Below, piece by piece: positions 1 to 64,000 of a stretch of DNA of 64,000 nucleotides. Below the pieces are notes generated by a model that was not told where the DNA came from, searched no databases, and saw only the letters and a program-made list of their open reading frames with translations. Position 1 is the first letter of the stretch. Each line of letters opens with the position of its first letter. The stretch lies in assembly GCF_003008595.1 (NCBI RefSeq), contig NZ_CP027669.1, forward strand, positions 1,674,001 to 1,738,000. Direction: 5' to 3'. Origin of the DNA: Simplicispira suum. Its GTDB lineage: Bacteria > Pseudomonadota > Gammaproteobacteria > Burkholderiales > Burkholderiaceae_C. The position numbers were made by a program, and so were the translations under genes.

Positions 1-60
1 TTGCACAGCATCCATTGCGAGTGCGCGGATCGCATTCGCCATTTGTTCAGAGTTGGCCAT
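1..60 (-). CDS. tkt: Transketolase, N-terminal fragment (cut by window start)
   Basis: Reading the minus strand from position 60 gives MANSEQMANAIRALAM followed by DAVQ, the standard N-terminus of betaproteobacterial transketolase, a thiamine-diphosphate enzyme of the pentose phosphate pathway. Only 20 codons are inside the window and the rest lies before position 1. An in-frame ATG nine codons further upstream (position 87 on the minus strand) could add MTVLTGPAP, but the conserved start is the one chosen. The gene is divergent from the nucleotidyltransferase that follows, so the roughly 100 bases between them must hold both promoters. Confidence 0.85.
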   Translation of the reverse strand, partial: MANSEQMANAIRALAMDAVQ

Positions 61-168
61 CGGGGCGGGTCCGGTCAGGACGGTCATGAGGGGAAACCCC
101 AGATTTTAACGGTGTGCCTTGAACCGCTTCTCCACAGCGGCATCGGCACCGCCGCACGATGCACTAGA

Positions 169-1008
169 GTGCCAAGCGTGACCCTCCCTGTGCCCCCCTC
201 AAGTCCCCTCCCTGCTGGTTCGGCGGCTTCGCGCCACCAAGACGCAGAGCAGGCCCCCGCACTGCTGCTGGCCGCCGGCCGTGGGGAGCGCATGCGGCCG
301 CTGACCGACCACACGCCCAAGCCCCTGCTGCAAGTGCACGGCCGCCCGTTGCTGGCCTGGCATTTGCACGCGCTGGCGCACGCCGGCGTGCCGCGCGTGG
401 TGATCAACACCGCCTGGCTGGGCGAGCAGATTACCGAGCATTTTGGAAGCTTTTTTGGCCTCCAGCGCACGACTGATAAGCGCGAGCAGCTATCAATTTC
501 ATACTCCAACGAAGGCCTCGACTTTGGCGGCGCGCTGGAGACAGCGGGCGGCATTGCACGCGCCCTGCCGCTGCTGGACTCGGACGTGTTCTGGCTGGCG
601 GCGGGCGATGTGTTCATGCCGGCTTTTGGCTTCGCCGCGGCAGCCGTGCGCGCCTTTCGCCACAGCGGCGCGCTGGCGCGCCTGTGGCTGGTGCCCAACC
701 CGCCGCAGCACCCGCGCGGCGATTTTGGCCTCTCGGACGCCGGCCTGGCGCTGAACCTGCAGGAGGCCGACCCACGGCCCCGCTACACCTACAGCACCGT
801 CGCCCTGCTGCACCGCGATCTGTTTGCCCCGCCCTGGTGCGATATTGCGCCCGGCAACCCGCAAGGGGTACGCGCGGCACTGGCACCGCTGCTGCGCCGG
901 GCGATGGACAATGGCCGCGTGCAGGCCGAACTTCACACTGGCCGCTGGGTCGATGTGGGTACGCCGCAGCGCCTGGTCGACCTCAACGCCGAAACCTTGT
1001 CACCATGA
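169..1008 (+). CDS. murU: MurU-like nucleotidyltransferase (N-acetylmuramate-1-phosphate uridylyltransferase family)
   Basis: The nucleotidyltransferase signature LLLAAGRGERMRPLTD with TPKPLL is at about residues 33-54, followed by HGRPLLAWH, a GGALETAGGI loop and the GDVF metal-binding region, which is the MurU/RmlA-like sugar-phosphate nucleotidyltransferase pattern. MurU makes UDP-MurNAc in the peptidoglycan recycling route of Pseudomonas and relatives; that role here is inferred. The catalytic loop precedes the first in-frame ATG, so the start must be a GTG at 169, 178 or 190; 169 is a guess and no good ribosome site is visible. Residues about 95-113 are encoded by a dispersed palindromic repeat inserted in frame (451-506), which lengthens a loop compared with the family. 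The stop overlaps the next gene's start (ATGA at 1005-1008). The usual partner kinase amgK is not adjacent. Confidence 0.75.
   Translation: MPSVTLPVPPSSPLPAGSAASRHQDAEQAPALLLAAGRGERMRPLTDHTPKPLLQVHGRPLLAWHLHALAHAGVPRVVINTAWLGEQITEHFGSFFGLQRTTDKREQLSISYSNEGLDFGGALETAGGIARALPLLDSDVFWLAAGDVFMPAFGFAAAAVRAFRHSGALARLWLVPNPPQHPRGDFGLSDAGLALNLQEADPRPRYTYSTVALLHRDLFAPPWCDIAPGNPQGVRAALAPLLRRAMDNGRVQAELHTGRWVDVGTPQRLVDLNAETLSP
451..506 (+). repeat. Dispersed palindromic repeat, copy 1 (inside murU, in frame)
   Basis: The copy reads GGCCTCCAGCGC, then GATAAGCGCGAGCAGCTATC, matching the other copies in this window. It is translated as GLQRTTDKREQL within murU without breaking the frame. The hairpin is partly degraded, because the left arm after AGCGC has diverged. 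Confidence 0.75.
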
Positions 1009-2414
1009 CCCTCACCCCGCCCCTCTCTTTGTATGCCGAGCGCCGCGCGCGCCTGGCGGCCCAGCTTGGCCCTGGCGGCATCGCCATCGTGCCGACCGCA
1101 CCCGAACGCCAGCGCAACCGCGACAGCGACTTCCCGTACCGGCACGACAGCTACTTCTATTACCTCACGGGCTTTGCCGAACCCCATGCCTGGCTGGTGC
1201 TGACCGCTGAGGGCCAGAGCACCCTGCTGTGCCAGCCCAAGGATCTGGAGCGCGAAATCTGGGACGGCTACCGCCTGGGCCCCGACGCCGCCGTGGCCGC
1301 ACTGGGGGTCGACGCGGCGCTGCCCGTGGGCGAGCTCGACGCGCGCCTGCCCCGCTTGCTGGAAAACCGCGAACGCGTCTGGTTCCCCTTTGCCACGCAC
1401 GACGGCCTGGCCGCGCGCGTCGAAGGCTGGCTGGCCAAGGTGCGCGAGCGCGTGCGCTACGGCGCGCTGTGCCCGCAGCAGCAAGGCGACCTGTGCGCGC
1501 TGCTGGACGAAATGCGCTTGGTGAAGGACGCGCACGAAATCGCCCTGATGCGGGGCGCCGGCGCCATCAGCGCACGTGCCCATATTCGCGCCATGCAGCG
1601 CTCGGCACGCATGCTGGCGGCGGGCGAAGACCTGCGCGAATTCCACCTCGAAGCCGAACTGCTGCACGAGTTCCGCCAAAGCGGCGCCGAAGCACCCGCC
1701 TATGGCTCCATCGTCGCCGCCGGCGCCAACGCCTGCGTGCTGCACTACCGCGCCGACCGCGCGCAGGTGCGCAGCGGCGACCTGGTGCTGATCGACGCGG
1801 CCTGCGAACTGCACGGCTATGCGAGCGACATCACACGCACCTTCCCCGCCAACGGCAAGTTCACTGGTCCCCAGCGCGCGCTCTACGACGTGGTGCTGGC
1901 CAGCCAGGAAGCCGCCATTGCCGCCACCCGGCCCGGCGCGCGCTTTACCGACCCGCACGACGCGGCGGTGTTGGTGCTGGCGCAGGGCCTGCTCGACCTG
2001 GGCTTGCTCGACAAAGCCCAGCACGCCAGCGCGCAGGACGTGGTGGCAACCCGTGCTTACTTCCCTTTCTACATGCACCGCACCGGCCACTGGATCGGCA
2101 TGGACGTGCACGACTGCGGCAGCTACGTCGAGCCTGCCGAACAAGGCCAGACCAGCGAGCGGCGCGATCCCCTGTCGGGCGAGCTCATCGTCGACCGGCC
2201 CAGCCGCATCCTGCGCGCCGGCATGGCGCTGACCATCGAGCCCGGTCTCTACATCCGGCCCGCCCCCGACGTGCCCGAGGCCTTCCACCACCTGGGCGTA
2301 CGCATCGAAGACGACGCCATCGTGACCGACGCCGGCTGCGAGCTGCTCACGCGCGGGGTGCCGGTGGCGGCCGAGGCGATTGAAGCGTTGATGGAAGAGG
2401 CTGCGTCTCGCTGA
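1005..2414 (+). CDS. pepP: Xaa-Pro aminopeptidase (M24B family)
   Basis: A 469-residue protein with the creatinase-like N-terminal domain (RNRDSDFPYRHDSYFYYLTG near residues 35-55) and the C-terminal pita-bread metallopeptidase domain. Metal ligands of the M24 family are visible: Asp in LIDAACELHGYASDITRTF (two Asp, about residues 263-275), His in HRTGHWIGMDVHD, Glu in TIEPGLYIRP and Glu in GVRIEDDAIV. It removes N-terminal residues that precede proline and works in the cytoplasm. The start was chosen because ATG at 1005 overlaps the murU stop and matches the usual N-terminus; upstream sequence in the same frame is a murU shadow. Length is close to that of other PepP proteins. Confidence 0.92.
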   Translation: MTLTPPLSLYAERRARLAAQLGPGGIAIVPTAPERQRNRDSDFPYRHDSYFYYLTGFAEPHAWLVLTAEGQSTLLCQPKDLEREIWDGYRLGPDAAVAALGVDAALPVGELDARLPRLLENRERVWFPFATHDGLAARVEGWLAKVRERVRYGALCPQQQGDLCALLDEMRLVKDAHEIALMRGAGAISARAHIRAMQRSARMLAAGEDLREFHLEAELLHEFRQSGAEAPAYGSIVAAGANACVLHYRADRAQVRSGDLVLIDAACELHGYASDITRTFPANGKFTGPQRALYDVVLASQEAAIAATRPGARFTDPHDAAVLVLAQGLLDLGLLDKAQHASAQDVVATRAYFPFYMHRTGHWIGMDVHDCGSYVEPAEQGQTSERRDPLSGELIVDRPSRILRAGMALTIEPGLYIRPAPDVPEAFHHLGVRIEDDAIVTDAGCELLTRGVPVAAEAIEALMEEAASR

Positions 2415-2419
2415 GGCCA

Positions 2420-2453
2420 CAAAAAAACCCCGCTGCGGCCAGGCCGAGCGGGG
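2420..2453 (-). terminator. Rho-independent terminator for the minus-strand genes at 2532-3351
   Basis: CCCCGCT and AGCGGGG arms (2428-2434 and 2447-2453) enclose a GC-rich loop, with seven A residues at 2421-2427 that read as a U-run on the minus strand. It lies 79 bases past the stop of the CX10C-repeat gene. It also sits six bases after the pepP stop and may weakly stop plus-strand transcription, although there is no T-run on that side. Confidence 0.8.
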
Positions 2454-2531
2454 TGTGGAAGGGGACAGGCGGGCCCGCTGTGGGGCCCGGCGCCGTCCCT
2501 GGGGAGGGATTCCTTTGTTCAGGCGGGCAAA

Positions 2532-3110
2532 TTACATGCCGTACTTGCGCTTGGCGTCGGCCACGCAGCTGTCCTGCTCTGCGCCCTTGAGCGCGTCGCA
2601 GCGTTCCTTGGCGGCCTTGTAGTCGGCTTCGTTCTTTTCGTGTGCAGCGTCTTGCTTGGCTTCGGCCACGTCGGCGCGTTTTTCGCTCATGTTGTCGGCG
2701 GGCTTGGCTTCGGCGCGCGCCACCTTGGCGTTTTCAAGCGCGCGCACGTGGGCAGCCTTGGCGTCCTTCTTGCAGACGTCCTTGGCGTTGCCAGCGGCGT
2801 CGTCGCACTTTTCCTTGGCGACTTCGTAGTTGGCATCGGCGCGCGCCTTGGCTACCTTGTAGGCCGACTTGTCGCTGGGCTTGTACTGGGCTTCGAGTTC
2901 GGCCTTGGCAATGTCTTCGGTGCCCTTGGCTTCCTTCATGCAGACGTCCTTGGCGTTGTCCTTGAGGACGTCGCACTTTTCCTTGGCCATTTTGTAGTTG
3001 GCCGAAATGCGGTCCTTGGCAGCCGAGTGTTCGGCCTTGTCCATGGCCATGCCGGTGGTGGCTACCAGGCCGGTAAGCGCCAGGGCGATGAGGTTGCGGG
3101 TGAAGTTCAT
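2532..3110 (-). CDS. Periplasmic protein with three CX10C repeats, function unknown
   Basis: A 192-residue protein with a signal peptide (MNFTRNLIALALTGLVATTG, cleavage near MAMA/D). After it come three related units: NYKMAKEKCDVL..DVC, NYEVAKEKCDDA..DVC and DYKAAKERCDAL..DSC. Each has two cysteines with exactly ten residues between them (C46/C57, C102/C113, C171/C182). Spacers are Lys/Ala/Glu-rich and almost certainly helical, so each unit looks like a short helical segment with a possible disulfide. I do not recognise an enzyme family; small secreted Lys/Ala-rich proteins of this kind are usually annotated hypothetical. It lies 22 bases after a CsbD-like gene on the same strand, and that pairing suggests a stress role by inference only. 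Confidence 0.7.
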   Translation of the reverse strand: MNFTRNLIALALTGLVATTGMAMDKAEHSAAKDRISANYKMAKEKCDVLKDNAKDVCMKEAKGTEDIAKAELEAQYKPSDKSAYKVAKARADANYEVAKEKCDDAAGNAKDVCKKDAKAAHVRALENAKVARAEAKPADNMSEKRADVAEAKQDAAHEKNEADYKAAKERCDALKGAEQDSCVADAKRKYGM

Positions 3111-3132
3111 GGTATTTCCTCGGCTTTCTGGC

Positions 3133-3351
3133 TTAGTCGTTGAAGCGGAAATCGGGGTTGCGGGTATGCCAGTCTTTCAACTGCTTCTCCGCCGCGTCCC
3201 TGGCCAGGCCTTCGCGCTCCTGGAGCTTGCCGATGAACTGCTCGCGCTTGCCATCGATGACGTCCAGATCGTCGTTGGTCAGCTTGCCCCACTGCTCCTG
3301 TACCTTGCCGGTGAATTGCTTCCAGTTGCCCTTGATGCGGTCTTCGTTCAT
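3133..3351 (-). CDS. CsbD-like stress protein
   Basis: A 72-residue protein beginning MNEDRIKGNWKQFTGKVQEQ, followed by WGKLTNDDLDVIDGKREQFIGKLQE, which is the CsbD family pattern (E. coli YjbJ, Bacillus CsbD). These are abundant small cytoplasmic proteins induced in general stress or stationary phase; their biochemical role is unclear. The length is typical. It is transcribed toward the CX10C-repeat gene with a 22-base gap, so the two are probably cotranscribed. The roughly 216 bases upstream (3352-3567) hold no gene I can support and presumably carry its promoter. Confidence 0.88.
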   Translation of the reverse strand: MNEDRIKGNWKQFTGKVQEQWGKLTNDDLDVIDGKREQFIGKLQEREGLARDAAEKQLKDWHTRNPDFRFND

Positions 3352-3567
3352 GTCGTGTTCCTCTTCGTGTCACGGATCAGGCCTTTCGCCGGAAGCGGCG
3401 AAAACCAATGCCTGACTCGATGGGCTCACTGTAGAAACGTGTCGCCTGGCACGGCGTAGTCGGCCGGCGGTCGGCGCTGTCAGACGAAGTCGCGCCGCGC
3501 AGTCGGCGGCAAAAGCGGTGCGCTGCGGAGCGTGCGAGGCGCTCCGGGTACCGTCTGGCGAGCGCGC

Positions 3568-4242
3568 TCAGGGCGCCGTGCGGTCCACCCAGGCGGACAG
3601 CTCGCGCGCCGCCTGGCGTGCCGCCTGCGCCAAGGCAGCGGCGCCGCCCGCCGCATCGGCGCTGGGGGCGCTCTGGTGCGCTTCGAAGACGCGCTGGGCG
3701 CGCAGGCGCTCGCCCTGGGGTGTGGGTTCAGCGAGCGTGGCGCGCAGGCGCAGCACGCCCTCGCTTTGGCTGGGCGCGCTGAAGACCTGGCTGAATTCCT
3801 CCAGCTCGATGCGCAGCACCAGCAGACTGCCGTTGCCTTCGCGCGCGGCTTCGCGTGCGGCGCGCAAACCCAGCACGGCGCGCTCTGCGCCGAGTTCGCC
3901 GGCCACGCTTTGTTGCACCAGCCGGCCTGGCGGCTGGCTCCAGCGGGCACGCTGGTAGGCGCGCAGTTGCCGGGCGTCGTCATAGCCCAGGCGGTAGTGC
4001 AGGGCGGTGCTGCCCTCTGGCAGGCCGGGGCTCTCGACATCGGCCAGCACCAGCGGCGCGCGCTGCGGCGCTGTTGCCGCGCCCTGCGCTGGCGCCCGGC
4101 TCGCACCTGGGCCAAAGTCGTACACCACGGGGGGCACCGGCGGCGCTGGCAAGGCCGAGCATGCAGCCAAAAAAGTCAAGCAAAAAATGGCTCCAACGCT
4201 TATCCGTAGGGCGCTAACAGCTATATTTTTCATAGTATTCAT
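3568..4242 (-). CDS. ABC-type transport auxiliary lipoprotein of an Mla/MCE system
   Basis: A 224-residue lipoprotein with signal peptide MNTMKNIAVSALRISVGAIF and lipobox LAAC (Cys28). The rest fits the ABC_trans_aux family (PqiC-like): YDFGP near the start, repeated hydrophobic strands, LHYRLGYDDARQLRAYQRARW, and a C-terminal helical AAALAQAARQAARELSAW. Such lipoproteins are partners of MCE transporters and sit on the outer membrane facing the periplasm. It is the last gene of the four-gene operon, seven bases after the MCE gene. The signal peptide is encoded by a copy of the dispersed repeat (4181-4238), described separately. Confidence 0.8.
   Translation of the reverse strand: MNTMKNIAVSALRISVGAIFCLTFLAACSALPAPPVPPVVYDFGPGASRAPAQGAATAPQRAPLVLADVESPGLPEGSTALHYRLGYDDARQLRAYQRARWSQPPGRLVQQSVAGELGAERAVLGLRAAREAAREGNGSLLVLRIELEEFSQVFSAPSQSEGVLRLRATLAEPTPQGERLRAQRVFEAHQSAPSADAAGGAAALAQAARQAARELSAWVDRTAP
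4181..4238 (+). repeat. Dispersed palindromic repeat, copy 2 (encodes a lipoprotein signal peptide on the minus strand)
   Basis: The plus strand reads AAAAAATGGCTCCAACGCTT, then ATCCGTAGGGCGCTAACAGC, then TATATTTTTCATAGTA, aligning base for base with the other copies. On the minus strand this becomes the start region and hydrophobic core of the lipoprotein signal peptide. Confidence 0.75.
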
Positions 4243-4249
4243 GGTGCAC

Positions 4250-5230
4250 TCACTGCGGGTTGCGGGCCGGGGCTACAAAACCCGGTTCACCCGGCCCAGG
4301 GCGGGCCGGGCCGGATCCATAGATGAAGCCCTGGGGGTTGGCGCTGACGTCGGCGGCCGTGCGGGTGATCTGGCGCGCTGCGCGGCCCGTGTCGTCGGCA
4401 GCGCGCTCCAGGCTGGGCAGTGTGCTGGCCTTGAGCCGGTCGGCCGCCTGCGAGAAGGTTTGCGCCCCGCGCGCGGCCTGCTCGATGGGCCCGCCGGGGG
4501 CGTTGAGGCGCTGCGCGGTCTGGCCGAAGGTATCGGCCATCACCGAAACCTGGTCGCCCGCCTTCTTCAGCGACTGCACCGCGCCGCTGGCGTCCTTGGC
4601 GAGTGCGGGCAGCGCGGCCAGGGCGGGGTCGAGGCGCTCGGTCACGCTGCGGTCGATCCGCCGCGCGAGCACATCGAGGCTGGACGCCGCATTGCCGATA
4701 TTCATCAGTGCTTGCGAGAAGCGCTTTTGGTTGTCGTCGGCGAGCAATTGGTTGATCCGTTTGCTCGCTTCCTGCACCTGACCCAGGATCACCGGTCCTT
4801 GCTCGGAGAGTTGGGCAAAGGGGGACGAGTGCAGTGGCAAACGAGGCAGACCGCTCGGCCCAGGGGGCAAGGGCGGGTGGGCCTTGCCAGCGTCGTCAAG
4901 CAGGATGTACGACAAGCCCGTAACGCCCTGGTAGCCCAACGTGGCAAAGGTGGTGGGGGTGATGGGTGCGTCGTCGTCCACGGCGATACGGATCAGCACG
5001 TTGCCGCTGACCTGTGGGTCAAAACCGATGTGCGTGACCTTGCCCACCGCCACGCCCTTGTAGCGCACGGCGGCCTGGGGCTGCAGGCCGCTGACGCCGT
5101 CGCGCGTGGTCAACTCGTAGGCGACGTAGTCGCCGTTGTCGCGGGTAAGCCACATGGCCAGCGCCACCACCATGGCGCTGACCGCCAGCACGAACAACCC
5201 GGCGGCGAGCGCGTGGGATTTGTTTTCCAT
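4250..5230 (-). CDS. MCE-domain substrate-binding protein (MlaD/PqiB-like)
   Basis: A 326-residue protein with one N-terminal membrane helix (about residues 8-28) and a single MCE domain (about 38-118: GVSGLQPQAAVRYKGVAVGK, GLSYILLDD). A long helical C-terminal region follows, including FAQLSEQGPVILGQVQEASK, and a Gly/Pro-rich tail. MCE proteins form hexameric rings or tubes that move phospholipids between the inner and outer membranes. Its ATG overlaps the stop of the upstream ATPase gene (TGATG). The tail is longer than that of E. coli MlaD, fitting the family whose periplasmic helices extend to a partner lipoprotein. Confidence 0.88.
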   Translation of the reverse strand: MENKSHALAAGLFVLAVSAMVVALAMWLTRDNGDYVAYELTTRDGVSGLQPQAAVRYKGVAVGKVTHIGFDPQVSGNVLIRIAVDDDAPITPTTFATLGYQGVTGLSYILLDDAGKAHPPLPPGPSGLPRLPLHSSPFAQLSEQGPVILGQVQEASKRINQLLADDNQKRFSQALMNIGNAASSLDVLARRIDRSVTERLDPALAALPALAKDASGAVQSLKKAGDQVSVMADTFGQTAQRLNAPGGPIEQAARGAQTFSQAADRLKASTLPSLERAADDTGRAARQITRTAADVSANPQGFIYGSGPARPGPGEPGFVAPARNPQ

Positions 5231-6051
5231 CAGGTCTCCTTGCCGGCTTGCACCGGCGCCATGGCGCGGCGGCCGCGCTCACCCAGAAAAAATTGCTTCA
5301 CGAAGGGATGCGGGAAATGTGCCACCTCGGTCGGCGTCCCGGTCACGATGACTTTGCGGTCGGCCAGCACGGCCACGCGCGTGGCGAGCGCAAACAAGGT
5401 ATCGAGGTCGTGCGTGACCATCACCATGGTGGTTTCCAATGCGTCGTGCAGTTCGCGCACCAATTCGCAGAATTCATCGGCGCCATTGGGGTCCAGCCCG
5501 GCGGTGGGCTCGTCGAGCAGAAGCAAAGGCGGGTCCATGATGAGCGCACGCGCCAGCGCCACGCGCTTGATCATGCCGCCCGACAGATCGGCCGGCATGC
5601 GCGTGGCGTGCTCGGGTTTGAGCCCGACCATCTGCAGCTTGACCAGTGCCGCATCGCGCACCAGTTCGGCGGGCAGCGTGCCCTGCTCGCGCAGCGCAAA
5701 AGCCACGTTGTCGAGCACGTTGAAGGCGGAAAACAGCGCGCCGTGCTGAAACAGCATGCCCACGCGGCTGGCCGCGCCTTGGCCGCCCATCTCCAACGCC
5801 GGCCGACCCAGCACCGTGACGCTGCCCCGCGCGGGGTGCAGCAGGCCCAGCATCTGGCGCAGCAACACCGTTTTCCCGGTGCCCGAGCCGCCCACCAGCG
5901 CCAGAATCTCGCCGCGCTGCACCGTGAGCGACAGATCCTGGTGCACGGTATAGGCCTCCGCGCCCTTGCCAAAGGTGGTCTGCAGACCTTCGATGCGCAC
6001 CACGGGCTCAGCGCGGGAGGCGGCAGCTGGGACGTTGGACAAGTCCGCCAT
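5230..6051 (-). CDS. MlaF-like ABC transporter ATPase
   Basis: A 273-residue ATPase with Walker A GGSGTGKT, signature LSGGMIKRVALARAL, Walker B LLLLDEPTAGLDP and switch His in VTHD. The SGGM-KRV signature is typical of MlaF rather than of importers. The start MADLSNV was chosen because upstream codons lack family similarity. It would energise lipid transport together with the MlaE-like permease encoded upstream. It is separated from the permease gene by an unusual 200-base spacer with strong hairpins, whereas its 3' end is directly coupled to the MCE gene. Confidence 0.9.
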   Translation of the reverse strand: MADLSNVPAAASRAEPVVRIEGLQTTFGKGAEAYTVHQDLSLTVQRGEILALVGGSGTGKTVLLRQMLGLLHPARGSVTVLGRPALEMGGQGAASRVGMLFQHGALFSAFNVLDNVAFALREQGTLPAELVRDAALVKLQMVGLKPEHATRMPADLSGGMIKRVALARALIMDPPLLLLDEPTAGLDPNGADEFCELVRELHDALETTMVMVTHDLDTLFALATRVAVLADRKVIVTGTPTEVAHFPHPFVKQFFLGERGRRAMAPVQAGKET

Positions 6052-6136
6052 CTCAGTTTTCCGTGGCGCGGCGAACCACCCGGATCGCAAGCAACTGGCG
6101 CGGTCCAAGCCAGCGGCTGCCGCGCAAGGGCCGCCA

Positions 6137-6221
6137 CGACATGCAGATGTCGTTTGCACTTCGGGCGCTGGCGGCATCCCCCTTCCCGCATCGCGCAGCA
6201 ATGCGGGAGATGGGGGAATGC
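6137..6221 (-). promoter_or_regulatory. Structured spacer between the Mla-like permease and ATPase genes
   Basis: Two inverted repeats lie in the 200-base gap. One is CGACAT-GCAG-ATGTCG at 6137-6152. The other is a long imperfect hairpin with arms 6174-6191 (GCATCCCCCTTCCCGCAT) and 6201-6221 (ATGCGGG..TGGGGGAATGC) around a nine-base loop. No U-run follows on either strand, so it does not look like an intrinsic terminator. It could be an mRNA processing or stability element inside the operon, or mark a second promoter. Confidence 0.5.
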
Positions 6222-6251
6222 GACAAAGGCGACTCGGGGGGATGCTTCATT

Positions 6252-7376
6252 TCAAAACCCCACACTCTTGAAGGCCACGGCGAAGAGCGCGTCCACGATG
6301 ATGACCACGGTGATCGAGGACACCACCGACGCGGTCGTGCCGGCACCCAGGCTTTGCGTGTTCGGCTTGACCCGGAGCCCCCAGTGGCAGCCCACCAGAG
6401 CAATCAGCGTGCCGAACACCACCGATTTCGAGAGCGCCAGCGTCAGGTTGCCAGTGTTCACCGCGTTGGGCAGTGCTTGCAAAAAATAGGCCGGCGAGAC
6501 GTCCATGGCCGCGTCTGCCGCCAGCATGCCGCCGGTCAGGGCTGCCAGCGTGGTCCATACGCTCAGCAGCGGCATGGCAATGGCGAGAGCCACCGCGCGC
6601 GGCATCACCAGCCGAAACCCCTGAGGAATGCCCATGACGCGCATGGCGTCGAGTTCTTCGGTGACACGCATGACGCCGATCTGCGCCGTGATCGCCGAGC
6701 CCGAGCGCCCGGCCACCAGAATGGCGGCCAGCATGGGGCCGAGTTCGCGAATCAGCGAGATGCCCAGAATGTTGACGATAAACGCCTCGGCGCCAAACTG
6801 GCGCAGTTGCAGGCTCATCAGGTAGGCCAGCACCACGCCGATCAAAAAGCCGACAAGCGCGGTAATCGGCAAGGCGGTCGCGCCCATGCGGTAGAGGTGG
6901 CCCGAGATATCGCGCCAGGGCGCGCGGTGCGGCGCGCGCAGCACGCGCAGGCTGTCGAGCAGCAACTGGCCGATCAGGATCAGCATGCGCTGCAGATGAT
7001 CGACGGCGTGCAGTACCAGCACCCCCAGCGCGTCGATCTGCTGGGCGAACGACCAGGGCTCGGGCGGTGGCGCTTCGGTGGTGAGCGACGCGACGCGCTC
7101 GAGGATGGAGCGCTGCGTGGCGTCGAGCTTCAGGCGCTGGGGCCAGGCGCGGCCCCAATGGTTCCACAGCAGTTGCGCACCAACATGGTCCAGCCAGTCA
7201 AGGCCACTCAGGTCCCAACCCAGCTGGGCCTGCGGCGGTGCGGCGGCCAGTTCGGCACGCAGCGACCGCCAGCGTCTGCGTGCGCCGATGTCGGCCGCAC
7301 CCCAGCGCCCGTGCAGTTGCATGCACGGGCCTTGGGGCGTGTCCTGGCGTGTCAGTCGGGGAGCGGTATCGGGCAT
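6252..7376 (-). CDS. MlaE-like permease with N-terminal STAS-like domain
   Basis: About 374 residues. The N-terminal 100 or so resemble a STAS-like fold (LGWDLSGLDWLDHVGAQLLW). The C-terminal 250 are the MlaE/YrbE permease: ALPITALVGFLIGVVLAYLM, then FIVNILGISLIRELGPMLAA, ILVAGRSGSAITAQIGVMRV, EELDAMRVMGIPQGFRLVMP, all characteristic of the family. In E. coli the STAS domain is a separate protein (MlaB); here it appears fused to the permease. The start at 7376 (MPDTAPRL) was preferred over an upstream one at 7427. It is the first gene of the four-gene lipid-transport set and is divergent from the GMC oxidoreductase gene. Confidence 0.88.
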   Translation of the reverse strand: MPDTAPRLTRQDTPQGPCMQLHGRWGAADIGARRRWRSLRAELAAAPPQAQLGWDLSGLDWLDHVGAQLLWNHWGRAWPQRLKLDATQRSILERVASLTTEAPPPEPWSFAQQIDALGVLVLHAVDHLQRMLILIGQLLLDSLRVLRAPHRAPWRDISGHLYRMGATALPITALVGFLIGVVLAYLMSLQLRQFGAEAFIVNILGISLIRELGPMLAAILVAGRSGSAITAQIGVMRVTEELDAMRVMGIPQGFRLVMPRAVALAIAMPLLSVWTTLAALTGGMLAADAAMDVSPAYFLQALPNAVNTGNLTLALSKSVVFGTLIALVGCHWGLRVKPNTQSLGAGTTASVVSSITVVIIVDALFAVAFKSVGF

Positions 7377-7481
7377 TGCAGGGGCGGAGCGTGGAGCGCG
7401 CGGCGTTGCGCATGCGGGAGGATGCATGGTAGCGGCAGCGGGCGACCGTCAGCAGAACGCCTGCACATACAGAGAAAATCG

Positions 7482-7540
7482 TATCAAAATGGGGCGTTTG
7501 CGCATATGTCGCAAGCCCTGATTGCTATTGAATAAGTAGC
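7482..7540 (+). repeat. Dispersed palindromic repeat, copy 3 (divergent promoter region)
   Basis: A diverged copy: TATCAAAATGGGGCGTTTGC, then GCATATGTCGCAAGC and ATTGCTATTGAATAAGTAGC. It aligns with the family along its length but the hairpin arms have decayed. It lies in the only intergenic space between the divergent permease and GMC oxidoreductase genes, so any promoter there must overlap or flank it. Confidence 0.5.
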
Positions 7541-7587
7541 TTTTCATGGCAATTCCGTCACATTTCACGCCATCTTTGGACCTCTGC

Positions 7588-9261
7588 ATGAGCGATACCA
7601 CATACGACTACATCGTCATCGGTGGCGGCACCGCCGGCGCCCTGCTGGCCAACCGGCTCAGCGCAGACCCACGCCGCCGCGTTTTGCTGGTGGAAGCCGG
7701 CGGCAAGGACAACTACCACTGGATTCACATTCCGGTGGGCTACCTGTATTGCATCGGCAACCCGCGTACCGACTGGCTGTATCAGACCGAGCCGGATCCT
7801 GGGCTCAACGGCCGCACGCTGCGCTACCCGCGCGGCAAGACGCTGGGCGGTTGCAGCAGCATCAACGGCATGATCTACATGCGCGGCCAGGCACGCGACT
7901 ACGACCAGTGGGCGGCGCTCACCGGCGAAGAAGAATGGCGCTGGGAGCAGGCGCTGCCTGATTTTCGCCGCCACGAGAACCATTGGCGACTCGATGCCTC
8001 CGGTCAGGCCGACGAGGCGTTTGCCCGCCTGCATGGCCACCCCCGCCTGGGCGGCAGCGGCGAGTGGCGCGTCGAGAAGCAGCGCCTGCGCTGGGACGTG
8101 CTGGACGCGTTTGCGCTGGCCGCGCAGCAGGCCGGCATTCCGGCCACCCAGGACTTCAATGGCGGTGACAACGAGGGTGTGGGCTACTTCGAGGTCAATC
8201 AGAAAAAGGGCTGGCGCTGGAACACCGCCAAAGCCTTTTTGCGCCCGGCCTGCAGCGAGCGGCCCAATTTCGATCTGTGGACCGGCGCGCAGGCAACGCG
8301 ACTGCTGCTGGAAAAACTCCCCGATGGCAGCCAGCGCTGCCAGGGTGCGGAAATCTGGACGGGTCAGGAGATGGTGAAGGCATTTGCCCGCTGCGAGGTG
8401 GTGCTGGCCGCTGGCTCCATCAATTCGCCCCAGTTGCTCCAACTCTCGGGCATCGGGCCGGCGGCTCTACTGGCGGCGCATGGCATTGCGGTGGCGCACG
8501 AGTTGCCTGGAGTTGGAGCCAACCTGCAAGACCATTTGCAGATTCGTTCGGTCTTCAAGGTCCAAGGGGTGAAGACGCTGAACAAACTCGCCGGATCGCT
8601 CCTGGGCAAGGCGCGCATTGGCCTGGAATACGCGGTCACCCGCAGCGGTCCGATGAGCATGGCGCCTTCGCAGCTGGGCGCGTTCGCGCGCAGTTCGCCC
8701 GAGCGCGAGCACGCCAATCTCGAGTTCCACGTCCAGCCGCTCTCGCTCGATGCCTTTGGCGACCCGCTGCATTCGTTTGCCGCATTCACGGCGAGCGTGT
8801 GCAATCTGAACCCGAGCAGCCGCGGCAGCGTGCAGATCAAAAGCCCGCGTTTCCAGGACGCCCCTGCCATTGCCCCCAACTACCTGAGCACGCAGGAAGA
8901 CCGGCAGGTGGCCGCCGACAGCCTGCGTCTGGCCCGGCGCATCGTCTCGCAACCTGCTCTGGCGCGCTACCAGCCCGAGGAGTTCAAGCCCGGCGTGCAA
9001 TACCAAAGTGACGAAGAACTGGCTCGCCTGGCCGGGGACATCGCCACCACCATCTTCCACCCCGTGGGCACCACCGCCATGGGCCGTGCGGACGATCCGC
9101 AGGCGGTGCTCGACCCGCGCCTTCGCGTGCGCGGCATTGCCGGGCTGCGCGTCGTGGACGCTGGCGCCATGCCCACCATCACCAGCGGCAATACCAATGC
9201 GCCGACCTTGATGATTGCCGAGAAAGCCGCGCGCTGGATTGCGAAGGACCATGGCGCTTGA
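7588..9261 (+). CDS. GMC-family FAD oxidoreductase (choline dehydrogenase-like)
   Basis: A 557-residue protein starting MSDTTYDYIVIGGGTAGALL, the FAD-binding Rossmann motif. GMC signature 1 (PRGKTLGGCSSINGMIYMRG) is near residue 85, and signature 2 (GSINSPQLLQLSGIGP) near residue 275. The C-terminal TIFHPVGTTAMG and SGNTNAPTLMIAEKAA supply the His and Asn of the active site. These enzymes oxidise alcohols to aldehydes; the substrate cannot be told from sequence. ATG 7588 was chosen because the protein then begins as homologues do; an upstream ATG at 7546 lies next to the dispersed repeat and has no ribosome site. No obvious partner gene is adjacent. Confidence 0.88.
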   Translation: MSDTTYDYIVIGGGTAGALLANRLSADPRRRVLLVEAGGKDNYHWIHIPVGYLYCIGNPRTDWLYQTEPDPGLNGRTLRYPRGKTLGGCSSINGMIYMRGQARDYDQWAALTGEEEWRWEQALPDFRRHENHWRLDASGQADEAFARLHGHPRLGGSGEWRVEKQRLRWDVLDAFALAAQQAGIPATQDFNGGDNEGVGYFEVNQKKGWRWNTAKAFLRPACSERPNFDLWTGAQATRLLLEKLPDGSQRCQGAEIWTGQEMVKAFARCEVVLAAGSINSPQLLQLSGIGPAALLAAHGIAVAHELPGVGANLQDHLQIRSVFKVQGVKTLNKLAGSLLGKARIGLEYAVTRSGPMSMAPSQLGAFARSSPEREHANLEFHVQPLSLDAFGDPLHSFAAFTASVCNLNPSSRGSVQIKSPRFQDAPAIAPNYLSTQEDRQVAADSLRLARRIVSQPALARYQPEEFKPGVQYQSDEELARLAGDIATTIFHPVGTTAMGRADDPQAVLDPRLRVRGIAGLRVVDAGAMPTITSGNTNAPTLMIAEKAARWIAKDHGA

Positions 9262-9435
9262 CGTAAGGCATGGCGTTTTCCGGGGGAAATTCCCTATGGC
9301 CGAATGCTCGCCTGGCCCCTACAGTTGCCCCACTCGATGGCGCCCACGGGCTGCCAACACGGGGAGGGCTGAGGAGACAAACGCCAACAACACCAAGGAT
9401 TCCAGAGCACCCGACGAGGTGCCTTCTTTTTTCAG

Positions 9436-9462
9436 ACGCCGGCCTAGCCGGCGTTTTTTTTT
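9436..9462 (+). terminator. Rho-independent terminator after the GMC oxidoreductase gene
   Basis: Perfect eight-base arms ACGCCGGC and GCCGGCGT with a three-base loop (CTA), followed by nine T residues. It lies about 175 bases after the GMC stop and 58 bases before the TSUP permease start. The rest of the gap 9262-9520 shows nothing else I can support. Confidence 0.85.
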
Positions 9463-9520
9463 GCTCTCTGTGAACGCAGCGGGGGTTGGGCAGAGGCCGC
9501 CGCCTGACACAATCGCGCCA

Positions 9521-10279
9521 ATGGAATGGATTCTCGTTTCGCTGGCCTCGCTGCTCGCCGGTTTCATTGATGCCGTCGTCGGCGGCGGCGGTCTGGTCTT
9601 GCTGCCGGCCTTGTTCGCCACCTTTCCCAGCGCGCCGCCGGCCACGCTGCTGGGCACCAACAAAAGCGCCTCGATCTGGGGCACGGCCATGGCCACTTGG
9701 CAGTACAGCCGACGTGTACAGATCCGCTGGCGCGCGCTGCTGCCTGCGGCGCTGACGGGCTTCGTCGGCGCCTTTGCCGGGGCCTGGGCGGTCACGGTGC
9801 TCTCGCCCGATTTCCTGCGCCGCATGCTGCCGTTCGTGCTGTTTGCCGTGCTGGTGTACACCGTGGCCAAGAAGGAGCTGGGTCGCCACCACCGCCCCCG
9901 CTTTACCGGCCGCGCAGAATGGCTGGCCGCCAGCGCCATTGGTTTGTCGATTGGTTTTTACGACGGATTTTTCGGCCCTGGGACGGGCAGTTTTTTCGTT
10001 TTTCTGTTTGTCCGCTGGCTGGGATATGACTTCCTTAACGCTTCGGCATCCGCCAAGCTGCTGAATGTTTCGACCAACATTGCCGCGCTGATTCTGTTCA
10101 CCGCCAAAGGCCATGTCTGGTGGCACTTTGCGCTGCCGCTGGCAGTGGCCAATGTGGTGGGCAGCGTGATCGGTACGCACATGGCGCTCAAGCACGGAAC
10201 GGGTTTCGTACGCTCCATCTTCATCTTCGTCGTGAGCGCGCTGATTTTGAAAACCGGTTACGACGCCTTCCTGCGCTGA
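9521..10279 (+). CDS. TSUP family membrane permease (YfcA/TauE/SafE-like)
   Basis: A 252-residue integral membrane protein, MEWILVSLASLLAGFIDAVV followed by GGGGLVLLPAL, with the family's glycine-rich first helix, GTNKSASIWGT after helix 2, and the second-half repeat GFYDGFFGPGTGSFF with LLNVSTNIAAL. TSUP proteins move sulfite, sulfonates or other small organic anions across the inner membrane; the substrate is not evident. Eight or so hydrophobic segments are visible and the length is normal. ATG 9521 fits homologues. It probably forms its own transcription unit, since a terminator precedes it. Confidence 0.88.
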   Translation: MEWILVSLASLLAGFIDAVVGGGGLVLLPALFATFPSAPPATLLGTNKSASIWGTAMATWQYSRRVQIRWRALLPAALTGFVGAFAGAWAVTVLSPDFLRRMLPFVLFAVLVYTVAKKELGRHHRPRFTGRAEWLAASAIGLSIGFYDGFFGPGTGSFFVFLFVRWLGYDFLNASASAKLLNVSTNIAALILFTAKGHVWWHFALPLAVANVVGSVIGTHMALKHGTGFVRSIFIFVVSALILKTGYDAFLR

Positions 10280-10315
10280 GGGAAATACCTGATCGGGAGA
10301 TGCATTTCACAAACT

Positions 10316-10444
10316 TATAATCGCGGCCTTGTTCGCACCGAAGTCTGTGAAACGCAGCGCTCGGGCAGGCGATTCACCAAGCTCCGGCTTCGCTACCGCA
10401 GGCCGGATTTTTTGTACCTGAAATCACCCCAGACAGGACACAAG
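10316..10444 (+). promoter_or_regulatory. Promoter and structured leader before an amino acid ABC transporter
   Basis: A perfect -10 element TATAAT is at 10316-10321; no clear -35 is visible. The following leader of about 115 bases contains a six-base-pair hairpin (TCCGGC 10383-10388 with GCCGGA 10402-10407) directly followed by six T residues, i.e. a terminator-like element 32 bases before the ATG. It may be an attenuator controlling the ABC transporter. Alternatively it is simply the terminator of the TSUP gene, with a second promoter downstream. A Shine-Dalgarno-like AGGACA precedes the ATG. Confidence 0.45.
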
Positions 10445-11209
10445 ATGAAGTTGTTCAAAACATTGGCCTGCACTGCACTGACCTTGTGCGCCGTATTTTC
10501 CGTGCAAGCGCGCCCCCTTGACGAGGTCAAGAAGAGCGGCACGCTGATCGCTGCCACCGAAGGCCAGTTTGCCCCGTTCAACTATTTCAACGGCACGACC
10601 CTGACCGGTTTTGAAGTCGAATTGGCCGAGCTGGTCGCCAAGAAAATGGGGCTGAAGATTCAGTGGAAAACGCTGGGCTTCGACGCACTGCTCACCGGCC
10701 TGCGCCAGGACCGCTGGGACCTGGTCATCGCTTCGCACGGCATCACCGATGAGCGCGCCAAAGCGGTCACCTTCACTGCGCCGCACTACTGCTCGGGCGG
10801 CATGATCATCACCATGGACCCTGCCATTCGCACTGGCAAGGACCTGGCAGGCAAGGTGGTCGCCGTGCAGACCGGCACCAGCTACCTTGAAAATGTGCAG
10901 AAAGTATCTGCCGTTAAAGAGGTCAAGAACTTTCCCACCGACGTGGATGCGCGCAGCGCCCTCAATTCGCGCCGTGTGGACGCCTGGGTAACCGACCGCT
11001 TTGTGGCCAAGGCCGTTGTTGACAAAAACCCCAACGCGGGCTTCAAGCTTGGCGACATGCTGTTCATTGAGCGCATTGCTGCAGCCGTGGCCAAGGGCAA
11101 TCAGCCGTTGGCAGACGCCTGGTCGCAAGGCCTGGCCGCGATTCAGGCCGACGGCAGCTACGCCGAGCTGTCGAAGAAATACTTCAACGAAGACGTGCGC
11201 TGCCACTGA
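10445..11209 (+). CDS. Polar amino acid ABC transporter, periplasmic binding protein
   Basis: A 254-residue protein with signal peptide MKLFKTLACTALTLCAVFSV ending near QARP. The mature part has the class 3 solute-binding fold: SGTLIAATEGQFAPFNYFNG, LTGFEVELAELVAKKMG, then DLVIASHGITDERAKAVTFT and DAWVTDRFVAKAVVDKN. These match GlnH/HisJ-type proteins for polar amino acids or opines. It is the first gene of a transporter operon with permease and ATPase; no second permease gene is present, so the permease would work as a homodimer. The specific ligand cannot be read from the sequence. Confidence 0.9.
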   Translation: MKLFKTLACTALTLCAVFSVQARPLDEVKKSGTLIAATEGQFAPFNYFNGTTLTGFEVELAELVAKKMGLKIQWKTLGFDALLTGLRQDRWDLVIASHGITDERAKAVTFTAPHYCSGGMIITMDPAIRTGKDLAGKVVAVQTGTSYLENVQKVSAVKEVKNFPTDVDARSALNSRRVDAWVTDRFVAKAVVDKNPNAGFKLGDMLFIERIAAAVAKGNQPLADAWSQGLAAIQADGSYAELSKKYFNEDVRCH

Positions 11210-11239
11210 GCTTGAACAGACTCCTGTCTTTTTCTTTTC

Positions 11240-12022
11240 ATGCTCGTTGCCCTTTGGCCACAGCGCTGGAGCCGTCAGCAGCGCAGCAACGCCACGCTCA
11301 TTAGCGCCCTGGTGCTGATGGTGGTGGCGCTGGCTGCGCTCGGCTGGTTGCTGTCCTTTCTGCCCGAACCCATAGGCTCGAACGCGCAGGCGTTTTCCGC
11401 CGGTGCGCGCACCACGCTGTGGCTCACCCTGGTGAGCGGCACCCTGGGCCTGCTGCTTGGAACCAGTGCCGCCCTGGCGCGCACCGCGCGTTGGCGCGCG
11501 CTGCGCTGGGTGGCCAGCTTCTACATCTGGGCGATTCGCGGCACACCGCTGCTGGTCCAGATTCTGTTTGTCTACTTTGCCCTACCCGCCCTGGTGCCGG
11601 GGTTGAATCTGCCAGATTTTGCCGCCGCCGTCGTTGCTTTGTCGCTCAACGTCGGCGCCTACAACTCTGAGGCCATTCGTGCCGGCCTGCTGGCCGTGCC
11701 ACGTGGACAGACAGAGGCCGCGCGCGCGTTGGGGCTGGGCCACGCCCATGTATTTTTTGATGTGGTGTTCCCGCAGGCTTTCAAAATTTCCCTGCCGCCG
11801 CTGGTGAGCAATTTTGTCGCGCTGCTCAAAGATTCGTCTCTGGCCTACGCGATCGGTGTGGTCGAGCTCACCAATGTGGGCAACCGCATTCAGTCAGCCA
11901 CATTTCAGCCGATTGCAACGCTCTCCACGGTGGCGGTCACCTATCTGCTGCTGACCACACTGGTGACGCAGATCTCGAACGCCATCGAGTATCGGTTTGA
12001 CGTTGAAGGGCGCAGCAAATGA
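11240..12022 (+). CDS. Polar amino acid ABC transporter, permease
   Basis: A 260-residue inner membrane protein with the HisM/GlnP family pattern: [59 protein letters not shown] and the EAA loop [20 protein letters not shown] followed by VFPQA. A hydrophobic segment precedes these near residues 20-45. It forms the channel for the substrate delivered by the preceding binding protein. Its stop overlaps the ATPase start (ATGA at 12019-12022), so the two are translationally coupled. Confidence 0.9.
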
Positions 12023-12762
12023 GCGCGTCGCAAGCCTTCATCGTTACAGACCATGTGTGCAAGTCCTTCGGCAGCCACCAGGTGCTGCGCGACGTCTCCA
12101 CCCACTTCAGCACGGGCGAGGTGACGGTCATTATTGGCGCCTCGGGGTCGGGAAAAAGCACCTTGCTGCGCGCCATCAACCGGCTTGAACCTCACGACAG
12201 CGGCACCATCACCATCGATGGTGTTGTGGTCTCCGACGATACCGCGACACTGCAAAAGCAGCGCTGCGAGGTGGGCATGGTATTCCAGCAGTTCAATCTG
12301 TTTGGTCATCTCTCGGTCCTTGACAACATCACCCTCGCCCCAAGGCGCGTGCGCCACACGGCCCGCGCCGAGGCCAATGCGCAGGCCATGGTTCTGCTGC
12401 GCCGCGTCGGTCTGCAAGAGCATGCACACAAGTACCCGTGGCAGCTCTCGGGCGGACAACAGCAGCGCGTAGCCATTGCACGTGCTCTGGCCATGAACCC
12501 CAAGGTCATGCTGTTCGACGAGCCCACTTCCGCCTTGGATCCGGAAATGGTTCAGGAAGTGCTGGACGTGATGCGTGAACTGGCCCACGGCGGCATGACC
12601 ATGATCGTCGTCACGCATGAAATGGGTTTTGCACGCGAAGTGGCCGACCGTGTGCTGTTTTTCGATCAAGGCTGCATCGCGCACGACGCACCGCCGGAAG
12701 CGTTCTTTGGTAACCCCGCCAACGACCGTATCCGTGCATTCATAGGCCGCATGGGCGCCTGA
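12019..12762 (+). CDS. Polar amino acid ABC transporter, ATPase
   Basis: A 247-residue GlnQ/HisP-type ATPase: Walker [20 protein letters not shown]-loop [17 protein letters not shown], signature [19 protein letters not shown], Walker [15 protein letters not shown] and switch VTHEMGFA. It couples ATP hydrolysis to amino acid uptake with the preceding permease and binding protein. Length and motifs are complete. It is followed after 32 bases by a DcaP-like porin gene on the same strand with no terminator between, so the porin is likely part of the operon. Confidence 0.92.
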
Positions 12763-12794
12763 ATCCTCCACCTTTTCTACCCCCCGGAGTTACC

Positions 12795-14090
12795 ATGAAA
12801 CGAAGCTCTCTCTTTCTTGCCTTGATGGCAGCCGGCCTGTGCAGCCTGTCGGGCCAGGTGTTTGCGCAATCCGCGCAGGATTTCAATGACATGCGGGCCG
12901 AGCTCAAGGCCTTGCGCGCCGAGCTGGACCAGCTCAAGGCGAAGCAGGCTCAGCCCGCGCCGGCCGCCAGTGCTGCGGCCTGGAACGAGCGCCTCGATAC
13001 CGTTGAGCTGCGCCAAAAGGACGCCGTGGTGCTCGGCGACGTGCCTGGGAGCTTCCGCCTGCCCGGCAGCGAGACCTCGATTCGCGTCTATGGTTTTGCC
13101 GAAGCCAACCTGATCAAGGACTTCAAGAGCACCGCTCCCGGAGACAACTTCAGCAATCTGCCCGAGCAGCCGCTGGCCTCCACCCACCCTTCGACCGGCA
13201 AGAACGTGCTCACCGGGCAGACCTCGCGCTTTGGTTTCGAAACTTCCACGCCCATGGGCAACGGCGCGTTCAACACCAAAATCGAAGCCGATTTCTATGG
13301 CTATTGCGGCAGCGAATGCAACCGCAACCGCCTGCGCTTGCGCCATGCCTATGGCGAATATGCTGGCTGGCTGATCGGACAGACCTGGTCGACGTTCATG
13401 GACCTCGACAACCTGCCCGAGACGGTGGACTTCAATGGCCCGCCCGGCGCCACCTCGCGCCGCCCGGTGCAAGTGCGCTACACCTGGAACAACCCCAACC
13501 TGGCCAAGTTCCAGTTTGCGTTGGAAGAGCCCTCCGACGGTGCGCATTCGCCCAATCTGGTGGCGCGCGTCGACAAAGGCTTTGACTGGGGCGCGCTCAA
13601 TGCCCGCATCCTCTCGCACGAGCAGCGTGTGGACGGCGCCAGCAAGCGCGGCTTTGGTTTTGGCGTGGGTGGTAGCTACAAGCTGACGGGCAGCGCCACG
13701 CTGATGGCGCAGTACACGCAGGTCGACGGCGACGGTGACGGCGCCTATCTGGTCGGCGCAAACTACCCGGTGCTTGACGGTGGTACCCTGCGCCTGGACC
13801 GCGCACGCGGTGTGGTGCTGGGGCTGTCCAACGCCTTCAGCGAGCAGCTGCGCGGCACCATTTCGGTGGGCACGGTACGTTCCACACGCAGAGTCGGCGA
13901 TGCCTATGTGAGCGCCTACGGTCTTGAAGGCAATGAGCGCCTGACGCAGTGGCACATCGGCATGTACTACCTGCCGATCAAGAACGTCGAATTGGGCACC
14001 GAACTCATGGGTGGGCGCCGCACCACTTTTGGCGGCGACACGGGCAACCTGAGTCGTTTGAATCTGCAAGCGCGCTACATCTTCAACTGA
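12795..14090 (+). CDS. DcaP-like outer membrane porin
   Basis: A 431-residue protein with signal peptide (MKRSSLFLALMAAGLCSLSG, cleavage after FAQ), then an N-terminal coiled-coil stretch (FNDMRAELKALRAELDQLKA) that trimeric DcaP-type porins carry. A beta-barrel follows with alternating aromatic strands (IRVYGFAEANLIKDF, RLRHAYGEYAGWLIGQTWST, FMDLDNLPETVDFNGPPG) and ends in YIFN. DcaP porins import small dicarboxylates and similar anions. The position 32 bases after an amino acid ABC ATPase suggests outer and inner membrane uptake of one substrate by one operon. A strong terminator follows. Confidence 0.85.
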   Translation: MKRSSLFLALMAAGLCSLSGQVFAQSAQDFNDMRAELKALRAELDQLKAKQAQPAPAASAAAWNERLDTVELRQKDAVVLGDVPGSFRLPGSETSIRVYGFAEANLIKDFKSTAPGDNFSNLPEQPLASTHPSTGKNVLTGQTSRFGFETSTPMGNGAFNTKIEADFYGYCGSECNRNRLRLRHAYGEYAGWLIGQTWSTFMDLDNLPETVDFNGPPGATSRRPVQVRYTWNNPNLAKFQFALEEPSDGAHSPNLVARVDKGFDWGALNARILSHEQRVDGASKRGFGFGVGGSYKLTGSATLMAQYTQVDGDGDGAYLVGANYPVLDGGTLRLDRARGVVLGLSNAFSEQLRGTISVGTVRSTRRVGDAYVSAYGLEGNERLTQWHIGMYYLPIKNVELGTELMGGRRTTFGGDTGNLSRLNLQARYIFN

Positions 14091-14111
14091 TCTCTCCTCC
14101 TTCCCACAGAG

Positions 14112-14140
14112 GCTGGCCGCGCAAGCGGCCAGCTTTTTTT
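14112..14140 (+). terminator. Rho-independent terminator of the ABC transporter/porin operon
   Basis: Perfect nine-base arms GCTGGCCGC and GCGGCCAGC with loop GCAA, followed by seven T residues. It lies 22 bases after the porin stop and ends one base before the ATG of the EamA gene, which is an unusual arrangement. Confidence 0.93.
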
Positions 14141-14141
14141 C

Positions 14142-15026
14142 ATGCAATCAGAAAAACGCGGGCTGGCGGCCCTGTTGTTGGTTACCGCCGTATGGGGCAC
14201 CACCTTCCCGGCGATGAAGCTGCTTTCGGTCCAGTTGGATGCGTTGCAGATCATCTGGCTGCGTTTTGCCATCGCCTTGCTGGTGTTGGCACCGCTGTGG
14301 CGCGGTATGCGGTCTGAGGAGCGCAGATGGGGCCTGCTGCTGGGGACGGTGCTGTTCATCGCCTTCTGGTTGCAGATCGAGGGGCTGGGCCGCACCAGCA
14401 GCAACCGCAATGCCTTTGTCACCGGGCTGAACGTCCTGGTCGTTCCGGTGCTTGCCATGCTGGTGCTGCGCCGCAGCTATGGTTGGCGTCTGTGGGCCGC
14501 TTGCGCGCTGGCGGCTGTGGGCATGGCCTTGATGTTCCACGAAGATGAACCCTGGAACCTCGGCGATACGCTGACCCTATGCAGCACGCTGTTCTATGCC
14601 ATCTACATTCTGCTGCTGGAAGCGTGTGCGCGACGTCATGCGGCGAAGCCCTTGCGCGCGGCCCGCATGGCTGCAGCGCAGGCAAGCGTGATGTGCCTGG
14701 CTGCCTTTGTGTTGCTGCTTGCGCGCCACGGGAGCGGCTGGCGCTCAGGCATGAATGCCTTGGATGCGCTGTCCTGGGCGGCATTGATCTATCTGGGGGT
14801 GTTGGCCAGCGTGCTGGTGGTAACGCTGCAGGCCTGGGGCCAGCAGCGGGTGGATGCTTTGCGCAGCGCCATCGTGTTCGGGTTGGAGCCCGTCTTCGCA
14901 GCACTCACGGCCTGGGCCCTGCTGGGCGAGCGCATGGGGCTGGTGGCGCTTTTGGGCGCTGCCATGGTGGTGCTGGCGCTGATCTGGAGCCAATGGCAAC
15001 CGGCGCCGGTTTTGGCGCGGCCATAG
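14142..15026 (+). CDS. EamA-family (drug/metabolite superfamily) transporter
   Basis: A 294-residue protein of ten hydrophobic segments with the two EamA repeats: GLAALLLVTAVWGTTFPAMK at the start of repeat one, and VTLQAWGQQRVDALRSAIVF plus LEPVFAALTAWALLGERMGL in repeat two. These permeases usually export metabolites or amino acids; the substrate is unknown. The first helix requires the start at or just before 14142, yet the ATG follows the T-run of an upstream terminator by one base, so there is no room for a ribosome-binding site downstream of it. A leaderless transcript or reading through the terminator are possible. The gene converges on mrdA with seven bases between the stops. Confidence 0.85.
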   Translation: MQSEKRGLAALLLVTAVWGTTFPAMKLLSVQLDALQIIWLRFAIALLVLAPLWRGMRSEERRWGLLLGTVLFIAFWLQIEGLGRTSSNRNAFVTGLNVLVVPVLAMLVLRRSYGWRLWAACALAAVGMALMFHEDEPWNLGDTLTLCSTLFYAIYILLLEACARRHAAKPLRAARMAAAQASVMCLAAFVLLLARHGSGWRSGMNALDALSWAALIYLGVLASVLVVTLQAWGQQRVDALRSAIVFGLEPVFAALTAWALLGERMGLVALLGAAMVVLALIWSQWQPAPVLARP

Positions 15027-15033
15027 TTGGACC

Positions 15034-16977
15034 CTATGGGGCAGTCAGCGGAATGTCCTCAACCCGGCGCGGCTTGCCAATGGGCGCTGTGGCCAGTCCT
15101 TTGCGCACTGCGGCCAGATCTTCTTCACTTGGATATTCGCCGTTGAGCCAGTAGTCGAAGACGCGCCGTGCAATGGGAGCCGCCACTCCCGCGCCCCAAC
15201 CAGCGTTTTCCACCACCACCGCCACCGCGATGCGCGGCTCGTCGGCGGGCGCGAACGCGATATAGAGCGCGTGATCGCGCTGGTGCTCTTCGAGCTTCTT
15301 GGAGTTGTATTTGTCTTTCTGCCCGATGGTGACGGCCTGCGCGGTCCCGGTCTTACCCCCTGAAACATAGCGCGCACCGGCAAACACGCGAGTGCCGGTG
15401 CCGCCCTGCGTGACGCCCACCATGGCACGCTTGATCACGTCTACATTGGCTTTCTTGAAGCCCAGGTTCTGGGGCTCTTCGAGTGCCACCGGGTGGTGCT
15501 CTCGCGTCATCACGTCGGTGGTGAACATGCCAAGGTGCGGGCGGTACGCCACGCCACCATTGGCCAGCGTGGCCGTGGCATGCGCCAGTTGCAGCATGGT
15601 GAAGGTGTTGTAGCCCTGGCCGATGCCCAGAGAAATTGTCTCGCCTGCGTACCAGCGACGGTGTTCGGGGCGTTTGTAGGCACTGCGTTTCCAGGCCTGA
15701 CTCGGCAGCACCCCACGCAATTCACCGCCCAGGTCGATGCCGGTGATCTGGCCAAAACCCAGTGGCGCCATGAAGTCGTGGATGGCGTCGACGCCCATGT
15801 CGTTGGCCAGCTGGTAGTAGTACACGTTGCTCGAAAGCACGATGCTGCGAAACATGTCCACCGGCCCCAGGCCGTGGTCGCCATGGCTGCGAAAGGTGTG
15901 GCCACCAAAGGTCCAGGAACCGTTGTCCTGGGTGATGTAGCCGGGCGTGCGTTTGCCCGTTTCCAGTGCCGCCAGTCCCATGAAGGGCTTGTAGGTGGAA
16001 CCCGGCGGGTAGGTGCCTCGGATGGCGCGGTTGAGCAGGGGCTTGTCGAGCGATTCGTTGAGCGCGGCCCAGTTCTCGAAGTCGATGCCTTCAACAAACA
16101 GATTCGGATCGAAGGTGGGTTTGCTCACCAGCGCCAGCACCTCGCCGTTGCGTGGATCGATGGCCACAAGCGCGCCGCGGCGGTCCCCAAACAGGTCTTC
16201 GATCATGCGCTGCAACTTGATGTCCAGCGTCAGGGTGACCGTGTTGCCCGGCGTGGCGGGAAAGCTCTGCAGGCGCCGCACCGCCCGTCCACCGGCCGAT
16301 GTCTCCATTTGTTCCACGCCCGTGATGCCGTGCAGTTGCTGCTCAAAGCTCTGTTCGATGCCCAGCTTGCCGATGTAGTCGGTGCCCCGGTAGTTGGCTT
16401 CGTCATCTGAATCCTGGATGCGCGCCTTCTCCGTTTCATTGATACGGCCAATATAGCCAATGGCGTGGCTTGCGACTTCGCCAAAGGGGTAGTTGCGAAA
16501 CAAGCGGGCTTTTACTTCGACGCCAGGGAAGCGGTAATTCTGGGCCGCAAACCGAGCCACCTCGGCATCACTCAGACGCGTGCGCAGCGGGAGCGATTCA
16601 AAGCTGCGCGATTCTTCCATCAGGCGTTTGAAGCGGCGCCGGTCGCGCGGCGTGATGTCCACCACCTCGGCCAGCGCGTTGATGGTGTCTTCCAGCACAC
16701 CCACCTTGGACGGCGTAATTTCCAGCGTGTAGGCAGAATAGTTGTTCGCCAGCACCACACCATTGCGGTCCTCGATCAGGCCGCGGTGCGGGACGATGGG
16801 AACGATGGCGGTGCGGTTGCTCTCGGCCTGCTCGGCGAGGTCCTCGTGGCGCACGACTTGCAGAAACACCAGGCGCGCTACCAACAGGCAGAAGGCCAGC
16901 AGAACCACTGCACCAACCACCAGAACCCGCGCGCGAAAGCGTGAGGCGTCGGCCTCTACGTTGCGCAATTCCGTCAT
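15034..16977 (-). CDS. mrdA: Penicillin-binding protein 2 (peptidoglycan transpeptidase)
   Basis: A 647-residue class B PBP: N-terminal membrane helix (about 15-40), dimerisation domain with GLIEDRNGVVLANNYSAYTL, and the transpeptidase domain. Active-site motifs are YPPGSTYKPFMG (STYK near residue 325), SSNVYYYQ (SxN) and SGGKTGTAQA (KTG near 543). PBP2 cross-links the lateral wall in the rod complex. The gene is fourth in mreB-mreC-mreD-mrdA and its ATG overlaps the mreD stop. The expected next gene, rodA, is absent; a convergent EamA gene lies there instead. Length is normal. Confidence 0.95.
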   Translation of the reverse strand: MTELRNVEADASRFRARVLVVGAVVLLAFCLLVARLVFLQVVRHEDLAEQAESNRTAIVPIVPHRGLIEDRNGVVLANNYSAYTLEITPSKVGVLEDTINALAEVVDITPRDRRRFKRLMEESRSFESLPLRTRLSDAEVARFAAQNYRFPGVEVKARLFRNYPFGEVASHAIGYIGRINETEKARIQDSDDEANYRGTDYIGKLGIEQSFEQQLHGITGVEQMETSAGGRAVRRLQSFPATPGNTVTLTLDIKLQRMIEDLFGDRRGALVAIDPRNGEVLALVSKPTFDPNLFVEGIDFENWAALNESLDKPLLNRAIRGTYPPGSTYKPFMGLAALETGKRTPGYITQDNGSWTFGGHTFRSHGDHGLGPVDMFRSIVLSSNVYYYQLANDMGVDAIHDFMAPLGFGQITGIDLGGELRGVLPSQAWKRSAYKRPEHRRWYAGETISLGIGQGYNTFTMLQLAHATATLANGGVAYRPHLGMFTTDVMTREHHPVALEEPQNLGFKKANVDVIKRAMVGVTQGGTGTRVFAGARYVSGGKTGTAQAVTIGQKDKYNSKKLEEHQRDHALYIAFAPADEPRIAVAVVVENAGWGAGVAAPIARRVFDYWLNGEYPSEEDLAAVRKGLATAPIGKPRRVEDIPLTAP

Positions 16978-17492
16978 GGTTTGCGCTTTTCATCGCGCTC
17001 GGGCGCCCGACGCTGTGGCGCCAGCAGCAGCCAACTGGCCGGAGGCCAGAGCAGCGCCTCCAATGCGGGCGCCGCCAGCACACTCCAGCCGGGCAGCGTG
17101 CCACCTGCCAGCAAACCCACCACGACCTGCACCGCATGGGATAGAGCAAAAAGTCCGGCCATCTGCGGCGCCTGCGACACCGCGCTGTACCAGTGCAGGC
17201 GCCGGTGCGTGAGTGCCACACCGTACATCAGCACGGCGTAGGCCAAGGCATGCTGGCCGAGCAGGGCTGATTGTTGAACATCCATGCACAGCCCCAGCGC
17301 GAATGCGGTTCCCATGCCGACGCGAAGTGGCTGGTGCATTCCCCAGAAGGCCAGCAAGATCATCAGCAGGTCGGGCGTCCAGGGCGTGCGCCCAAGAGGC
17401 AGCATGTTGAGCGCCAGTGCAGCCGCGAGACTGGCGGCAAGGAACACCGGATTGGCCGGCATCAGCAGCAATTGGCCGCGCGGCATGATCAT
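16974..17492 (-). CDS. mreD: Rod shape-determining protein MreD
   Basis: A 172-residue polytopic membrane protein, MIMPRGQLLLMPANPVFLAA, with five or six hydrophobic segments (PWTPDLLMILLAFWGMHQPL and GLCMDVQQSALLGQHALAYA are typical MreD stretches). MreD is a membrane component of the elongasome. The start at 17492 was chosen because it overlaps the mreC stop as ATGA; the open frame extends upstream into mreC. The 3' end overlaps the mrdA start. Sequence conservation in MreD is low, so the call rests on hydropathy and gene order as well as motifs. Confidence 0.9.
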   Translation of the reverse strand: MIMPRGQLLLMPANPVFLAASLAAALALNMLPLGRTPWTPDLLMILLAFWGMHQPLRVGMGTAFALGLCMDVQQSALLGQHALAYAVLMYGVALTHRRLHWYSAVSQAPQMAGLFALSHAVQVVVGLLAGGTLPGWSVLAAPALEALLWPPASWLLLAPQRRAPERDEKRKP

Positions 17493-18433
17493 GGGCGCGC
17501 CTTTTCTTTCTTGTCCTTCTTCTCCGACTTGTCTGCCCGCGCGGGTTCCAGCGGAATCTCGGCGGCGGGCAAGTCGTTGACTGCGGGTGAGAGCAACAGC
17601 ACATGCCGCGCCCCCTGAACGCGCGCCAGCGGTTTGCAATACACACGCGCAAAGGCGAGGTCGGCACGCCGCTCTACGCGCACGACGCGGGCCACGGGAA
17701 GACCGGGCGGATAGACGCGATCCATGCCGCTGGTGGTCAGCAGATCGCCCTCCTCGATATCGGCGCTGGCTTGCATGAAGCGCAGTTCCATACCGCCCCC
17801 GTGGCTAAGCACCGGGTCGCCAAAGGCTACGCCTCGCTGACCAGTACGCACATTGACGACAGGAATGGCTTGATCGCGGTCGATCAGCAAAGTCGCCTCG
17901 CTGTAGAACGGATGTACGCGCGTGATCTGACCGAGCACTCCCAGTGCATCCACCACCGGCGAGCCCGGCTCGACGCCGGAAGTCTGGCCGGCGTCGACCA
18001 CCACCCGGCGGCTGTAGGGGTCGGCGGTGTCGTAGAGAATCTGTGCGGCACGGGCCGAAACCTTGGTGCGCGTACGCAGTTCAAGCAACTGCCTCAGGCG
18101 CTCGTTCTCAAGCTCCAGCTCTTCGAGTTGGTTGGCACGCAAAGAGGCTTCCAGGAGTAGGCGCTGCGCTTGCCTGGTCTGTGCCTGCGCGGCCTCAAGC
18201 GATTCCACATAGTTGGTGCTGCGCCCGAGAAACTCGACCGGCTGCAGCATCAGCCATTGCACGGGGTAGAGTGCGGTGGCGACGACGTTGCGTATTGGCT
18301 CGGTCATCCGAAAACGAGCATCTGCCACCATCAAAAACAGCGCCAGAGCGCTGTAGAGAATCAGCTGCGCGCGCGGCGTCGGGCCCTGGCGCATGAAGGA
18401 TGGGGCGCTTCGCTCAAGGGTACCGTGCGGCAT
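17489..18433 (-). CDS. mreC: Rod shape-determining protein MreC
   Basis: A 314-residue protein with one N-terminal membrane helix (RAQLILYSALALFLMVADAR), a coiled coil (about residues 75-115, with LEELELENERLRQLLELRTR) and the periplasmic beta-domains (VVVDAGQTSGVEPGSPVVDA, then LGVLGQITRVHPFYSEATLL). The C-terminal tail is Lys/Glu-rich. MreC links cytoplasmic MreB with the periplasmic wall-synthesis enzymes. It is second in the operon, 55 bases after mreB, and its stop overlaps mreD. An alternative start 13 codons downstream is possible. Confidence 0.93.
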   Translation of the reverse strand: MPHGTLERSAPSFMRQGPTPRAQLILYSALALFLMVADARFRMTEPIRNVVATALYPVQWLMLQPVEFLGRSTNYVESLEAAQAQTRQAQRLLLEASLRANQLEELELENERLRQLLELRTRTKVSARAAQILYDTADPYSRRVVVDAGQTSGVEPGSPVVDALGVLGQITRVHPFYSEATLLIDRDQAIPVVNVRTGQRGVAFGDPVLSHGGGMELRFMQASADIEEGDLLTTSGMDRVYPPGLPVARVVRVERRADLAFARVYCKPLARVQGARHVLLLSPAVNDLPAAEIPLEPARADKSEKKDKKEKARP

Positions 18434-18488
18434 GCGGATTCCGGGTCAGGCTGCGCGCCGCTTGGCACCACGCTGCAGCGTACCCGGC

Positions 18489-19532
<1,044 letters not shown>

Positions 19533-19797
19533 TCAACAATCCTCTCGGCACGGAAGGCGCTTCGGCCTGCCATCGCCGTGTTATATGGGAAAAACCGTGT
19601 TGGTACGCTGGTCCGGACAAGGCTCCCAACGACCACAACAAGTTCCTGAAGGAAGCACCTTGAGGGACTTATCGAACGAAAAGCGTCGCTGGAGGCGCCT
19701 CTCGACAAAGGCGGGATAATAGCGCATCCCCTGTGAATAACTCGCGCCTGCGGCCCCAGCGCAGGTGCTTTACATCCGGTTTCGACACCGCAATCCC
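19533..19797. promoter_or_regulatory. Divergent promoter region of mreB and gatC
   Basis: 265 bases without a gene. On the plus strand a -10-like GATAAT at 19715-19720 lies about 80 bases before gatC; on the minus strand TATAAC (near 19578-19583) lies about 50 bases before mreB. Neither has a convincing -35, so these are candidates only. No repeat or operator stands out. Confidence 0.35.
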
Positions 19798-20097
19798 ATG
19801 GCATTGACCCTCCCAGAGATCGGCCGCCTTGCCCATTTGGCCCGTCTTGAGTTCGCCCCCGAAGAAAGTGAGCAACTGCTCACCGAGTTGAACGGGTTTT
19901 TTGACATCGTCGAGCAAATCCGAGCCGTCGATACGGCCGGCATTCAACCCCTGGCGCATCCTGTGGCGGTAGTGGCTCCGCAAATTCTGCGTCTGCGGGA
20001 GGACGTGGCGAGCGAACCCGACCAGCGCAGCGCCAATCAGCAAAACGCCCCGGCCGTAGAGCGCGGCCTGTTTCTCGTCCCTCGGGTGATCGAATGA
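19798..20097 (+). CDS. gatC: Aspartyl/glutamyl-tRNA amidotransferase subunit C
   Basis: A 99-residue protein, [20 protein letters not shown], with the GatC pattern through [19 protein letters not shown] and [13 protein letters not shown]. GatC stabilises the GatAB complex that converts Asp-tRNA(Asn) and Glu-tRNA(Gln) to the amidated forms. The start at 19798 matches the family; an ATG-less extension upstream does not. Its stop overlaps gatA (ATGA at 20094-20097). It is first in gatCAB and divergent from mreB. Confidence 0.95.
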
Positions 20098-21605
20098 GTG
20101 CCGCCAGAAGTGAAAGCCACCCAGCGTTGCACGACATGTCGCTGCGCGCCCTCGCGCAGGCGCTGCGCTCGCGCCAAGTCAGTGCATTGGAAGTTACCGA
20201 GCATTTCCTTGCGCGCATGCGCCAGCACCAGAGTCTGGGCGCATTTCTCGCGGTAGACGAGGAGGTGAGCCGTACCCAGGCCCGTCTGGCCGACGAGCGA
20301 TTGGCCGCTGGCAGCACGGCGCCGCTCGAGGGTGTGCCTTTTGCGCACAAGGATATTTTCGTCACGCGCGACTTCCCCACGACGGCCGGCTCGCGCATGT
20401 TGGCGGGCTACCGATCTCCCTTTGACGCCACCGTAGTCCAGCGCCTTGCAGATGCCGGTGTCGTGACCTTGGGCAAACTCAATTGCGACGAGTTCGCCAT
20501 GGGCTCGGCGAACGAAAACTCGGCCGCGACGCCGGTGGGCTTTGATGCGCCTGTGCCGGTGCGCAACCCCTGGGATCGCACGCGCATTCCCGGCGGCTCG
20601 TCCGGCGGCAGCGCCGCCGCCGTGGCGGCGCGTCTGGTGCCCGGCGCCACCGGGACCGACACCGGCGGCTCCATTCGTCAGCCCGCAGGGTTTTGCGGCA
20701 TTACCGGTGTCAAGCCGACCTATGGGCGTGCCTCGCGCTACGGAATGATCGCGTTTGCCTCCAGCCTGGACCAGGCCGGCGTCTTTGCGCGTTCGGCAGA
20801 CGATTGCGCGCTGCTCCTCTCCAGCGTCTGCGGTCCCGATCTGGACCGCGATTCCACCTCGCTGGATCGCCCGACAGAGGATTTTGCGCAAGGCCTCGAC
20901 GCCCCGCTGGATGGCCTGCGCATCGGCTTGCCGCAAGAGTTCTTTGGTGCTGGTCTGGCCCCCGGCGTGCGCGCCGCCGTGGATGCCGCGCTCAAGGAGT
21001 ATGAAAAGCTTGGCGCGCGCCTTGTCCCCATCCGCCTGCCGCGCACCGAACTGGCCATCCCGGTCTACTACATCATTGCGCCGGCCGAAGCCAGCTCCAA
21101 CCTGAGTCGCTTTGACGGCGTGAAGTTTGGCCACCGGGCCAGGCAGTACGAGGATCTGCTGGACATGTACAAGAAGACGCGCGCCGAAGGCTTTGGCGAC
21201 GAGGTCAAGCGCCGCATCATGATCGGCACCTATGTGCTCTCGCACGGCTACTACGACGCCTACTACCTGCAGGCGCAGAAAATTCGCCGCATGATTGCCG
21301 ACGATTTCCAGCAGGCCTTCAAGGACTGTGACGTGATTGCCGGGCCGGTAGCCCCCTGCGTCGCCTGGAAGATTGGCGCACATCGCAGCGACCCGCTGGC
21401 GGACTACCTGGCCGACATCTTCACGCTCCCTGCCTCTCTTGCTGGCCTGCCCGGCATGAGCCTGCCGGCAGGTTTTGGTGAGGACGGCATGCCCGTGGGC
21501 TTGCAACTCATTGGCAATTACTTCCAGGAAGCGCGCCTGCTCCAGGCCGCGCACCGCTTCCAGCAAGCCACCGATTTTCACCTGCGCTCACCCGCAGGCA
21601 TCTGA
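20094..21605 (+). CDS. gatA: Aspartyl/glutamyl-tRNA amidotransferase subunit A
   Basis: A 503-residue amidase-signature enzyme that releases ammonia from glutamine for tRNA amidation. The catalytic Ser-cisSer-Lys triad is visible: Lys in [10 protein letters not shown] (about residue 86) and the serines in [20 protein letters not shown] (about residues 163-170), with [16 protein letters not shown] after it. The C-terminal [20 protein letters not shown] is typical of GatA. It is coupled to gatC by a four-base overlap and followed after two bases by gatB. Length is standard. Confidence 0.97.
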
Positions 21606-21607
21606 CC

Positions 21608-23056
21608 ATGACCGCCCCCCTGATTCACGGCTACGAGGTCGTCATCGGCTTCGAGACCCACGCCCAACTGGCCACACGCAGCAAGATTTTCAGCCGTGCT
21701 TCCACCGCCTTTGGCGCCGAGCCCAACACGCAGGCTTGCGCGGTCGATCTGGCCCTGCCTGGCACGCTGCCGGTCATGAACCGCGCGGCCGTGGAATGTG
21801 CTATCAAATTAGGACTTGCACTTGGCTCCCACATTGCGCCAGAGAGCATTTTTGCCCGAAAAAACTACTTTTACCCGGATCTGCCCAAGGGCTACCAGAT
21901 CAGCCAGTTCGAGATTCCGGTGGTGCAGGGCGGAGAGGTGTCCTTCCTGCTCGGCGAGACCCTGCAAACTGTGCGCCTGGTGCGCGCCCACCTGGAAGAA
22001 GACGCCGGCAAGTCGCTGCACGAAGACTTCACTGGCCAGTCGGGCATCGACCTGAATCGCGCCGGTACGCCGCTGCTCGAGATCGTCACCGAGCCCGACA
22101 TGCGCTCGTCCGCAGAGGCCGTGGCCTATGCGCGCGAGCTGCACAAGATCGTCACCTGGATCGGCATCTGCGACGGCAACATGCAGGAAGGGTCGTTCCG
22201 CTGCGACGCCAACGTTTCGGTGCGCAAGCCCGGCGCAGCGCTGGGCACGCGGCGCGAGATCAAGAACCTCAACAGCTTCAAGAGCATGCAGCAGGCCATG
22301 GATTACGAGATCCGCTGGCAGATCGAGGAAATCGAAGATGGCCGCGCCATCGAGCAGGCCACGGTGCTGTTCAACCCCGACACCGGCGAGACGCGTGCCA
22401 TGCGCAGCAAGGAAGACGCCGCCGACTACCGCTACTTTCCTGATCCCGACTTGCCGCCGCTGGTCATTGCGGAGCAATGGATCGAGGACATTCGCGCGCA
22501 CATGGGCGAACTGCCGCGTGCCATGGCGGCGCGCTTTGTTGCCGACTATGGCGTGCCCGAATACGACGCCGCCATCCTCACGCAAAGCAAGGCCATGGCG
22601 GCGTACTTTGAGCGTGCAGCGCAGGCAAGCAGCCAGCCCAAGCTGGCGAGCAACTGGATCATGGGCGAACTCGCGCGCCGCCTCAATGCCGAGGAACGCT
22701 CCATTGAGCAGGCACCGGTGGGAGCCGAGCAACTGGCGCAACTGCTGCAGCGCATCAACGATGCCACGGTGTCCAACAACGCCGCGCGACAGGTCTTCGA
22801 GGCGCTGTGGAGCGGCGCGGGAAGCGATGTGGACGCCCTCATCGATTTCCTGGGCCTGCGCCAGATGAACGACACGGGTGCACTTGAAGCCCTGGTGGAT
22901 CAGGTGATTGCCGCCAATGCCGACAACGTCGCCCAATACCGCGCCGGCAAGGACAAGGCCTTCAACGCGCTGGTGGGGCAGGTGATGAAGGCGAGCAAAG
23001 GCAAGGCCAACCCGCAGCAGGCCACTGATTTGCTGCGCAAGCGCCTCGTGCGCTGA
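21608..23056 (+). CDS. gatB: Aspartyl/glutamyl-tRNA amidotransferase subunit B
   Basis: A 482-residue protein with the GatB kinase-like domain ([60 protein letters not shown]) and the C-terminal GatB/YqeY tRNA-binding region (from about 335 to the end). It activates the misacylated tRNA by phosphorylation and passes it the ammonia from GatA. Length is normal. A 56-base stretch at 21800-21855, coding [18 protein letters not shown], resembles the dispersed repeat, although the protein aligns to the family without an insertion; see the rejected list. Confidence 0.96.
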
Positions 23057-23084
23057 GGCTGGACAACAGCGCGCGGTTCTGCGC

Positions 23085-23771
23085 CTAGCGTGCTGCTGCG
23101 GCGGCACCGCCCGGCAGGACAGCGGGAACCGGGGCGCGCGCTGCCCACAGCTGCTTGAGCTGGGCCAGCTCGGCGTCAAAGCGCTTGTGGATGCGCCGCT
23201 TTTCCTGGTCTTGCCCCGCAATGAAGCGCTGCTGCTCTTCAATGTCCGCTTCGTTGGACGCCAGCTGGCGGCGCAACTTCATGGGCGCCTTGGCGGGGTC
23301 CTTTTGATAGAACTCCATTTCGGCGTCAATGGCCTTGCGCCGGTCTTTGAGTTCCTCGATGCGTTTGACGGCAGTTGCGGTGACCGCGTCCACGCTCTCC
23401 AGGGCAGCGGCGCGCTCCGTGTCATGCGCTGCGCGGTCGGGATAGCGCGAGATCAGCACGCGTTCGCGCCGGCGTTCTTCGGCGATGCGGTTTTGCTCTT
23501 CTTCCAGCTTGCGCTGCTGCGCCGCCTGCAGCGCACGCTCGTGCTCGGTGAGGCTGGGGCCGATGATGCGTCGCACGGTTCCGGTAGCACCCAGTTCGCG
23601 TTGTTCGCGATCCAGGCAGGCAGAGATGGGGCGGTCAGAAGTGATCCGGCGCCCATTGGCATCCACGCAGGTGTAGATGCTGCCCGTGCCTGTGTCGGCC
23701 GCGAGCGCGCCCATGCCTGCCGGCAGAAGCAGCGCGATCACCCAGCCAGCGATCCGACCATAAGCGTTCAA
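23085..23771 (-). CDS. DUF4124-type secreted protein
   Basis: A 228-residue protein with an N-terminal hydrophobic signal segment (GWVIALLLPAGMGALAADTG) and a short DUF4124-like motif just after it (GSIYTCVDANGRRITSDRPI, with SACLDREQRELG). Most of the remainder is charged helix or coiled coil (ALQAAQQRKLEEEQNRIAEE and KRIEELKDRRKAIDAEMEFY). It is predicted periplasmic. DUF4124 proteins are common in betaproteobacteria and have no agreed function. It lies four bases after pyrE on the same strand and ends 28 bases from the convergent gatB stop. Confidence 0.75.
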   Translation of the reverse strand: MNAYGRIAGWVIALLLPAGMGALAADTGTGSIYTCVDANGRRITSDRPISACLDREQRELGATGTVRRIIGPSLTEHERALQAAQQRKLEEEQNRIAEERRRERVLISRYPDRAAHDTERAAALESVDAVTATAVKRIEELKDRRKAIDAEMEFYQKDPAKAPMKLRRQLASNEADIEEQQRFIAGQDQEKRRIHKRFDAELAQLKQLWAARAPVPAVLPGGAAAAAR

Positions 23772-23774
23772 TGC

Positions 23775-24473
23775 CTATCCTTCTCCAACGCCATAACGCT
23801 GGCGATACGCCAGCACCCGTTCGCGGTGCTGACCCACTTCGGCGCCGCGTGTTTCCGAAAGATACAGCAATAAGTCTGCCAGTGTGGCGATGGCACAAAC
23901 TTTCAGCCCGAGGGTTCGCCGCACATATTGCACCGCGCTGTACTCGACATCCCCGCCGCCTTCCGTTGCTTTTTCCTGTCGGTCCAGCGCAATCAGCATG
24001 GCGTGGGGTGTGGCCCCGGCCTGGCGAATCAGCGCAATCGACTCGCGCGCGGCGGTGCCGGCTGACATCACATCGTCGACGATCAGCACACGCCCTGCCA
24101 AGGGCGCGCCGACGAGCGTACCGCCCTCTCCATGGTCCTTGGCTTCCTTGCGGTTGTAGGCAAAGGGCACATTGCGCCCCTGCCGCGCCAGCTCGACTGC
24201 CAGTGTGGCAGCCAGGGGAATGCCTTTGTAGGCAGGTCCGAAAACCATATCAAACTCGATGCCGCTGTCCAGCAGGGCTTTTGCATAGAATTGTGCGAGC
24301 CGGCCCAGCGTGGCGCCGTCATGAAACAGGCCTGCATTGAAAAAATACGGGCTCATGCGGCCCGCTTTCGTCTTGAATTGGCCAAAGCCCAACACGCCGG
24401 CATCGACCGCAAAGCGCACGAATTCCTGTGCCGTTGTGCCCGCGTCCACGGGCTTCACATCCATATCCGCCAT
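23775..24473 (-). CDS. pyrE: Orotate phosphoribosyltransferase
   Basis: A 232-residue enzyme that joins orotate to PRPP in UMP synthesis. The PRPP-binding motif VLIVDDVMSAGTAARES is present (about residues 127-143), with FVRFAVDAGVLGFGQFKTKA and GRMSPYFFNAG near the start and MVFGPAYKGIPLAATLAVEL typical of PyrE. The start MADMDVKP was chosen from homologues; on the minus strand AAGGA precedes it by eight bases. Its CAT (24471-24473) overlaps the ATG of the divergent exonuclease III gene in the four-base palindrome CATG, so the promoter of each gene lies inside the other. Confidence 0.95.
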   Translation of the reverse strand: MADMDVKPVDAGTTAQEFVRFAVDAGVLGFGQFKTKAGRMSPYFFNAGLFHDGATLGRLAQFYAKALLDSGIEFDMVFGPAYKGIPLAATLAVELARQGRNVPFAYNRKEAKDHGEGGTLVGAPLAGRVLIVDDVMSAGTAARESIALIRQAGATPHAMLIALDRQEKATEGGGDVEYSAVQYVRRTLGLKVCAIATLADLLLYLSETRGAEVGQHRERVLAYRQRYGVGEG

Positions 24474-25287
24474 GGGAAAATCCTTGTTCAAGCTCACCAG
24501 TCTCAACCTCAACGGCATTCGCTCGGCCACCAGCAAAGGGCTGGAGCGCTGGCTGGACGCAAGCAGGCCGGATTGTATTTGCGTCCAGGAGATCAAGGCC
24601 CAGCAGGCCGACGTCGCAGGCCGCTTCGAGCAGCTCGCTGGCCTCCAGGGGCATTTCCACTTTGCCGAGAAAAAAGGCTATTCCGGCGTGGGCATCTACA
24701 CCCGCCATGAACCCAGTGACGTGCGCATCGGCTACGGCTCACCCGAATTCGATGCCGAAGGGCGCACCCTGGAACTGCGCTTTGACACGCCCGCGCGCAA
24801 GTTCTCCATCGTCAGCGCCTACTTTCCCAGTGGCTCCTCGGGCGACGAGCGCCAGCAGGCCAAATTCCGTTTTCTGGAGCAATTCCATCCGCACCTGATG
24901 CAGCAGCGCGGCGAGCGCGAGTTCATCCTGTGCGGCGACATCAATATTGCGCACCAGCAGATTGATTTGAAAAACTGGCGCAGCAACCAGAAGAACAGCG
25001 GTTTTTTGCCCGAAGAGCGTGCCTGGATGACAAAGCTGTTACACACAACTGATCCGGGAGGCGGGCTGGTCGACGTTTATCGCCTGCTGCACCCAGAAAC
25101 CACGGGCGATGCCTACACTTGGTGGAGCAACCGCGGCCAGGCCTGGGCCAACAACGTGGGGTGGCGACTGGATTACCACCTGGCCAGTCCGTCGATTGCC
25201 CAGCGCGCGCGCGCTGCCAGCATCTACAAAGAAGAGCGTTTTTCCGATCACGCACCGCTCACCATCGACTACGAGCTTGCCCTTTAG
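24472..25287 (+). CDS. xth: Exodeoxyribonuclease III (AP endonuclease)
   Basis: A 271-residue ExoIII/EEP-fold nuclease for base-excision repair: LTSLNLNGIRSATSKGLERW, CVQEIKAQQ (metal-binding Glu), FILCGDINIAHQQIDLKN, GWRLDYHLAS and catalytic RFSDHAPLTIDY. ATG 24472 gives MGKSLFKLTSLNLN; a TTG at 24484 would begin directly at FKLTSLN and is an alternative. Neither has a clear ribosome site. It overlaps pyrE head to head by two bases at the start codons, and the GspE-like gene starts 12 bases after its stop. Confidence 0.93.
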   Translation: MGKSLFKLTSLNLNGIRSATSKGLERWLDASRPDCICVQEIKAQQADVAGRFEQLAGLQGHFHFAEKKGYSGVGIYTRHEPSDVRIGYGSPEFDAEGRTLELRFDTPARKFSIVSAYFPSGSSGDERQQAKFRFLEQFHPHLMQQRGEREFILCGDINIAHQQIDLKNWRSNQKNSGFLPEERAWMTKLLHTTDPGGGLVDVYRLLHPETTGDAYTWWSNRGQAWANNVGWRLDYHLASPSIAQRARAASIYKEERFSDHAPLTIDYELAL

Positions 25288-25298
25288 CCAAGGACCTC

Positions 25299-27244
25299 AT
25301 GGACTCTTCGCCTGCCACTGCACACCACGAAACGCCTCCGCCCAGCCCGCATTTCGATCCCCCAGCGCCGATGCACTGTGGCAGCTCATCAATTCGCCGC
25401 ATCCAGTGGTGGGGGCGGCGCGGCACCTGGGCGAGGCCCTGGTGAATGCGGGCATGGTGCGCGCTGCGACGCTTGCTGATGCCTTGCAGCTGCAGCACCA
25501 GGAGCGTGCACAGGGAGTACACCGGCTGATCGGTCAAATCCTGATCGGCGGCGGCGCGCTCACGCAAGAGCAGTTGCGCCAGGTGATTGCGGCTTGGCTG
25601 GGCGACTATGTCGTAGACCCTGGTCAGCTTCACCCCGACGCAGCCGCGCTGGCGCTGGTGCCGCGCCAGGTGGCCGAGCGCGAATCGGTGCTGCCGCTGC
25701 TGGCACGGGACGACGCGCTGGTCGTGCTGATGGTGGACCCGCTGGACCGCCTGCTGCTTGACGAATTGCGCTTTCTGACGCAGCGCCGCCTGATCGCCTT
25801 GCGCGCTGCGCCTGGCACGCTCGCCCCCGCCATTGCCAAGGCGTACGCGGTGCATTCGGGGGACAGCCAGAATGCCGCGCTGCGCTCCGACGCTGCGATG
25901 GCGGGCGGCGCGGTTCGCGCCAGCGCCCAGGAACTCGCCAGCACACTGGAGGGCTCCACGCCCGACGGTGCAGCAGAAGCCACCGACGTGGTGAACGAGT
26001 CGGACAACACCCTGGTGCGCCTGGTCAATTCGCTGATCACCGAAGCCATTGCCCAGCGCGCATCGGACATCCACATTGAAACCGAAATGCCGCCCCAGCC
26101 CGTGCGCATCCGCCTGCGCGTGGACGGCGAGTTGCGGCCGTACCTTGAACTGCCGGCGCGTTATCGCTTCGCCTTGGTGGCACGCATCAAGATCATGGCC
26201 AGCATGGATATCTCCGAGCACCGCAAACCGCAGGACGGAAAGATCGACTTCTCGCGCTTCGGCGGCCCGCCGGTGGAGCTGCGGGTGGTTACCGTGCCGA
26301 CCTCGCGCGGGCTCCAGGACGTGGTGCTGCGCTTGCTGGCTGGCGCCAAGCCACTGCCGCTCGACGGCATTGGCCTGAGTCCGGCAAACCTCGAATCGCT
26401 GCGCCGCGTGGTGCAAAAGAGCTATGGCCTGGTGCTGGTTTGTGGCCCTACCGGCTGCGGCAAAACGACCACACTGCATTCGGTGATCAGCGACATCAAC
26501 ACCACCGGGCGCAAGATATGGACCGCTGAAGACCCGATTGAAATCACCCAGAGCGGCCTGCGCCAGGTGCAGATGAACCCGCGCATTGGCTGGACCTTTG
26601 CGGCTGCCATGCGCACCTTTCTGCGCGCCGACCCCGACGTGATCATGATTGGCGAAATGCGCGACGAGGAAACCGCGCGCATCGCCATCGAGGCCTCACT
26701 CACCGGCCACCTGGTGCTCTCGACGCTCCACACCAACTCCGCCCCCGAGAGCATTGCCCGTCTGCTGGAGATCGGGCTCGACCCCTTCAATTTCTCCGAT
26801 TCGCTGCTGGCCATCCTGGCGCAGCGGCTGGTGCGGCGCCTGTGCACCGCTTGCCGCCACGCCGAGCCCCTCGACGATGCTCGCCTGGACGAACTGGCAG
26901 AGCAGTATCTGGCCAGCACGCAGGACAGCGGCAGCGCTGCGCGTGCAGCACAGGTGGCCCGCTGGCGCACCAGCTATGCCGACGCGAACGGCCAGTTGGT
27001 GACGTGGCGGCGTGTGGGCTGCGCCCAATGCGAACACGATGGCTACCACGGACGCCTGGGCATCCACGAACTCATGCTCAGCGACGACACCATCCGCCAG
27101 CACATCCGCCACCGTGCACCCGCCAGCGAAATCCGGCACTCGGCTCTGGCCACCGGTATGCGCACGCTGCGCCAGGACGGGATCGAAAAGGTCTTGCAGG
27201 GCCTGACGGACATGAGCGAAGTGCTGGCAGCCACCAACCTGTAA
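25299..27244 (+). CDS. GspE/PulE-type secretion or pilus ATPase, apparent frameshift near codon 21
   Basis: About 648 residues if the frame is repaired. An N-terminal MshEN-like domain (LGEALVNAGMVRAATLADAL, then RLIGQILIGGGALTQEQLRQ) is followed by the ATPase core: Walker A CGPTGCGKTTTLHS, Asp box TAEDPIEI, Walker B DVIMIGEMRDEETARIAIEA, His box LVLSTLHTNSAPES. A zinc site CTAC...CAQC precedes GYHGRLGIHEL. Such ATPases drive type II secretion or type IV pilus assembly, but no gsp or pil gene is nearby. The well-placed start (AAGGA then ATG at 25299) is in a different frame from the body. One extra C in the C-run at 25359-25363 joins MDSSPATA..FDPP to SADALWQL. In the body frame there is no good start downstream of xth. 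Confidence 0.82.
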
Positions 27245-27266
27245 AGCGAAGACCGCATCCCAACGC

Positions 27267-27905
27267 ATGCTCAAGTACCTCACCGTTCCCGTCACGCCAT
27301 TTCAGCAGAACTGCTCCATCGTCTGGTGCGATGCCACGCAGCAGGCGGCCGTCATCGACCCGGGTGGCGACCTCAACCGCCTGCTGGGCGAAGTCGGGCG
27401 CCTGGGGCTGCATCTCGAACAGATCTGGCTCACCCATGCCCACATCGACCACGCCGGCGGCACGGGCGAGCTGGCCGAGCGGCTGCAACTGCCCATCGTT
27501 GGCCCGCACCCTGGGGACCAGTTCTGGATTGACGGACTGCCGCAGCAAAGTGCGATGTTTGGTTTTCCACCTGCGAAACACTTCACGCCGACGCGCTGGC
27601 TGCACGATGGCGATACCGTGCAGATCGGCAACGAGACGCTGCAGGTGCGCCATTGCCCCGGCCACACGCCCGGCCACGTGGTGTTCCACGCGCCGCAGAT
27701 CGAGCGGGCCTTTGTGGGGGATGTGCTGTTTGCCGGCAGCATCGGCCGGACTGATTTCCCGCAGGGCAACCACCAGCAGCTCATCGACAGCATCACCCAG
27801 CGCCTCTGGCCCATGGGCGACGCCACGGTGTTCATTCCAGGCCACGGACCCGAGAGCAGTTTTGGGCGAGAGCGGCGCTCGAACCCTTACGTACAGGGTA
27901 CGTAA
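27267..27905 (+). CDS. MBL-fold metallo-hydrolase (glyoxalase II-like, YcbL type)
   Basis: A 212-residue metallo-beta-lactamase-fold enzyme: motif 2 LTHAHIDHAGGTGEL, His in CPGHTPGHVVFH, Asp in FVGDVLFAGSIGRTDFPQGN, and C-terminal His in FIPGHGPESSFG. The short length and GHTPGH motif fit the YcbL/GloB-type thioesterases, which hydrolyse S-lactoylglutathione or similar thioesters; the substrate is inferred. It follows the GspE-like gene after 22 bases and may be cotranscribed. A dispersed repeat starts four bases after its stop. Confidence 0.88.
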   Translation: MLKYLTVPVTPFQQNCSIVWCDATQQAAVIDPGGDLNRLLGEVGRLGLHLEQIWLTHAHIDHAGGTGELAERLQLPIVGPHPGDQFWIDGLPQQSAMFGFPPAKHFTPTRWLHDGDTVQIGNETLQVRHCPGHTPGHVVFHAPQIERAFVGDVLFAGSIGRTDFPQGNHQQLIDSITQRLWPMGDATVFIPGHGPESSFGRERRSNPYVQGT

Positions 27906-27908
27906 AAT

Positions 27909-27965
27909 GCTATCTAATTAGTAGCTTGTAGCGCTTGCTGAACAAGCGCTGAAGGCACTTTTCAT
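27909..27965 (+). repeat. Dispersed palindromic repeat, copy 4 (directly after a stop codon)
   Basis: Reads GCTATCTAATTAGTAGCTTG, then TAGCGCTTGCTGAACAAGCG and CTGAAGGCACTTTTC, the reverse orientation of copy 1. Arms AGCGCTTG and CAAGCGCT form a perfect eight-base hairpin with loop CTGAA, differing from copy 8 by a compensated base pair. Confidence 0.85.
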
Positions 27966-27991
27966 TCAATATTTTCCACTGCAAACCTCCA

Positions 27992-28022
27992 AGAAGGAAT
28001 AGGCTGGCATTCGCCTCCTTCT
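27992..28022. other. Hairpin between convergent genes
   Basis: Arms AGAAGGA (27992-27998) and TCCTTCT (28016-28022), with inner GGC/GCC pairs, lie between the convergent metallo-hydrolase and S9 peptidase genes. There is no T-run on either side, so it is a weak terminator candidate at best. Confidence 0.35.
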
Positions 28023-28056
28023 CAGACCGCTCTTGCCGAGGGTCGGACAGGCGTGC

Positions 28057-30045
28057 TCAGAACGCCCAGGCCCCGAGCTGGTAGTAGTCCACCCCGCCGC
28101 TGCGGCCGCCCAGGCACTGCGCCAGGAAATCCTCGGTCTTGCGGTACATCGCGAGATTGTTGGGCCAGCGCTGGTTGCCATGGCCATCGCCCCGGAACGT
28201 GACGTAGTCCACCGGCCGCCCCGCCTTGCGCAGCGCCTGCACCATCAGCTCGGACTGCTCAAGCTTCACGCGCACATCGTTCACGCCGTGCATGATGAGC
28301 AGCGGGCTGGTTTTGGGGCCGACCTTGAACAGTGGCGACTTGGCCTCCATCGTGCGGCGGTCTTCGGGTTTGGAAGGGTCGCCGACGTAGCGGTGCCAGC
28401 CGATCATGCCCATCTCCCAATACGCAGGCGCTTTTTCCAAAGTCAACGCCAGGTGCGACATGCCCACCACGTCAATGGCGCAAGCAAAGGTCTCTGGCGT
28501 GAACGTGGCACCCACCAGCGCCGAATAGCCTCCGTAGCTGGCACCGTAGATCGCCACGCGTGCCGGGTCGGCAAGGCCTTGCTGGACCGCCCATCGCACG
28601 CCATCGACCAGGTCATCGTGCATCCGGCCAGCAAACTCGCCGATGGCTTTTTCCATGAAAGCACGGCCATAACCCGACGAACCCCGGTAGTTGATCTGCA
28701 GCACGGCATAACCCCGATTGGCCAAAAACTGCTGCAGGGACCGATTGGAGGCACCAGCGCTCCAGCGGTCGCGGATCCAAGGGCCGCCATGCACCAGCAG
28801 AACCAGCGGCAACTTGCGCGCCTCCACGCCCTCGGGCAGCGTCAGGTAGCCGTGCAGCGGCAGGCCATCGCGCGCCGTCGAGGCGATGGGCTGGGTGGCA
28901 GCCAGCTTGGCTCGCAATAGGCTCAGGCGGTTTTCCCCCAACAGCTCAGGCGCGCCTTTGGCGGGCAAGAGGTAACTGCGCTCACCCCGGTCCGTGGCCA
29001 CCACGGCTGTCATCGTGCGTTCGCTCTGGTCCATGCTGGTGATGAACACCTCGGCTGGTGTTCCACCTGCCAGCGCATCCAGGCGCTTGCGCAGGGCTGC
29101 GTCGAACACCTGGCGGTGCGGATAGTCGGGAAGCGAATACGCAACCAGTGGCTGGTGGGTACGGCTGCTGATCAGGGCGTTGTCCAGGTCCACCTCGGGG
29201 CTGGCATACACGACGGTCTCCAAACCATCGGCCAGGCGCATGCGGACCAGGGCGGCTTTGTCGCGCCCCCGGCCGGAGATTGCCCACACATGCGCGGCAT
29301 CAGCGTCCAGCTCCAGAAGGCGCACAAAGTCAAAGCGGTCCCACTGCGCCGCATTGGCCCAACCGCCGGGAGCCTTTGCATCGGGGCGCTGCAGTGTGGC
29401 CTGCCCATCGGCCACGGCGACGCGTGCCCGCAGGCCGCCTTGCCGGTCCACCACCCAGCTGCTGACGTTGCCAGGGTTGGTGGCCACCACCGTGTGGGCA
29501 CCGGTGCGCGGGTCCACGCGGTGCAGGTCAAACACCTTCTTGTCGCGCTGGTTGCTTGTCACCATCAGGTCAGCGCCGCCCTCTACCGTTTGCACGATCG
29601 AACTGGCGGTCTTGTCGAATGGGGTGAGATCCACCCACGCGGCGCCAGGCCGGCCGACGGCAACGGCGTAGATATGTGCGTTTTCGTCGCCAGTGCTGTC
29701 AACGGTTGCAGCGAGGTACTGGCTGTCAGCCGTCCAGCGAAAGCCGCGTGCCCGGATGGGGTAGGCGCGTGCATCGTCGCGCCCTACTGTGCGTACCCAG
29801 ATGGCCGGGCGAAGGCCCTGCACGCCCATCCACGCCAGCCGGGTGCCGTCGGGCGACACGCGGTGGTGGCCCGTGGCTTCCAGGCTGGTGACAAAGTCAC
29901 GCACCGGAACCAGCTCGGGCAATTGCGCGCCGGCCAGCGAGGGGTGCGTGGGTGCAGTGCTGCAACCCGCCAAGGCCGCGAGGCCCGCAAAGAAAACGCT
30001 TCCGCACCATTGGCGCGCCGCGCTTGTTCGGCTTTGCTGTGCCAT
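28057..30045 (-). CDS. S9 family (prolyl oligopeptidase-like) peptidase, predicted lipoprotein
   Basis: A 662-residue protein with signal peptide and lipobox LAGC (Cys28). A beta-propeller-like N-terminal half carries GHHRVSPDGTRLAWMG and GFRWTADSQYLAATVDS. The alpha/beta-hydrolase domain has nucleophile IYGASYGGYSALVG, acid GVNDVRV and His in RGDGHGNQ, which is the S9 Ser-Asp-His order. These enzymes cleave short peptides, often as dipeptidyl or acylaminoacyl peptidases, here probably anchored to a membrane facing the periplasm. The substrate is unknown. The gene stands alone, convergent with the metallo-hydrolase gene. The gap upstream (30046-30251) contains a copy of the dispersed repeat. 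Confidence 0.87.
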   Translation of the reverse strand: MAQQSRTSAARQWCGSVFFAGLAALAGCSTAPTHPSLAGAQLPELVPVRDFVTSLEATGHHRVSPDGTRLAWMGVQGLRPAIWVRTVGRDDARAYPIRARGFRWTADSQYLAATVDSTGDENAHIYAVAVGRPGAAWVDLTPFDKTASSIVQTVEGGADLMVTSNQRDKKVFDLHRVDPRTGAHTVVATNPGNVSSWVVDRQGGLRARVAVADGQATLQRPDAKAPGGWANAAQWDRFDFVRLLELDADAAHVWAISGRGRDKAALVRMRLADGLETVVYASPEVDLDNALISSRTHQPLVAYSLPDYPHRQVFDAALRKRLDALAGGTPAEVFITSMDQSERTMTAVVATDRGERSYLLPAKGAPELLGENRLSLLRAKLAATQPIASTARDGLPLHGYLTLPEGVEARKLPLVLLVHGGPWIRDRWSAGASNRSLQQFLANRGYAVLQINYRGSSGYGRAFMEKAIGEFAGRMHDDLVDGVRWAVQQGLADPARVAIYGASYGGYSALVGATFTPETFACAIDVVGMSHLALTLEKAPAYWEMGMIGWHRYVGDPSKPEDRRTMEAKSPLFKVGPKTSPLLIMHGVNDVRVKLEQSELMVQALRKAGRPVDYVTFRGDGHGNQRWPNNLAMYRKTEDFLAQCLGGRSGGVDYYQLGAWAF

Positions 30046-30187
30046 ACGAACCGTCCCCTGTGAGTTGAAACATCGAAGGGGCTATTGTGCAAAAGCGCCG
30101 TGGTACCGGTAGCCGCTTGGGCCTGTTCCGAAGTGCCGTTTGGGACGGAAACGGGACTCGGCCAACTATGTGCAGGGGATTTATTTA

Positions 30188-30243
30188 GCTATTGTTATGA
30201 TAGCTATTAACGCTTTCTGAATAAGCGCCAGAATCCATTTCTA
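30188..30243 (-). repeat. Dispersed palindromic repeat, copy 5 (intergenic)
   Basis: Reads GCTATTGTTATGATAGCTAT, then TAACGCTTTCTGAATAAGCG and CCAGAATCCATTTCTAC. It lies eight bases past the end of the amidotransferase gene on the minus strand. The hairpin arms are partly conserved (ACGCTT with AAGCG). Confidence 0.75.
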
Positions 30244-30251
30244 CCTGAAAT

Positions 30252-31124
30252 TCACTTCTTGCTCTTGATGGCTTTGCGCAGCAAGCGGCTGGCGCGGTCA
30301 CGCAGGTGCAGCGGCGTATGGACGCCCCCGAAAGTGCCGGGCTGGGCGGCAACGCAAGCGGTTAGAAAGTCGTTCAGGATCGCCGTGTCGTCCAGCGTCT
30401 GCGAGCCCGCCTGATGAAACTCGGGGTGCCACTGCGTCGCCGCAATGTAGCCGCGCCCAGGCCCAGGGCTCAGGCGGATGGCCTCGGGCACGCGGTCGGG
30501 CAGGCTGAAGGCTTCGACGACAAAGTCGGGCGCAACGCGCTTGATGCCTTGGTGGTGAATGCTGTTGACGCGCGCGCTTGGTTTGTCGGGGTACAACTGC
30601 GCCAACCGCGTGCCCGGCACAAGTTCAATGTCGTGAAAATGCTGGTCGTAGGTGCTGGCATTGCGGTGCAGCTGGGCGCCAGGGTGCTGTTCCTGCAGGT
30701 CCTGGTACAGCGCCCCGCCAAACGCCACATTGATCAGCTGCAGGCCGCGGCAGACGCCAAAAATCGGCTTTCTGGCCTGGGCAAAGGCCTTCACCACAGC
30801 CAGGTCATAGAGGTCGCGCACCCGGTCGCCGAGCCACTCCTGGCGCAGCGGCTCCTCTCCATAGTTGCCCGGCCATACGTCGGCGCCGCCGTGCATGACC
30901 ACGCCGTCCAGCCACTCGGCGTAGTGGTCCAGCGTGACGTCGCCGCGCGCCGTGTCGCCCGTGGGGCAAGGCACCATGACCACCATGGCCCCGGCGGACA
31001 TGATCCAGTGGGCAATCGACTGCTCCACGTACTGGAGCGTCTTGTTGGTGAACAGGGAGCGGCTCGGGTCGGCATGCTGAAAGCAGGCGGAGAGTCCGAT
31101 TTTGAGGCGGCGTGGAGCAAACAT
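30252..31124 (-). CDS. Class I glutamine amidotransferase-like (PuuD-type) hydrolase
   Basis: About 290 residues from MFAPRRLKIGLSACFQHADP. The gamma-glutamyl hydrolase/PuuD pattern is clear: DGVVMHGGADVWPGNYGEEP, nucleophile Cys in KPIFGVCRGLQLINVAFGGA, HHQGIKRVAP, and catalytic His/Glu in IAATQWHPEFHQ. PuuD releases GABA from gamma-glutamyl-GABA in putrescine breakdown, but no puu genes are adjacent and the substrate is not determined. Starts further upstream (ATG near 31214, GTG near 31226) would add 30-34 residues; the chosen one matches homologues better. It is divergent from hpf. Confidence 0.82.
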   Translation of the reverse strand: MFAPRRLKIGLSACFQHADPSRSLFTNKTLQYVEQSIAHWIMSAGAMVVMVPCPTGDTARGDVTLDHYAEWLDGVVMHGGADVWPGNYGEEPLRQEWLGDRVRDLYDLAVVKAFAQARKPIFGVCRGLQLINVAFGGALYQDLQEQHPGAQLHRNASTYDQHFHDIELVPGTRLAQLYPDKPSARVNSIHHQGIKRVAPDFVVEAFSLPDRVPEAIRLSPGPGRGYIAATQWHPEFHQAGSQTLDDTAILNDFLTACVAAQPGTFGGVHTPLHLRDRASRLLRKAIKSKK

Positions 31125-31240
31125 ACTTCTTTGTAACACCTTGGCGCCGTCCGCGCTGTAGGGCAGAACCTTGCCTTGCTGACCTGGGGGTGCAAGGCGC
31201 TTGAAAGCAGGCATGATGGAGCCCACACCACTTGTTTACC

Positions 31241-31274
31241 GCCAGCCTGCGGGCTGGCCCTGACCCGAAGGAGA
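31241..31274 (+). promoter_or_regulatory. Hairpin and strong ribosome site in the hpf leader
   Basis: A perfect seven-base-pair hairpin GCCAGCC-TGCG-GGCTGGC (31241-31258) ends 11 bases before a strong Shine-Dalgarno GAAGGAG, which is followed by the hpf ATG at 31282. It has no T-run. It could stabilise the mRNA or influence translation. Confidence 0.5.
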
Positions 31275-31281
31275 GCAACGC

Positions 31282-31629
31282 ATGCAAGTTCAAGTACATA
31301 CCGACGACAACATCCAGGGCGGCGAATCGCTGGCGCAATGGATCACTGAGGAAACCAGCGCCAAGCTGTCCCGTTTTCGGGACCATGTCACCCGCGTGGA
31401 AGTATTTTTGACCGATGTGGACGCCGGCAAATCGGGCGCCAACGACAAGCGCTGCCGCATGGAAGCGCGCCCCGCCGGGCGCCAGCCGGTCACCGTGACC
31501 GGCGAAGGCAACAAGGTGGCCGATGCCTTCACTGGCGCCATCGACAAACTGATGCGGGCACTCGATACCGACATGGGCCGCCTCAAAGACAAGAACGGGC
31601 GCGACACCATTCGCACCGCCGAAGAGTAA
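31282..31629 (+). CDS. hpf: HPF/RaiA family ribosome hibernation factor
   Basis: A 115-residue protein, MQVQVHTDDNIQGGESLAQW, with the RaiA/HPF fold (FLTDVDAGKSGANDKRCRME, then ARPAGRQPVTVTGEGNKVAD and AFTGAIDKLMRALDTDMGRL). These proteins bind the 30S decoding region in stationary phase and inactivate ribosomes. It is the short form, without the C-terminal dimerisation domain of long HPF. In many proteobacteria hpf follows rpoN; here it stands alone after a divergent amidotransferase gene and may be one of several paralogues. Confidence 0.82.
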   Translation: MQVQVHTDDNIQGGESLAQWITEETSAKLSRFRDHVTRVEVFLTDVDAGKSGANDKRCRMEARPAGRQPVTVTGEGNKVADAFTGAIDKLMRALDTDMGRLKDKNGRDTIRTAEE

Positions 31630-31702
31630 ACCGCTGCCGCCCTGCGCCCAGGGCGGCGCATCTTGCGCATCCGCCTGACGCTCCCCGTACCCACAGCCCC
31701 CG

Positions 31703-31948
31703 TTGGAAACCCTCTCCGCCTTGCAGTCGCTCGGACTGGAGCTGCCCAGCCCGGCGTATATCGCTGGCGCCATCTTGTTTGGTGTGATCGGCATGGCCGC
31801 CTATTGGCACGGGAAACGCACGCAGCAGCGCGGCAGGCGCTGGCTGGGTGTGGCGCTCATGTTTTATCCCTATGCCGTCTCGCAGACCTGGGTGTTGTAC
31901 CTGGTGGGCACGGTGCTTTGCGCAGGTTTGTGGTGGGAATGGGGTTGA
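31703..31948 (+). CDS. Small two-helix membrane protein, unknown function
   Basis: An 81-residue protein starting at a TTG codon (LETLSALQSLGLELPSPAYI). Two hydrophobic segments are evident: AYIAGAILFGVIGMAAYWHG and FYPYAVSQTWVLYLVGTVLC. A basic loop (KRTQQRGRRW) lies between them. I recall similar small proteins in Comamonadaceae, always hypothetical; the YPYAVSQTW stretch looks conserved. It lies 73 bases after hpf on the same strand. It is short, but the hydropathy and the positively charged loop support a real gene. Confidence 0.65.
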   Translation: METLSALQSLGLELPSPAYIAGAILFGVIGMAAYWHGKRTQQRGRRWLGVALMFYPYAVSQTWVLYLVGTVLCAGLWWEWG

Positions 31949-32007
31949 CGAGCTGATGGATGGTGTGTGTGCCCCGAAGATCTATTTGACTTCCTCGGTG
32001 GCAGCGT

Positions 32008-32850
32008 TCAGCGCCGCCCTGCCGTCAGCAGCAGCTCGTTGGGCCCCTCCCAACCCCAGGGTGTCGCGTAGACGGACAGCTTTTCTTCCATTTCGGCCCA
32101 GGCGCGTTCTCTGCTGGGTTCGTCAAGGCGATCCAGGATCTGCTGGATCGGGCTCGCCGAGGTGCGAACGAAGTCCAGATAGGTCTTGGCCGAGGGCATG
32201 CGAAAGGGGGCATTGAGCTGCGTCGTCGCCACGTCCTGAAAGCCTGCGGCCGCAAACAGTTCATCGGTCAAGCCTGGCCGTCCAAGACTCAGCAGGCCAC
32301 CCGGCGCGCCGGGGTTGGGGGCGGGCAAGCCTGCGTGCTGCAGAGCCGTTGACATCAGGATCGTGATGCAGGGGTTGTGCTGCGGTTGCGAGAACACCAT
32401 GGTGCAGACGTGGCCGCCAAGCCGAAGCGCCCGGTGCATCTCTGCCAAGCCCCGCAGCGGATCGCCAAACAGCATCAGTCCGAGCCGGCAGACCACGGCG
32501 TCGAAGCTAGCGGGTTCGACTTGCAGGTCTTCACCGTCGGCGACCTGGAACTGCACGTTCGACACGCCAGCGCTCTGCGCGTTATCTTTGGCCAGAGCGA
32601 GGATGGCCGGCGACAGGTCGGTGGCGAGCACGCTGCCGCTGGGGCCGACGCGGCGCGCGATCATCAGCGTCTGTTCGCCAGCGCCGGCGGCCACGTCGAG
32701 CACGCGCGAGCCGGGCCCGATACCGGCCATGCTGAGCATGGCCTCGGTGGCCCGTGCAAGCCAGGTGCCGATCAGCGCGCCGTGCGCGTTCCAGCCTGGG
32801 GCGGCGCGGTCCCATTGGGCGCGGCTTGCGTTTTTCGGGTCGTCGGCCAT
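32008..32850 (-). CDS. Class I SAM-dependent methyltransferase
   Basis: About 280 residues from MADDPKNASRAQWDRAAPGW. Motif I is VLDVAAGAGEQTLMIARRVG, followed by an acidic ATDLSP, NVQFQVADGEDL and FDAVVCRLGLMLFGDPLRGL, the UbiE-like methyltransferase family pattern. The C-terminal part is variable and the acceptor is unknown. An alternative start 16 codons upstream exists (32898). It is divergent from a LysR regulator with about 157 bases between starts. That space holds GCTGCG-GGAT-CGCAGC (32916-32931), a possible operator, so this gene is the likely regulatory target. Confidence 0.83.
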   Translation of the reverse strand: MADDPKNASRAQWDRAAPGWNAHGALIGTWLARATEAMLSMAGIGPGSRVLDVAAGAGEQTLMIARRVGPSGSVLATDLSPAILALAKDNAQSAGVSNVQFQVADGEDLQVEPASFDAVVCRLGLMLFGDPLRGLAEMHRALRLGGHVCTMVFSQPQHNPCITILMSTALQHAGLPAPNPGAPGGLLSLGRPGLTDELFAAAGFQDVATTQLNAPFRMPSAKTYLDFVRTSASPIQQILDRLDEPSRERAWAEMEEKLSVYATPWGWEGPNELLLTAGRR

Positions 32851-33007
32851 GGGGCGCACTCCCGGCAAGTTGGAGGCACACAATGGCGTCGTTTTCATGG
32901 CTTTGGTCTCCTTGGGCTGCGGGATCGCAGCGATCTCGATGTGTTCACAGCCTAGGGCGAGAGGCGAGCCTGCGTAAGGCGCAACTTTGCAAGAGGGGGC
33001 CGCAGTG

Positions 33008-33916
33008 ATGCACAGTCCGACCCAATTTCAATGGGATGATCTCCAGTACTTCCTGGCCGTCGCCCACCATGGCAGCACGCTGGCGGCAGGGCGCGCGCTG
33101 GGGGTTGACCAGTCCACGGTGCAGCGCCGCCTGAGCGCACTGGAGCGGTGCATCGGCCAGTCGCTGGTGCAGCGGCAAGCCACGGGCTATCGGCTGACAG
33201 CGTTCGGGCACGAGATGCTGCCGTTCGCCGAATCCGTCGAAAGCGCCGCGCTTGCCTTCGAGCGCCAGATTGCAACCCTGGCCGGCGAGACCACCGGCGT
33301 GATCCGCATGACTTGTCCCGAACCCATCGTCCACCGCATCACGCAGACCGGAATGATCGACCGGTTTCATGCCAAGTACCCGGCGCTCAAGCTGCAGTTC
33401 GTGATGAGCGACAAGTACATGGACCTGCGTCAGGGCGATGCCGATGTGGCGCTGCGCTCGGGCGACACCGACGATGGCGAACTGGTGGGCCGCAAGATCG
33501 GCGATTCCATCTGGGCGGTGTACGCCAGCAAGGCCTACATTGCGCAGCACGGCCAGCCCGAGCGCATCGAAGACCTCGCCAGCCACGCACTGGTCGGCTT
33601 CGACGACACCATGGCCAGGCACCGGCTGTCGCAATGGTTGCGTGAGGTGGCGCCCAACGCGGAGCTGGCCTCGCGCAGCAGCAGCGTGCTTGGTCTGGTC
33701 TTTTCGGTGAAGGCCGGGCTCGGTGTGGGCGCGCTGCCCATGCCGTTGGGCGATGCGGAGCCCGACCTGGTGCGCATGTTCGGTCCGGTACCCGAATTGG
33801 CCCGTATCTGGCGCCTGCTGACGACGCCTGAGCTGCGGCGCACGCCGCGCGTCAGCGCGTTTTTTGATTTCATTGTGGAAGAAATCGACACCTTGCGCCC
33901 CATCCTTACGGGTTGA
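33008..33916 (+). CDS. LysR-family transcriptional regulator
   Basis: A 302-residue regulator. The winged helix-turn-helix domain is at about residues 8-68 (LQYFLAVAHHGSTLAAGRAL, then GVDQSTVQRRLSALE). The substrate-binding domain follows (TGVIRMTCPEPIVHRITQTG; LKLQFVMSDKYMDLRQGDAD). The start at 33008 was chosen because homologues begin close to the HTH; an upstream ATG adds seven residues. It is divergent from a SAM-dependent methyltransferase gene, the usual arrangement for a LysR protein and its target. The inducer is unknown. Confidence 0.9.
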   Translation: MHSPTQFQWDDLQYFLAVAHHGSTLAAGRALGVDQSTVQRRLSALERCIGQSLVQRQATGYRLTAFGHEMLPFAESVESAALAFERQIATLAGETTGVIRMTCPEPIVHRITQTGMIDRFHAKYPALKLQFVMSDKYMDLRQGDADVALRSGDTDDGELVGRKIGDSIWAVYASKAYIAQHGQPERIEDLASHALVGFDDTMARHRLSQWLREVAPNAELASRSSSVLGLVFSVKAGLGVGALPMPLGDAEPDLVRMFGPVPELARIWRLLTTPELRRTPRVSAFFDFIVEEIDTLRPILTG

Positions 33917-34006
33917 CAAGCAGATCGGCGCAAGTTGCCTGGTCTCTGGGCTGGCGTCAGCGCTGCTCCATCGCTACATCCAACGTGCCCTTTGCCGGCT
34001 TCGCGT

Positions 34007-35695
34007 TCACCCCGACGCCCACAAGCCCGCGCCATGTCCGCGCGTAAAAGCCTCTTCAAACACCGAGTAGCCGGACCAATCGGCGTGGGCAAAGGCCAGC
34101 CGCGCCGTCGCGGGTGTAGGCAGGGCGCGTTGTTGCTCTCCATTCAATAGCTGCTTGCGCCCTACAGATAAGCGCTGGAGGCCGATTTGACTCAATATTT
34201 TGAGGCCGCCGGGGCGCGGAATGGCCATGGCGTGGCCGTAGCGCGTGACCTCCGCACGCTCGACGCGTTCGCGCAAATCGGGGTGCGGCAGGCTGAGCGC
34301 GGCGATGGCCGCTTCTGCCCAGTGCTGCCAGGGCTGGCGCGCCAGCTGCGCGCGGGCATCGGGCACATCGCCCAGCGCCTGGTAGTAGGTCAAGACCGTG
34401 GGCAGGGTGACTGCGGCGCGCGGGTCCAGCCGCTGGTGGCCGGCGTCGACATAGCCCAGGCCGCCGGCCGCGCCGTCCTGGTAGAGCACGTTGTCCCAGG
34501 CTGGCGCGGCGCCCGGCCGGTCGGTGAGCGGGCCGGAAATGGCCAGGTTCGTCACCAGCCAGGGCGCCCAGGCCAGTTGTCCGGCGGCGGCGCGCAGGAA
34601 GTCGGGCGGGCTTTGCACCACGCGCGCCGCAATGAACACCGGCAGGGCGACCACGCAGCGCTCGGCCTGCCAGCGCTCGACCTGGCCGCTGCTGTGGTTG
34701 AAGGCGTCCACCTGCACGCCGCCGGGCAGCTCGGTGATGGCCAGAACGCTGCACGCGGTGTGCAGCTGGCCAGCCTGCCGCAGCGGCGCGGCCAGTTGGC
34801 GCGCCAGCCAGCCATTGCCCTCGGGCCAGGTGAGTACGCCGCCTTCGTCCCCGCCGCCTTCTCCGGGTGCCGAAAAACCGTGCCGGCTGGCGAAGTAGTG
34901 AATCCCGGCCCAGGCCGACACCACCGCACTGCCAGCGCCGTAGTCGTCGCGGCAGCAGTAGTCAAGGTACCAGCGCAAATGCGGGTCGTCCAGGCCCTCA
35001 CCTGTCAGCCAGCTATCAAAAGTGATAGCGTCCAGCGCAAGCAGGATCTGCGCTGGAGGCATTTTTGACCCCCAATCGGCAAAGCTGGGCATGGCAAAGC
35101 GCGCAGCGCGCGAGAGCGTCTCGACGCGGCGCGCAAACAAACGGTACTGCGCCAGCGTGCGCGCACCCACGCCTTGCACTGGCAGCAGTCCCTCGTGCCA
35201 TTGGCCTTGCCAGAACAGCCGCTCCTGCGGGCTGTGGCAAAGGGTGAATTCGTCGTAGCGCCAACGCCCAGCCACGCGCTTGCGCAGGCCCAGATCTTCC
35301 AGCAGATCCTGCACTTCGGGCGCGCTGTCGCCTGGCACCGGGAGGTAGTGCGCGCCGTGCGGGCAGGCACGGCCCAGCACGCTGCCGGCGCGGCTGTTGC
35401 CGCCGGCGCTGTCCTCCAGCTCCAGCAGCGCAAGGTCCTGAACGCCCGCCAGCCGCAGCGCGCGCGCCGCCGCCAGGCCTGCAATGCCGCCACCCGTAAT
35501 CAGCACGCGGGTGCGGCGCTGCACGCTGGGCGCGGGCAGGCTGCCGCCCGCCAGCCGATCGCGCAGCGCGTGGCCGCGCGCCATGTCCACGCCCGCAAAG
35601 CCGCCTGCGAGTGGTGCGGGTGCTTGGTCGCAAGCCGAGGACAGCACGGCGGTAGCCGCAGATGCGGCAGCGGTGAGGAAGCTGCGGCGCTGCAT
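34007..35695 (-). CDS. FAD-dependent amine oxidase-like protein with Tat-type signal, containing two in-frame repeats
   Basis: A 562-residue protein with an RRSFL twin-arginine-like motif and lipobox-like LSSAC at the N-terminus (MQRRSFLTAAASAATAVLSS). An FAD-binding GxGxxG-type motif ITGGGIAGLAAARALRLAG is near residue 65, with LLELEDSAGGNSRAG after it; the C-terminal FAHADWSGYSVFEEAFTRG is conserved. It is probably exported with FAD bound. Homologues lie beside spermidine-synthase-like genes, and polyamine oxidation is a possible role (inference). Two stretches, residues about 210-228 and 499-517, are encoded by dispersed repeats (35011-35068 and 34144-34190) and read through in frame. The start was chosen at the twin-arginine sequence; 35725 is an alternative. 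Confidence 0.82.
   Translation of the reverse strand: MQRRSFLTAAASAATAVLSSACDQAPAPLAGGFAGVDMARGHALRDRLAGGSLPAPSVQRRTRVLITGGGIAGLAAARALRLAGVQDLALLELEDSAGGNSRAGSVLGRACPHGAHYLPVPGDSAPEVQDLLEDLGLRKRVAGRWRYDEFTLCHSPQERLFWQGQWHEGLLPVQGVGARTLAQYRLFARRVETLSRAARFAMPSFADWGSKMPPAQILLALDAITFDSWLTGEGLDDPHLRWYLDYCCRDDYGAGSAVVSAWAGIHYFASRHGFSAPGEGGGDEGGVLTWPEGNGWLARQLAAPLRQAGQLHTACSVLAITELPGGVQVDAFNHSSGQVERWQAERCVVALPVFIAARVVQSPPDFLRAAAGQLAWAPWLVTNLAISGPLTDRPGAAPAWDNVLYQDGAAGGLGYVDAGHQRLDPRAAVTLPTVLTYYQALGDVPDARAQLARQPWQHWAEAAIAALSLPHPDLRERVERAEVTRYGHAMAIPRPGGLKILSQIGLQRLSVGRKQLLNGEQQRALPTPATARLAFAHADWSGYSVFEEAFTRGHGAGLWASG
34144..34190 (-). repeat. Dispersed palindromic repeat, copy 6 (inside FAD oxidoreductase, in frame)
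   Basis: On the minus strand it reads CAAATCGGCCTCCAGCGCTT, then ATCTGTAGGGCGCAAGCAGC and TATTG. It is translated as GLQRLSVGRKQLL, very close to the peptide from copy 1 in murU. Confidence 0.85.
35011..35068 (-). repeat. Dispersed palindromic repeat, copy 7 (inside FAD oxidoreductase, in frame)
   Basis: On the minus strand it reads CAAAAATGCCTCCAGCGCAG, then ATCCTGCTTGCGCTGGACGC and TATCACTTTTGATAGC. It is translated as KMPPAQILLALDAITFDS, a different frame from copy 6. Arms AGCGCA and TGCGCT remain. Confidence 0.75.
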
Positions 35696-35769
35696 GGCGT
35701 CAGCCCCGGGCGTTGGGACTGGCACGGCCCAGGCGCGCGGGCGCCGCGCAAGGGCCGCCCCGCCGCGCT

Positions 35770-35815
35770 GGCGCCGTCCCCCTCAGGGGGAAGCGGCGCA
35801 GCCGCTCAGGGGGAG
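35770..35815. repeat. GC-rich inverted repeat of a second type, between speE-like and FAD oxidoreductase genes
   Basis: Contains CCCCCTCAGGGGG followed by AAGCGGCGCAGCCGCT and CAGGGGGA, nested palindromes ending at the stop codon of the spermidine-synthase-like gene. I recall similar CCCTCAGGGG/AAGCGGCGCAGCCGCTT elements scattered in Comamonadaceae genomes. Only one copy is visible here. It may act as a transcript-end or stability hairpin between the two genes. Confidence 0.6.
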
Positions 35816-37366
35816 TCAGTGTGCACCCCATTCGCGTTCGTAGGTGGTCACCAGTACCTGGTTGGAGAGCCGATTCACCTCGGTTGGCAGGCGTGCCATG
35901 TCCAGTGGAAAGTCAAACAGCAGCGGCAGCGAGGGCAGCGAAAGAAATCGCATGCCGGGCGGCAGACGCTCGGGCAGGCGCCAGGGCCGGTGGCTGGCCA
36001 GCACATAGCCCCATTCGCCAAAGCTGGGCACATGGGCGTGGTAGGGCGTCGCGGTCAGGCCCACCGATTCGATGGTGTTCACCACGGTCCAGAAACTTTG
36101 CCGCGCCACCAGGGGCGAGGTGGTCTGAATCACCGCGTAGCCGCTGGCCGCCAGGTGTTTCTCCAGCAGGGCGTAAAAGCTGTTGGTGTAGAGCTTGCCA
36201 ATGGCGAAATTGGTGGGATCGGGGAAATCCACCACCATCACATCAAAAAAACCCACATCCTGCTGCAGCCACTGGAACGCATCGGTGTTGACGATGTGCA
36301 CGCGCGGGTCCGAAAGTGCATGCTGGTTGAGCTTTGCGAGCGTGGGGTTGTCCGTGAACAGCTTCGTCATCGCCGGGTCGAGTTCCACCAGCGTGACCGA
36401 TTCGACGGACGGATATTTGAGAATTTCGCGTACCGCCATGCCGTCCCCGCCGCCCAGCACCACCACGCGTTTGGGCGCGCCTTGCGCCGCCATGGCCGGG
36501 TGCACCAGGGCCTCGTGGTAGCGGTATTCGTCGTGCTCGGCAAACTGCAGGTTGCCGTTGAGGTACAGGCGGTGGCCCAATTTGCCGTTGGTGACCACGA
36601 TGCGCTGGTACTGCGACGCGCCGGTGTACACAATGTGGTCCTGGTAGAAGCGGTCTTCGGCAAAGCGCGTGATGTGCTCGGCGCCCCAAAGACCGGCGGC
36701 CAGCAAGGCGATCACCGCCGCACAGGCAAACGCGTGCGCGCCAAAGCGCCGCAGCTCCCAGCGAAACAGCCACAGCGCCCACACCGCCACCAGCGCGTTC
36801 AGCAGGCCAAACAGCAGCCCCGTGCGAATCAGCCCCAGGTGCGGCACCAGCAGCAGCGGGAATGCGAGCGACACCGCCAGCGCGCCCAGATAGTCAAACG
36901 TGAGCACCTGCGAGACCAGATCTTTGAGCGCCACGTTGCGCTTCATGATGCGCATCACCAGCGGAATCTCCAGTCCCACCAGCGTGCCCACCAGCAGCAC
37001 CATGCCGTAGAGCAAAAAGCGAAACGCTCCCGGCGTATAGGCGTGGGCAACAAACAGCGCCGCAGGCAGCGCGCCGCCAATCAGCGCCACCATCAGCTCG
37101 ATGCGCAAGAAATGCGCCGGCAGTTGCCGCTCGAAGTAGCGCGAGAGCCACGAACCGACGCCCATCGCAAAGAGATAGGTGCCGATGATGGTGCTGAACT
37201 GCAATACCGAGTCGCCCAGCAGGTACGACGCCAGCGCGCCGGCCGCCAGTTCGTACAGCAGGCCGCAGGCGGCGACGACGAAGACGCTGGCGAGCAGGGC
37301 GATGTCGATGGGGCGGGGGGTGTGCGCTGCGGGTCCGTGCGCGTCTGGCGTAGCAACCGAGGTCAT
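35816..37366 (-). CDS. speE: Membrane-embedded spermidine-synthase-like protein
   Basis: A 516-residue protein with about seven membrane segments in the first 220 residues (IALLASVFVVAACGLLYELA; STIIGTYLFAMGVGSWLSRY) and a C-terminal spermidine synthase domain: QYQRIVVTNGKLGHRLYLNG, FAEHDEYRYHEALVHPAMAA, VVVLGGGDGMAVREILKYPS, LVELDP and MVVDFPDPTNFAIGKLYT. Soluble SpeE transfers aminopropyl groups to putrescine; the true substrate of the membrane form is not settled. No speD (AdoMet decarboxylase) is nearby. It precedes the FAD oxidoreductase gene on the same strand. Homologues often group with DUF350/DUF4178/SPFH genes, here found 20 kb away. Confidence 0.85.
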   Translation of the reverse strand: MTSVATPDAHGPAAHTPRPIDIALLASVFVVAACGLLYELAAGALASYLLGDSVLQFSTIIGTYLFAMGVGSWLSRYFERQLPAHFLRIELMVALIGGALPAALFVAHAYTPGAFRFLLYGMVLLVGTLVGLEIPLVMRIMKRNVALKDLVSQVLTFDYLGALAVSLAFPLLLVPHLGLIRTGLLFGLLNALVAVWALWLFRWELRRFGAHAFACAAVIALLAAGLWGAEHITRFAEDRFYQDHIVYTGASQYQRIVVTNGKLGHRLYLNGNLQFAEHDEYRYHEALVHPAMAAQGAPKRVVVLGGGDGMAVREILKYPSVESVTLVELDPAMTKLFTDNPTLAKLNQHALSDPRVHIVNTDAFQWLQQDVGFFDVMVVDFPDPTNFAIGKLYTNSFYALLEKHLAASGYAVIQTTSPLVARQSFWTVVNTIESVGLTATPYHAHVPSFGEWGYVLASHRPWRLPERLPPGMRFLSLPSLPLLFDFPLDMARLPTEVNRLSNQVLVTTYEREWGAH

Positions 37367-37493
37367 GGCACGGGGGCGTTGCCGGTTGCGCTACTGATTT
37401 GCAGCAATGTGTTTTGCATAGCTAAGGCCAAATTTGTGAAAGCGCCAGAGGCCGGCGGGGTTGAATTTTCGTGGCAATGCAGGGCGCTGCATC

Positions 37494-38867
37494 CTACTTG
37501 CGCCACCGGTTGCTGCGGAAATAGCCGAGCCGGCGCAGCAGGCTGTAGGAGATGTGGATTTTGCCGGGCTCCAGCGGTGCGTCCGGCGTGGAGCGCACCC
37601 AGAGTGATTTGGAGTAGCCCAGCAACTGGCCCGAGTACACGCTGCGGTGGCCAACAACGATGTAGGCGGTGACGCAGGCCGTGGCGAAGTACGGACCGGC
37701 GGAGCTGCCGAACAGCTCGAATCCCATCAGCACGGCGGCGATCGGCGTGTTGGAGGCCGCGGCCACCACCGCCACCATGCCCACCGCCGCGCCGAGCGCC
37801 GGGCTCACGCCCAACAAGCTGGCAAACGCGCTGCCTGCCATGGCGCCAATGACGAACTGCGGCGTGACGATGCCGCCGTAAAACCCCGAGCCCAACGTGA
37901 TGGCCACCAGCAGCGACTTCCAAACAAAGCCCCAGAAAACCACGTCCTTGCCGTGCAATGCGTCTTCCATGAGGGGCAGGCTCAGTCCCAGGTAATCGAC
38001 GGGAATCACCAGGATGAGCGCAGCCAGCACCAGCCCGCCGATGAACGGCATCAGCGGCTGCCAGATTTTGAAGCGCCGCTGCAGCGCGACAAAGGCGTAG
38101 CGGATGCGGTCGAGCAGTTCTATAAAAAGCCACGACACCAGTCCGCACAGAATGCCGATCAAGGTGATGCGAATCGCGAGCGACGACGAAAAATCTGACG
38201 AAATGTTTACCGGGAAGTGGTCGTAAGTCAGCCCCCAGTACTTGCCTACCTCGAACGCCGTGATGGCCGCGATCACGGCCGGGAAGATGAAGTCGTGGCG
38301 CACGCGTCCGATCACCAGCATTTCAATGCCGTAGATGGCGCCGGCCAACGGCGTGCCGAATACGCTGGCAAAGCCGGCGCTCACGCCGCAGGCGACGATG
38401 CGTTTTTGCATTTCGGGGTCGAGTCGCACCAGCTTGCCGAACCACGAGGCCAGCGTGCCGCCGATATGCGAGCACGGCCCCTCTTTGCCGGCCGAGCCGC
38501 CCAGTGTCAGCGTGATCAGCGCGGCCACGGGTTTGATCAGAATCGTTTTGTGCGACATCGCGCCCAAGCGCAGATGGATGGCGCTGATGACCGAATCGCG
38601 TGCATAGCTTCCAGGCTCGCGGTAACCGTAGTGCAGCAGCAAGCCGTTCAAGATTCCGGCCAGGGGCAGCAGCGCCATCTGTGTCCAGAGCGAAATGTGG
38701 GCAGTGTGCTCAGAGAGAAAAATCAGCACCAGCAAGAAGAGGCTGACACCTGTACCCACAATCGCGCCGGTGATGCTGGCAAGCAGCAGCCACCGAAGGA
38801 CGGTGGCCAGCATGATGACCGGTTCGATGTAGTTGACGCGCATGTGGGAGTGAGGGGTGTCCCGCAT
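37494..38867 (-). CDS. ClC-family chloride channel/transporter
   Basis: About 457 residues. The family's motifs are present: EPGSYARDSVISAIHLRLGA in place of the canonical GSGIP loop, the filter GGSAGKEGPCSHIGG with the gating Glu retained, and GSGFYGGIVTPQFVIGAMAG with ALGAAVGMVAVVAAASNTPI. The conserved Glu is compatible with Cl-/H+ exchange. Many hydrophobic segments are present, as expected for 18 helices. The start is uncertain: ATG at 38867 or 38843. It lies 127 bases upstream of speE on the same strand and diverges from the glucan operon. A channel moving chloride fits an osmotic or pH theme. Confidence 0.87.
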   Translation of the reverse strand: MRDTPHSHMRVNYIEPVIMLATVLRWLLLASITGAIVGTGVSLFLLVLIFLSEHTAHISLWTQMALLPLAGILNGLLLHYGYREPGSYARDSVISAIHLRLGAMSHKTILIKPVAALITLTLGGSAGKEGPCSHIGGTLASWFGKLVRLDPEMQKRIVACGVSAGFASVFGTPLAGAIYGIEMLVIGRVRHDFIFPAVIAAITAFEVGKYWGLTYDHFPVNISSDFSSSLAIRITLIGILCGLVSWLFIELLDRIRYAFVALQRRFKIWQPLMPFIGGLVLAALILVIPVDYLGLSLPLMEDALHGKDVVFWGFVWKSLLVAITLGSGFYGGIVTPQFVIGAMAGSAFASLLGVSPALGAAVGMVAVVAAASNTPIAAVLMGFELFGSSAGPYFATACVTAYIVVGHRSVYSGQLLGYSKSLWVRSTPDAPLEPGKIHISYSLLRRLGYFRSNRWRK

Positions 38868-39242
38868 AACTCTACGCGAGCAGGTGGAATGCGGGCAGCC
38901 AATGGAGTCTGCTCCCCCCGCCGGTGTAGTTCGATGCCAGAGCGCCAGCTTCCCATACTCCAAGCAAGGTTTTCATTGCCTGCATCGGCTGCAGTCGCCT
39001 GCACGTATGCACGGGGTTGCGCTTTGCGCCTGAACGCGCCAGCATGGGGCTTATCGCATGGCGAGGGACAAGAGATTCCCGCCCCCGCACCTGCAGTGAG
39101 CGCCTGGTCTCTGATCGGGCGCCGCAGCGACGCCCGCCAGTCGTCGCATCTGTCCGACAGCATGTCGGCGTCGGGCCTGCCCTCTATCCGTGCATCGGCG
39201 ACGTATACCGGGTGTTGAGGCAGAAGGCATCCAAATATTCCT
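38868..39242. promoter_or_regulatory. Divergent control region of the ClC gene and the glucan/trehalose operon
   Basis: 375 bases without a gene I can support. A perfect inverted repeat CCGACA-GCA-TGTCGG lies at 39154-39168, about 75 bases before glgB, a candidate operator. No convincing -35/-10 pair is visible on either strand. No dispersed repeat, terminator or small ORF with family likeness was seen. Confidence 0.45.
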
Positions 39243-41144
39243 ATGAACCCATCCACACCCACCCGCATCTTCAGTGACGCCGACGCCCACCTTCTGCGCG
39301 AGGGCACCCATGCGCGTCTGTACCAGAGCCTGGGCAGCCACCTCAATTCGGCCTCCGAAGGCGGTGCGCACTTCGCTGTGTGGGCGCCGAACGCGGCATC
39401 GGTCAGCGTGATCGGCGAGTGGAACGGCTGGCAGGGCGATGTGGACCCGCTGCAGCCGCGCGCCGATTCGACTGGCGTGTGGGAGGGCCACTGCCCTGGC
39501 GCGCACCATGGCGCGGCCTACAAATACCGCATCGTTACGCAAGGCGGTCAGGTGCTGGAGAAGGCAGACCCGCTGGCGCTGTACGGCGAGGAAGCGCCGG
39601 CGACGGCGTCCAGGCTGTGGTCGCTGGAGTACGAGTGGCAGGACGCCGACTGGATGCAAGCCCGCGCGCCGCGCAACGCGCTGGACGCGCCCATGTCCAT
39701 CTATGAGCTGCACCTGGGTTCCTGGCGCCGGCAAGACAACGAGATGCCCAACTACCGCGACGTGGCACCGCAGTTGGCCGATTATTTGGCAGACATGGGC
39801 TTCACGCACGTGGAGCTGATGCCGATCACCGAGCACCCTTTCTACGGCTCCTGGGGCTACCAGACCACCGGCTATTTCGCGCCCACCTCGCGCTACGGCA
39901 CGCCGCAAGACTTCATGCACTTCGTCGATGTGCTGCACCAGCGCGGCATCGGGGTCCTGCTCGACTGGGTGCCGTCGCATTTTCCTACCGACGCGCATGG
40001 CCTGGCCGAATTCGACGGCACGCATTTGTACGAGCACGGCGACCCGCGCCAGGGTTTTCACCCGGAATGGAACACGGCCATCTTCAACTATGGCCGCAAC
40101 GAGGTCCGCAGCTTTCTGGTGTCGTCTGCCATCTTCTGGCTGGACAAGTACCACATCGACGGCCTGCGCGTCGACGCCGTGGCCTCCATGCTGTACCTGG
40201 ATTACGCGCGCAAGGAAGGCGAGTGGATTCCCAACCAATGGGGCGGCCGCGAGAACCTGGAAGCGATTGACTTCCTGCACGAGCTCAACCGCGCCGTGTA
40301 CCGCGAGTACCCGGACGCATCCACCGCCGCCGAGGAATCGACCGCCTGGCCGATGGTTTCGCGCCCGCTCGAAATGGGGGGTCTCGGCTTTGGCTTGAAA
40401 TGGAACATGGGCTGGATGCACGACACGCTGGCGTACATGAAGGAGGACCCCATCAACCGCCGCTACCACCACCACAAGCTGACGTTTTCTGCCGTCTACG
40501 CCTTTACCGAGAACTTCGTGCTGCCGCTCTCGCACGACGAAGTGGTCTACGGCAAAGGCTCGCTCATCAACAAGATGCCAGGCGACGCCTGGCAGCAATT
40601 TGCCAACCTGCGCGCCATGTTTGGCTATATGTGGGCACACCCCGGCAAAAAGCTGCTGTTCATGGGCGGCGAGTTCGCGCAGCGCCGCGAATGGACGCAC
40701 GAAGGCCAGCTCGAATGGTGGGCGTGCGGCACAGAAGGCCACGGCGGCGTGCAGCACATGCTGCGCGAACTTAACCGCGTGTACCGCGCCGAGCCTTCAC
40801 TGTACGAGCTGGATTTTGTGGCCGAGGGCTTCGACTGGGTCGAACCCAACGACGAAGCCATGAGCGTGTTCGCCTTCCTGCGCCGCTCGCGCAGCGGAGC
40901 GCCGCTGCTGGTGGTGTGCAACCTGACGCCGGTGCCGCGCACCAACTACCTGCTGGGCGTGCCGCAAGGCGGAATTTGGCACGAACTGTTCAACACCGAT
41001 GCCCGCGAGTACGGCGGCTCCGGCTGGGGCAACCTGGGCGAGATCGAGGCGGCGCCAGTTCGCTCGCACGGCCACGCGCAATCGCTTAGCCTGAACCTGC
41101 CGCCACTGTCGACCATCATTCTGAAAGGCCCGGCCCATGGCTAA
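39243..41144 (+). CDS. glgB: 1,4-alpha-glucan branching enzyme
   Basis: A 633-residue GH13 enzyme that introduces alpha-1,6 branches. The N-terminal CBM48 domain is at about residues 30-115 ([20 protein letters not shown]). Catalytic residues: nucleophile Asp in [20 protein letters not shown], acid Glu in [12 protein letters not shown], third Asp in [15 protein letters not shown]. The GlgB-specific [20 protein letters not shown] and [15 protein letters not shown] are present. It lacks the extra N1 domain of the long E. coli form. It is the first gene of the operon and overlaps glgE by eight bases. Confidence 0.95.
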
Positions 41145-43341
41145 GACTGACTCGAACATTTCTAAGGCCACCGTTGGCAAGGACGCAGCGTCAGTGAAGA
41201 AGTCGGCGCCTAGGAGTGTTGCCAGCGCGTCCGTTGCGGCGCCCACCACATCTTCGAACGAGGCAGCCAGCGCAAAACGCGCACCGATGCCGAGCGCCGC
41301 CTCTGTCGTGGCGGCGGGTTCGGCGCACGCCTACGATGGTGCCAACGGCCGAATCCGCGCCGTCATCGACGCGGTGCTGCCATGCGTGGACGGTGGACGC
41401 TTTGCTGTCAAGCGCGTGGCCGGCGACAAGGTGCAGGTCACGGCGCATTGCTTCACCGACGGGCACGACGCCCTGCGCGTGGTATTGGTCTGGTGGCACG
41501 AAGATGCTGCCGACGACACCCGCCACGAAGTGCCAATGACCCTGCGCTACAACGACGAGTGGGTGGCCGATTTCACGCCGCCCATTCCGGGTCGCTACGC
41601 GTACACCGTGTTCGCGTGGACCGATTCATTCGCGTCCTGGCACCATGAACTGGTGCGCCGCGTCGATGCCGACGATATTCGGCTGGCAGCGCGAGCGGGG
41701 GCACTGGAAATCATGGCAGCGGCCGAGCGCGCCAGCGGCGAGGATCGCGCCGCTCTGGCGCAATGGGCGCGAACGCTGGACGAAGAAGCCATGGCAAGCC
41801 GCATGGACGCGACCGCGCTCAAGGCGCTGGCACTGGACGAGGAACGAACGGCCATTGCGCAGCGCTACCCGGACCGGCGCCTGCAGACGCGCTTTGGCGC
41901 CAACTTGCCGCTGATCGCCGATCGGGAGCGCGCGCGCTTTAGCACTTGGTATGAGTTGTTCCCACGCTCTGCCGGCAGTCGTGAGGGCATCCATGGCACC
42001 TTCAAGGACGTGCAGGCACGCCTGCCAGTGATCGCCGGCATGGGTTTCGATGTGCTGTATTTGCCGCCCATCCACCCCATCGGGCGCGAACAGCGCAAAG
42101 GCAAGAACAACGCGCTGGTGACTGAAGATGGTGACGTTGGCAGCCCGTGGGCGATCGGCGCAGTCGAAGGTGGCCACAAGGCGATCCTGAAAGACTTGGG
42201 TACAGCGGAGGATTTCCGCGTATTGGTCGCGGCAGCGCAGGCGTTGGGCCTTGAGATCGCGCTGGACATTGCGTTCCAGTGTGCGCCGGACCACCCCTAT
42301 GTCAAAGAACACCCGGCCTGGTTCAAATGGCGGCCTGACGGCAGCGTGCAGTACGCCGAGAACCCGCCCAAGAAGTACCAGGATATCTATCCGTTCAACT
42401 TCGAAAGCGAAGACTGGCGCGCGCTGTGGCTGGAACTCAAGAGTGTGTTCGACCACTGGATTGGCCAGGGCGTGCACATCTTTCGCGTCGACAACCCGCA
42501 CACCAAGGCGTTTGCGTTCTGGGAATGGTGCATCACCGAGGTCAAGCGCGAGCACCCCGGCGTTATTTTTCTGGCGGAAGCTTTCACCCGGCCCAAGGTC
42601 ATGCACCGGCTGGCCAAGCTGGGTTTCTCGCAGTCCTACACCTACTTCACTTGGCGCAACAACAAGGAAATGCTGGTCGCATATTTCACCGAGCTGGCGC
42701 AGGGGCCGGGGCGGGAGTACTTCCGGCCCAACCCGTGGCCGAATACCCCCGACATCCTGCACGAGCAATTGCAGGGCGGCCACGAAGCCATGTTCAAGGC
42801 GCGCCTGGTGCTGGCGGCGACGCTGGCCGCCAGCTACGGCATGTACGGTCCGGCCTACGAATTGCTGGAGCACCTGCCGCGCAACGCCGGCAGCGAGGAG
42901 TACCTCGACTCCGAGAAGTACCAGCTGCGGCACTGGGACTGGTCGCCGGACGCCGGCCTGCGCCCCTTCATCACCCGCATCAACAGGATTCGGCATGCCA
43001 ACACGGCATTGCAGGCCAACCGCAGCCTGCGCTTCCTGCCGATTGACAACGAGCAGCTCATCGCCTACGCCAAGCAATCGGACGATGGGGCCAACGTGGT
43101 GGTGACAGTGGTCAACCTGGACTCGCACCAGACGCATTCCGGTTGGCTCGAACTGGACCCGGAAAGCATCGGCGTAGAGCCCGAGCAGCCATTCCAGATG
43201 CACGACCTGCTCAGCGACCAACGCTTTGTCTGGCAAGGCTCGCGCCACTTCGTGCAACTCGATCCGCAGCGCGTACCGGCCCACATCATGGTGGTGCGCA
43301 GGCGCTTGCGCAGCGAGCAGGATTTTGACTACTACCAATAA
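41137..43341 (+). CDS. glgE: Alpha-1,4-glucan:maltose-1-phosphate maltosyltransferase
   Basis: A 734-residue GH13_3 enzyme that extends alpha-glucan with maltosyl units from maltose-1-phosphate. Motifs: [40 protein letters not shown], nucleophile in [16 protein letters not shown], acid in [20 protein letters not shown], and [16 protein letters not shown]. The first 65 or so residues are a low-complexity Ala/Ser/Lys tail ([20 protein letters not shown]) not part of the usual fold. It follows glgB with overlapping codons and precedes treS-maltokinase, whose product maltose-1-phosphate it uses. Confidence 0.95.
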
Positions 43342-43362
43342 CAATATTGAAGGCGAAGAATC

Positions 43363-46300
43363 ATGAACGCACCCATGCCGGTACTGGCACTCGAAACGGT
43401 CGAAATCGACACCTCGGGCGATCCAACCTGGTATCGCGATGCAGTGGTCTACCAGCTCAACGTCAAGGCCTTCTCGGATTCCAATAGCGACGGCGTTGGC
43501 GACTTCAAGGGCGTGACGTCAAAGCTCGATTACGTCCAAGATCTGGGTGTCAACACCATCTGGCTGATGCCGTTCTATCCGTCGCCGCTGCGCGACGATG
43601 GCTATGACATCTCGGAATACGAAGACGTGCACCCGCAATACGGCACGCTGGCCGACTTCCGCGAAATGCTGGAAGAAGCGCACAAACGGGGCCTGCGTGT
43701 GATCACCGAACTGGTCATCAACCACACGTCGGACCAGCACCCCTGGTTTCAGGCGGCGCGCAACGCACCGCCCGGTTCGCCCGAACGCGACTTCTATGTG
43801 TGGAGCGACACCGATCAGCTCTACCAGGGCACGCGCATCATTTTCACCGACACCGAAAAATCCAACTGGACCTGGGACCCGGTGGCCAAGCAGTATTTCT
43901 GGCACCGCTTCTTCAGCCACCAGCCAGATTTGAACTTCGACAACCCCCAGGTGCTGGAAGCGGTGTACCGCACCATGCGCTTCTGGCTCGACATGGGCGT
44001 GGACGGTTTCCGGCTCGACGCCATCCCCTACCTGATTGAGCGCGACGGCACCAGCAACGAAAACCTGCCCGAGACACACGAGGTTATCAAGAAAATTCGC
44101 GCGGCCATCGACGCCGAGTATCCGGGCCGATTGTTGCTGGCCGAAGCCAATATGTGGCCCGAGGACGTGCGCGAGTATTTCGGCGACGGCGACGAATGCC
44201 ACATGGCCTACCACTTCCCGCTGATGCCGCGCATGTACATGGCGATCGCGCAAGAGGACCGACATCCGATTGTTGAAATCATGCAGCAGACGCCCGAGAT
44301 TCCCGAGGACTGCCAGTGGGCCATCTTCCTGCGCAATCACGATGAACTCACGCTGGAAATGGTGACCAACCGCGAGCGCGACTACATGTACAACACCTAT
44401 GCGGCCGACAAGCAGGCCCGCATCAACCTGGGTATTCGGCGGCGCCTCGCGCCGCTGATGGACAACGACAAAGACCGCATCAAGCTGATGAACAGCATGC
44501 TGCTGTCCATGCCCGGATCGCCCATCATCTACTACGGCGACGAGATCGGAATGGGCGACAACGTTTTTGTGGGCGACCGCAATGGCGTGCGCACCCCGAT
44601 GCAGTGGAACTCCGACCGCAACGCCGGATTTTCCCGCGCGGATCCGCAGCGCCTTTACCTGCAGCCGATCATGGATCCCATGTACGGCTATGAATCGATC
44701 AATGTCGAGAGCCAGTTGCGAGACAAGAGCTCGCTGCTGCACTGGACACGGCGCATGCTCGCAGTGCGCAAGACCAGTCGTGCCTTTGGCCGGGGACAGC
44801 GGGTGTTCCTCAAACCCGGCAACCGCAAGATACTGGCCTATATCAGCGAGTATGGCGATGACACCATCCTGTCGGTCTTCAATCTCTCGCGTGCCGCGCA
44901 GCCGGTCGAGCTGGACTTGTCGGCCTATGTTGGCCGTGTGCCGGTCGAAATGCTGGGCCGCACCGCTTTTCCGCCGATCGGCGACCTGCCCTATCTGCTG
45001 ACCCTCCCCTCCTACGGTTTCTATTGGTTCAATCTTTCGTCCGACGCCGCCATGCCCACCTGGCACGAGGAGAGCGTGGCCTTACCGGAGCGGCCCATGC
45101 TGGTACTTTTCGACGGCTGGACCAGCCTGTTTCGGGACCGCGTCATGCCATGGCGCATCGGTATGGCCGAGCGCCTGCGCATCCAATTCGAAACCGAAGC
45201 CCTGCCGCGCCATATTGAAGTGCAGCGCTGGTATGCCACCAAGGCACATGCCATCAGCCGTGCACGGCTGCTGGATGAATCCATCTGGCAAGACGGTGAT
45301 ACAAGCTGGCTGCTGCCGATTCTGGAGATTCAGGGGCCGCCAGAACCGGCCTTGTACTTCATGCCGCTGGCGCTCGCCTGGGAGGACTCCGAAGAAGAAC
45401 GCATGAAGAGTCTGGAGCCAGGTGCCTTGGCCAAGGTGCGTCAGCAGGCACAAGTGGGTGTCATGGGCGATGCCTTTTTTGACGAACGCTTCACCCACGC
45501 CGTGGTTCGCGCCATCGCCAGGGAGACCCAAGTCGACACGCGAGACGGGCAGTTGCATTTTGTGCCGACGGCGCTCGGCCGTGCGCTTGATCTGCCGCAG
45601 ATAGCTGCTTTGCCGGTCAGCCGGCCCAGCCCGGTCAGCAGCAACACCGTCGTCACCGTCGGCGAGGCTTTGTTCCTCAAGGGCTACCGACAGCTGCGCG
45701 TGGGCATCCACCCCGAGGCCGAAGTGGGCCGCTTTCTGACAGAGAAGGCAGCTTTTCCCCATTGCGTTCCGGTGCTTGGCTCGATCGAGTACACCGCGAA
45801 GGATGGTCGCCGCATCACGTTGGGCTTGCTGCAATCGTATGTGTCAAACCAGGGCGATGGCTGGGCGTTCGCGATGGACTATTTGGCGCGTTTCCTGAGC
45901 CAGTTGCGCGATGCCAACGAGCAGAGCGCCCCCGACGTCCACGGCGTATTCGTTTCGTTGATGCAGATGCTGGGGCAACGCACGGCGGAACTGCACGCTG
46001 CGCTGGCGCTGCGCACCGGCGATCCCGCTTTCGATCCTGAGCCGCTCACAGCGCAGGATGTGGAAGGCCTGCGCGAACACGCACGCAGCGAAGCAGCCAC
46101 CACCTGGGAGCTACTGCGCACCAGTCTGGAGTCTCTCCCGGCCGCCGTCCAGGACGATGCGCGGCGCGTGCTGGAGCGCCAGGCGGAAGCACTGGCGCGC
46201 ATCGACACGTTGCAGACTGCAGGGAAAACCGGTCTGCGCACGCGCTTTCATGGTGACTACCACCTTGGCCAGGCATTGGTGTCGCGCAACGACTTTGTCA

Positions 46301-46683
46301 TCATTGATTTCGAAGGTGAACCGGCACGCAGTTTTGACGAGCGACGCACCAAGAGTTCCCCGCTGCGCGACGTGGCCGGCATGTTGCGATCGTTCAACTA
46401 CGCGCGCTGGAGCGCGTTGCGACAGCAGGCCCAAAATGCGAATGAACTGACGCGACTGGACGCAGCCGCACGCGACTGGGAGCAGCAAACACGGGCTGCG
46501 TTCCTGGCCGGGTATGGCAGGACGGACGCAGCAAACACGGGCCTCGATACCCAACTTCTCGAACTCTTCGAGCTGGAGAAGGCCTGCTATGAATTGCGGT
46601 ATGAGCTGGGCAACCGCATCGACTGGGTGACCGTACCGCTGCGCGGCATCCTGGCGCTGCTTGACCGCGGTGCGAGCCGCTGA
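43363..46683 (+). CDS. treS: Trehalose synthase fused to maltokinase
   Basis: A 1106-residue fusion. Residues about 15-560 are TreS (GH13_16): WYRDAVVYQLNVKAFSDSNS, FRLDAIPYLIERDG (nucleophile), LLLAEANMWPEDVREYFGDG (acid), FLRNHDELTLEM. It interconverts trehalose and maltose. From about residue 590 the maltokinase follows, with phosphotransferase motifs TRFHGDYHLGQALVSRNDF and IIDFEGEPARSFDERRTKSS near residues 960-990. This makes maltose-1-phosphate from maltose and ATP. The fusion is common in proteobacteria and supplies GlgE directly. It lies 21 bases after glgE with GAAGAA before the ATG. Confidence 0.95.
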   Translation: MNAPMPVLALETVEIDTSGDPTWYRDAVVYQLNVKAFSDSNSDGVGDFKGVTSKLDYVQDLGVNTIWLMPFYPSPLRDDGYDISEYEDVHPQYGTLADFREMLEEAHKRGLRVITELVINHTSDQHPWFQAARNAPPGSPERDFYVWSDTDQLYQGTRIIFTDTEKSNWTWDPVAKQYFWHRFFSHQPDLNFDNPQVLEAVYRTMRFWLDMGVDGFRLDAIPYLIERDGTSNENLPETHEVIKKIRAAIDAEYPGRLLLAEANMWPEDVREYFGDGDECHMAYHFPLMPRMYMAIAQEDRHPIVEIMQQTPEIPEDCQWAIFLRNHDELTLEMVTNRERDYMYNTYAADKQARINLGIRRRLAPLMDNDKDRIKLMNSMLLSMPGSPIIYYGDEIGMGDNVFVGDRNGVRTPMQWNSDRNAGFSRADPQRLYLQPIMDPMYGYESINVESQLRDKSSLLHWTRRMLAVRKTSRAFGRGQRVFLKPGNRKILAYISEYGDDTILSVFNLSRAAQPVELDLSAYVGRVPVEMLGRTAFPPIGDLPYLLTLPSYGFYWFNLSSDAAMPTWHEESVALPERPMLVLFDGWTSLFRDRVMPWRIGMAERLRIQFETEALPRHIEVQRWYATKAHAISRARLLDESIWQDGDTSWLLPILEIQGPPEPALYFMPLALAWEDSEEERMKSLEPGALAKVRQQAQVGVMGDAFFDERFTHAVVRAIARETQVDTRDGQLHFVPTALGRALDLPQIAALPVSRPSPVSSNTVVTVGEALFLKGYRQLRVGIHPEAEVGRFLTEKAAFPHCVPVLGSIEYTAKDGRRITLGLLQSYVSNQGDGWAFAMDYLARFLSQLRDANEQSAPDVHGVFVSLMQMLGQRTAELHAALALRTGDPAFDPEPLTAQDVEGLREHARSEAATTWELLRTSLESLPAAVQDDARRVLERQAEALARIDTLQTAGKTGLRTRFHGDYHLGQALVSRNDFVIIDFEGEPARSFDERRTKSSPLRDVAGMLRSFNYARWSALRQQAQNANELTRLDAAARDWEQQTRAAFLAGYGRTDAANTGLDTQLLELFELEKACYELRYELGNRIDWVTVPLRGILALLDRGASR

Positions 46684-46700
46684 ATCACGGGAAAAAAATC

Positions 46701-47419
46701 ATGGAAAATTTTGCAATTCAGCTCGATCCGCTGCGCGCGTTTCTGTACCAGATCGGCGCCTTCGTCCCGCGCTTGCTGCTTGCGGTGGTGGTGGTCATCG
46801 CGGGCTGGTTGATTGCCAAAGTGGTGCGCTTTGCGATCGTGAAGGCGCTGCGCGCCATCAACTTCCATGTGATGACCGAACGCGCTGGCATTGACGCCTT
46901 CCTGCGACAAGGCGGGATGGCTGGGGACGCGAGCGCGGTTTTTGGTGTGCTGGCGTATTGGCTCGTCATCCTGGCCGCGCTGCTGATCGCTTTCAACGGC
47001 CTTGGCCTGACCTACATCACGGATCTTCTGGGGCGCGTTGTCTGGTTCGTTCCCAACGTGTTCGTGGCCTTGCTGATTCTGGCTTTCGGTGCCTACTTTG
47101 CTCGCTTTGTCGGCGACGCGGTAACCACCTATGGTCGCAACGTGGACCTGCAGGACGCGCATTTTCTGGGCAAACTGGCTCAGTACGCTATTTTGATTTT
47201 CGTGGTGCTGATTGCACTGGACCAGGTCAATGTCGGCGGCGACATTGTTCGCCAGAGCTTCCTGGTGATTCTGTCAGGCGTTGTCTTCGCGCTGGCCTTG
47301 GCCTTTGGCCTCGCCGGCAAGGACTGGGCCGCTGAGCGCATTGAGCACTGGTGGCCGCGCGAACGCAGGTCGGAGGCTGACGTGGTCCGGTCCGCAACCG
47401 ATGTGCGCCGGGACGCCGA

Positions 47420-47423
<4 letters not shown>
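46701..47423 (+). CDS. Mechanosensitive-channel-like membrane protein (CmpX/TM-helix repeat type)
   Basis: A 240-residue membrane protein with repeated transmembrane motifs of the conserved TM-helix family: LRAFLYQIGAFVPRLLLAVV, VVIAGWLIAKVVRFAIVKAL, VPNVFVALLILAFGAYFARF and SFLVILSGVVFALALAFGLA with GKDWA. These resemble Pseudomonas CmpX and the pore regions of MscS-like proteins, but the cytoplasmic beta domain of MscS is absent. It lies inside the trehalose/glucan operon, 17 bases after treS, and overlaps glgX (ATGA). An osmotic-sensing or osmolyte-release role is attractive but inferred. Confidence 0.78.
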
Positions 47424-49548
<2,125 letters not shown>

Positions 49549-49552
<4 letters not shown>

Positions 49553-51399
49553 GCACGGTTCACGCCATGCCCTTCGGCGCGCACTGCCTGGGAGCGCGCG
49601 GCGTGCGCTTTCGGCTCTGGGCGCCAGAGATGTCCTCGCTGGTGCTGGTGCATTCCGGCGCCGATGGCGCTAGCGAATACCCGATGGCGCGCAGCGCCGA
49701 GGGTTGGCACGAGGCCACACTGCCCCATGCCCGCGCTGGCGATGGCTACCAGTACCGCCTTACGGATGGCCTGCTGGTGCCGGACCCGGCCTCGCGCTAC
49801 AACCCGCACGATGTGCACGGCCCGAGCGTGGTGGTCGACCCTTCGGCCTATGAATGGCAATGCGCGCAATGGCGCGGGCGCCCTTGGAGCGAAGCGGTGG
49901 TGTACGAACTGCACGTCGGCACCTTCACGCCCGAGGGCAGCTTCGACGCCGCCCGTGATCGCCTTCCCTATTTGGCCGACTTGGGCGTTACGGCCATCGA
50001 GCTGATGCCCCTGGCCGATTTCCCCGGTCGCCGAAACTGGGGCTACGACGGCGTGCTGCTGTTCGCGCCGGACGCCAGCTACGGCACGCCCGAGCAGCTC
50101 AAGGCGCTGGTAGATGCTGCGCACGCGCTCGGCATGATGGTGCTGCTCGACGTGGTCTACAACCACTTCGGGCCAGACGGCAACTACCTGCACGCCTACT
50201 GCCCGCAATTTTTCAACCCCGCCCACCAGACGCCCTGGGGCGCGGCCATCAATTTTGACGGTCCCGACGCGCGCACCATTCGCGACTTCTTCCATCACAA
50301 CGCGCTCTACTGGATAGAGGAATACCGCTTCGACGGCCTGCGCGTGGATGCCATCCACGCCATTTGTGACGAGAGCCGGCCTTGGATCATTCCTGAGATT
50401 TGCGAGGCGGTGTGGGCGGGGCCTGGACGCGAGCGGCATGTGCATGTCGTCCTGGAAAACGACCGGAATCAGGCGCATTTGCTTGAGCGCAATGCGCAGG
50501 GCCAGCCGCTGGTGGCAACCGCGCAATGGAACGACGATTTGCACCACGCGGCCCATGTGATGCTGAGCGGCGAGACCGACGGTTACTACGCAGACTTTGC
50601 GCAGCGCCCCGCAGAACAATTCGCCCTCGCGCTGGCGCAGGGCTTCCTCTATACCGGTCAGCCTTCGCCCTTTCGCGGTGGCAAGCCGCACGGCGAGCCC
50701 TGCGCGCATCTGCCGCTGCAGGCTTTTGTGTCCTACCTGCAGACCCACGACCAGGTAGGCAACCGCGCCCTGGGCGAGCGCATCGACGCGCTTGCGACCC
50801 CAATGCTGGTGCAAGCGGCGCGCGCCTGTGTGCTGATGTCGCCTCACACTCCCATGCTGTTCATGGGCGAGGAGTTTGGCTGCACCACGCCATTTCAGTT
50901 CTTCTGTGATTTCAGTGGCGATTTGGCGGCGGCTGTGGCTGCCGGCCGCCGCGCCGAGTTTGGTCGCTTCGCTGCCTTTGCCGACCCTGCGGCCCGGGCG
51001 CGCATTCCAGACCCCAACGACGAGGAAACGTTCATGCATTCGAAGTTGCGCTGGTCCGATATGGACCAAGCGCAACACCAGCAGGCGCTGGCGCATACAC
51101 GCCGGCAGCTCGCCGTGCGTCGCGAGCAACTGATGCCGTGCTGGGCGGCTGGCTGCAGTTCGCTCGATTGGTCGAGTGAGAACGGCTTGTTGCAATGGAC
51201 TTGGCAGTTGCGGGCCAGGGATGGGCAGCGCTCGCGCTTGCACCTGGCCGCCAACTTCGGTGGCATCGCTGCGCGCTTTCCACGCCCGCCCGGTCACGAG
51301 ATTTACCGCCTGCGCCCGCAGACCGAAGCCATGCCAGCTGGGCATATTGGCTTGGCGCGCGGCGGCGTCTGGGCGTCGCTCGACAAGGCTGAAGAATGA
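49549..51399 (+). CDS. treZ: Malto-oligosyltrehalose trehalohydrolase
   Basis: A 616-residue GH13_10 enzyme that releases trehalose from maltooligosyltrehalose. N-terminal GARGVRFRLWAPEMSSLVLV, then VVYELHVGTFTPEGSFDAAR. Catalytic motifs: YRFDGLRVDAIHAICDESRP (nucleophile), VVLENDRNQAHLLERNAQGQ (acid) and LQTHDQVGNRALGERIDALA. MLFMGEEFGCTTPFQFFCDF is characteristic of TreZ. It overlaps glgX at the start and the malQ-treY fusion at the end (ATGA both times) and needs TreY, encoded in the next gene, for its substrate. Confidence 0.95.
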
Positions 51400-54300
51400 C
51401 GGAACGCCCGCTGGACGAACTGGTGCGGCGCTGCGCCGACAAAGGCATTGCGACCGAGTACCACGACATCTGGGGCAAGCGCCACGCCGTTGCGCCCGAA
51501 CACTTGGCAGCGCTGCTGGACGCCTTTGGAGGCTCCGCACAAGTAGATACTGAGGACGGTGGGCCGGATGCGAGCGCCGGCGAGCCGGTGCGCGTCGTCG
51601 CACCGGGCGCGACCTCGGTGGTCCTGAGCTTCCCGCTCGCCGACGCAGGAACGGTGCCCACGTGGCGCCTGGTCCTTGAAGACGGAGCCAGCCTGAGCGG
51701 CCTGTGCCAGCGCACGGCCGATGCGCGCGTCGTGGTGGATTTCGGCTCGGCCCTGCCCCAGGGCTACCACCAGTTGCAAGTAGGTGCCGACCTGCCGGCC
51801 ACGCTGCTGATTTGCGCGCCCACGCGTTGCCACCTGCCGGCCGCGCTGCAGGGCGACGGCCGCGCTTGGGGCGTGACCCTGCAATTGCACAGCCTGCGCT
51901 CGGCGCGCAATTGGGGCATTGGCGATTTCACCGACTTGATGCAGTTCTGCGCACAGGCCGCGCGCCGCGGCGTAGGCATGGTGGGCCTGAACCCTTTGCA
52001 CGCGCTGTTTGCGCACAACCCGCTGCACATCAGCCCCTACAGCCCGTCGTCCCGCGTGTTTTTGAACGCGCTGTACCTGGACATCGAAGCGATTGCCGAT
52101 TTCGCTGCCTGCACCGCAACCCAGCACAAGGTGCGCGCCCCCATCTTCCAGGAGCGCCTCGCTGCGCTGCGCGAGGCCCCATTCATCGACCATGTCGGCG
52201 TGAGCGCAGTCAAGCGGGAGCTGCTGCACGATTTGTACGCGCACTTTCAAACCCGCGCCGCATCCGATCCAGAAGTCGCTGCCTACCAGCAGTACTGCGT
52301 CCAGCGTGGCACGGCGCTGCACCAGCACGCTCTGTTTGAGGCGCTGCAGGAAAACCTGCACAGCGCCGACCCCGCCGTTTGGGGTTGGCCGGTCTGGCCG
52401 GCACAGTTCCAGGACCCGCAATCGCCCGCCGTCGCGGCTTTTGCGGCCGAGCACGCCGAGCGCGTGGGCTTCTACCAATACGTCCAATGGCAGGCCGAAC
52501 GGCAGTTGGCGGCCGCCAGCGCCTGCTGCCGCGAAGCGGGAATGTCGGTGGGCTTGTACCTGGACCTGGCCGTCTCGGTGGACCGCGCCGGCGCCGATGC
52601 GTGGCGGCACCAAGGCGCGTTTGCGCTGGGCGCGAGCGTGGGCGCCCCACCCGACGAATTCAATCTCAATGGCCAGGATTGGGGGCTTCCTCCGCTGCGG
52701 CCCGATCGCCTGCGCGCCGCGCACTACCAAGCTTTCATCGAAGCCCTGCGCGGCAATATGCGCAGCGCCGGCGCGATTCGCATCGACCACGTCATGGGCT
52801 TGATGCGGCTGTTCTGCATTCCGACCGGTGCCGACGCGCGCGGCGGTGCGTACGTGCATTACGCGCTGGATGAAATGCTCGCCATCGTTGCGCTGGAGAG
52901 CGAACGCAACCAGTGCCTGGTCATTGGCGAAGATCTGGGCACCGTCGCGGACGAGGTACGTGCCGCCATGCAAGGCGCCGACGTGCTTTCCTACCGATTG
53001 CTGTACTTCGAGCGGGATGTAGACGGTCATTTCCGACCTCCGCAAGCGTACCCGCGCGACGCCCTGGTGGCCGTCAGTACCCATGACCTGGCCACCTTGG
53101 CCGGCTGGTGGGCGGTGCTTGATCTGCACGACCGCATGGCCATGGCCTTGTTTCCGAATGCGCAGGTGTTTGAGCAGCAACTGCTCGATCGTGCGCAAGA
53201 GCGCGTGCAACTGTTGCTGGCGGTGCAACACGCCACCGACCTGCCGCCAGAGGCCGTGGCGCAGGCCCTGGGCGCTGACCATTTGTCGCCCGAGGCGGTG
53301 CTGGCAGTGCACGCGTTTCTGGCCGCCACGCCGGCGCGCCTGATGGTGCTGCAACTCGAAGACGCATTGGGCGAACGCGGCCAGGCCAACATGCCCGGCA
53401 CCACCCACGAGCACCCGAACTGGCGCCGCAAGTACGGCACGCCGCTGGAGGCCATCTGGGATCAATCGATGCTGCCGGCGCTGTGCGCCAGCTTGAGCGC
53501 CCTGCGCCCCTCGCCTGAGCGCACCGCAGTGGGAGCACGCGCTGCCGGCACCGTCATCCCGCGCGCCACCTACCGCCTGCAGTTCCATGGCGGCTTTCGG
53601 TTCGACGCCGCCGCATGCATCGTGCCCTACCTGGCGGCGCTGGGCATCAGCCACGTGTATTGCTCGCCCATCCAGCGCGCGCGGCCTGGCAGCATGCACG
53701 GCTACGACGTGGTGGCGCCGGGCGAGGTCAATCCGGAACTGGGCGGCATGGAAGGCTTGGCGCGCTTCTCGCAAGTGCTCAAGGCCCACGGCATGGGCCT
53801 GTTGCTGGACCTGGTGCCCAACCACATGGGCGTGCTGGGCGCGGACAACCCCTGGTGGACTGATGTGCTGGAGAACGGTGAAGCTTCCCTCTACGCGCAG
53901 CATTTCGACATCGACTGGGAGCCGCTGAACGCCGAGCTGGTGGGCAAGGTGTTGCTGCCGGTATTGGGCGACCACTACGGCGATGTCCTGGAGCGCGGCG
54001 AGCTGCAATTGCAGTGGCACGTCGAGCAGGGCGAGATGGCCTTGCATTACCACGAGCACCGCTTTCCGCTTGCGCCGCAGAGCTATCCCTTGGTGCTCGA
54101 GCGCGCGCTGGCACGCCTGGGGGACCCGGAACTTGCCGCCAGCCTGGCCAGCCTGCAAACCGCTTTGCGCCAGCTCGCAGCGGCCGCTGCACCAAGCGCC
54201 GAGCGCCTGGCCGAAAGGGCGCGCGAGAAGGAGCGGCACAAGGCCCGCCTGGCCCGCCTGACGGCCAAGCATGAAGTCGTGGCGCAAGCCATTGCCGCTG

Positions 54301-56477
54301 CGGTCGACGAGATGAACCTACCCGGCAGGCGCGACGCTCTGCACGATGTGCTGGAAGCGCAGTCCTACCGGCTGGCGTTCTGGCGCGTGGCGGCGGACGA
54401 AATCAATTACCGGCGCTTCTTCGACATCAACGAGCTGGCGGCGCTGCGCATCGAGCGCGCAGACGTGTTCGACGCCACCCACGCCTTGCCGCTGGACCTG
54501 GTCGAACGCGGCTGGGTCGAGGGCCTGCGCATCGACCATCCGGACGGTCTGTACGACCCGGCCGGCTACTTTGCGCGGTTACAGCAGTGCTGCGCCGAGC
54601 GCCTCGGGCAGGCGCCAGCTGAGGGCAATGGCCGCCCTGCACGGCCCATGTACGTGGTGGCCGAGAAAATTGCGGCGCCACACGAAGAAGTCCCCACCTC
54701 CTGGGCGGTGCACGGCACCACCGGCTACCGCTTTGCCAACGTCGTGGGCGGTGTCCTGGTCGATACCCGCGCCGCCGAGCGCCTGCGCCGCACCTGGCGC
54801 GCCTTCACCGGCGAGCAATTGGCGTATGCCGATATCGCTTACCAAGGCAAGCGTGCGGTGGCTCGCGAGGCCTTGGCGGCGGAGCTGCACGTCTTGTCCA
54901 CAGCGCTGCTGCGTATCGCGCGGGCGAGCCGGCGTACGCGCGATTTCACGCTCAACACACTGCGGCTGGTGTTGTCCGAAATCGTGGCCTGCCTGGGGGT
55001 GTACCGCACCTACATCGTGCAGACGCCCTCGCCGCAAGACGTTCACTACATCGACCTGGCGATCGAGCGCGCGCGCCAGCGTGGCCGTGCGGCCGACCCC
55101 TCAGTGTTCGCTTTCGTGCGCGAAGCGCTGCTGGGCCGCGCCCCGCCTGGCGCCCTGCCTGGCACCGAAGCCCGCGCCTTGCGTTTTGCCACACGCTTTC
55201 AGCAGTTCAGCTCCCCGGTCGCGGCCAAGGGCGTGGAAGACACGGCTTTTTATCGCTATTTTCCCCTGAGTTCGCAGAACGAAGTCGGCGGCGAGCCCGA
55301 CGTCATCGGCATGAGCGTGACGGCCTTTCACCGCGCCAGCGCCGACCGCGCACAGCGCTGGCGCCACACCATGCTGGCGACCTCGACGCACGACAACAAG
55401 CGTTCCGAGGATGTGCGCATGCGCATCAGCGTGCTGTCCGAGCTGACCGGGTTGTGGCGGCTGTCGCTGCGGCGCTGGCACAGTCTCAACCTGCCGCTGC
55501 GCAGTACCCTGGCGGGCGGGGTCGACGCGCCGTCGGCCGAGCACGAATACCTTTTCTACCAGACCGTGTTGGGTACCGTGGGCCCCCGCGATGCGATCGA
55601 CGACACCGGTTACGCGGTCTATATCGAGCGCATCGTCGCCTACATGCAGAAGGCCGCGCGCGAAGGCAAGGCCTGCACCAGCTGGACGCGGCCCGACGAA
55701 GCCTATGAGGGCGCCCTGTCGGGGTTCATCCGCCAGGCACTGGCGCGCAGTGGGGGGAGCCGCTTCCTGGACGAGTTGCATGCGCTGGCCGACACGCTGC
55801 GCTGGCACGGCGCGCTCAATTCATTGGCCATGGTGCTGCTCAAGTACACCAGCCCCGGCGTGCCGGACCTGTACCAGGGAACCGAGCTTTTCGATGACAG
55901 CCTGGTCGACCCCGACAACCGACGCCCGGTTGATTTCCTACAGCGGCGCACGTTGCTGGAAGACTTGCGGGACTTGGCCTCGTCTGGCGACGCCCGCGCG
56001 CTGGGCGTCCAGGTGGGCAAATGGTCCCTTCAGCCAGCGGATGGCCGCGCCAAGCTGTGGCTGGTTTGGCGCCTGCTGGAGCTGCGGCGCGCTCAGCCAG
56101 CCCTGCTGCGCGATGGCAGCTACGAACCGCTGCGTGTGCGCGGCGCGCGTGCACCGCATGTCATTGCCTATTTGCGCCGATTCGAGGGCGCGTGCATGGT
56201 CGTGTTGGTTGCCCGGCTGACGGCGACGCTGGAGCAGGCTGCCGGCCATGCCCCTGCGGAGAAGTCGTCGACCTCCTCGCATGTTTTGACCGGGGAAGGC
56301 ACTTGGCAAGACACCTGGGTCGCCGTGCCGCAGGCCCTGCGCGGGCTGGCGCTGACCGATCTCGTGGGCGGCCGGACGCTCAGCACGGAGAATGGACGAT
56401 TGCGCCTGGCGGAAATTTTTGTGCACTTTGCCGGTGCAGTTCTTGTGCACCAGCCTGACCACCCGTCGGTGGATTAG
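51396..56477 (+). CDS. treY: Fused 4-alpha-glucanotransferase (MalQ) and malto-oligosyltrehalose synthase (TreY)
   Basis: A 1693-residue fusion. Residues 1 to about 705 are MalQ (GH77): LQLHSLRSARNWGIGDFTDL, GLNPLHALFAHNP, SPYSPSSRVFLNALYLDI, AIRIDHVMGLMRLFCIP, VIGEDLGTVADEVRA and STHDLATLAGWW. Residues about 720-1693 are TreY (GH13_26): ATYRLQFHGGFRFDAAACIV, MHGYDVVAPGEVNPELGGME, LLLDLVPNHMGVLGADNPWW, GLRIDHPDGLYDPAGYF, VVAEKI and TSTHDNKRSEDVRMRISVLS. All catalytic blocks of both enzymes are visible, so both halves are probably active. MalQ reshuffles short maltodextrins and TreY turns chain ends into trehalosyl groups for TreZ. It is the last gene of the operon. Confidence 0.93.
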   Translation: MTERPLDELVRRCADKGIATEYHDIWGKRHAVAPEHLAALLDAFGGSAQVDTEDGGPDASAGEPVRVVAPGATSVVLSFPLADAGTVPTWRLVLEDGASLSGLCQRTADARVVVDFGSALPQGYHQLQVGADLPATLLICAPTRCHLPAALQGDGRAWGVTLQLHSLRSARNWGIGDFTDLMQFCAQAARRGVGMVGLNPLHALFAHNPLHISPYSPSSRVFLNALYLDIEAIADFAACTATQHKVRAPIFQERLAALREAPFIDHVGVSAVKRELLHDLYAHFQTRAASDPEVAAYQQYCVQRGTALHQHALFEALQENLHSADPAVWGWPVWPAQFQDPQSPAVAAFAAEHAERVGFYQYVQWQAERQLAAASACCREAGMSVGLYLDLAVSVDRAGADAWRHQGAFALGASVGAPPDEFNLNGQDWGLPPLRPDRLRAAHYQAFIEALRGNMRSAGAIRIDHVMGLMRLFCIPTGADARGGAYVHYALDEMLAIVALESERNQCLVIGEDLGTVADEVRAAMQGADVLSYRLLYFERDVDGHFRPPQAYPRDALVAVSTHDLATLAGWWAVLDLHDRMAMALFPNAQVFEQQLLDRAQERVQLLLAVQHATDLPPEAVAQALGADHLSPEAVLAVHAFLAATPARLMVLQLEDALGERGQANMPGTTHEHPNWRRKYGTPLEAIWDQSMLPALCASLSALRPSPERTAVGARAAGTVIPRATYRLQFHGGFRFDAAACIVPYLAALGISHVYCSPIQRARPGSMHGYDVVAPGEVNPELGGMEGLARFSQVLKAHGMGLLLDLVPNHMGVLGADNPWWTDVLENGEASLYAQHFDIDWEPLNAELVGKVLLPVLGDHYGDVLERGELQLQWHVEQGEMALHYHEHRFPLAPQSYPLVLERALARLGDPELAASLASLQTALRQLAAAAAPSAERLAERAREKERHKARLARLTAKHEVVAQAIAAAVDEMNLPGRRDALHDVLEAQSYRLAFWRVAADEINYRRFFDINELAALRIERADVFDATHALPLDLVERGWVEGLRIDHPDGLYDPAGYFARLQQCCAERLGQAPAEGNGRPARPMYVVAEKIAAPHEEVPTSWAVHGTTGYRFANVVGGVLVDTRAAERLRRTWRAFTGEQLAYADIAYQGKRAVAREALAAELHVLSTALLRIARASRRTRDFTLNTLRLVLSEIVACLGVYRTYIVQTPSPQDVHYIDLAIERARQRGRAADPSVFAFVREALLGRAPPGALPGTEARALRFATRFQQFSSPVAAKGVEDTAFYRYFPLSSQNEVGGEPDVIGMSVTAFHRASADRAQRWRHTMLATSTHDNKRSEDVRMRISVLSELTGLWRLSLRRWHSLNLPLRSTLAGGVDAPSAEHEYLFYQTVLGTVGPRDAIDDTGYAVYIERIVAYMQKAAREGKACTSWTRPDEAYEGALSGFIRQALARSGGSRFLDELHALADTLRWHGALNSLAMVLLKYTSPGVPDLYQGTELFDDSLVDPDNRRPVDFLQRRTLLEDLRDLASSGDARALGVQVGKWSLQPADGRAKLWLVWRLLELRRAQPALLRDGSYEPLRVRGARAPHVIAYLRRFEGACMVVLVARLTATLEQAAGHAPAEKSSTSSHVLTGEGTWQDTWVAVPQALRGLALTDLVGGRTLSTENGRLRLAEIFVHFAGAVLVHQPDHPSVD

Positions 56478-56516
56478 AAGGCCTCGCGCAGGCATCCCAA
56501 GCGGGATGCCCGCCCC

Positions 56517-56738
56517 TCAATGAATCGCCGCTGCCACGATGATGCTGATGCCCAGGCACATGGCCGCCACCACCATGCCTAGCGCGCGGTTTTGCTTTTC
56601 CACAATTTCGCGCCACAGGTCGTATGGCGTGATCTTGTCGACGATGAGAAAACACAGCCAGAAGATGAAAACGCCAATCAGCGCGTAGAGGATGGAGCCG
56701 AGAAAGGCTGCCGGCCGAAGCCATTCGATTCCGAGCAT
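56517..56738 (-). CDS. DUF350-family small membrane protein
   Basis: A 73-residue protein, MLGIEWLRPAAFLGSILYAL, with two membrane helices (LGSILYALIGVFIFWLCFLI and GMVVAAMCLGISIIVAAAIH) and a basic/acidic loop (DLWREIVEKQN). This is the DUF350 pattern (as in E. coli YjfL, normally duplicated; here one unit). DUF350 proteins occur with spermidine-synthase-like, DUF4178, SPFH and PspA-like genes in envelope-stress neighbourhoods. AAGGAGA precedes the ATG by seven bases. It is the last gene of the SPFH operon, 26 bases after the DUF4178 gene, and converges on the MalQ-TreY gene. Confidence 0.83.
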   Translation of the reverse strand: MLGIEWLRPAAFLGSILYALIGVFIFWLCFLIVDKITPYDLWREIVEKQNRALGMVVAAMCLGISIIVAAAIH

Positions 56739-56764
56739 GGTGGGAGTCTCCTTGAAAAGCGGGT

Positions 56765-57661
56765 CTATTTGTGGCTGCCGCCGGTGGAAAAGCCGCCGTA
56801 CGAACCACCGCTGCTGCGGGTGCCGCCGCCGGACGGTCCCGAGCAATTGGACAGCAGCGAGAGCAGGACGATAAGCACGATGGCGATGATGAACAGCGTG
56901 CCGCAGCCGATGCTCTTGGTCGCCACGAACGGACCGGGGTCGTCGCGCTTGAGCAGGTCGGCCTTGTCGGTGAGGCCAAACGCCTTGGCGACGGTATCGC
57001 TGGCCAGCTTGTCGCCGGCCGACCAGGTGACTTCGCTGGGCGTCTTTTCGAGCGACAACAGGCCCTTGCTGCTGGCGAAATCGCGGTTGCTGGTGCGCTG
57101 GCCGCGCTCCACCTTCCAATAGAACTCACCCAGAACGTAGGTGGTTTCGGCCTCGTATGCGGACTGCAGCTGGTAGGTGGTTCCAAGATAGCTGGCGCTG
57201 CGGCCGTTTTGCACCATCTGCGGTGCGCCGGTGGTTGGGCTCACCATGCTCCAGCCATCGCTGCTGTCGACCAGAAACGAGAAGCCGCGCTTCTGGTTGT
57301 AGAGCAGGTACTCGCTCCAGCCGAACTGTTCGTCGTCGCCAGGCTCTTGCCCCATGCGGTGCTGAAAGCCCACGACCTGCCAGTGCACACCCTGCAGCTG
57401 GCCCTTGCTGCCCAGCGCGATGATGGGGCGCACCGGTTCGTCCTGTTCGGCAAACGCCAGCTCGGCGCCCACGCCTTTGTCGAGTGCAATGATGCTTTTG
57501 CACGAGGGGCAGGTGATGCTCTTGCTGCCCGGCAGCATGACCTGCACGGGTGCGCCGCAGTTTGGGCAGCTGAACTGGCGGCCTTGCTCGTCCTTGGCCG
57601 ATTCGTCCTTGAGGCCCTGGAGCTTCAGGTCTTCCAGCAACACGGCGCGGCCGCGGTCCAC
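56765..57661 (-). CDS. Zinc-ribbon/DUF4178 protein, C-terminal half (probable frameshift partner)
   Basis: 298 codons from a GTG at 57661. It has a zinc ribbon (FSCPNCGAPVQVMLPGSKSI, then TCPSCKS), a second DUF4178 domain (about residues 85-215) and a C-terminal membrane helix (GTLFIIAIVLIVLLSLLSNC) with a Gly/Ser-rich tail. The start lies inside the preceding gene by 37 bases in another frame, and DRGRAVLLEDLKLQGLKDES looks like the continuation of that gene's product. A single inserted base would fuse them into a protein of about 505 residues with two ribbon-DUF4178 units, which I believe is the normal form. Role unknown; linked to SPFH and DUF350 genes. Confidence 0.75.
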   Translation of the reverse strand: MDRGRAVLLEDLKLQGLKDESAKDEQGRQFSCPNCGAPVQVMLPGSKSITCPSCKSIIALDKGVGAELAFAEQDEPVRPIIALGSKGQLQGVHWQVVGFQHRMGQEPGDDEQFGWSEYLLYNQKRGFSFLVDSSDGWSMVSPTTGAPQMVQNGRSASYLGTTYQLQSAYEAETTYVLGEFYWKVERGQRTSNRDFASSKGLLSLEKTPSEVTWSAGDKLASDTVAKAFGLTDKADLLKRDDPGPFVATKSIGCGTLFIIAIVLIVLLSLLSNCSGPSGGGTRSSGGSYGGFSTGGSHK

Positions 57662-58248
57662 CGCTGGCGGCTGGTGTCGATGGAGAGCACCTCGCCGTCG
57701 CTGCTGCGCAGTTCGATCAGGTCAAACAGCTGGCCAAGTGGCGGCAATTTTGGTAGCTCGCCCTCGGCCGAGATGAGTTGCGCCTGGCCCGTATAGGCAA
57801 CGCTGTAGGCCTTCCCATCGAGGCTGACACTGGCGCCGGGGCGCAGTGCGGCCACGTCGGGCAGGGGCTGCTGGACGCTGGCCGTGCGGGTAAAGACATA
57901 GGCGCCGTTGTCTTCCGACAAGGTGGCCAGCTCGCCGTCCTGCAGAAAGGCCGTCCACTCGGTCCAGACGCCAGCGTCGCTTTTGTATTGCAGCCGGCCA
58001 ATCAGCGTGAAGGGGTGCTCTTTGCCGTCCAGCGTGATGCGCCCGCTGGCCATGAGCTGCAGCGGGCTGTGGTCGTCGAACAGCTCGGCCATCTTGCCGA
58101 TGCGAGACAGCACCTCGCCATCGCGCACGACCATGCTCTGGCAATAAGGACAGATGGCGTAGGCCGACTGCGCGCTCTTGAACTCCACCGGCGCGCCGCA
58201 GCCGGGGCAGGGCGCGCGGTAGGCGCGCTGGGCGGGTTCAGTAGCCAT
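57625..58248 (-). CDS. Zinc-ribbon/DUF4178 protein, N-terminal half (probable frameshift partner)
   Basis: 207 codons. A zinc ribbon (APCPGCGAPVEFKSAQSAYA, then ICPYCQS) is followed by a DUF4178 domain (about residues 60-190, with FTLIGRLQYKSDAGVWTEWT and FLQDGELATLSEDNGAYVFT). The end reads DTSRQRWTAAAPCCWKT, which does not look like a natural C-terminus, while the next reading frame continues with family-like sequence. So this and the following gene are probably one gene broken by one base near 57660. It follows the SPFH gene, with a dispersed repeat in the gap. Confidence 0.78.
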   Translation of the reverse strand: MATEPAQRAYRAPCPGCGAPVEFKSAQSAYAICPYCQSMVVRDGEVLSRIGKMAELFDDHSPLQLMASGRITLDGKEHPFTLIGRLQYKSDAGVWTEWTAFLQDGELATLSEDNGAYVFTRTASVQQPLPDVAALRPGASVSLDGKAYSVAYTGQAQLISAEGELPKLPPLGQLFDLIELRSSDGEVLSIDTSRQRWTAAAPCCWKT

Positions 58249-58268
58249 CGCGAGGGCGGTTTTTAAGA

Positions 58269-58324
58269 TTTTTTGGCCTCTAGCGCTTATCTGGTAAGCG
58301 CTAGCAGCTATCTATTTAATAGTA
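58269..58324 (+). repeat. Dispersed palindromic repeat, copy 8 (best-preserved hairpin)
   Basis: Reads TTTTTTGGCCTCTAGCGCTT, then ATCTGGTAAGCGCTAGCAGC and TATCTATTTAATAGTA. Perfect nine-base arms TAGCGCTTA and TAAGCGCTA enclose TCTGG. It fills most of the gap between the SPFH and DUF4178 genes and ends exactly at the SPFH stop codon. Confidence 0.9.
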
Positions 58325-59383
58325 CTACACCAGTTTCTTGAGAAGTTCGGCCTTCTTGCTGTCGAACTCCTCTTGCGTCAGGATGCCCTTGGACTTGAGC
58401 TCGCCGAGCTTTTCCAGCGTCGCCATCACGTCTTCGGCCTTGACGCCTGCTGCCGGTGCGGCAGCAGCTGCCACCGCGTGGGGTTGCGGCGCATTGCCGC
58501 TGCCCTGCAGGCCAGCGGCCAGGTTCTGCGCCATCACCTGGCCCAGCGCCACGCCGGCGCCCAGGCCCATGGCGTCGCCGGCAATGCCACCGCCACCGCT
58601 GCCCGAACCCTCGGCAAACTTCGGGATGGCCTGCGCCGTCTGGTACTGCATGAATTTGCCCATGTCGTTGCCGACCATGCCCATGCCGATTTTCTGATCG
58701 AGGATTTTCTGCAGCTCTTCGGGCAGCGACAGGTTCTGCACCGTCATGCTCTCGACCTTGAGGCCGAGTTTTGCAAACACTGGCGTCAGCTCTTTGGTCA
58801 GCGCGTCGGCAAACATCACCTGGTTGGCCGCCAGGTCCAGGAACGGCACGCCGCTGCCGGCAATGGCGTTGCTGATGTTCTGCAGCACCAGGCCGCGCAG
58901 TTGTCCTTCCAGGTCGCCCACGGGGTAGGCGGGGCGGGTACCCGAGACCTCGGTGTAGAACGCCTTGGGGTCGGTGATGCGGTAGGCGTAGTTGCCAAAA
59001 GCGCGCAGCCGCACCGCGCCAAAGTCCTTGTCGCGGATAGTGATCGGTTGGGGCGTGCCCCACTTCTGGTCAAGTTGCTGGCGCGTGCTGAAGAAGTAGA
59101 CGTCGCTCTTGAAAGGCGACTGGAACAGCTTGTCCCAGTTTTTCAGGTTGGTCAGCACCGGCAGTGTCTGCGTGGTCAGCTTGTGGGTGCCGGGGCCGAA
59201 CACGTCGGCCACCTGGCCTTCGTTGACGAACACCGCCATCTGTGACTCGCGCACCACCAGCACGGCGCCGTTCTGGATTTCCATGTCCGCCATGGGGAAG
59301 CGCCAGGCCAGCGTGCCGTCGCTGTCCTCCGTCCATTCGATGACGTCAATGAACTGTTTCTTGATGAAATCCATGAGGGCCAT
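58325..59383 (-). CDS. SPFH-domain protein with C-terminal SHOCT motif
   Basis: A 352-residue protein, MALMDFIKKQFIDVIEWTED, with the SPFH (virion-core-like) domain: NGAVLVVRESQMAVFVNEGQ, VFGPGTHKLTTQTLPVLTNL, VRLRAFGNYAYRITDPKAFY. A Gly/Ala-rich linker (about 270-310) and a C-terminal SHOCT motif (LEKLGELKSKGILTQEEFDS) follow. SPFH proteins form membrane-associated scaffolds, and this YdjI-like type links to envelope-stress systems. The start was chosen at AGGAG-preceded ATG 59383. It is first in an operon with zinc-ribbon/DUF4178 and DUF350 genes. Confidence 0.88.
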   Translation of the reverse strand: MALMDFIKKQFIDVIEWTEDSDGTLAWRFPMADMEIQNGAVLVVRESQMAVFVNEGQVADVFGPGTHKLTTQTLPVLTNLKNWDKLFQSPFKSDVYFFSTRQQLDQKWGTPQPITIRDKDFGAVRLRAFGNYAYRITDPKAFYTEVSGTRPAYPVGDLEGQLRGLVLQNISNAIAGSGVPFLDLAANQVMFADALTKELTPVFAKLGLKVESMTVQNLSLPEELQKILDQKIGMGMVGNDMGKFMQYQTAQAIPKFAEGSGSGGGGIAGDAMGLGAGVALGQVMAQNLAAGLQGSGNAPQPHAVAAAAAPAAGVKAEDVMATLEKLGELKSKGILTQEEFDSKKAELLKKLV

Positions 59384-59548
59384 GCGGTGCTCCTGTGCTG
59401 GGCAAAAGGGTGGCGGCCATGATAGCAACGGGGGGTGGGGTCGCAGCCATCTTTTTGCTGGACCAAGGCAAGAGAACGTGACGGATGGCGCACAGCTGCA
59501 CGGCAGCTGCCTCCATCGGCCTGATCGCAAAGAAAGATTTGCTTTTTT

Positions 59549-59569
59549 AAATGAGAATGATTATCATTT
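59549..59569 (+). promoter_or_regulatory. Fur box upstream of the DUF2061 gene
   Basis: TGAGAATGATTATCA (59552-59566) matches the Fur 7-1-7 palindrome TGATAAT-N-ATTATCA with a single mismatch, and the flanks AAA/TTT extend it. It lies 27 bases before the DUF2061 start, where repressor binding would block transcription. No other Fur-like site was seen in the window. Confidence 0.8.
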
Positions 59570-59595
59570 GAGTCATCTGCTTTCAGGAGCCCGCC

Positions 59596-59877
59596 ATGAC
59601 CCGCATTCGCCAACTTGCCAACACCCACCGTGCCACGCTCGCCAAGACCGGCAGCTACTACCTCATTCATATCAGCGTTGCCGCCATGGTGGCTTACGCC
59701 GTTACCGGCAACCTAATGGCCTCGATCACGCTCAGTCTGCTGGAACCCACCGTGCAGGCGTTCGCGTTCTTCTTTCATGAAAAGGCATGGGAGCGGCGCG
59801 CTGCACGGCGCCAGGCGGCTGCACGGAGCCAGGCGCGACCCGTCGCCTCGACGACCGCGGACTTGCTGCCAGCCTGA
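59596..59877 (+). CDS. DUF2061-family small membrane protein, likely Fur-regulated
   Basis: A 93-residue protein, MTRIRQLANTHRATLAKTGS, with the DUF2061 pattern of two helices: YYLIHISVAAMVAYAVTGNL and MASITLSLLEPTVQAFAFFF with HEKAWER after it. A charged Ala/Arg-rich tail follows. DUF2061 proteins are predicted membrane proteins of unknown role. AGGAG lies six bases before the ATG. A strong Fur box upstream suggests expression under iron limitation. It is monocistronic and converges on the orphan rod-like gene, with nine bases between the stops. Confidence 0.82.
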   Translation: MTRIRQLANTHRATLAKTGSYYLIHISVAAMVAYAVTGNLMASITLSLLEPTVQAFAFFFHEKAWERRAARRQAAARSQARPVASTTADLLPA

Positions 59878-59886
59878 AGGGCCGGG

Positions 59887-60186
59887 TCAGGCGCGAACGT
59901 CGAGCAGTGCGCCCAGCACCGCGTCGCCCGTGCGCAGGGTCTGCACACCGGCCAAAAAAGCCTGCTTGGCGGCGAGCTGGTCCACCACCTCACGTTCCAG
60001 CGAAACGCCTTCTGCGCTTGCGCGCTGAACGCTGGCATCCACGCCGCCCTCGGGCGTCGCCTGCTGCACGACACGTTGGGCGCGGTAACCAAGGGTGTTC
60101 ATGTTGGCGACGTTGCCAGCGGAGGCGTCCAGCCGCATCCGGGCGGCGGAAAGACCGGAGGAGGCAATGGCGTTGAGGCTGGACAT
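59887..60186 (-). CDS. Orphan flagellar basal-body-rod-like protein
   Basis: A 99-residue protein, MSSLNAIASSGLSAARMRLD, with the rod-protein N-terminal pattern ASAGNVANMNTLGYRAQRVV (compare the ANNLANxNTxGY motif of FlgB/FlgC/FlgG) and a C-terminal helical segment (LAAKQAFLAGVQTLRTGDAV) like the rod/hook C-terminal motif. It has both termini without a central domain. No other flagellar gene is in the window. It might add to the basal body or be a cryptic paralogue. The start was chosen at 60186 where homology begins. Confidence 0.72.
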   Translation of the reverse strand: MSSLNAIASSGLSAARMRLDASAGNVANMNTLGYRAQRVVQQATPEGGVDASVQRASAEGVSLEREVVDQLAAKQAFLAGVQTLRTGDAVLGALLDVRA

Positions 60187-60265
60187 GGTGAAACTCCCTG
60201 AACCGTGACGGGAACGGACATTGTCCGTCGCCGACGCGAAGTCGGCAAGCGTCCAGAAACCGCGC

Positions 60266-61225
60266 CTACGACGGCGCTTCGTGGGCTTCGCGCAGGCACT
60301 GGGCAAACGCCTGGGCCGCACGCGCTGGTTGGGGTGAGCGGCGCAGCACGCTGACGAAGTCGCAGCGGTAGAAAAATAACTCGGGCCGAACGGCGCGCAT
60401 TTGCTCACGTCGTTCAAACGATTCTGCGTAATGGTCAGGCAGAAACCCCAGGTAACGGCCCGAAAGGATCAGCGTGGCAATCGCCTCCTGGTCAAAGCCC
60501 GTGGCCTTGCGTGGCAGGCGCTCGCGGTGGCCAAGCTCCATGTTCGGCGAGTGGTAGCCCAGGCCGGCAAAGGGCCAGGCGCGCAGGGCATCCCAATCGA
60601 GTGCGGCGTGGTCGGCGACAAACAGCGGATGGCTGGCACCACAGTAGAGCCGCATATCTTCGCCAAACAGCGTCTCGTAGACCAGGCTTTGCGAGCTGCG
60701 GTGCGCGGGAATGATGCCCACCTGAAAGCGCCCGTCCATGAGCCCGCGCTCGATGGCGGGCATGCCGCCCACGTGCAGGTTGAGCGCCACATCGGGCGCG
60801 AGGTCGGCAAACAGGGCGATCGCGGTGTCGATGTGGGCTGCGGGGTTGCTGGCGGTCTTGTCGAACACGGCCACATCGAGTTGCCCACCCATGCGATGGT
60901 GGATGTCGTCGATGCTGCTGCGAAAAGCGTCCACGCCCGCCAGAAGGCGCAGGGTTTCGTCGTACACCCGCTGGCCTTCAAGCGTCAGTGCAAAGCCGGC
61001 CCGGCCGCGCCGGCACAGCGTCAGGCCCAGACGGGTCTCAAGATCCTTTAGGTGGCGGCTGACGGTGCTGGTGCCGATGTTGAGTTCCAGCTCGGCAGCA
61101 GAGAGTCCGCCGCATTCGACCACGCTCTTGAAGACCTGCAGCAAGCGCAGGTCCATGTCGGCCAATTGCCCCAGCACGGCGCGGGGCTTTGGGAGAGCCG
61201 AAGCTGCGAGCGGCGTTACTTGCAT
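60266..61225 (-). CDS. LysR-family transcriptional regulator
   Basis: A 319-residue regulator: helix-turn-helix at about residues 26-85 (LRLLQVFKSVVECGGLSAAE, then LNIGTSTVSRHLKDLETRLG) and a substrate-binding domain (MGGQLDVAVFDKTASNPAAH; ALNLHVGGMPAIERGLMDGR). A start at MDLRLLQVF (24 codons later) is a common alternative. It is divergent from the beta-alanine:pyruvate-type aminotransferase gene with 91 bases between starts, so it probably controls that gene. AAACA-GTGA-TGTTT at 61238-61251 lies in the gap. Confidence 0.9.
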   Translation of the reverse strand: MQVTPLAASALPKPRAVLGQLADMDLRLLQVFKSVVECGGLSAAELELNIGTSTVSRHLKDLETRLGLTLCRRGRAGFALTLEGQRVYDETLRLLAGVDAFRSSIDDIHHRMGGQLDVAVFDKTASNPAAHIDTAIALFADLAPDVALNLHVGGMPAIERGLMDGRFQVGIIPAHRSSQSLVYETLFGEDMRLYCGASHPLFVADHAALDWDALRAWPFAGLGYHSPNMELGHRERLPRKATGFDQEAIATLILSGRYLGFLPDHYAESFERREQMRAVRPELFFYRCDFVSVLRRSPQPARAAQAFAQCLREAHEAPS

Positions 61226-61237
61226 AGTTTGTCAAGT

Positions 61238-61251
61238 AAACAGTGATGTTT
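61238..61251. promoter_or_regulatory. Candidate LysR operator between regulator and aminotransferase genes
   Basis: A perfect inverted repeat AAACA-GTGA-TGTTT in an A/T-rich stretch of the 91-base divergent gap, 66 bases before the aminotransferase ATG and 13 bases from the regulator start. LysR proteins usually bind T-N11-A type dyads in such positions. The assignment is inferred from location and symmetry. Confidence 0.45.
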
Positions 61252-61316
61252 GTTGATTCAAGAGATTAACACCTCAGACAACAATCAGCCATCGTTCAGT
61301 CCGTTTGGAGGCCACC

Positions 61317-62675
61317 ATGAGTTTTGTGTCTATCGATCAAGTTGTTGAAGCCGCGCCACGCATGGACGCCGCCTGGCTCGACGCACATTGGATGCCGTTT
61401 ACCGGCAACCGCAACTTCAAAGCAGCTCCGCGCATGGTCACGAGTGCCAGCGGGGCTTACTACACCGACAGCGACGGTCGCAAGATTTTTGACGGCCTCT
61501 CTGGCCTGTGGTGCACTGGCCTGGGCCACGGCCGGCGCGAAATCGCCGAGGCTGTGGGCAAGGCTGCGCTGAACCTGGACTACGCGCCGGCCTTCCAGTT
61601 CGGCCACGCGGCATCCTTTGAACTGGCCAACAGGATCAAGGAACTGACACCCGACGGATTGGACTACGTGTTCTTCACCGGCTCTGGATCGGAAGCGGCC
61701 GACACCTCCCTCAAGATGGCTCGCGCCTACTGGCGCGCCAAGGGCCACGCGGGCAAGACGCGCCTGATCGGTCGGGAAAAGGGCTACCACGGCGTGAACT
61801 TTGGCGGCATCTCCGTGGGCGGCATAGGCGGCAACCGCAAGACCTTTGGTCAGGGCATCGAGGCCGACCACCTGCCCCACACCCAGCCGCCCGCCGGCAC
61901 GTTCCAGAAGGGGATGGCCGAGGAAGGAGGCCGCGCACTGGCGGACAAGCTGCTTGACGTGATCGCTCTGCACGACGCGAGCAACATCGCCGCCGTCATC
62001 GTCGAGCCGTTCTCGGGGTCGGCGGGCGTGGTCATCCCGCCCAAGGGCTACCTGGAGCGCATCCGCGAGATCTGTACACAAAACAACATTTTGCTGATTT
62101 TTGATGAGGTGATTACGGCATTTGGCCGCTGTGGCACCTGGACCGGCTCGGAGGCTTTTGGTGTCACGCCGGATATCCTCAACTTTGCCAAGCAGGTCAC
62201 CAACGGTGCCCAGCCGCTTGGCGGCGTGGTGGCCAGCAAAGACATCTACGACACCTTCATGGCGCAGGGCGGGCCGGAATACCTGGTGGAGTTCCCCCAC
62301 GGCTACACCTACTCGGCGCACCCCGTGGCCTGCGCCGCCGGACTCGCGGCGCTCGATATCCTGCACAAAGAAGACATGCCCGGCCGCGTGCAGGCCTTGC
62401 TGCCGCATTTCGAGCAGGCGGTGCACAGCCTCAAAGGCGCCAGGCATGTGGCCGACATCCGCAACTACGGCCTGGCGGCGGGCTTCACCATTGCCGCCCT
62501 GCCGGGTGAGCCCGCGCGCCGCCCGTATGAGATTGCCATGGCGTGCTGGAAGAAAGGCTTCTACGTGCGCTACGGCGGTGACACCATTCAGCTGGCGCCG
62601 CCGTTCATCAGCGAGAAGGCGGAGATCGAGCGCCTGGTGAACGCGCTGAGCGACGCGCTGGCGGAGACGGCCTGA
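61317..62675 (+). CDS. Beta-alanine/omega-amino acid:pyruvate aminotransferase
   Basis: A 452-residue class III PLP aminotransferase. DAHWMPFTGNRNFKAAPRMV near the start and LFDEVITAFGRCGTWTGSEA-type blocks (here LIFDEVITAFGRCGTWTGSE) match the omega-amino acid:pyruvate group. The PLP lysine is in NFAKQVTNGAQPLGG (about residue 287). It transfers the amino group of beta-alanine or another omega-amino acid to pyruvate. The start at 61317 has GGAG seven bases before it. It is divergent from a LysR regulator gene. In relatives such genes often lie beside methylmalonate-semialdehyde dehydrogenase; here a dispersed repeat and the malic enzyme gene follow. Confidence 0.9.
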   Translation: MSFVSIDQVVEAAPRMDAAWLDAHWMPFTGNRNFKAAPRMVTSASGAYYTDSDGRKIFDGLSGLWCTGLGHGRREIAEAVGKAALNLDYAPAFQFGHAASFELANRIKELTPDGLDYVFFTGSGSEAADTSLKMARAYWRAKGHAGKTRLIGREKGYHGVNFGGISVGGIGGNRKTFGQGIEADHLPHTQPPAGTFQKGMAEEGGRALADKLLDVIALHDASNIAAVIVEPFSGSAGVVIPPKGYLERIREICTQNNILLIFDEVITAFGRCGTWTGSEAFGVTPDILNFAKQVTNGAQPLGGVVASKDIYDTFMAQGGPEYLVEFPHGYTYSAHPVACAAGLAALDILHKEDMPGRVQALLPHFEQAVHSLKGARHVADIRNYGLAAGFTIAALPGEPARRPYEIAMACWKKGFYVRYGGDTIQLAPPFISEKAEIERLVNALSDALAETA

Positions 62676-62984
62676 GCACTTAAGCATAGCGTTTTTGCTA
62701 TCATATAGATAGCTATTAACGATTGTCAGATAAGCGTAAGAGGCCAATTTGTATCGTAATTTCGGCTGCAGCCTGGGTGCATAGACTGCGCTAACGAAGT
62801 GGCGGGCTCCGCACCAACGCGCGCTGCCCGAAATGGCGGTTGACGCAGGCCGACTCAAGGGGACGTGTAGCGGTAAGCGCACCGCAAAACTCGCGGCCTA
62901 CAATGGCTTGGCGCTCATGCGAGCGGCTGCGTCAAGCCTGTGACGGAACCCGGCGCGCTGCTGCTCGCCACCGCCGGAGTCCCC
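62676..62984. other. Intergenic region before the malic enzyme gene
   Basis: 309 bases without a gene I can support. The first part holds copy 9 of the dispersed repeat. The remainder (62760-62984) is GC-rich with no clear promoter pair, hairpin with T-run or operator; it presumably contains the malic enzyme promoter. GGAG at about 62976-62979 serves the malic enzyme start. Confidence 0.5.
62698..62755 (-). repeat. Dispersed palindromic repeat, copy 9 (intergenic)
   Basis: Reads CTATCATATAGATAGCTATT, then AACGATTGTCAGATAAGCGT and AAGAGGCCAATTTG. It lies 22 bases after the aminotransferase stop. Arms are partly mismatched (ACGATTG against TAAGCGT). Confidence 0.8.
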
Positions 62985-64000
62985 ATGTCTGAAGCACCCA
63001 AAGTCCCTCCCGTTGACAAACGCGCCCTGCTGCGCAAAGCCGCCCTCGAATACCACGAGTTTCCCAAGCCGGGGAAGATCGCTATTGCAGCGACCAAGCA
63101 GATGGTCAACCAACTCGATCTGTCGCTTGCTTATTCGCCCGGCGTGGCCGCGCCCTGCGAAGAAATCGTCAGAGATCCGGCCACCGCCTTTCGCTATACC
63201 AGTCGCGGCAATCTGGTGGGCGTCATCACCAACGGCACAGCGGTGCTGGGCTTGGGCGACATCGGCCCGCTGGCCAGCAAACCCGTGATGGAGGGCAAAG
63301 CGGTCCTGTTCAAGAAGTTCTCGGGTATCGACGTTTTCGACATCGAGATCAACGAAAAGGACTCGGAAAAGCTGGTGGAAATCATCGCCGCGCTTGAGCC
63401 CACCTTCGGCGGCATCAACCTCGAAGACATCAAGGCGCCCGACTGCTTCTACGTCGAACGCAAGCTGCGCGAGCGCATGAACATCCCTGTGTTCCATGAC
63501 GATCAGCACGGCACGGCCATAGTGGTTGGCGCGGCTATCCTCAACGGCCTCAAGGTGGCGGGCAAGCGCGCGGAAGACGTCAAGCTTGTGGCTTCCGGAG
63601 CGGGTGCAGCGGCGCTGGCGTGCCTGGGCCTCTTGGTCAAGCTCGGCCTGCGGCGCGAGAATATCTGGGTCACCGACCTGGCCGGCGTGGTCTACGAGGG
63701 CCGCACCGAACTGATGGACGAGGACAAGCGTCAGTACGCGCAGCCCACCGACCTGCGCACGCTGGCGCAGGTCATTTCCAATGCCGACGTGTTCCTGGGT
63801 TTGTCTGCCGGCGGCGTGCTCAAGCAAGACATGGTTCGCAGCATGGCGGTGCGTCCGCTCATCTTCGCGCTGGCCAACCCCAACCCCGAGATTGCGCCCG
63901 AAGATGTCAAGGCCGTGCGCGACGACGCCATCATTGCCACCGGCCGCACCGACTATCCAAACCAGGTCAACAACGTCCTGTGCTTTCCCTACATCTTCCG
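62985..64000 (+). CDS. maeB: NADP-dependent malic enzyme, N-terminal part (cut by window end)
   Basis: 338 codons open to the window edge, from [20 protein letters not shown]. Malic enzyme motifs: [60 protein letters not shown], then metal-binding [20 protein letters not shown] and the nucleotide-binding [19 protein letters not shown]. Malate is decarboxylated to pyruvate with NADPH production. The sequence resembles the long MaeB type with a C-terminal phosphotransacetylase-like domain, which would lie beyond position 64000. GGAG precedes the start by five bases. Confidence 0.92.

Follow-up and report, generated by a model that had tools for sequence, protein, structure and literature searches.

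A two-dyad palindromic repeat family of Comamonadaceae, possibly retained as a DNA site at gene ends

The window analyzed here, a stretch of 64,000 nucleotides of DNA from Simplicispira suum, contains nine copies of a short dispersed palindrome. This raises the question of how such copies arose and what keeps them alike. High-copy palindromes are often regarded as selfish debris with occasional use. Those described below are old; many occupy the same sites in different genera, and rare codons are held in two gene-embedded sets.

Architecture and number of the copies

The element is present at all nine places given in a first-pass annotation of the window and occurs in both orientations. The unit had been put at about 55 bases; a 55-column core does align, but the conserved part runs about 12 nt further 5'. 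The whole unit of about 67-71 bp consists, in this order, of an A/T-rich 5' tail, GGCCTC, dyad 1 (9-5-9) and dyad 2 (6-5-6). The consensus of the two-dyad array is GGCCTC followed by TAGCGCTTA-N5-TAAGCGCTA and AGCTAT-N5-ATAGC, with no terminal inverted repeats visible. The nine copies align with one 1-base gap column only, which is caused by copy 7, and their GC content is 35-53%; the description of the family as A/T-rich is supported. A model was trained on eight copies, leaving out copy 3; the training copies score 54-68 bits, and the untrained copy 3 is the weakest (E=0.0033 in the window). The copies and the two dyads of copy 8 are as follows.

Copy 1, 452..506, + strand: 53.8 bits; within predicted gene 178-1008(+) with a nucleotidyl-transferase domain (Pfam), frame open throughout; relative G166 has an element at the corresponding place.
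Copy 2, 4183..4237, + strand: 61.5 bits; 12 nt past the stop of gene 4250-5230(-); G166 orthologue 95% identical.
Copy 3, 7487..7541, + strand: weak, 19.8 bits; in a divergent gap; corresponding G166 element 27.1 bits.
Copy 4, 27908..27962, - strand: 62.1 bits; convergent gap, 2 nt past the stop of gene 27267-27905(+); oppositely oriented element after the same gene in G141, G152 and G170.
Copy 5, 30187..30241, - strand: 55.8 bits; 10 nt past the stop of gene 30252-31226(-); a weak match in inverse orientation, 30149-30205(+), 18.8 bits, overlaps it and shares dyad 2.
Copy 6, 34134..34188, - strand: 60.8 bits; within gene 34007-35695(-), which has an amine-oxidase domain.
Copy 7, 35011..35066, - strand: 60.1 bits; second copy within gene 34007-35695(-).
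Copy 8, 58270..58324, + strand: 68.2 bits; touches the stop of Band-7 gene 58325-59383(-), ahead of gene 57625-58248(-).
Dyad 1 of copy 8, 58281..58303, + strand: 9-nt arms, 5-nt spacer; core columns 12-34.
Dyad 2 of copy 8, 58307..58323, + strand: 6-nt arms, 5-nt spacer; core columns 38-54.
Copy 9, 62696..62750, - strand: 65.2 bits; 20 nt past the stop of gene 61317-62675(+); orthologues in G165, G155, G152, G170 and G141.

The loop-closing pairs of copies 4 and 8 differ as had been claimed; helix 1 has nine pairs in copy 8 and eight in copy 4.

Scanning the 4.15 Mb genome with the model gave at least 150 matches. Of the 150 listed, 140 span exactly the model's 55 nt, a near-constant spacing that is partly built in because the model prefers gapless copies. 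An 864-kb sample of the genome held 111 matches (six overlapping a better opposite-strand match were dropped), 90 of them of at least 30 bits; scaled up, this amounts to about 430-530 copies per genome. The mean spacing of about 7 kb proposed from the window is thus corrected to a density of about 128 per Mb with all 111 matches, or 104 per Mb with the 90 stronger ones. A 403 kb subset contained 43 non-overlapping matches at E<1e-4. These numbers are not those of chance: on both strands of the 864 kb the word AGCGCTTAT occurs 52 times and GGCCTCNAGCGC 32 times, whereas three Markov controls contain the first 5, 3 and 2 times and the second 0, 1 and 1 times. The chromosome tenth at 3.13-3.53 Mb has 6 of the 150 matches listed and the other tenths 12-23; strand bias by replichore was inspected by eye alone.

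The idea that similar sequences occur in Comamonadaceae proved sound. The named carriers belong to this family, and the element was found in 45 of 150 genomes of a family sample, with per-genome counts that reach at least 38. Three plasmid records matched, the third weakly, and a search of phages gave no match. The statement that the sequence has no accepted name also holds, in that literature searches found no paper recognisably describing the element and its short sequence words led to unrelated papers only. At gathering scores, no Rfam family matched the window; a search of six loci with E up to 5 produced a single match, located off the element.

Position relative to genes

Most copies lie just past stop codons, in either orientation. 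With genes called by a home-made hexamer gene finder, 27 of the 111 sample copies fall within predicted genes. Elements occupy 18 of 61 convergent and 56 of 252 tandem gaps, while divergent gaps are avoided (4/97 vs 74/313 for the other gaps, p=3e-6). In tandem gaps (n=59) the median distance from the upstream stop is 10 nt, with 43 copies within 30 nt. Further gene-embedded copies occur in cca, miaA and glmU.

Intergenic sites remain occupied in relatives. When 80 Band-7 loci out of at least 383 relatives were compared, 18 of these named loci had the element of site 8 (that of copy 8) in the same place and orientation (model, E up to 0.1). A canonical terminator (GC-rich stem plus U-tract) was found in 3 of 214 copies on one strand and 25 of 214 on the other. 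The idea that the element stands in for such terminators was rejected, since these were present in 3/17 convergent gaps with the element vs 13/41 without it (p 0.35) and in 4/50 vs 28/210 tandem gaps (p 0.47, not significant).

Constraint on the sequence and pairing of the arms

The sequence of the element is clearly constrained. In 16 orthologue pairs, substitutions per site fell from 0.413 in the 18 least conserved columns to 0.181 in the middle 18 and 0.069 in the 19 most conserved (rho -0.79), i.e. about six-fold less change in conserved columns. Ten of these pairs represent sites 8 and 9; the set excludes site 4, sites within genes and one G166 pair without differences, and at site 5 the pair with G165 is possibly not a simple orthologue. 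The conserved columns include the unpaired G7, C11 and A37, and conservation differs between the two arms.

Copies inside genes bear on the same point. By comparison of homologues, copy 6 belongs to an in-frame segment of about 20 aa that is missing from outgroups, and dyad 2 of copy 7 encodes the residues LDAxxF, which also occur in element-free homologues. Rare codons were followed in two genes with embedded copies, that of the amine oxidase and one that we take from its sequence to be tex (NCBIfam gives S1-domain and related families only; HrpA scored below its cut-off). Homologues retain them in 104 of 172 cells within the embedded copies and in 31 of 542 cells in the rest of these genes. 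The amine-oxidase gene contributes 61/91 cells inside vs 19/308 outside (p 4e-4, 20 homologues) and tex 43/81 vs 12/234 (p 7e-4, 22 homologues). The homologues were selected by protein similarity and the codon window was set after the alignments had been inspected; kinship among homologues affects the inside and the outside control alike. CTA makes up 1.2% of Leu codons, yet the CTA codon within AGCTAT persists in 17 of 18 cases despite a broken 3' arm of dyad 2; the analysis of CTA usage counted 17 of 30 rows, leaving out L312, L323 and the element-free rows. Other rare codons of the element are poorly kept in the two genes (AGT 3/17, GTT 4/22, GCT 4/12, GGA 5/14). Since the sequence is kept even within protein genes, something in the cell probably reads the copies, and this retention offers a direct handle on what REP-like elements do.

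The first-pass annotation had also proposed selection on structure, which the copies within this genome do not show: the arms change together between lineages, but not measurably here. Covariation among eight window copies exceeds most shuffles (matched by 20/500). For 74 copies from several lineages it is 0.223 vs 0.182, above all 500 shuffles, and for 23 orthologues of site 8 it is 0.275 vs 0.169, with 0/500 shuffles as high and two-sided changes in all nine helix 1 pairs; rows L273 and L281 of that alignment (A5) were placed by eye. Two Variovorax rows and one Paracidovorax row of site 8 retain the stem despite very different arms. Within the genome, in contrast, pairing of the arms in 104 copies that score 30 bits or more is no better than in column-shuffled sequences (Watson-Crick 0.717 vs 0.712, z 0.6, for hp1; 0.704 vs 0.709, z -0.7, for hp2). 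Mutual information there ranks one of 15 pairs (43-49) first and the next 46th to 72nd of 1378, and whole-genome covariation thus failed as proof of structure.

A shifted arm consensus, GCGCCC..GGGCGC, is common to seven copies from loci L271, L278 and L281. Diaphorobacter and Acidovorax loci of similar GC (0.68 vs 0.69) retain the common arms, so that the shift of both half-sites is not due to GC content alone and GC drift is weakened as its source.

Candidate explanations and known repeats

Could the family simply be a selfish REP or MITE moved by a Y1 (RAYT-like) transposase, with likeness due to descent from active copies only? The dispersal in both orientations, the in-frame copies in genes and the single Y1_Tnp gene of this genome would fit, and Y1_Tnp is enriched in genomes with the element (40/45 vs 72/105 others, p 0.008; 22/24 with at least 20 matches vs 90/126, p 0.04). 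A second check gave a Y1_Tnp match in 30 of 30 element-bearing genomes, 20 of which had been picked from earlier hits, the ten further ones of the same genus being new. Yet G141 (same genus, 99% complete) has at least 38 element matches and no Y1_Tnp match, and four further element genomes lack such a match too. Nor are Y1_Tnp loci the element's home: within 1.5 kb, 6 of 30 loci (98 kb) had a match at E up to 0.5, no more than the roughly 12 per 100 kb that form the background in G000, and the genome's own Y1_Tnp locus (L031) had none. The suggested RAYT link was not established. A GTAG or CGTC end tag is likewise not conserved among 84 copies in four end or foot windows on both strands, where the commonest tag reached 6/84. 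The best pair of 104 copies is only 91% identical (mean 65%), so this genome holds no recent copies, and descent alone would not keep rare codons after insertion. We consider this explanation improbable. The inspected sites included no clean empty ones, and one G000 copy is rearranged relative to G155. Free single dyads were rejected as targets (strict dyad 1 at four places and dyad 2 at four, away from elements, in 864 kb). Somewhat less probable still is concerted evolution, in which gene conversion or hairpin-templated repair would keep copies alike without selection. It would account for the lineage-specific arms in all seven copies from L271, L278 and L281, and rare codons inside genes would likewise be restored. 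However, short copies of about 65% identity are poor recombination substrates. Orthologues resemble each other more than paralogues do, with a mismatch of 0.413 vs 0.593 expected at the least conserved positions, and sites 8 and 9 each retain their TTTTT or AAA end subtype in six genomes, so there has been no wholesale homogenisation.

REPs have been suggested to protect or define mRNA 3' ends. A role of this kind here, with selection acting on the folded transcript of whichever strand is transcribed, is a more serious contender, though we think it unlikely. It agrees with the placement at stop codons, which REPs share (PMC3733652), and with the covariation of site 8 and the 74-copy set. On the transcribed strand of site 8, G-U exceeds A-C in helix 1 (18 vs 6) and helix 3 (19 vs 14). 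Across copies, Watson-Crick pairing of helix 1 is better in gaps (74-82%) than in genes (61-64%). Against it, A-C exceeds G-U in helix 2 of site 8 (15 vs 4), canonical terminators are few, arms of the 104 paralogues are not co-conserved, and AGCTAT is conserved in genes where full pairing of dyad 2 is impossible. The wobble-strand test gave no signal of an RNA role: in 114 tandem-gap copies the balance of G-U and A-C was independent of transcription direction (hp1 p 0.57). The 214-copy set behind it combined G000 copies, further hand-picked matches and 3055-base loci, 55-nt matches only. What we favor, at a probability of roughly 0.4, is an old REP-like family of Comamonadaceae, largely fixed, that is kept for use as a sequence-specific DNA site near the ends of genes. 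Its observed basis is the copy number, the near-constant spacing, the position at stop codons in both orientations, the avoidance of divergent gaps, conservation at orthologous sites, and nucleotide conservation in two genes. Sequence appears to matter more than pairing because the paralogous arms lack co-conservation, unpaired columns are conserved and the arms are unequal; the absence of a wobble-strand preference, the rarity of terminators, the kept CTA codon and the shift of both half-sites in L271, L278 and L281 also count for a DNA site. On the other side, covariation between lineages also fits hairpin selection, elimination of harmful insertions would likewise explain why divergent gaps are avoided, the reader protein is hypothetical, and some of the element's rare codons are poorly kept.

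The DNA-site reading implies that a family of several hundred copies per genome would have spread earlier and be mostly fixed in place now, retained through use of its sequence. A putative sequence-specific DNA-binding protein would recognise the two-dyad array, and the bound array may mark a boundary at gene 3' ends irrespective of orientation, by blocking read-through and/or as a topological site, by analogy with REP/BIME of E. coli. Such a reader, if real, would bear on the ends of several hundred genes in a large family of environmental bacteria. A bolder version, possible but doubtful, is a chromosome-wide gene-end code in which a putative lineage-specific protein reads several hundred two-dyad sites next to stop codons, selection holds rare codons, and site and reader change together; its rare-codon part comes from two genes (amine oxidase, tex). 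If true, selection would be strong enough to fix rare codons inside unrelated genes.

Among known repeats, BIME/REP elements of E. coli are orientation-independent topological sites at gene ends that bind gyrase or IHF, and the present element resembles them in position and indifference to orientation. REPs as described in PMC3733652 are high-copy palindromes of 20-40 bp with GTAG/CGTC tags, mostly in convergent or same-direction gaps near stop codons (<20 bp away in convergent gaps); some lie within genes and encode 20-30 aa. The present family shares the high copy number, the gene 3' ends, the scarcity in divergent gaps and some in-gene copies. It differs in having two unlike dyads with near-constant spacers in about 67-71 bp instead of a single stem-loop, no conserved tag, no excess at Y1_Tnp loci, and rare codons kept in two genes. 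The RAYT/REP system, described in PMC2817692 as short repeats with >100 copies per genome, is matched in copy number and in the one Y1-type gene of this genome; unlike there, Y1_Tnp loci are at background density and a relative without a Y1_Tnp match retains the element. Rickettsia palindromic elements of about 150 bp lie inside unrelated conserved genes with the frame kept (PMC10969869); palindromic in-gene copies with the frame kept occur here as well, whereas most copies are in gaps.

It is very improbable that the element is the Beta-proteobacterial repeat element (BRE) of Bordetella. BRE, too, is a short dispersed repeat counted in Comamonadaceae, with up to 29 copies in Polaromonas JS666, but PMC3110155 describes it as about 90 bp long, often tandem and of 69% GC in Bordetella, above the genome mean. 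By that description alone it is set apart from the shorter unit of 35-53% GC in our nine window copies. A MITE that may be relevant here is attributed in PMC10969869 to a Polaromonas JS666 genome paper.

A REP-like repeat family in S. suum

The first-pass annotation had placed nine copies of a dispersed palindromic repeat in the window, and the element was found at each of these positions. All nine align over a common 55-column core, to which copy 7 adds a single base. A covariance model (R1) was trained on eight of them, with copy 3 excluded; its scores are 54-68 bits for the training copies and 19.8 bits for copy 3. The genome scan that had been proposed with such a model returned at least 150 matches in S. 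suum, all with E <4e-5. A sample of 864 kb, made up of the window and two series of 20-kb segments (20 per series, at even spacing), contains 111 copies after removal of 6 overlapping matches; 90 of them score at least 30 bits. By scaling, this corresponds to about 530 (all) or 430 (≥30 bits) copies in the 4.15 Mb genome. Counts of element words were also far above those of the controls. The element is a real REP-like family which, as far as our literature searches go, is undescribed. The remarkable feature of this family is the constraint on its sequence, the interiors of two genes included.

On the strand in which GGCCTC comes first, the consensus is AAAATTTnAGT nAAATT GGCCTC TAGCGCTTA N5 TAAGCGCTA nn AGCTAT N5 ATAGC A. 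Dyad 1 has arms of 9 nt and dyad 2 arms of 6 nt, each with a 5-nt spacer. The exact length of 55 nt, which R1 favours, occurs in 140 of the 150 R1 matches listed. Two subtypes, AAA and TTTTT, exist at the 5' end of the core; site 8 has TTTTT and site 9 AAA in 6/6 genomes compared. Several loci have a variant 3' end, CAGGAGC instead of GATAGC. The GGAG occurs in 11/66 tandem copies transcribed from the complementary strand, in 1/48 of the opposite orientation and in 0/49 convergent copies. Two inverted copies can also overlap tail to tail, with dyad 2 in common; the resulting composite is symmetric and about 93 bp long (window 30149-30241 and L040:9487-9579).

Selection on sequence and on structure

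Substitutions per site among orthologues range from 0.413 in the least conserved columns to 0.069 in the most conserved ones, which include unpaired columns. The cleanest test of sequence selection comes from copies embedded in genes. Copy 6 is part of an in-frame FLSQIGLQRLSGKRKQLSNGE-like stretch in the amine-oxidase gene (window 34007-35695). This stretch is present in the genus and in three neighbouring genera (genomes G003, G004, G010), degraded in loci L067, L068 and L071, and missing from the outgroup loci L074, L075, L077 and L079-L081. The second gene is Tex (L050:3435-5873). Two Tex homologues are 8 codons shorter and read T-I-E-K-V-V at the position of GCT ATC GAA AAG ATA GT in the element-bearing ones. 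The Tex segment, and likewise copy 7, consists of ancestral residues with element-like codons.

Rare codons, i.e. those that make up at most 10% of their amino acid's codons in S. suum, were kept in 61/91 homologue cells inside the elements of the amine-oxidase gene versus 19/308 outside; the values for Tex are 43/81 and 12/234. The best-kept ones lie in the AGCTAT region (GCT 17/19 and 16/17, CTA 17/18, ATA 14/16, ACT 9/9), and other rare codons inside the elements are weakly kept. Further genes with embedded copies include those for the CCA-adding enzyme, MiaA, GlmU, YgiQ, PBP1C and an HrpA-like protein. We infer both a protein that would read the element and its putative boundary role.

The first-pass annotation had also suggested selection on structure. 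Within the S. suum genome no arm covariation was measurable, but the arms do covary between lineages. At site 8, 12/21 pairs have two-sided changes, and covariation, including a third, weak helix, is 0.275 versus 0.169 after shuffling (0/500 shuffles as high). A set of 74 copies spanning lineages gave 0.223 versus 0.182 (0/500), and the eight window copies 0.212 versus 0.150 (20/500). Since seven copies from three loci have shifted arms in common, although loci of like GC retain the common arms, the covariation between lineages is partly a family shift. The RNA strand tests did not point consistently one way: G-U versus A-C counts at site 8 were 18 versus 6 in helix 1, 4 versus 15 in helix 2 and 19 versus 14 in helix 3, and 48 versus 66 tandem copies showed no difference.

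Placement relative to genes

According to our own gene calls, 27 of the 111 sample copies are inside genes (13 in the gene direction, 14 against) and 59 in tandem gaps (31 in one orientation, 28 in the other); the remainder are in convergent (18) or divergent (4) gaps or at edges (3). Among gaps of at least 50 bp, 18/61 convergent, 56/252 tandem and 4/97 divergent ones are occupied (p 3e-6). The 59 tandem-gap copies have a median distance of 10 nt to the upstream stop versus 37 nt to the downstream start (p 0.01). The element matches three plasmid records. Two are from Comamonadaceae plasmids, annotated independently, with the same tandem-gap placement. The third match is weak (E 3e-3) and in a long gap of a conjugative IncP plasmid from an uncultured bacterium (L343, LC623924.1); this stretch may be a sign of DNA derived from a Comamonadaceae host.

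Age, distribution and a candidate mobiliser

Seven relatives were compared site by site, and a relative was counted for a site only if a flank of that site could be anchored in it. The orthologous position carries the element in 1/1 relatives for each of sites 1, 2 and 3, 6/6 for site 4, 2/2 for site 5 and 5/5 for sites 8 and 9; at the threshold used, the in-gene sites 6 and 7 gave 5/7 and 3/6. Because the site 4 element is reversed in three relatives (G141, G152, G170), this place was probably occupied on more than one occasion. In a further relative, G165, sites 4 and 5 are a single element, an arrangement as after recombination between the same-direction copies 4 and 5, or the reverse gain. 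The 5' flank of this element (L083:1-760 versus window 27908-30241) is from site 5 and its 3' flank from site 4, and the peptidase-S9 gene (28057-29973) is absent. A gene block at window 38845-56515 is also absent from the syntenic contigs of G165 and G155; its flanks are 126 nt apart in G165.

By model (E up to 0.1), 18/80 named loci have the element at site 8 in the orientation seen in S. suum; the carriers include Simplicispira, Acidovorax, Diaphorobacter, Paenacidovorax, Paracidovorax and Variovorax. Two more, from Xenophilus and Variovorax, were placed by eye, and one Polaromonas MAG has the element in the opposite orientation. All genera looked up are Comamonadaceae. A sample of this family yielded matches (E up to 1e-5) in 45/150 genomes, 24 of them with at least 20. 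An order-wide search with a second model (R2) found matches in 8/250 genomes: five listed in the same family and three others with a single match each. Two listed family members among the 250 had no R2 match.

The best pairwise identity among 104 copies is 91% (mean 65%), so the family has not spread recently in S. suum. Its genome has one Y1_Tnp gene, which we read as RAYT-like by size and single copy. A link between this transposase domain and mobilisation of the element is favoured by its presence in 40/45 element genomes versus 72/105 others (p 0.008); however, one same-genus genome lacks a Y1_Tnp match and Y1_Tnp loci are not enriched in the element. The single gene (L031, G000:C1:2420192-2423524) adjoins what we read from its translation as an IS110-like transposase frame. 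Another kind of repeat, direct and with 168-nt spacing, occurs at window 2594-3051 inside a predicted minus-strand gene (2532-3110).
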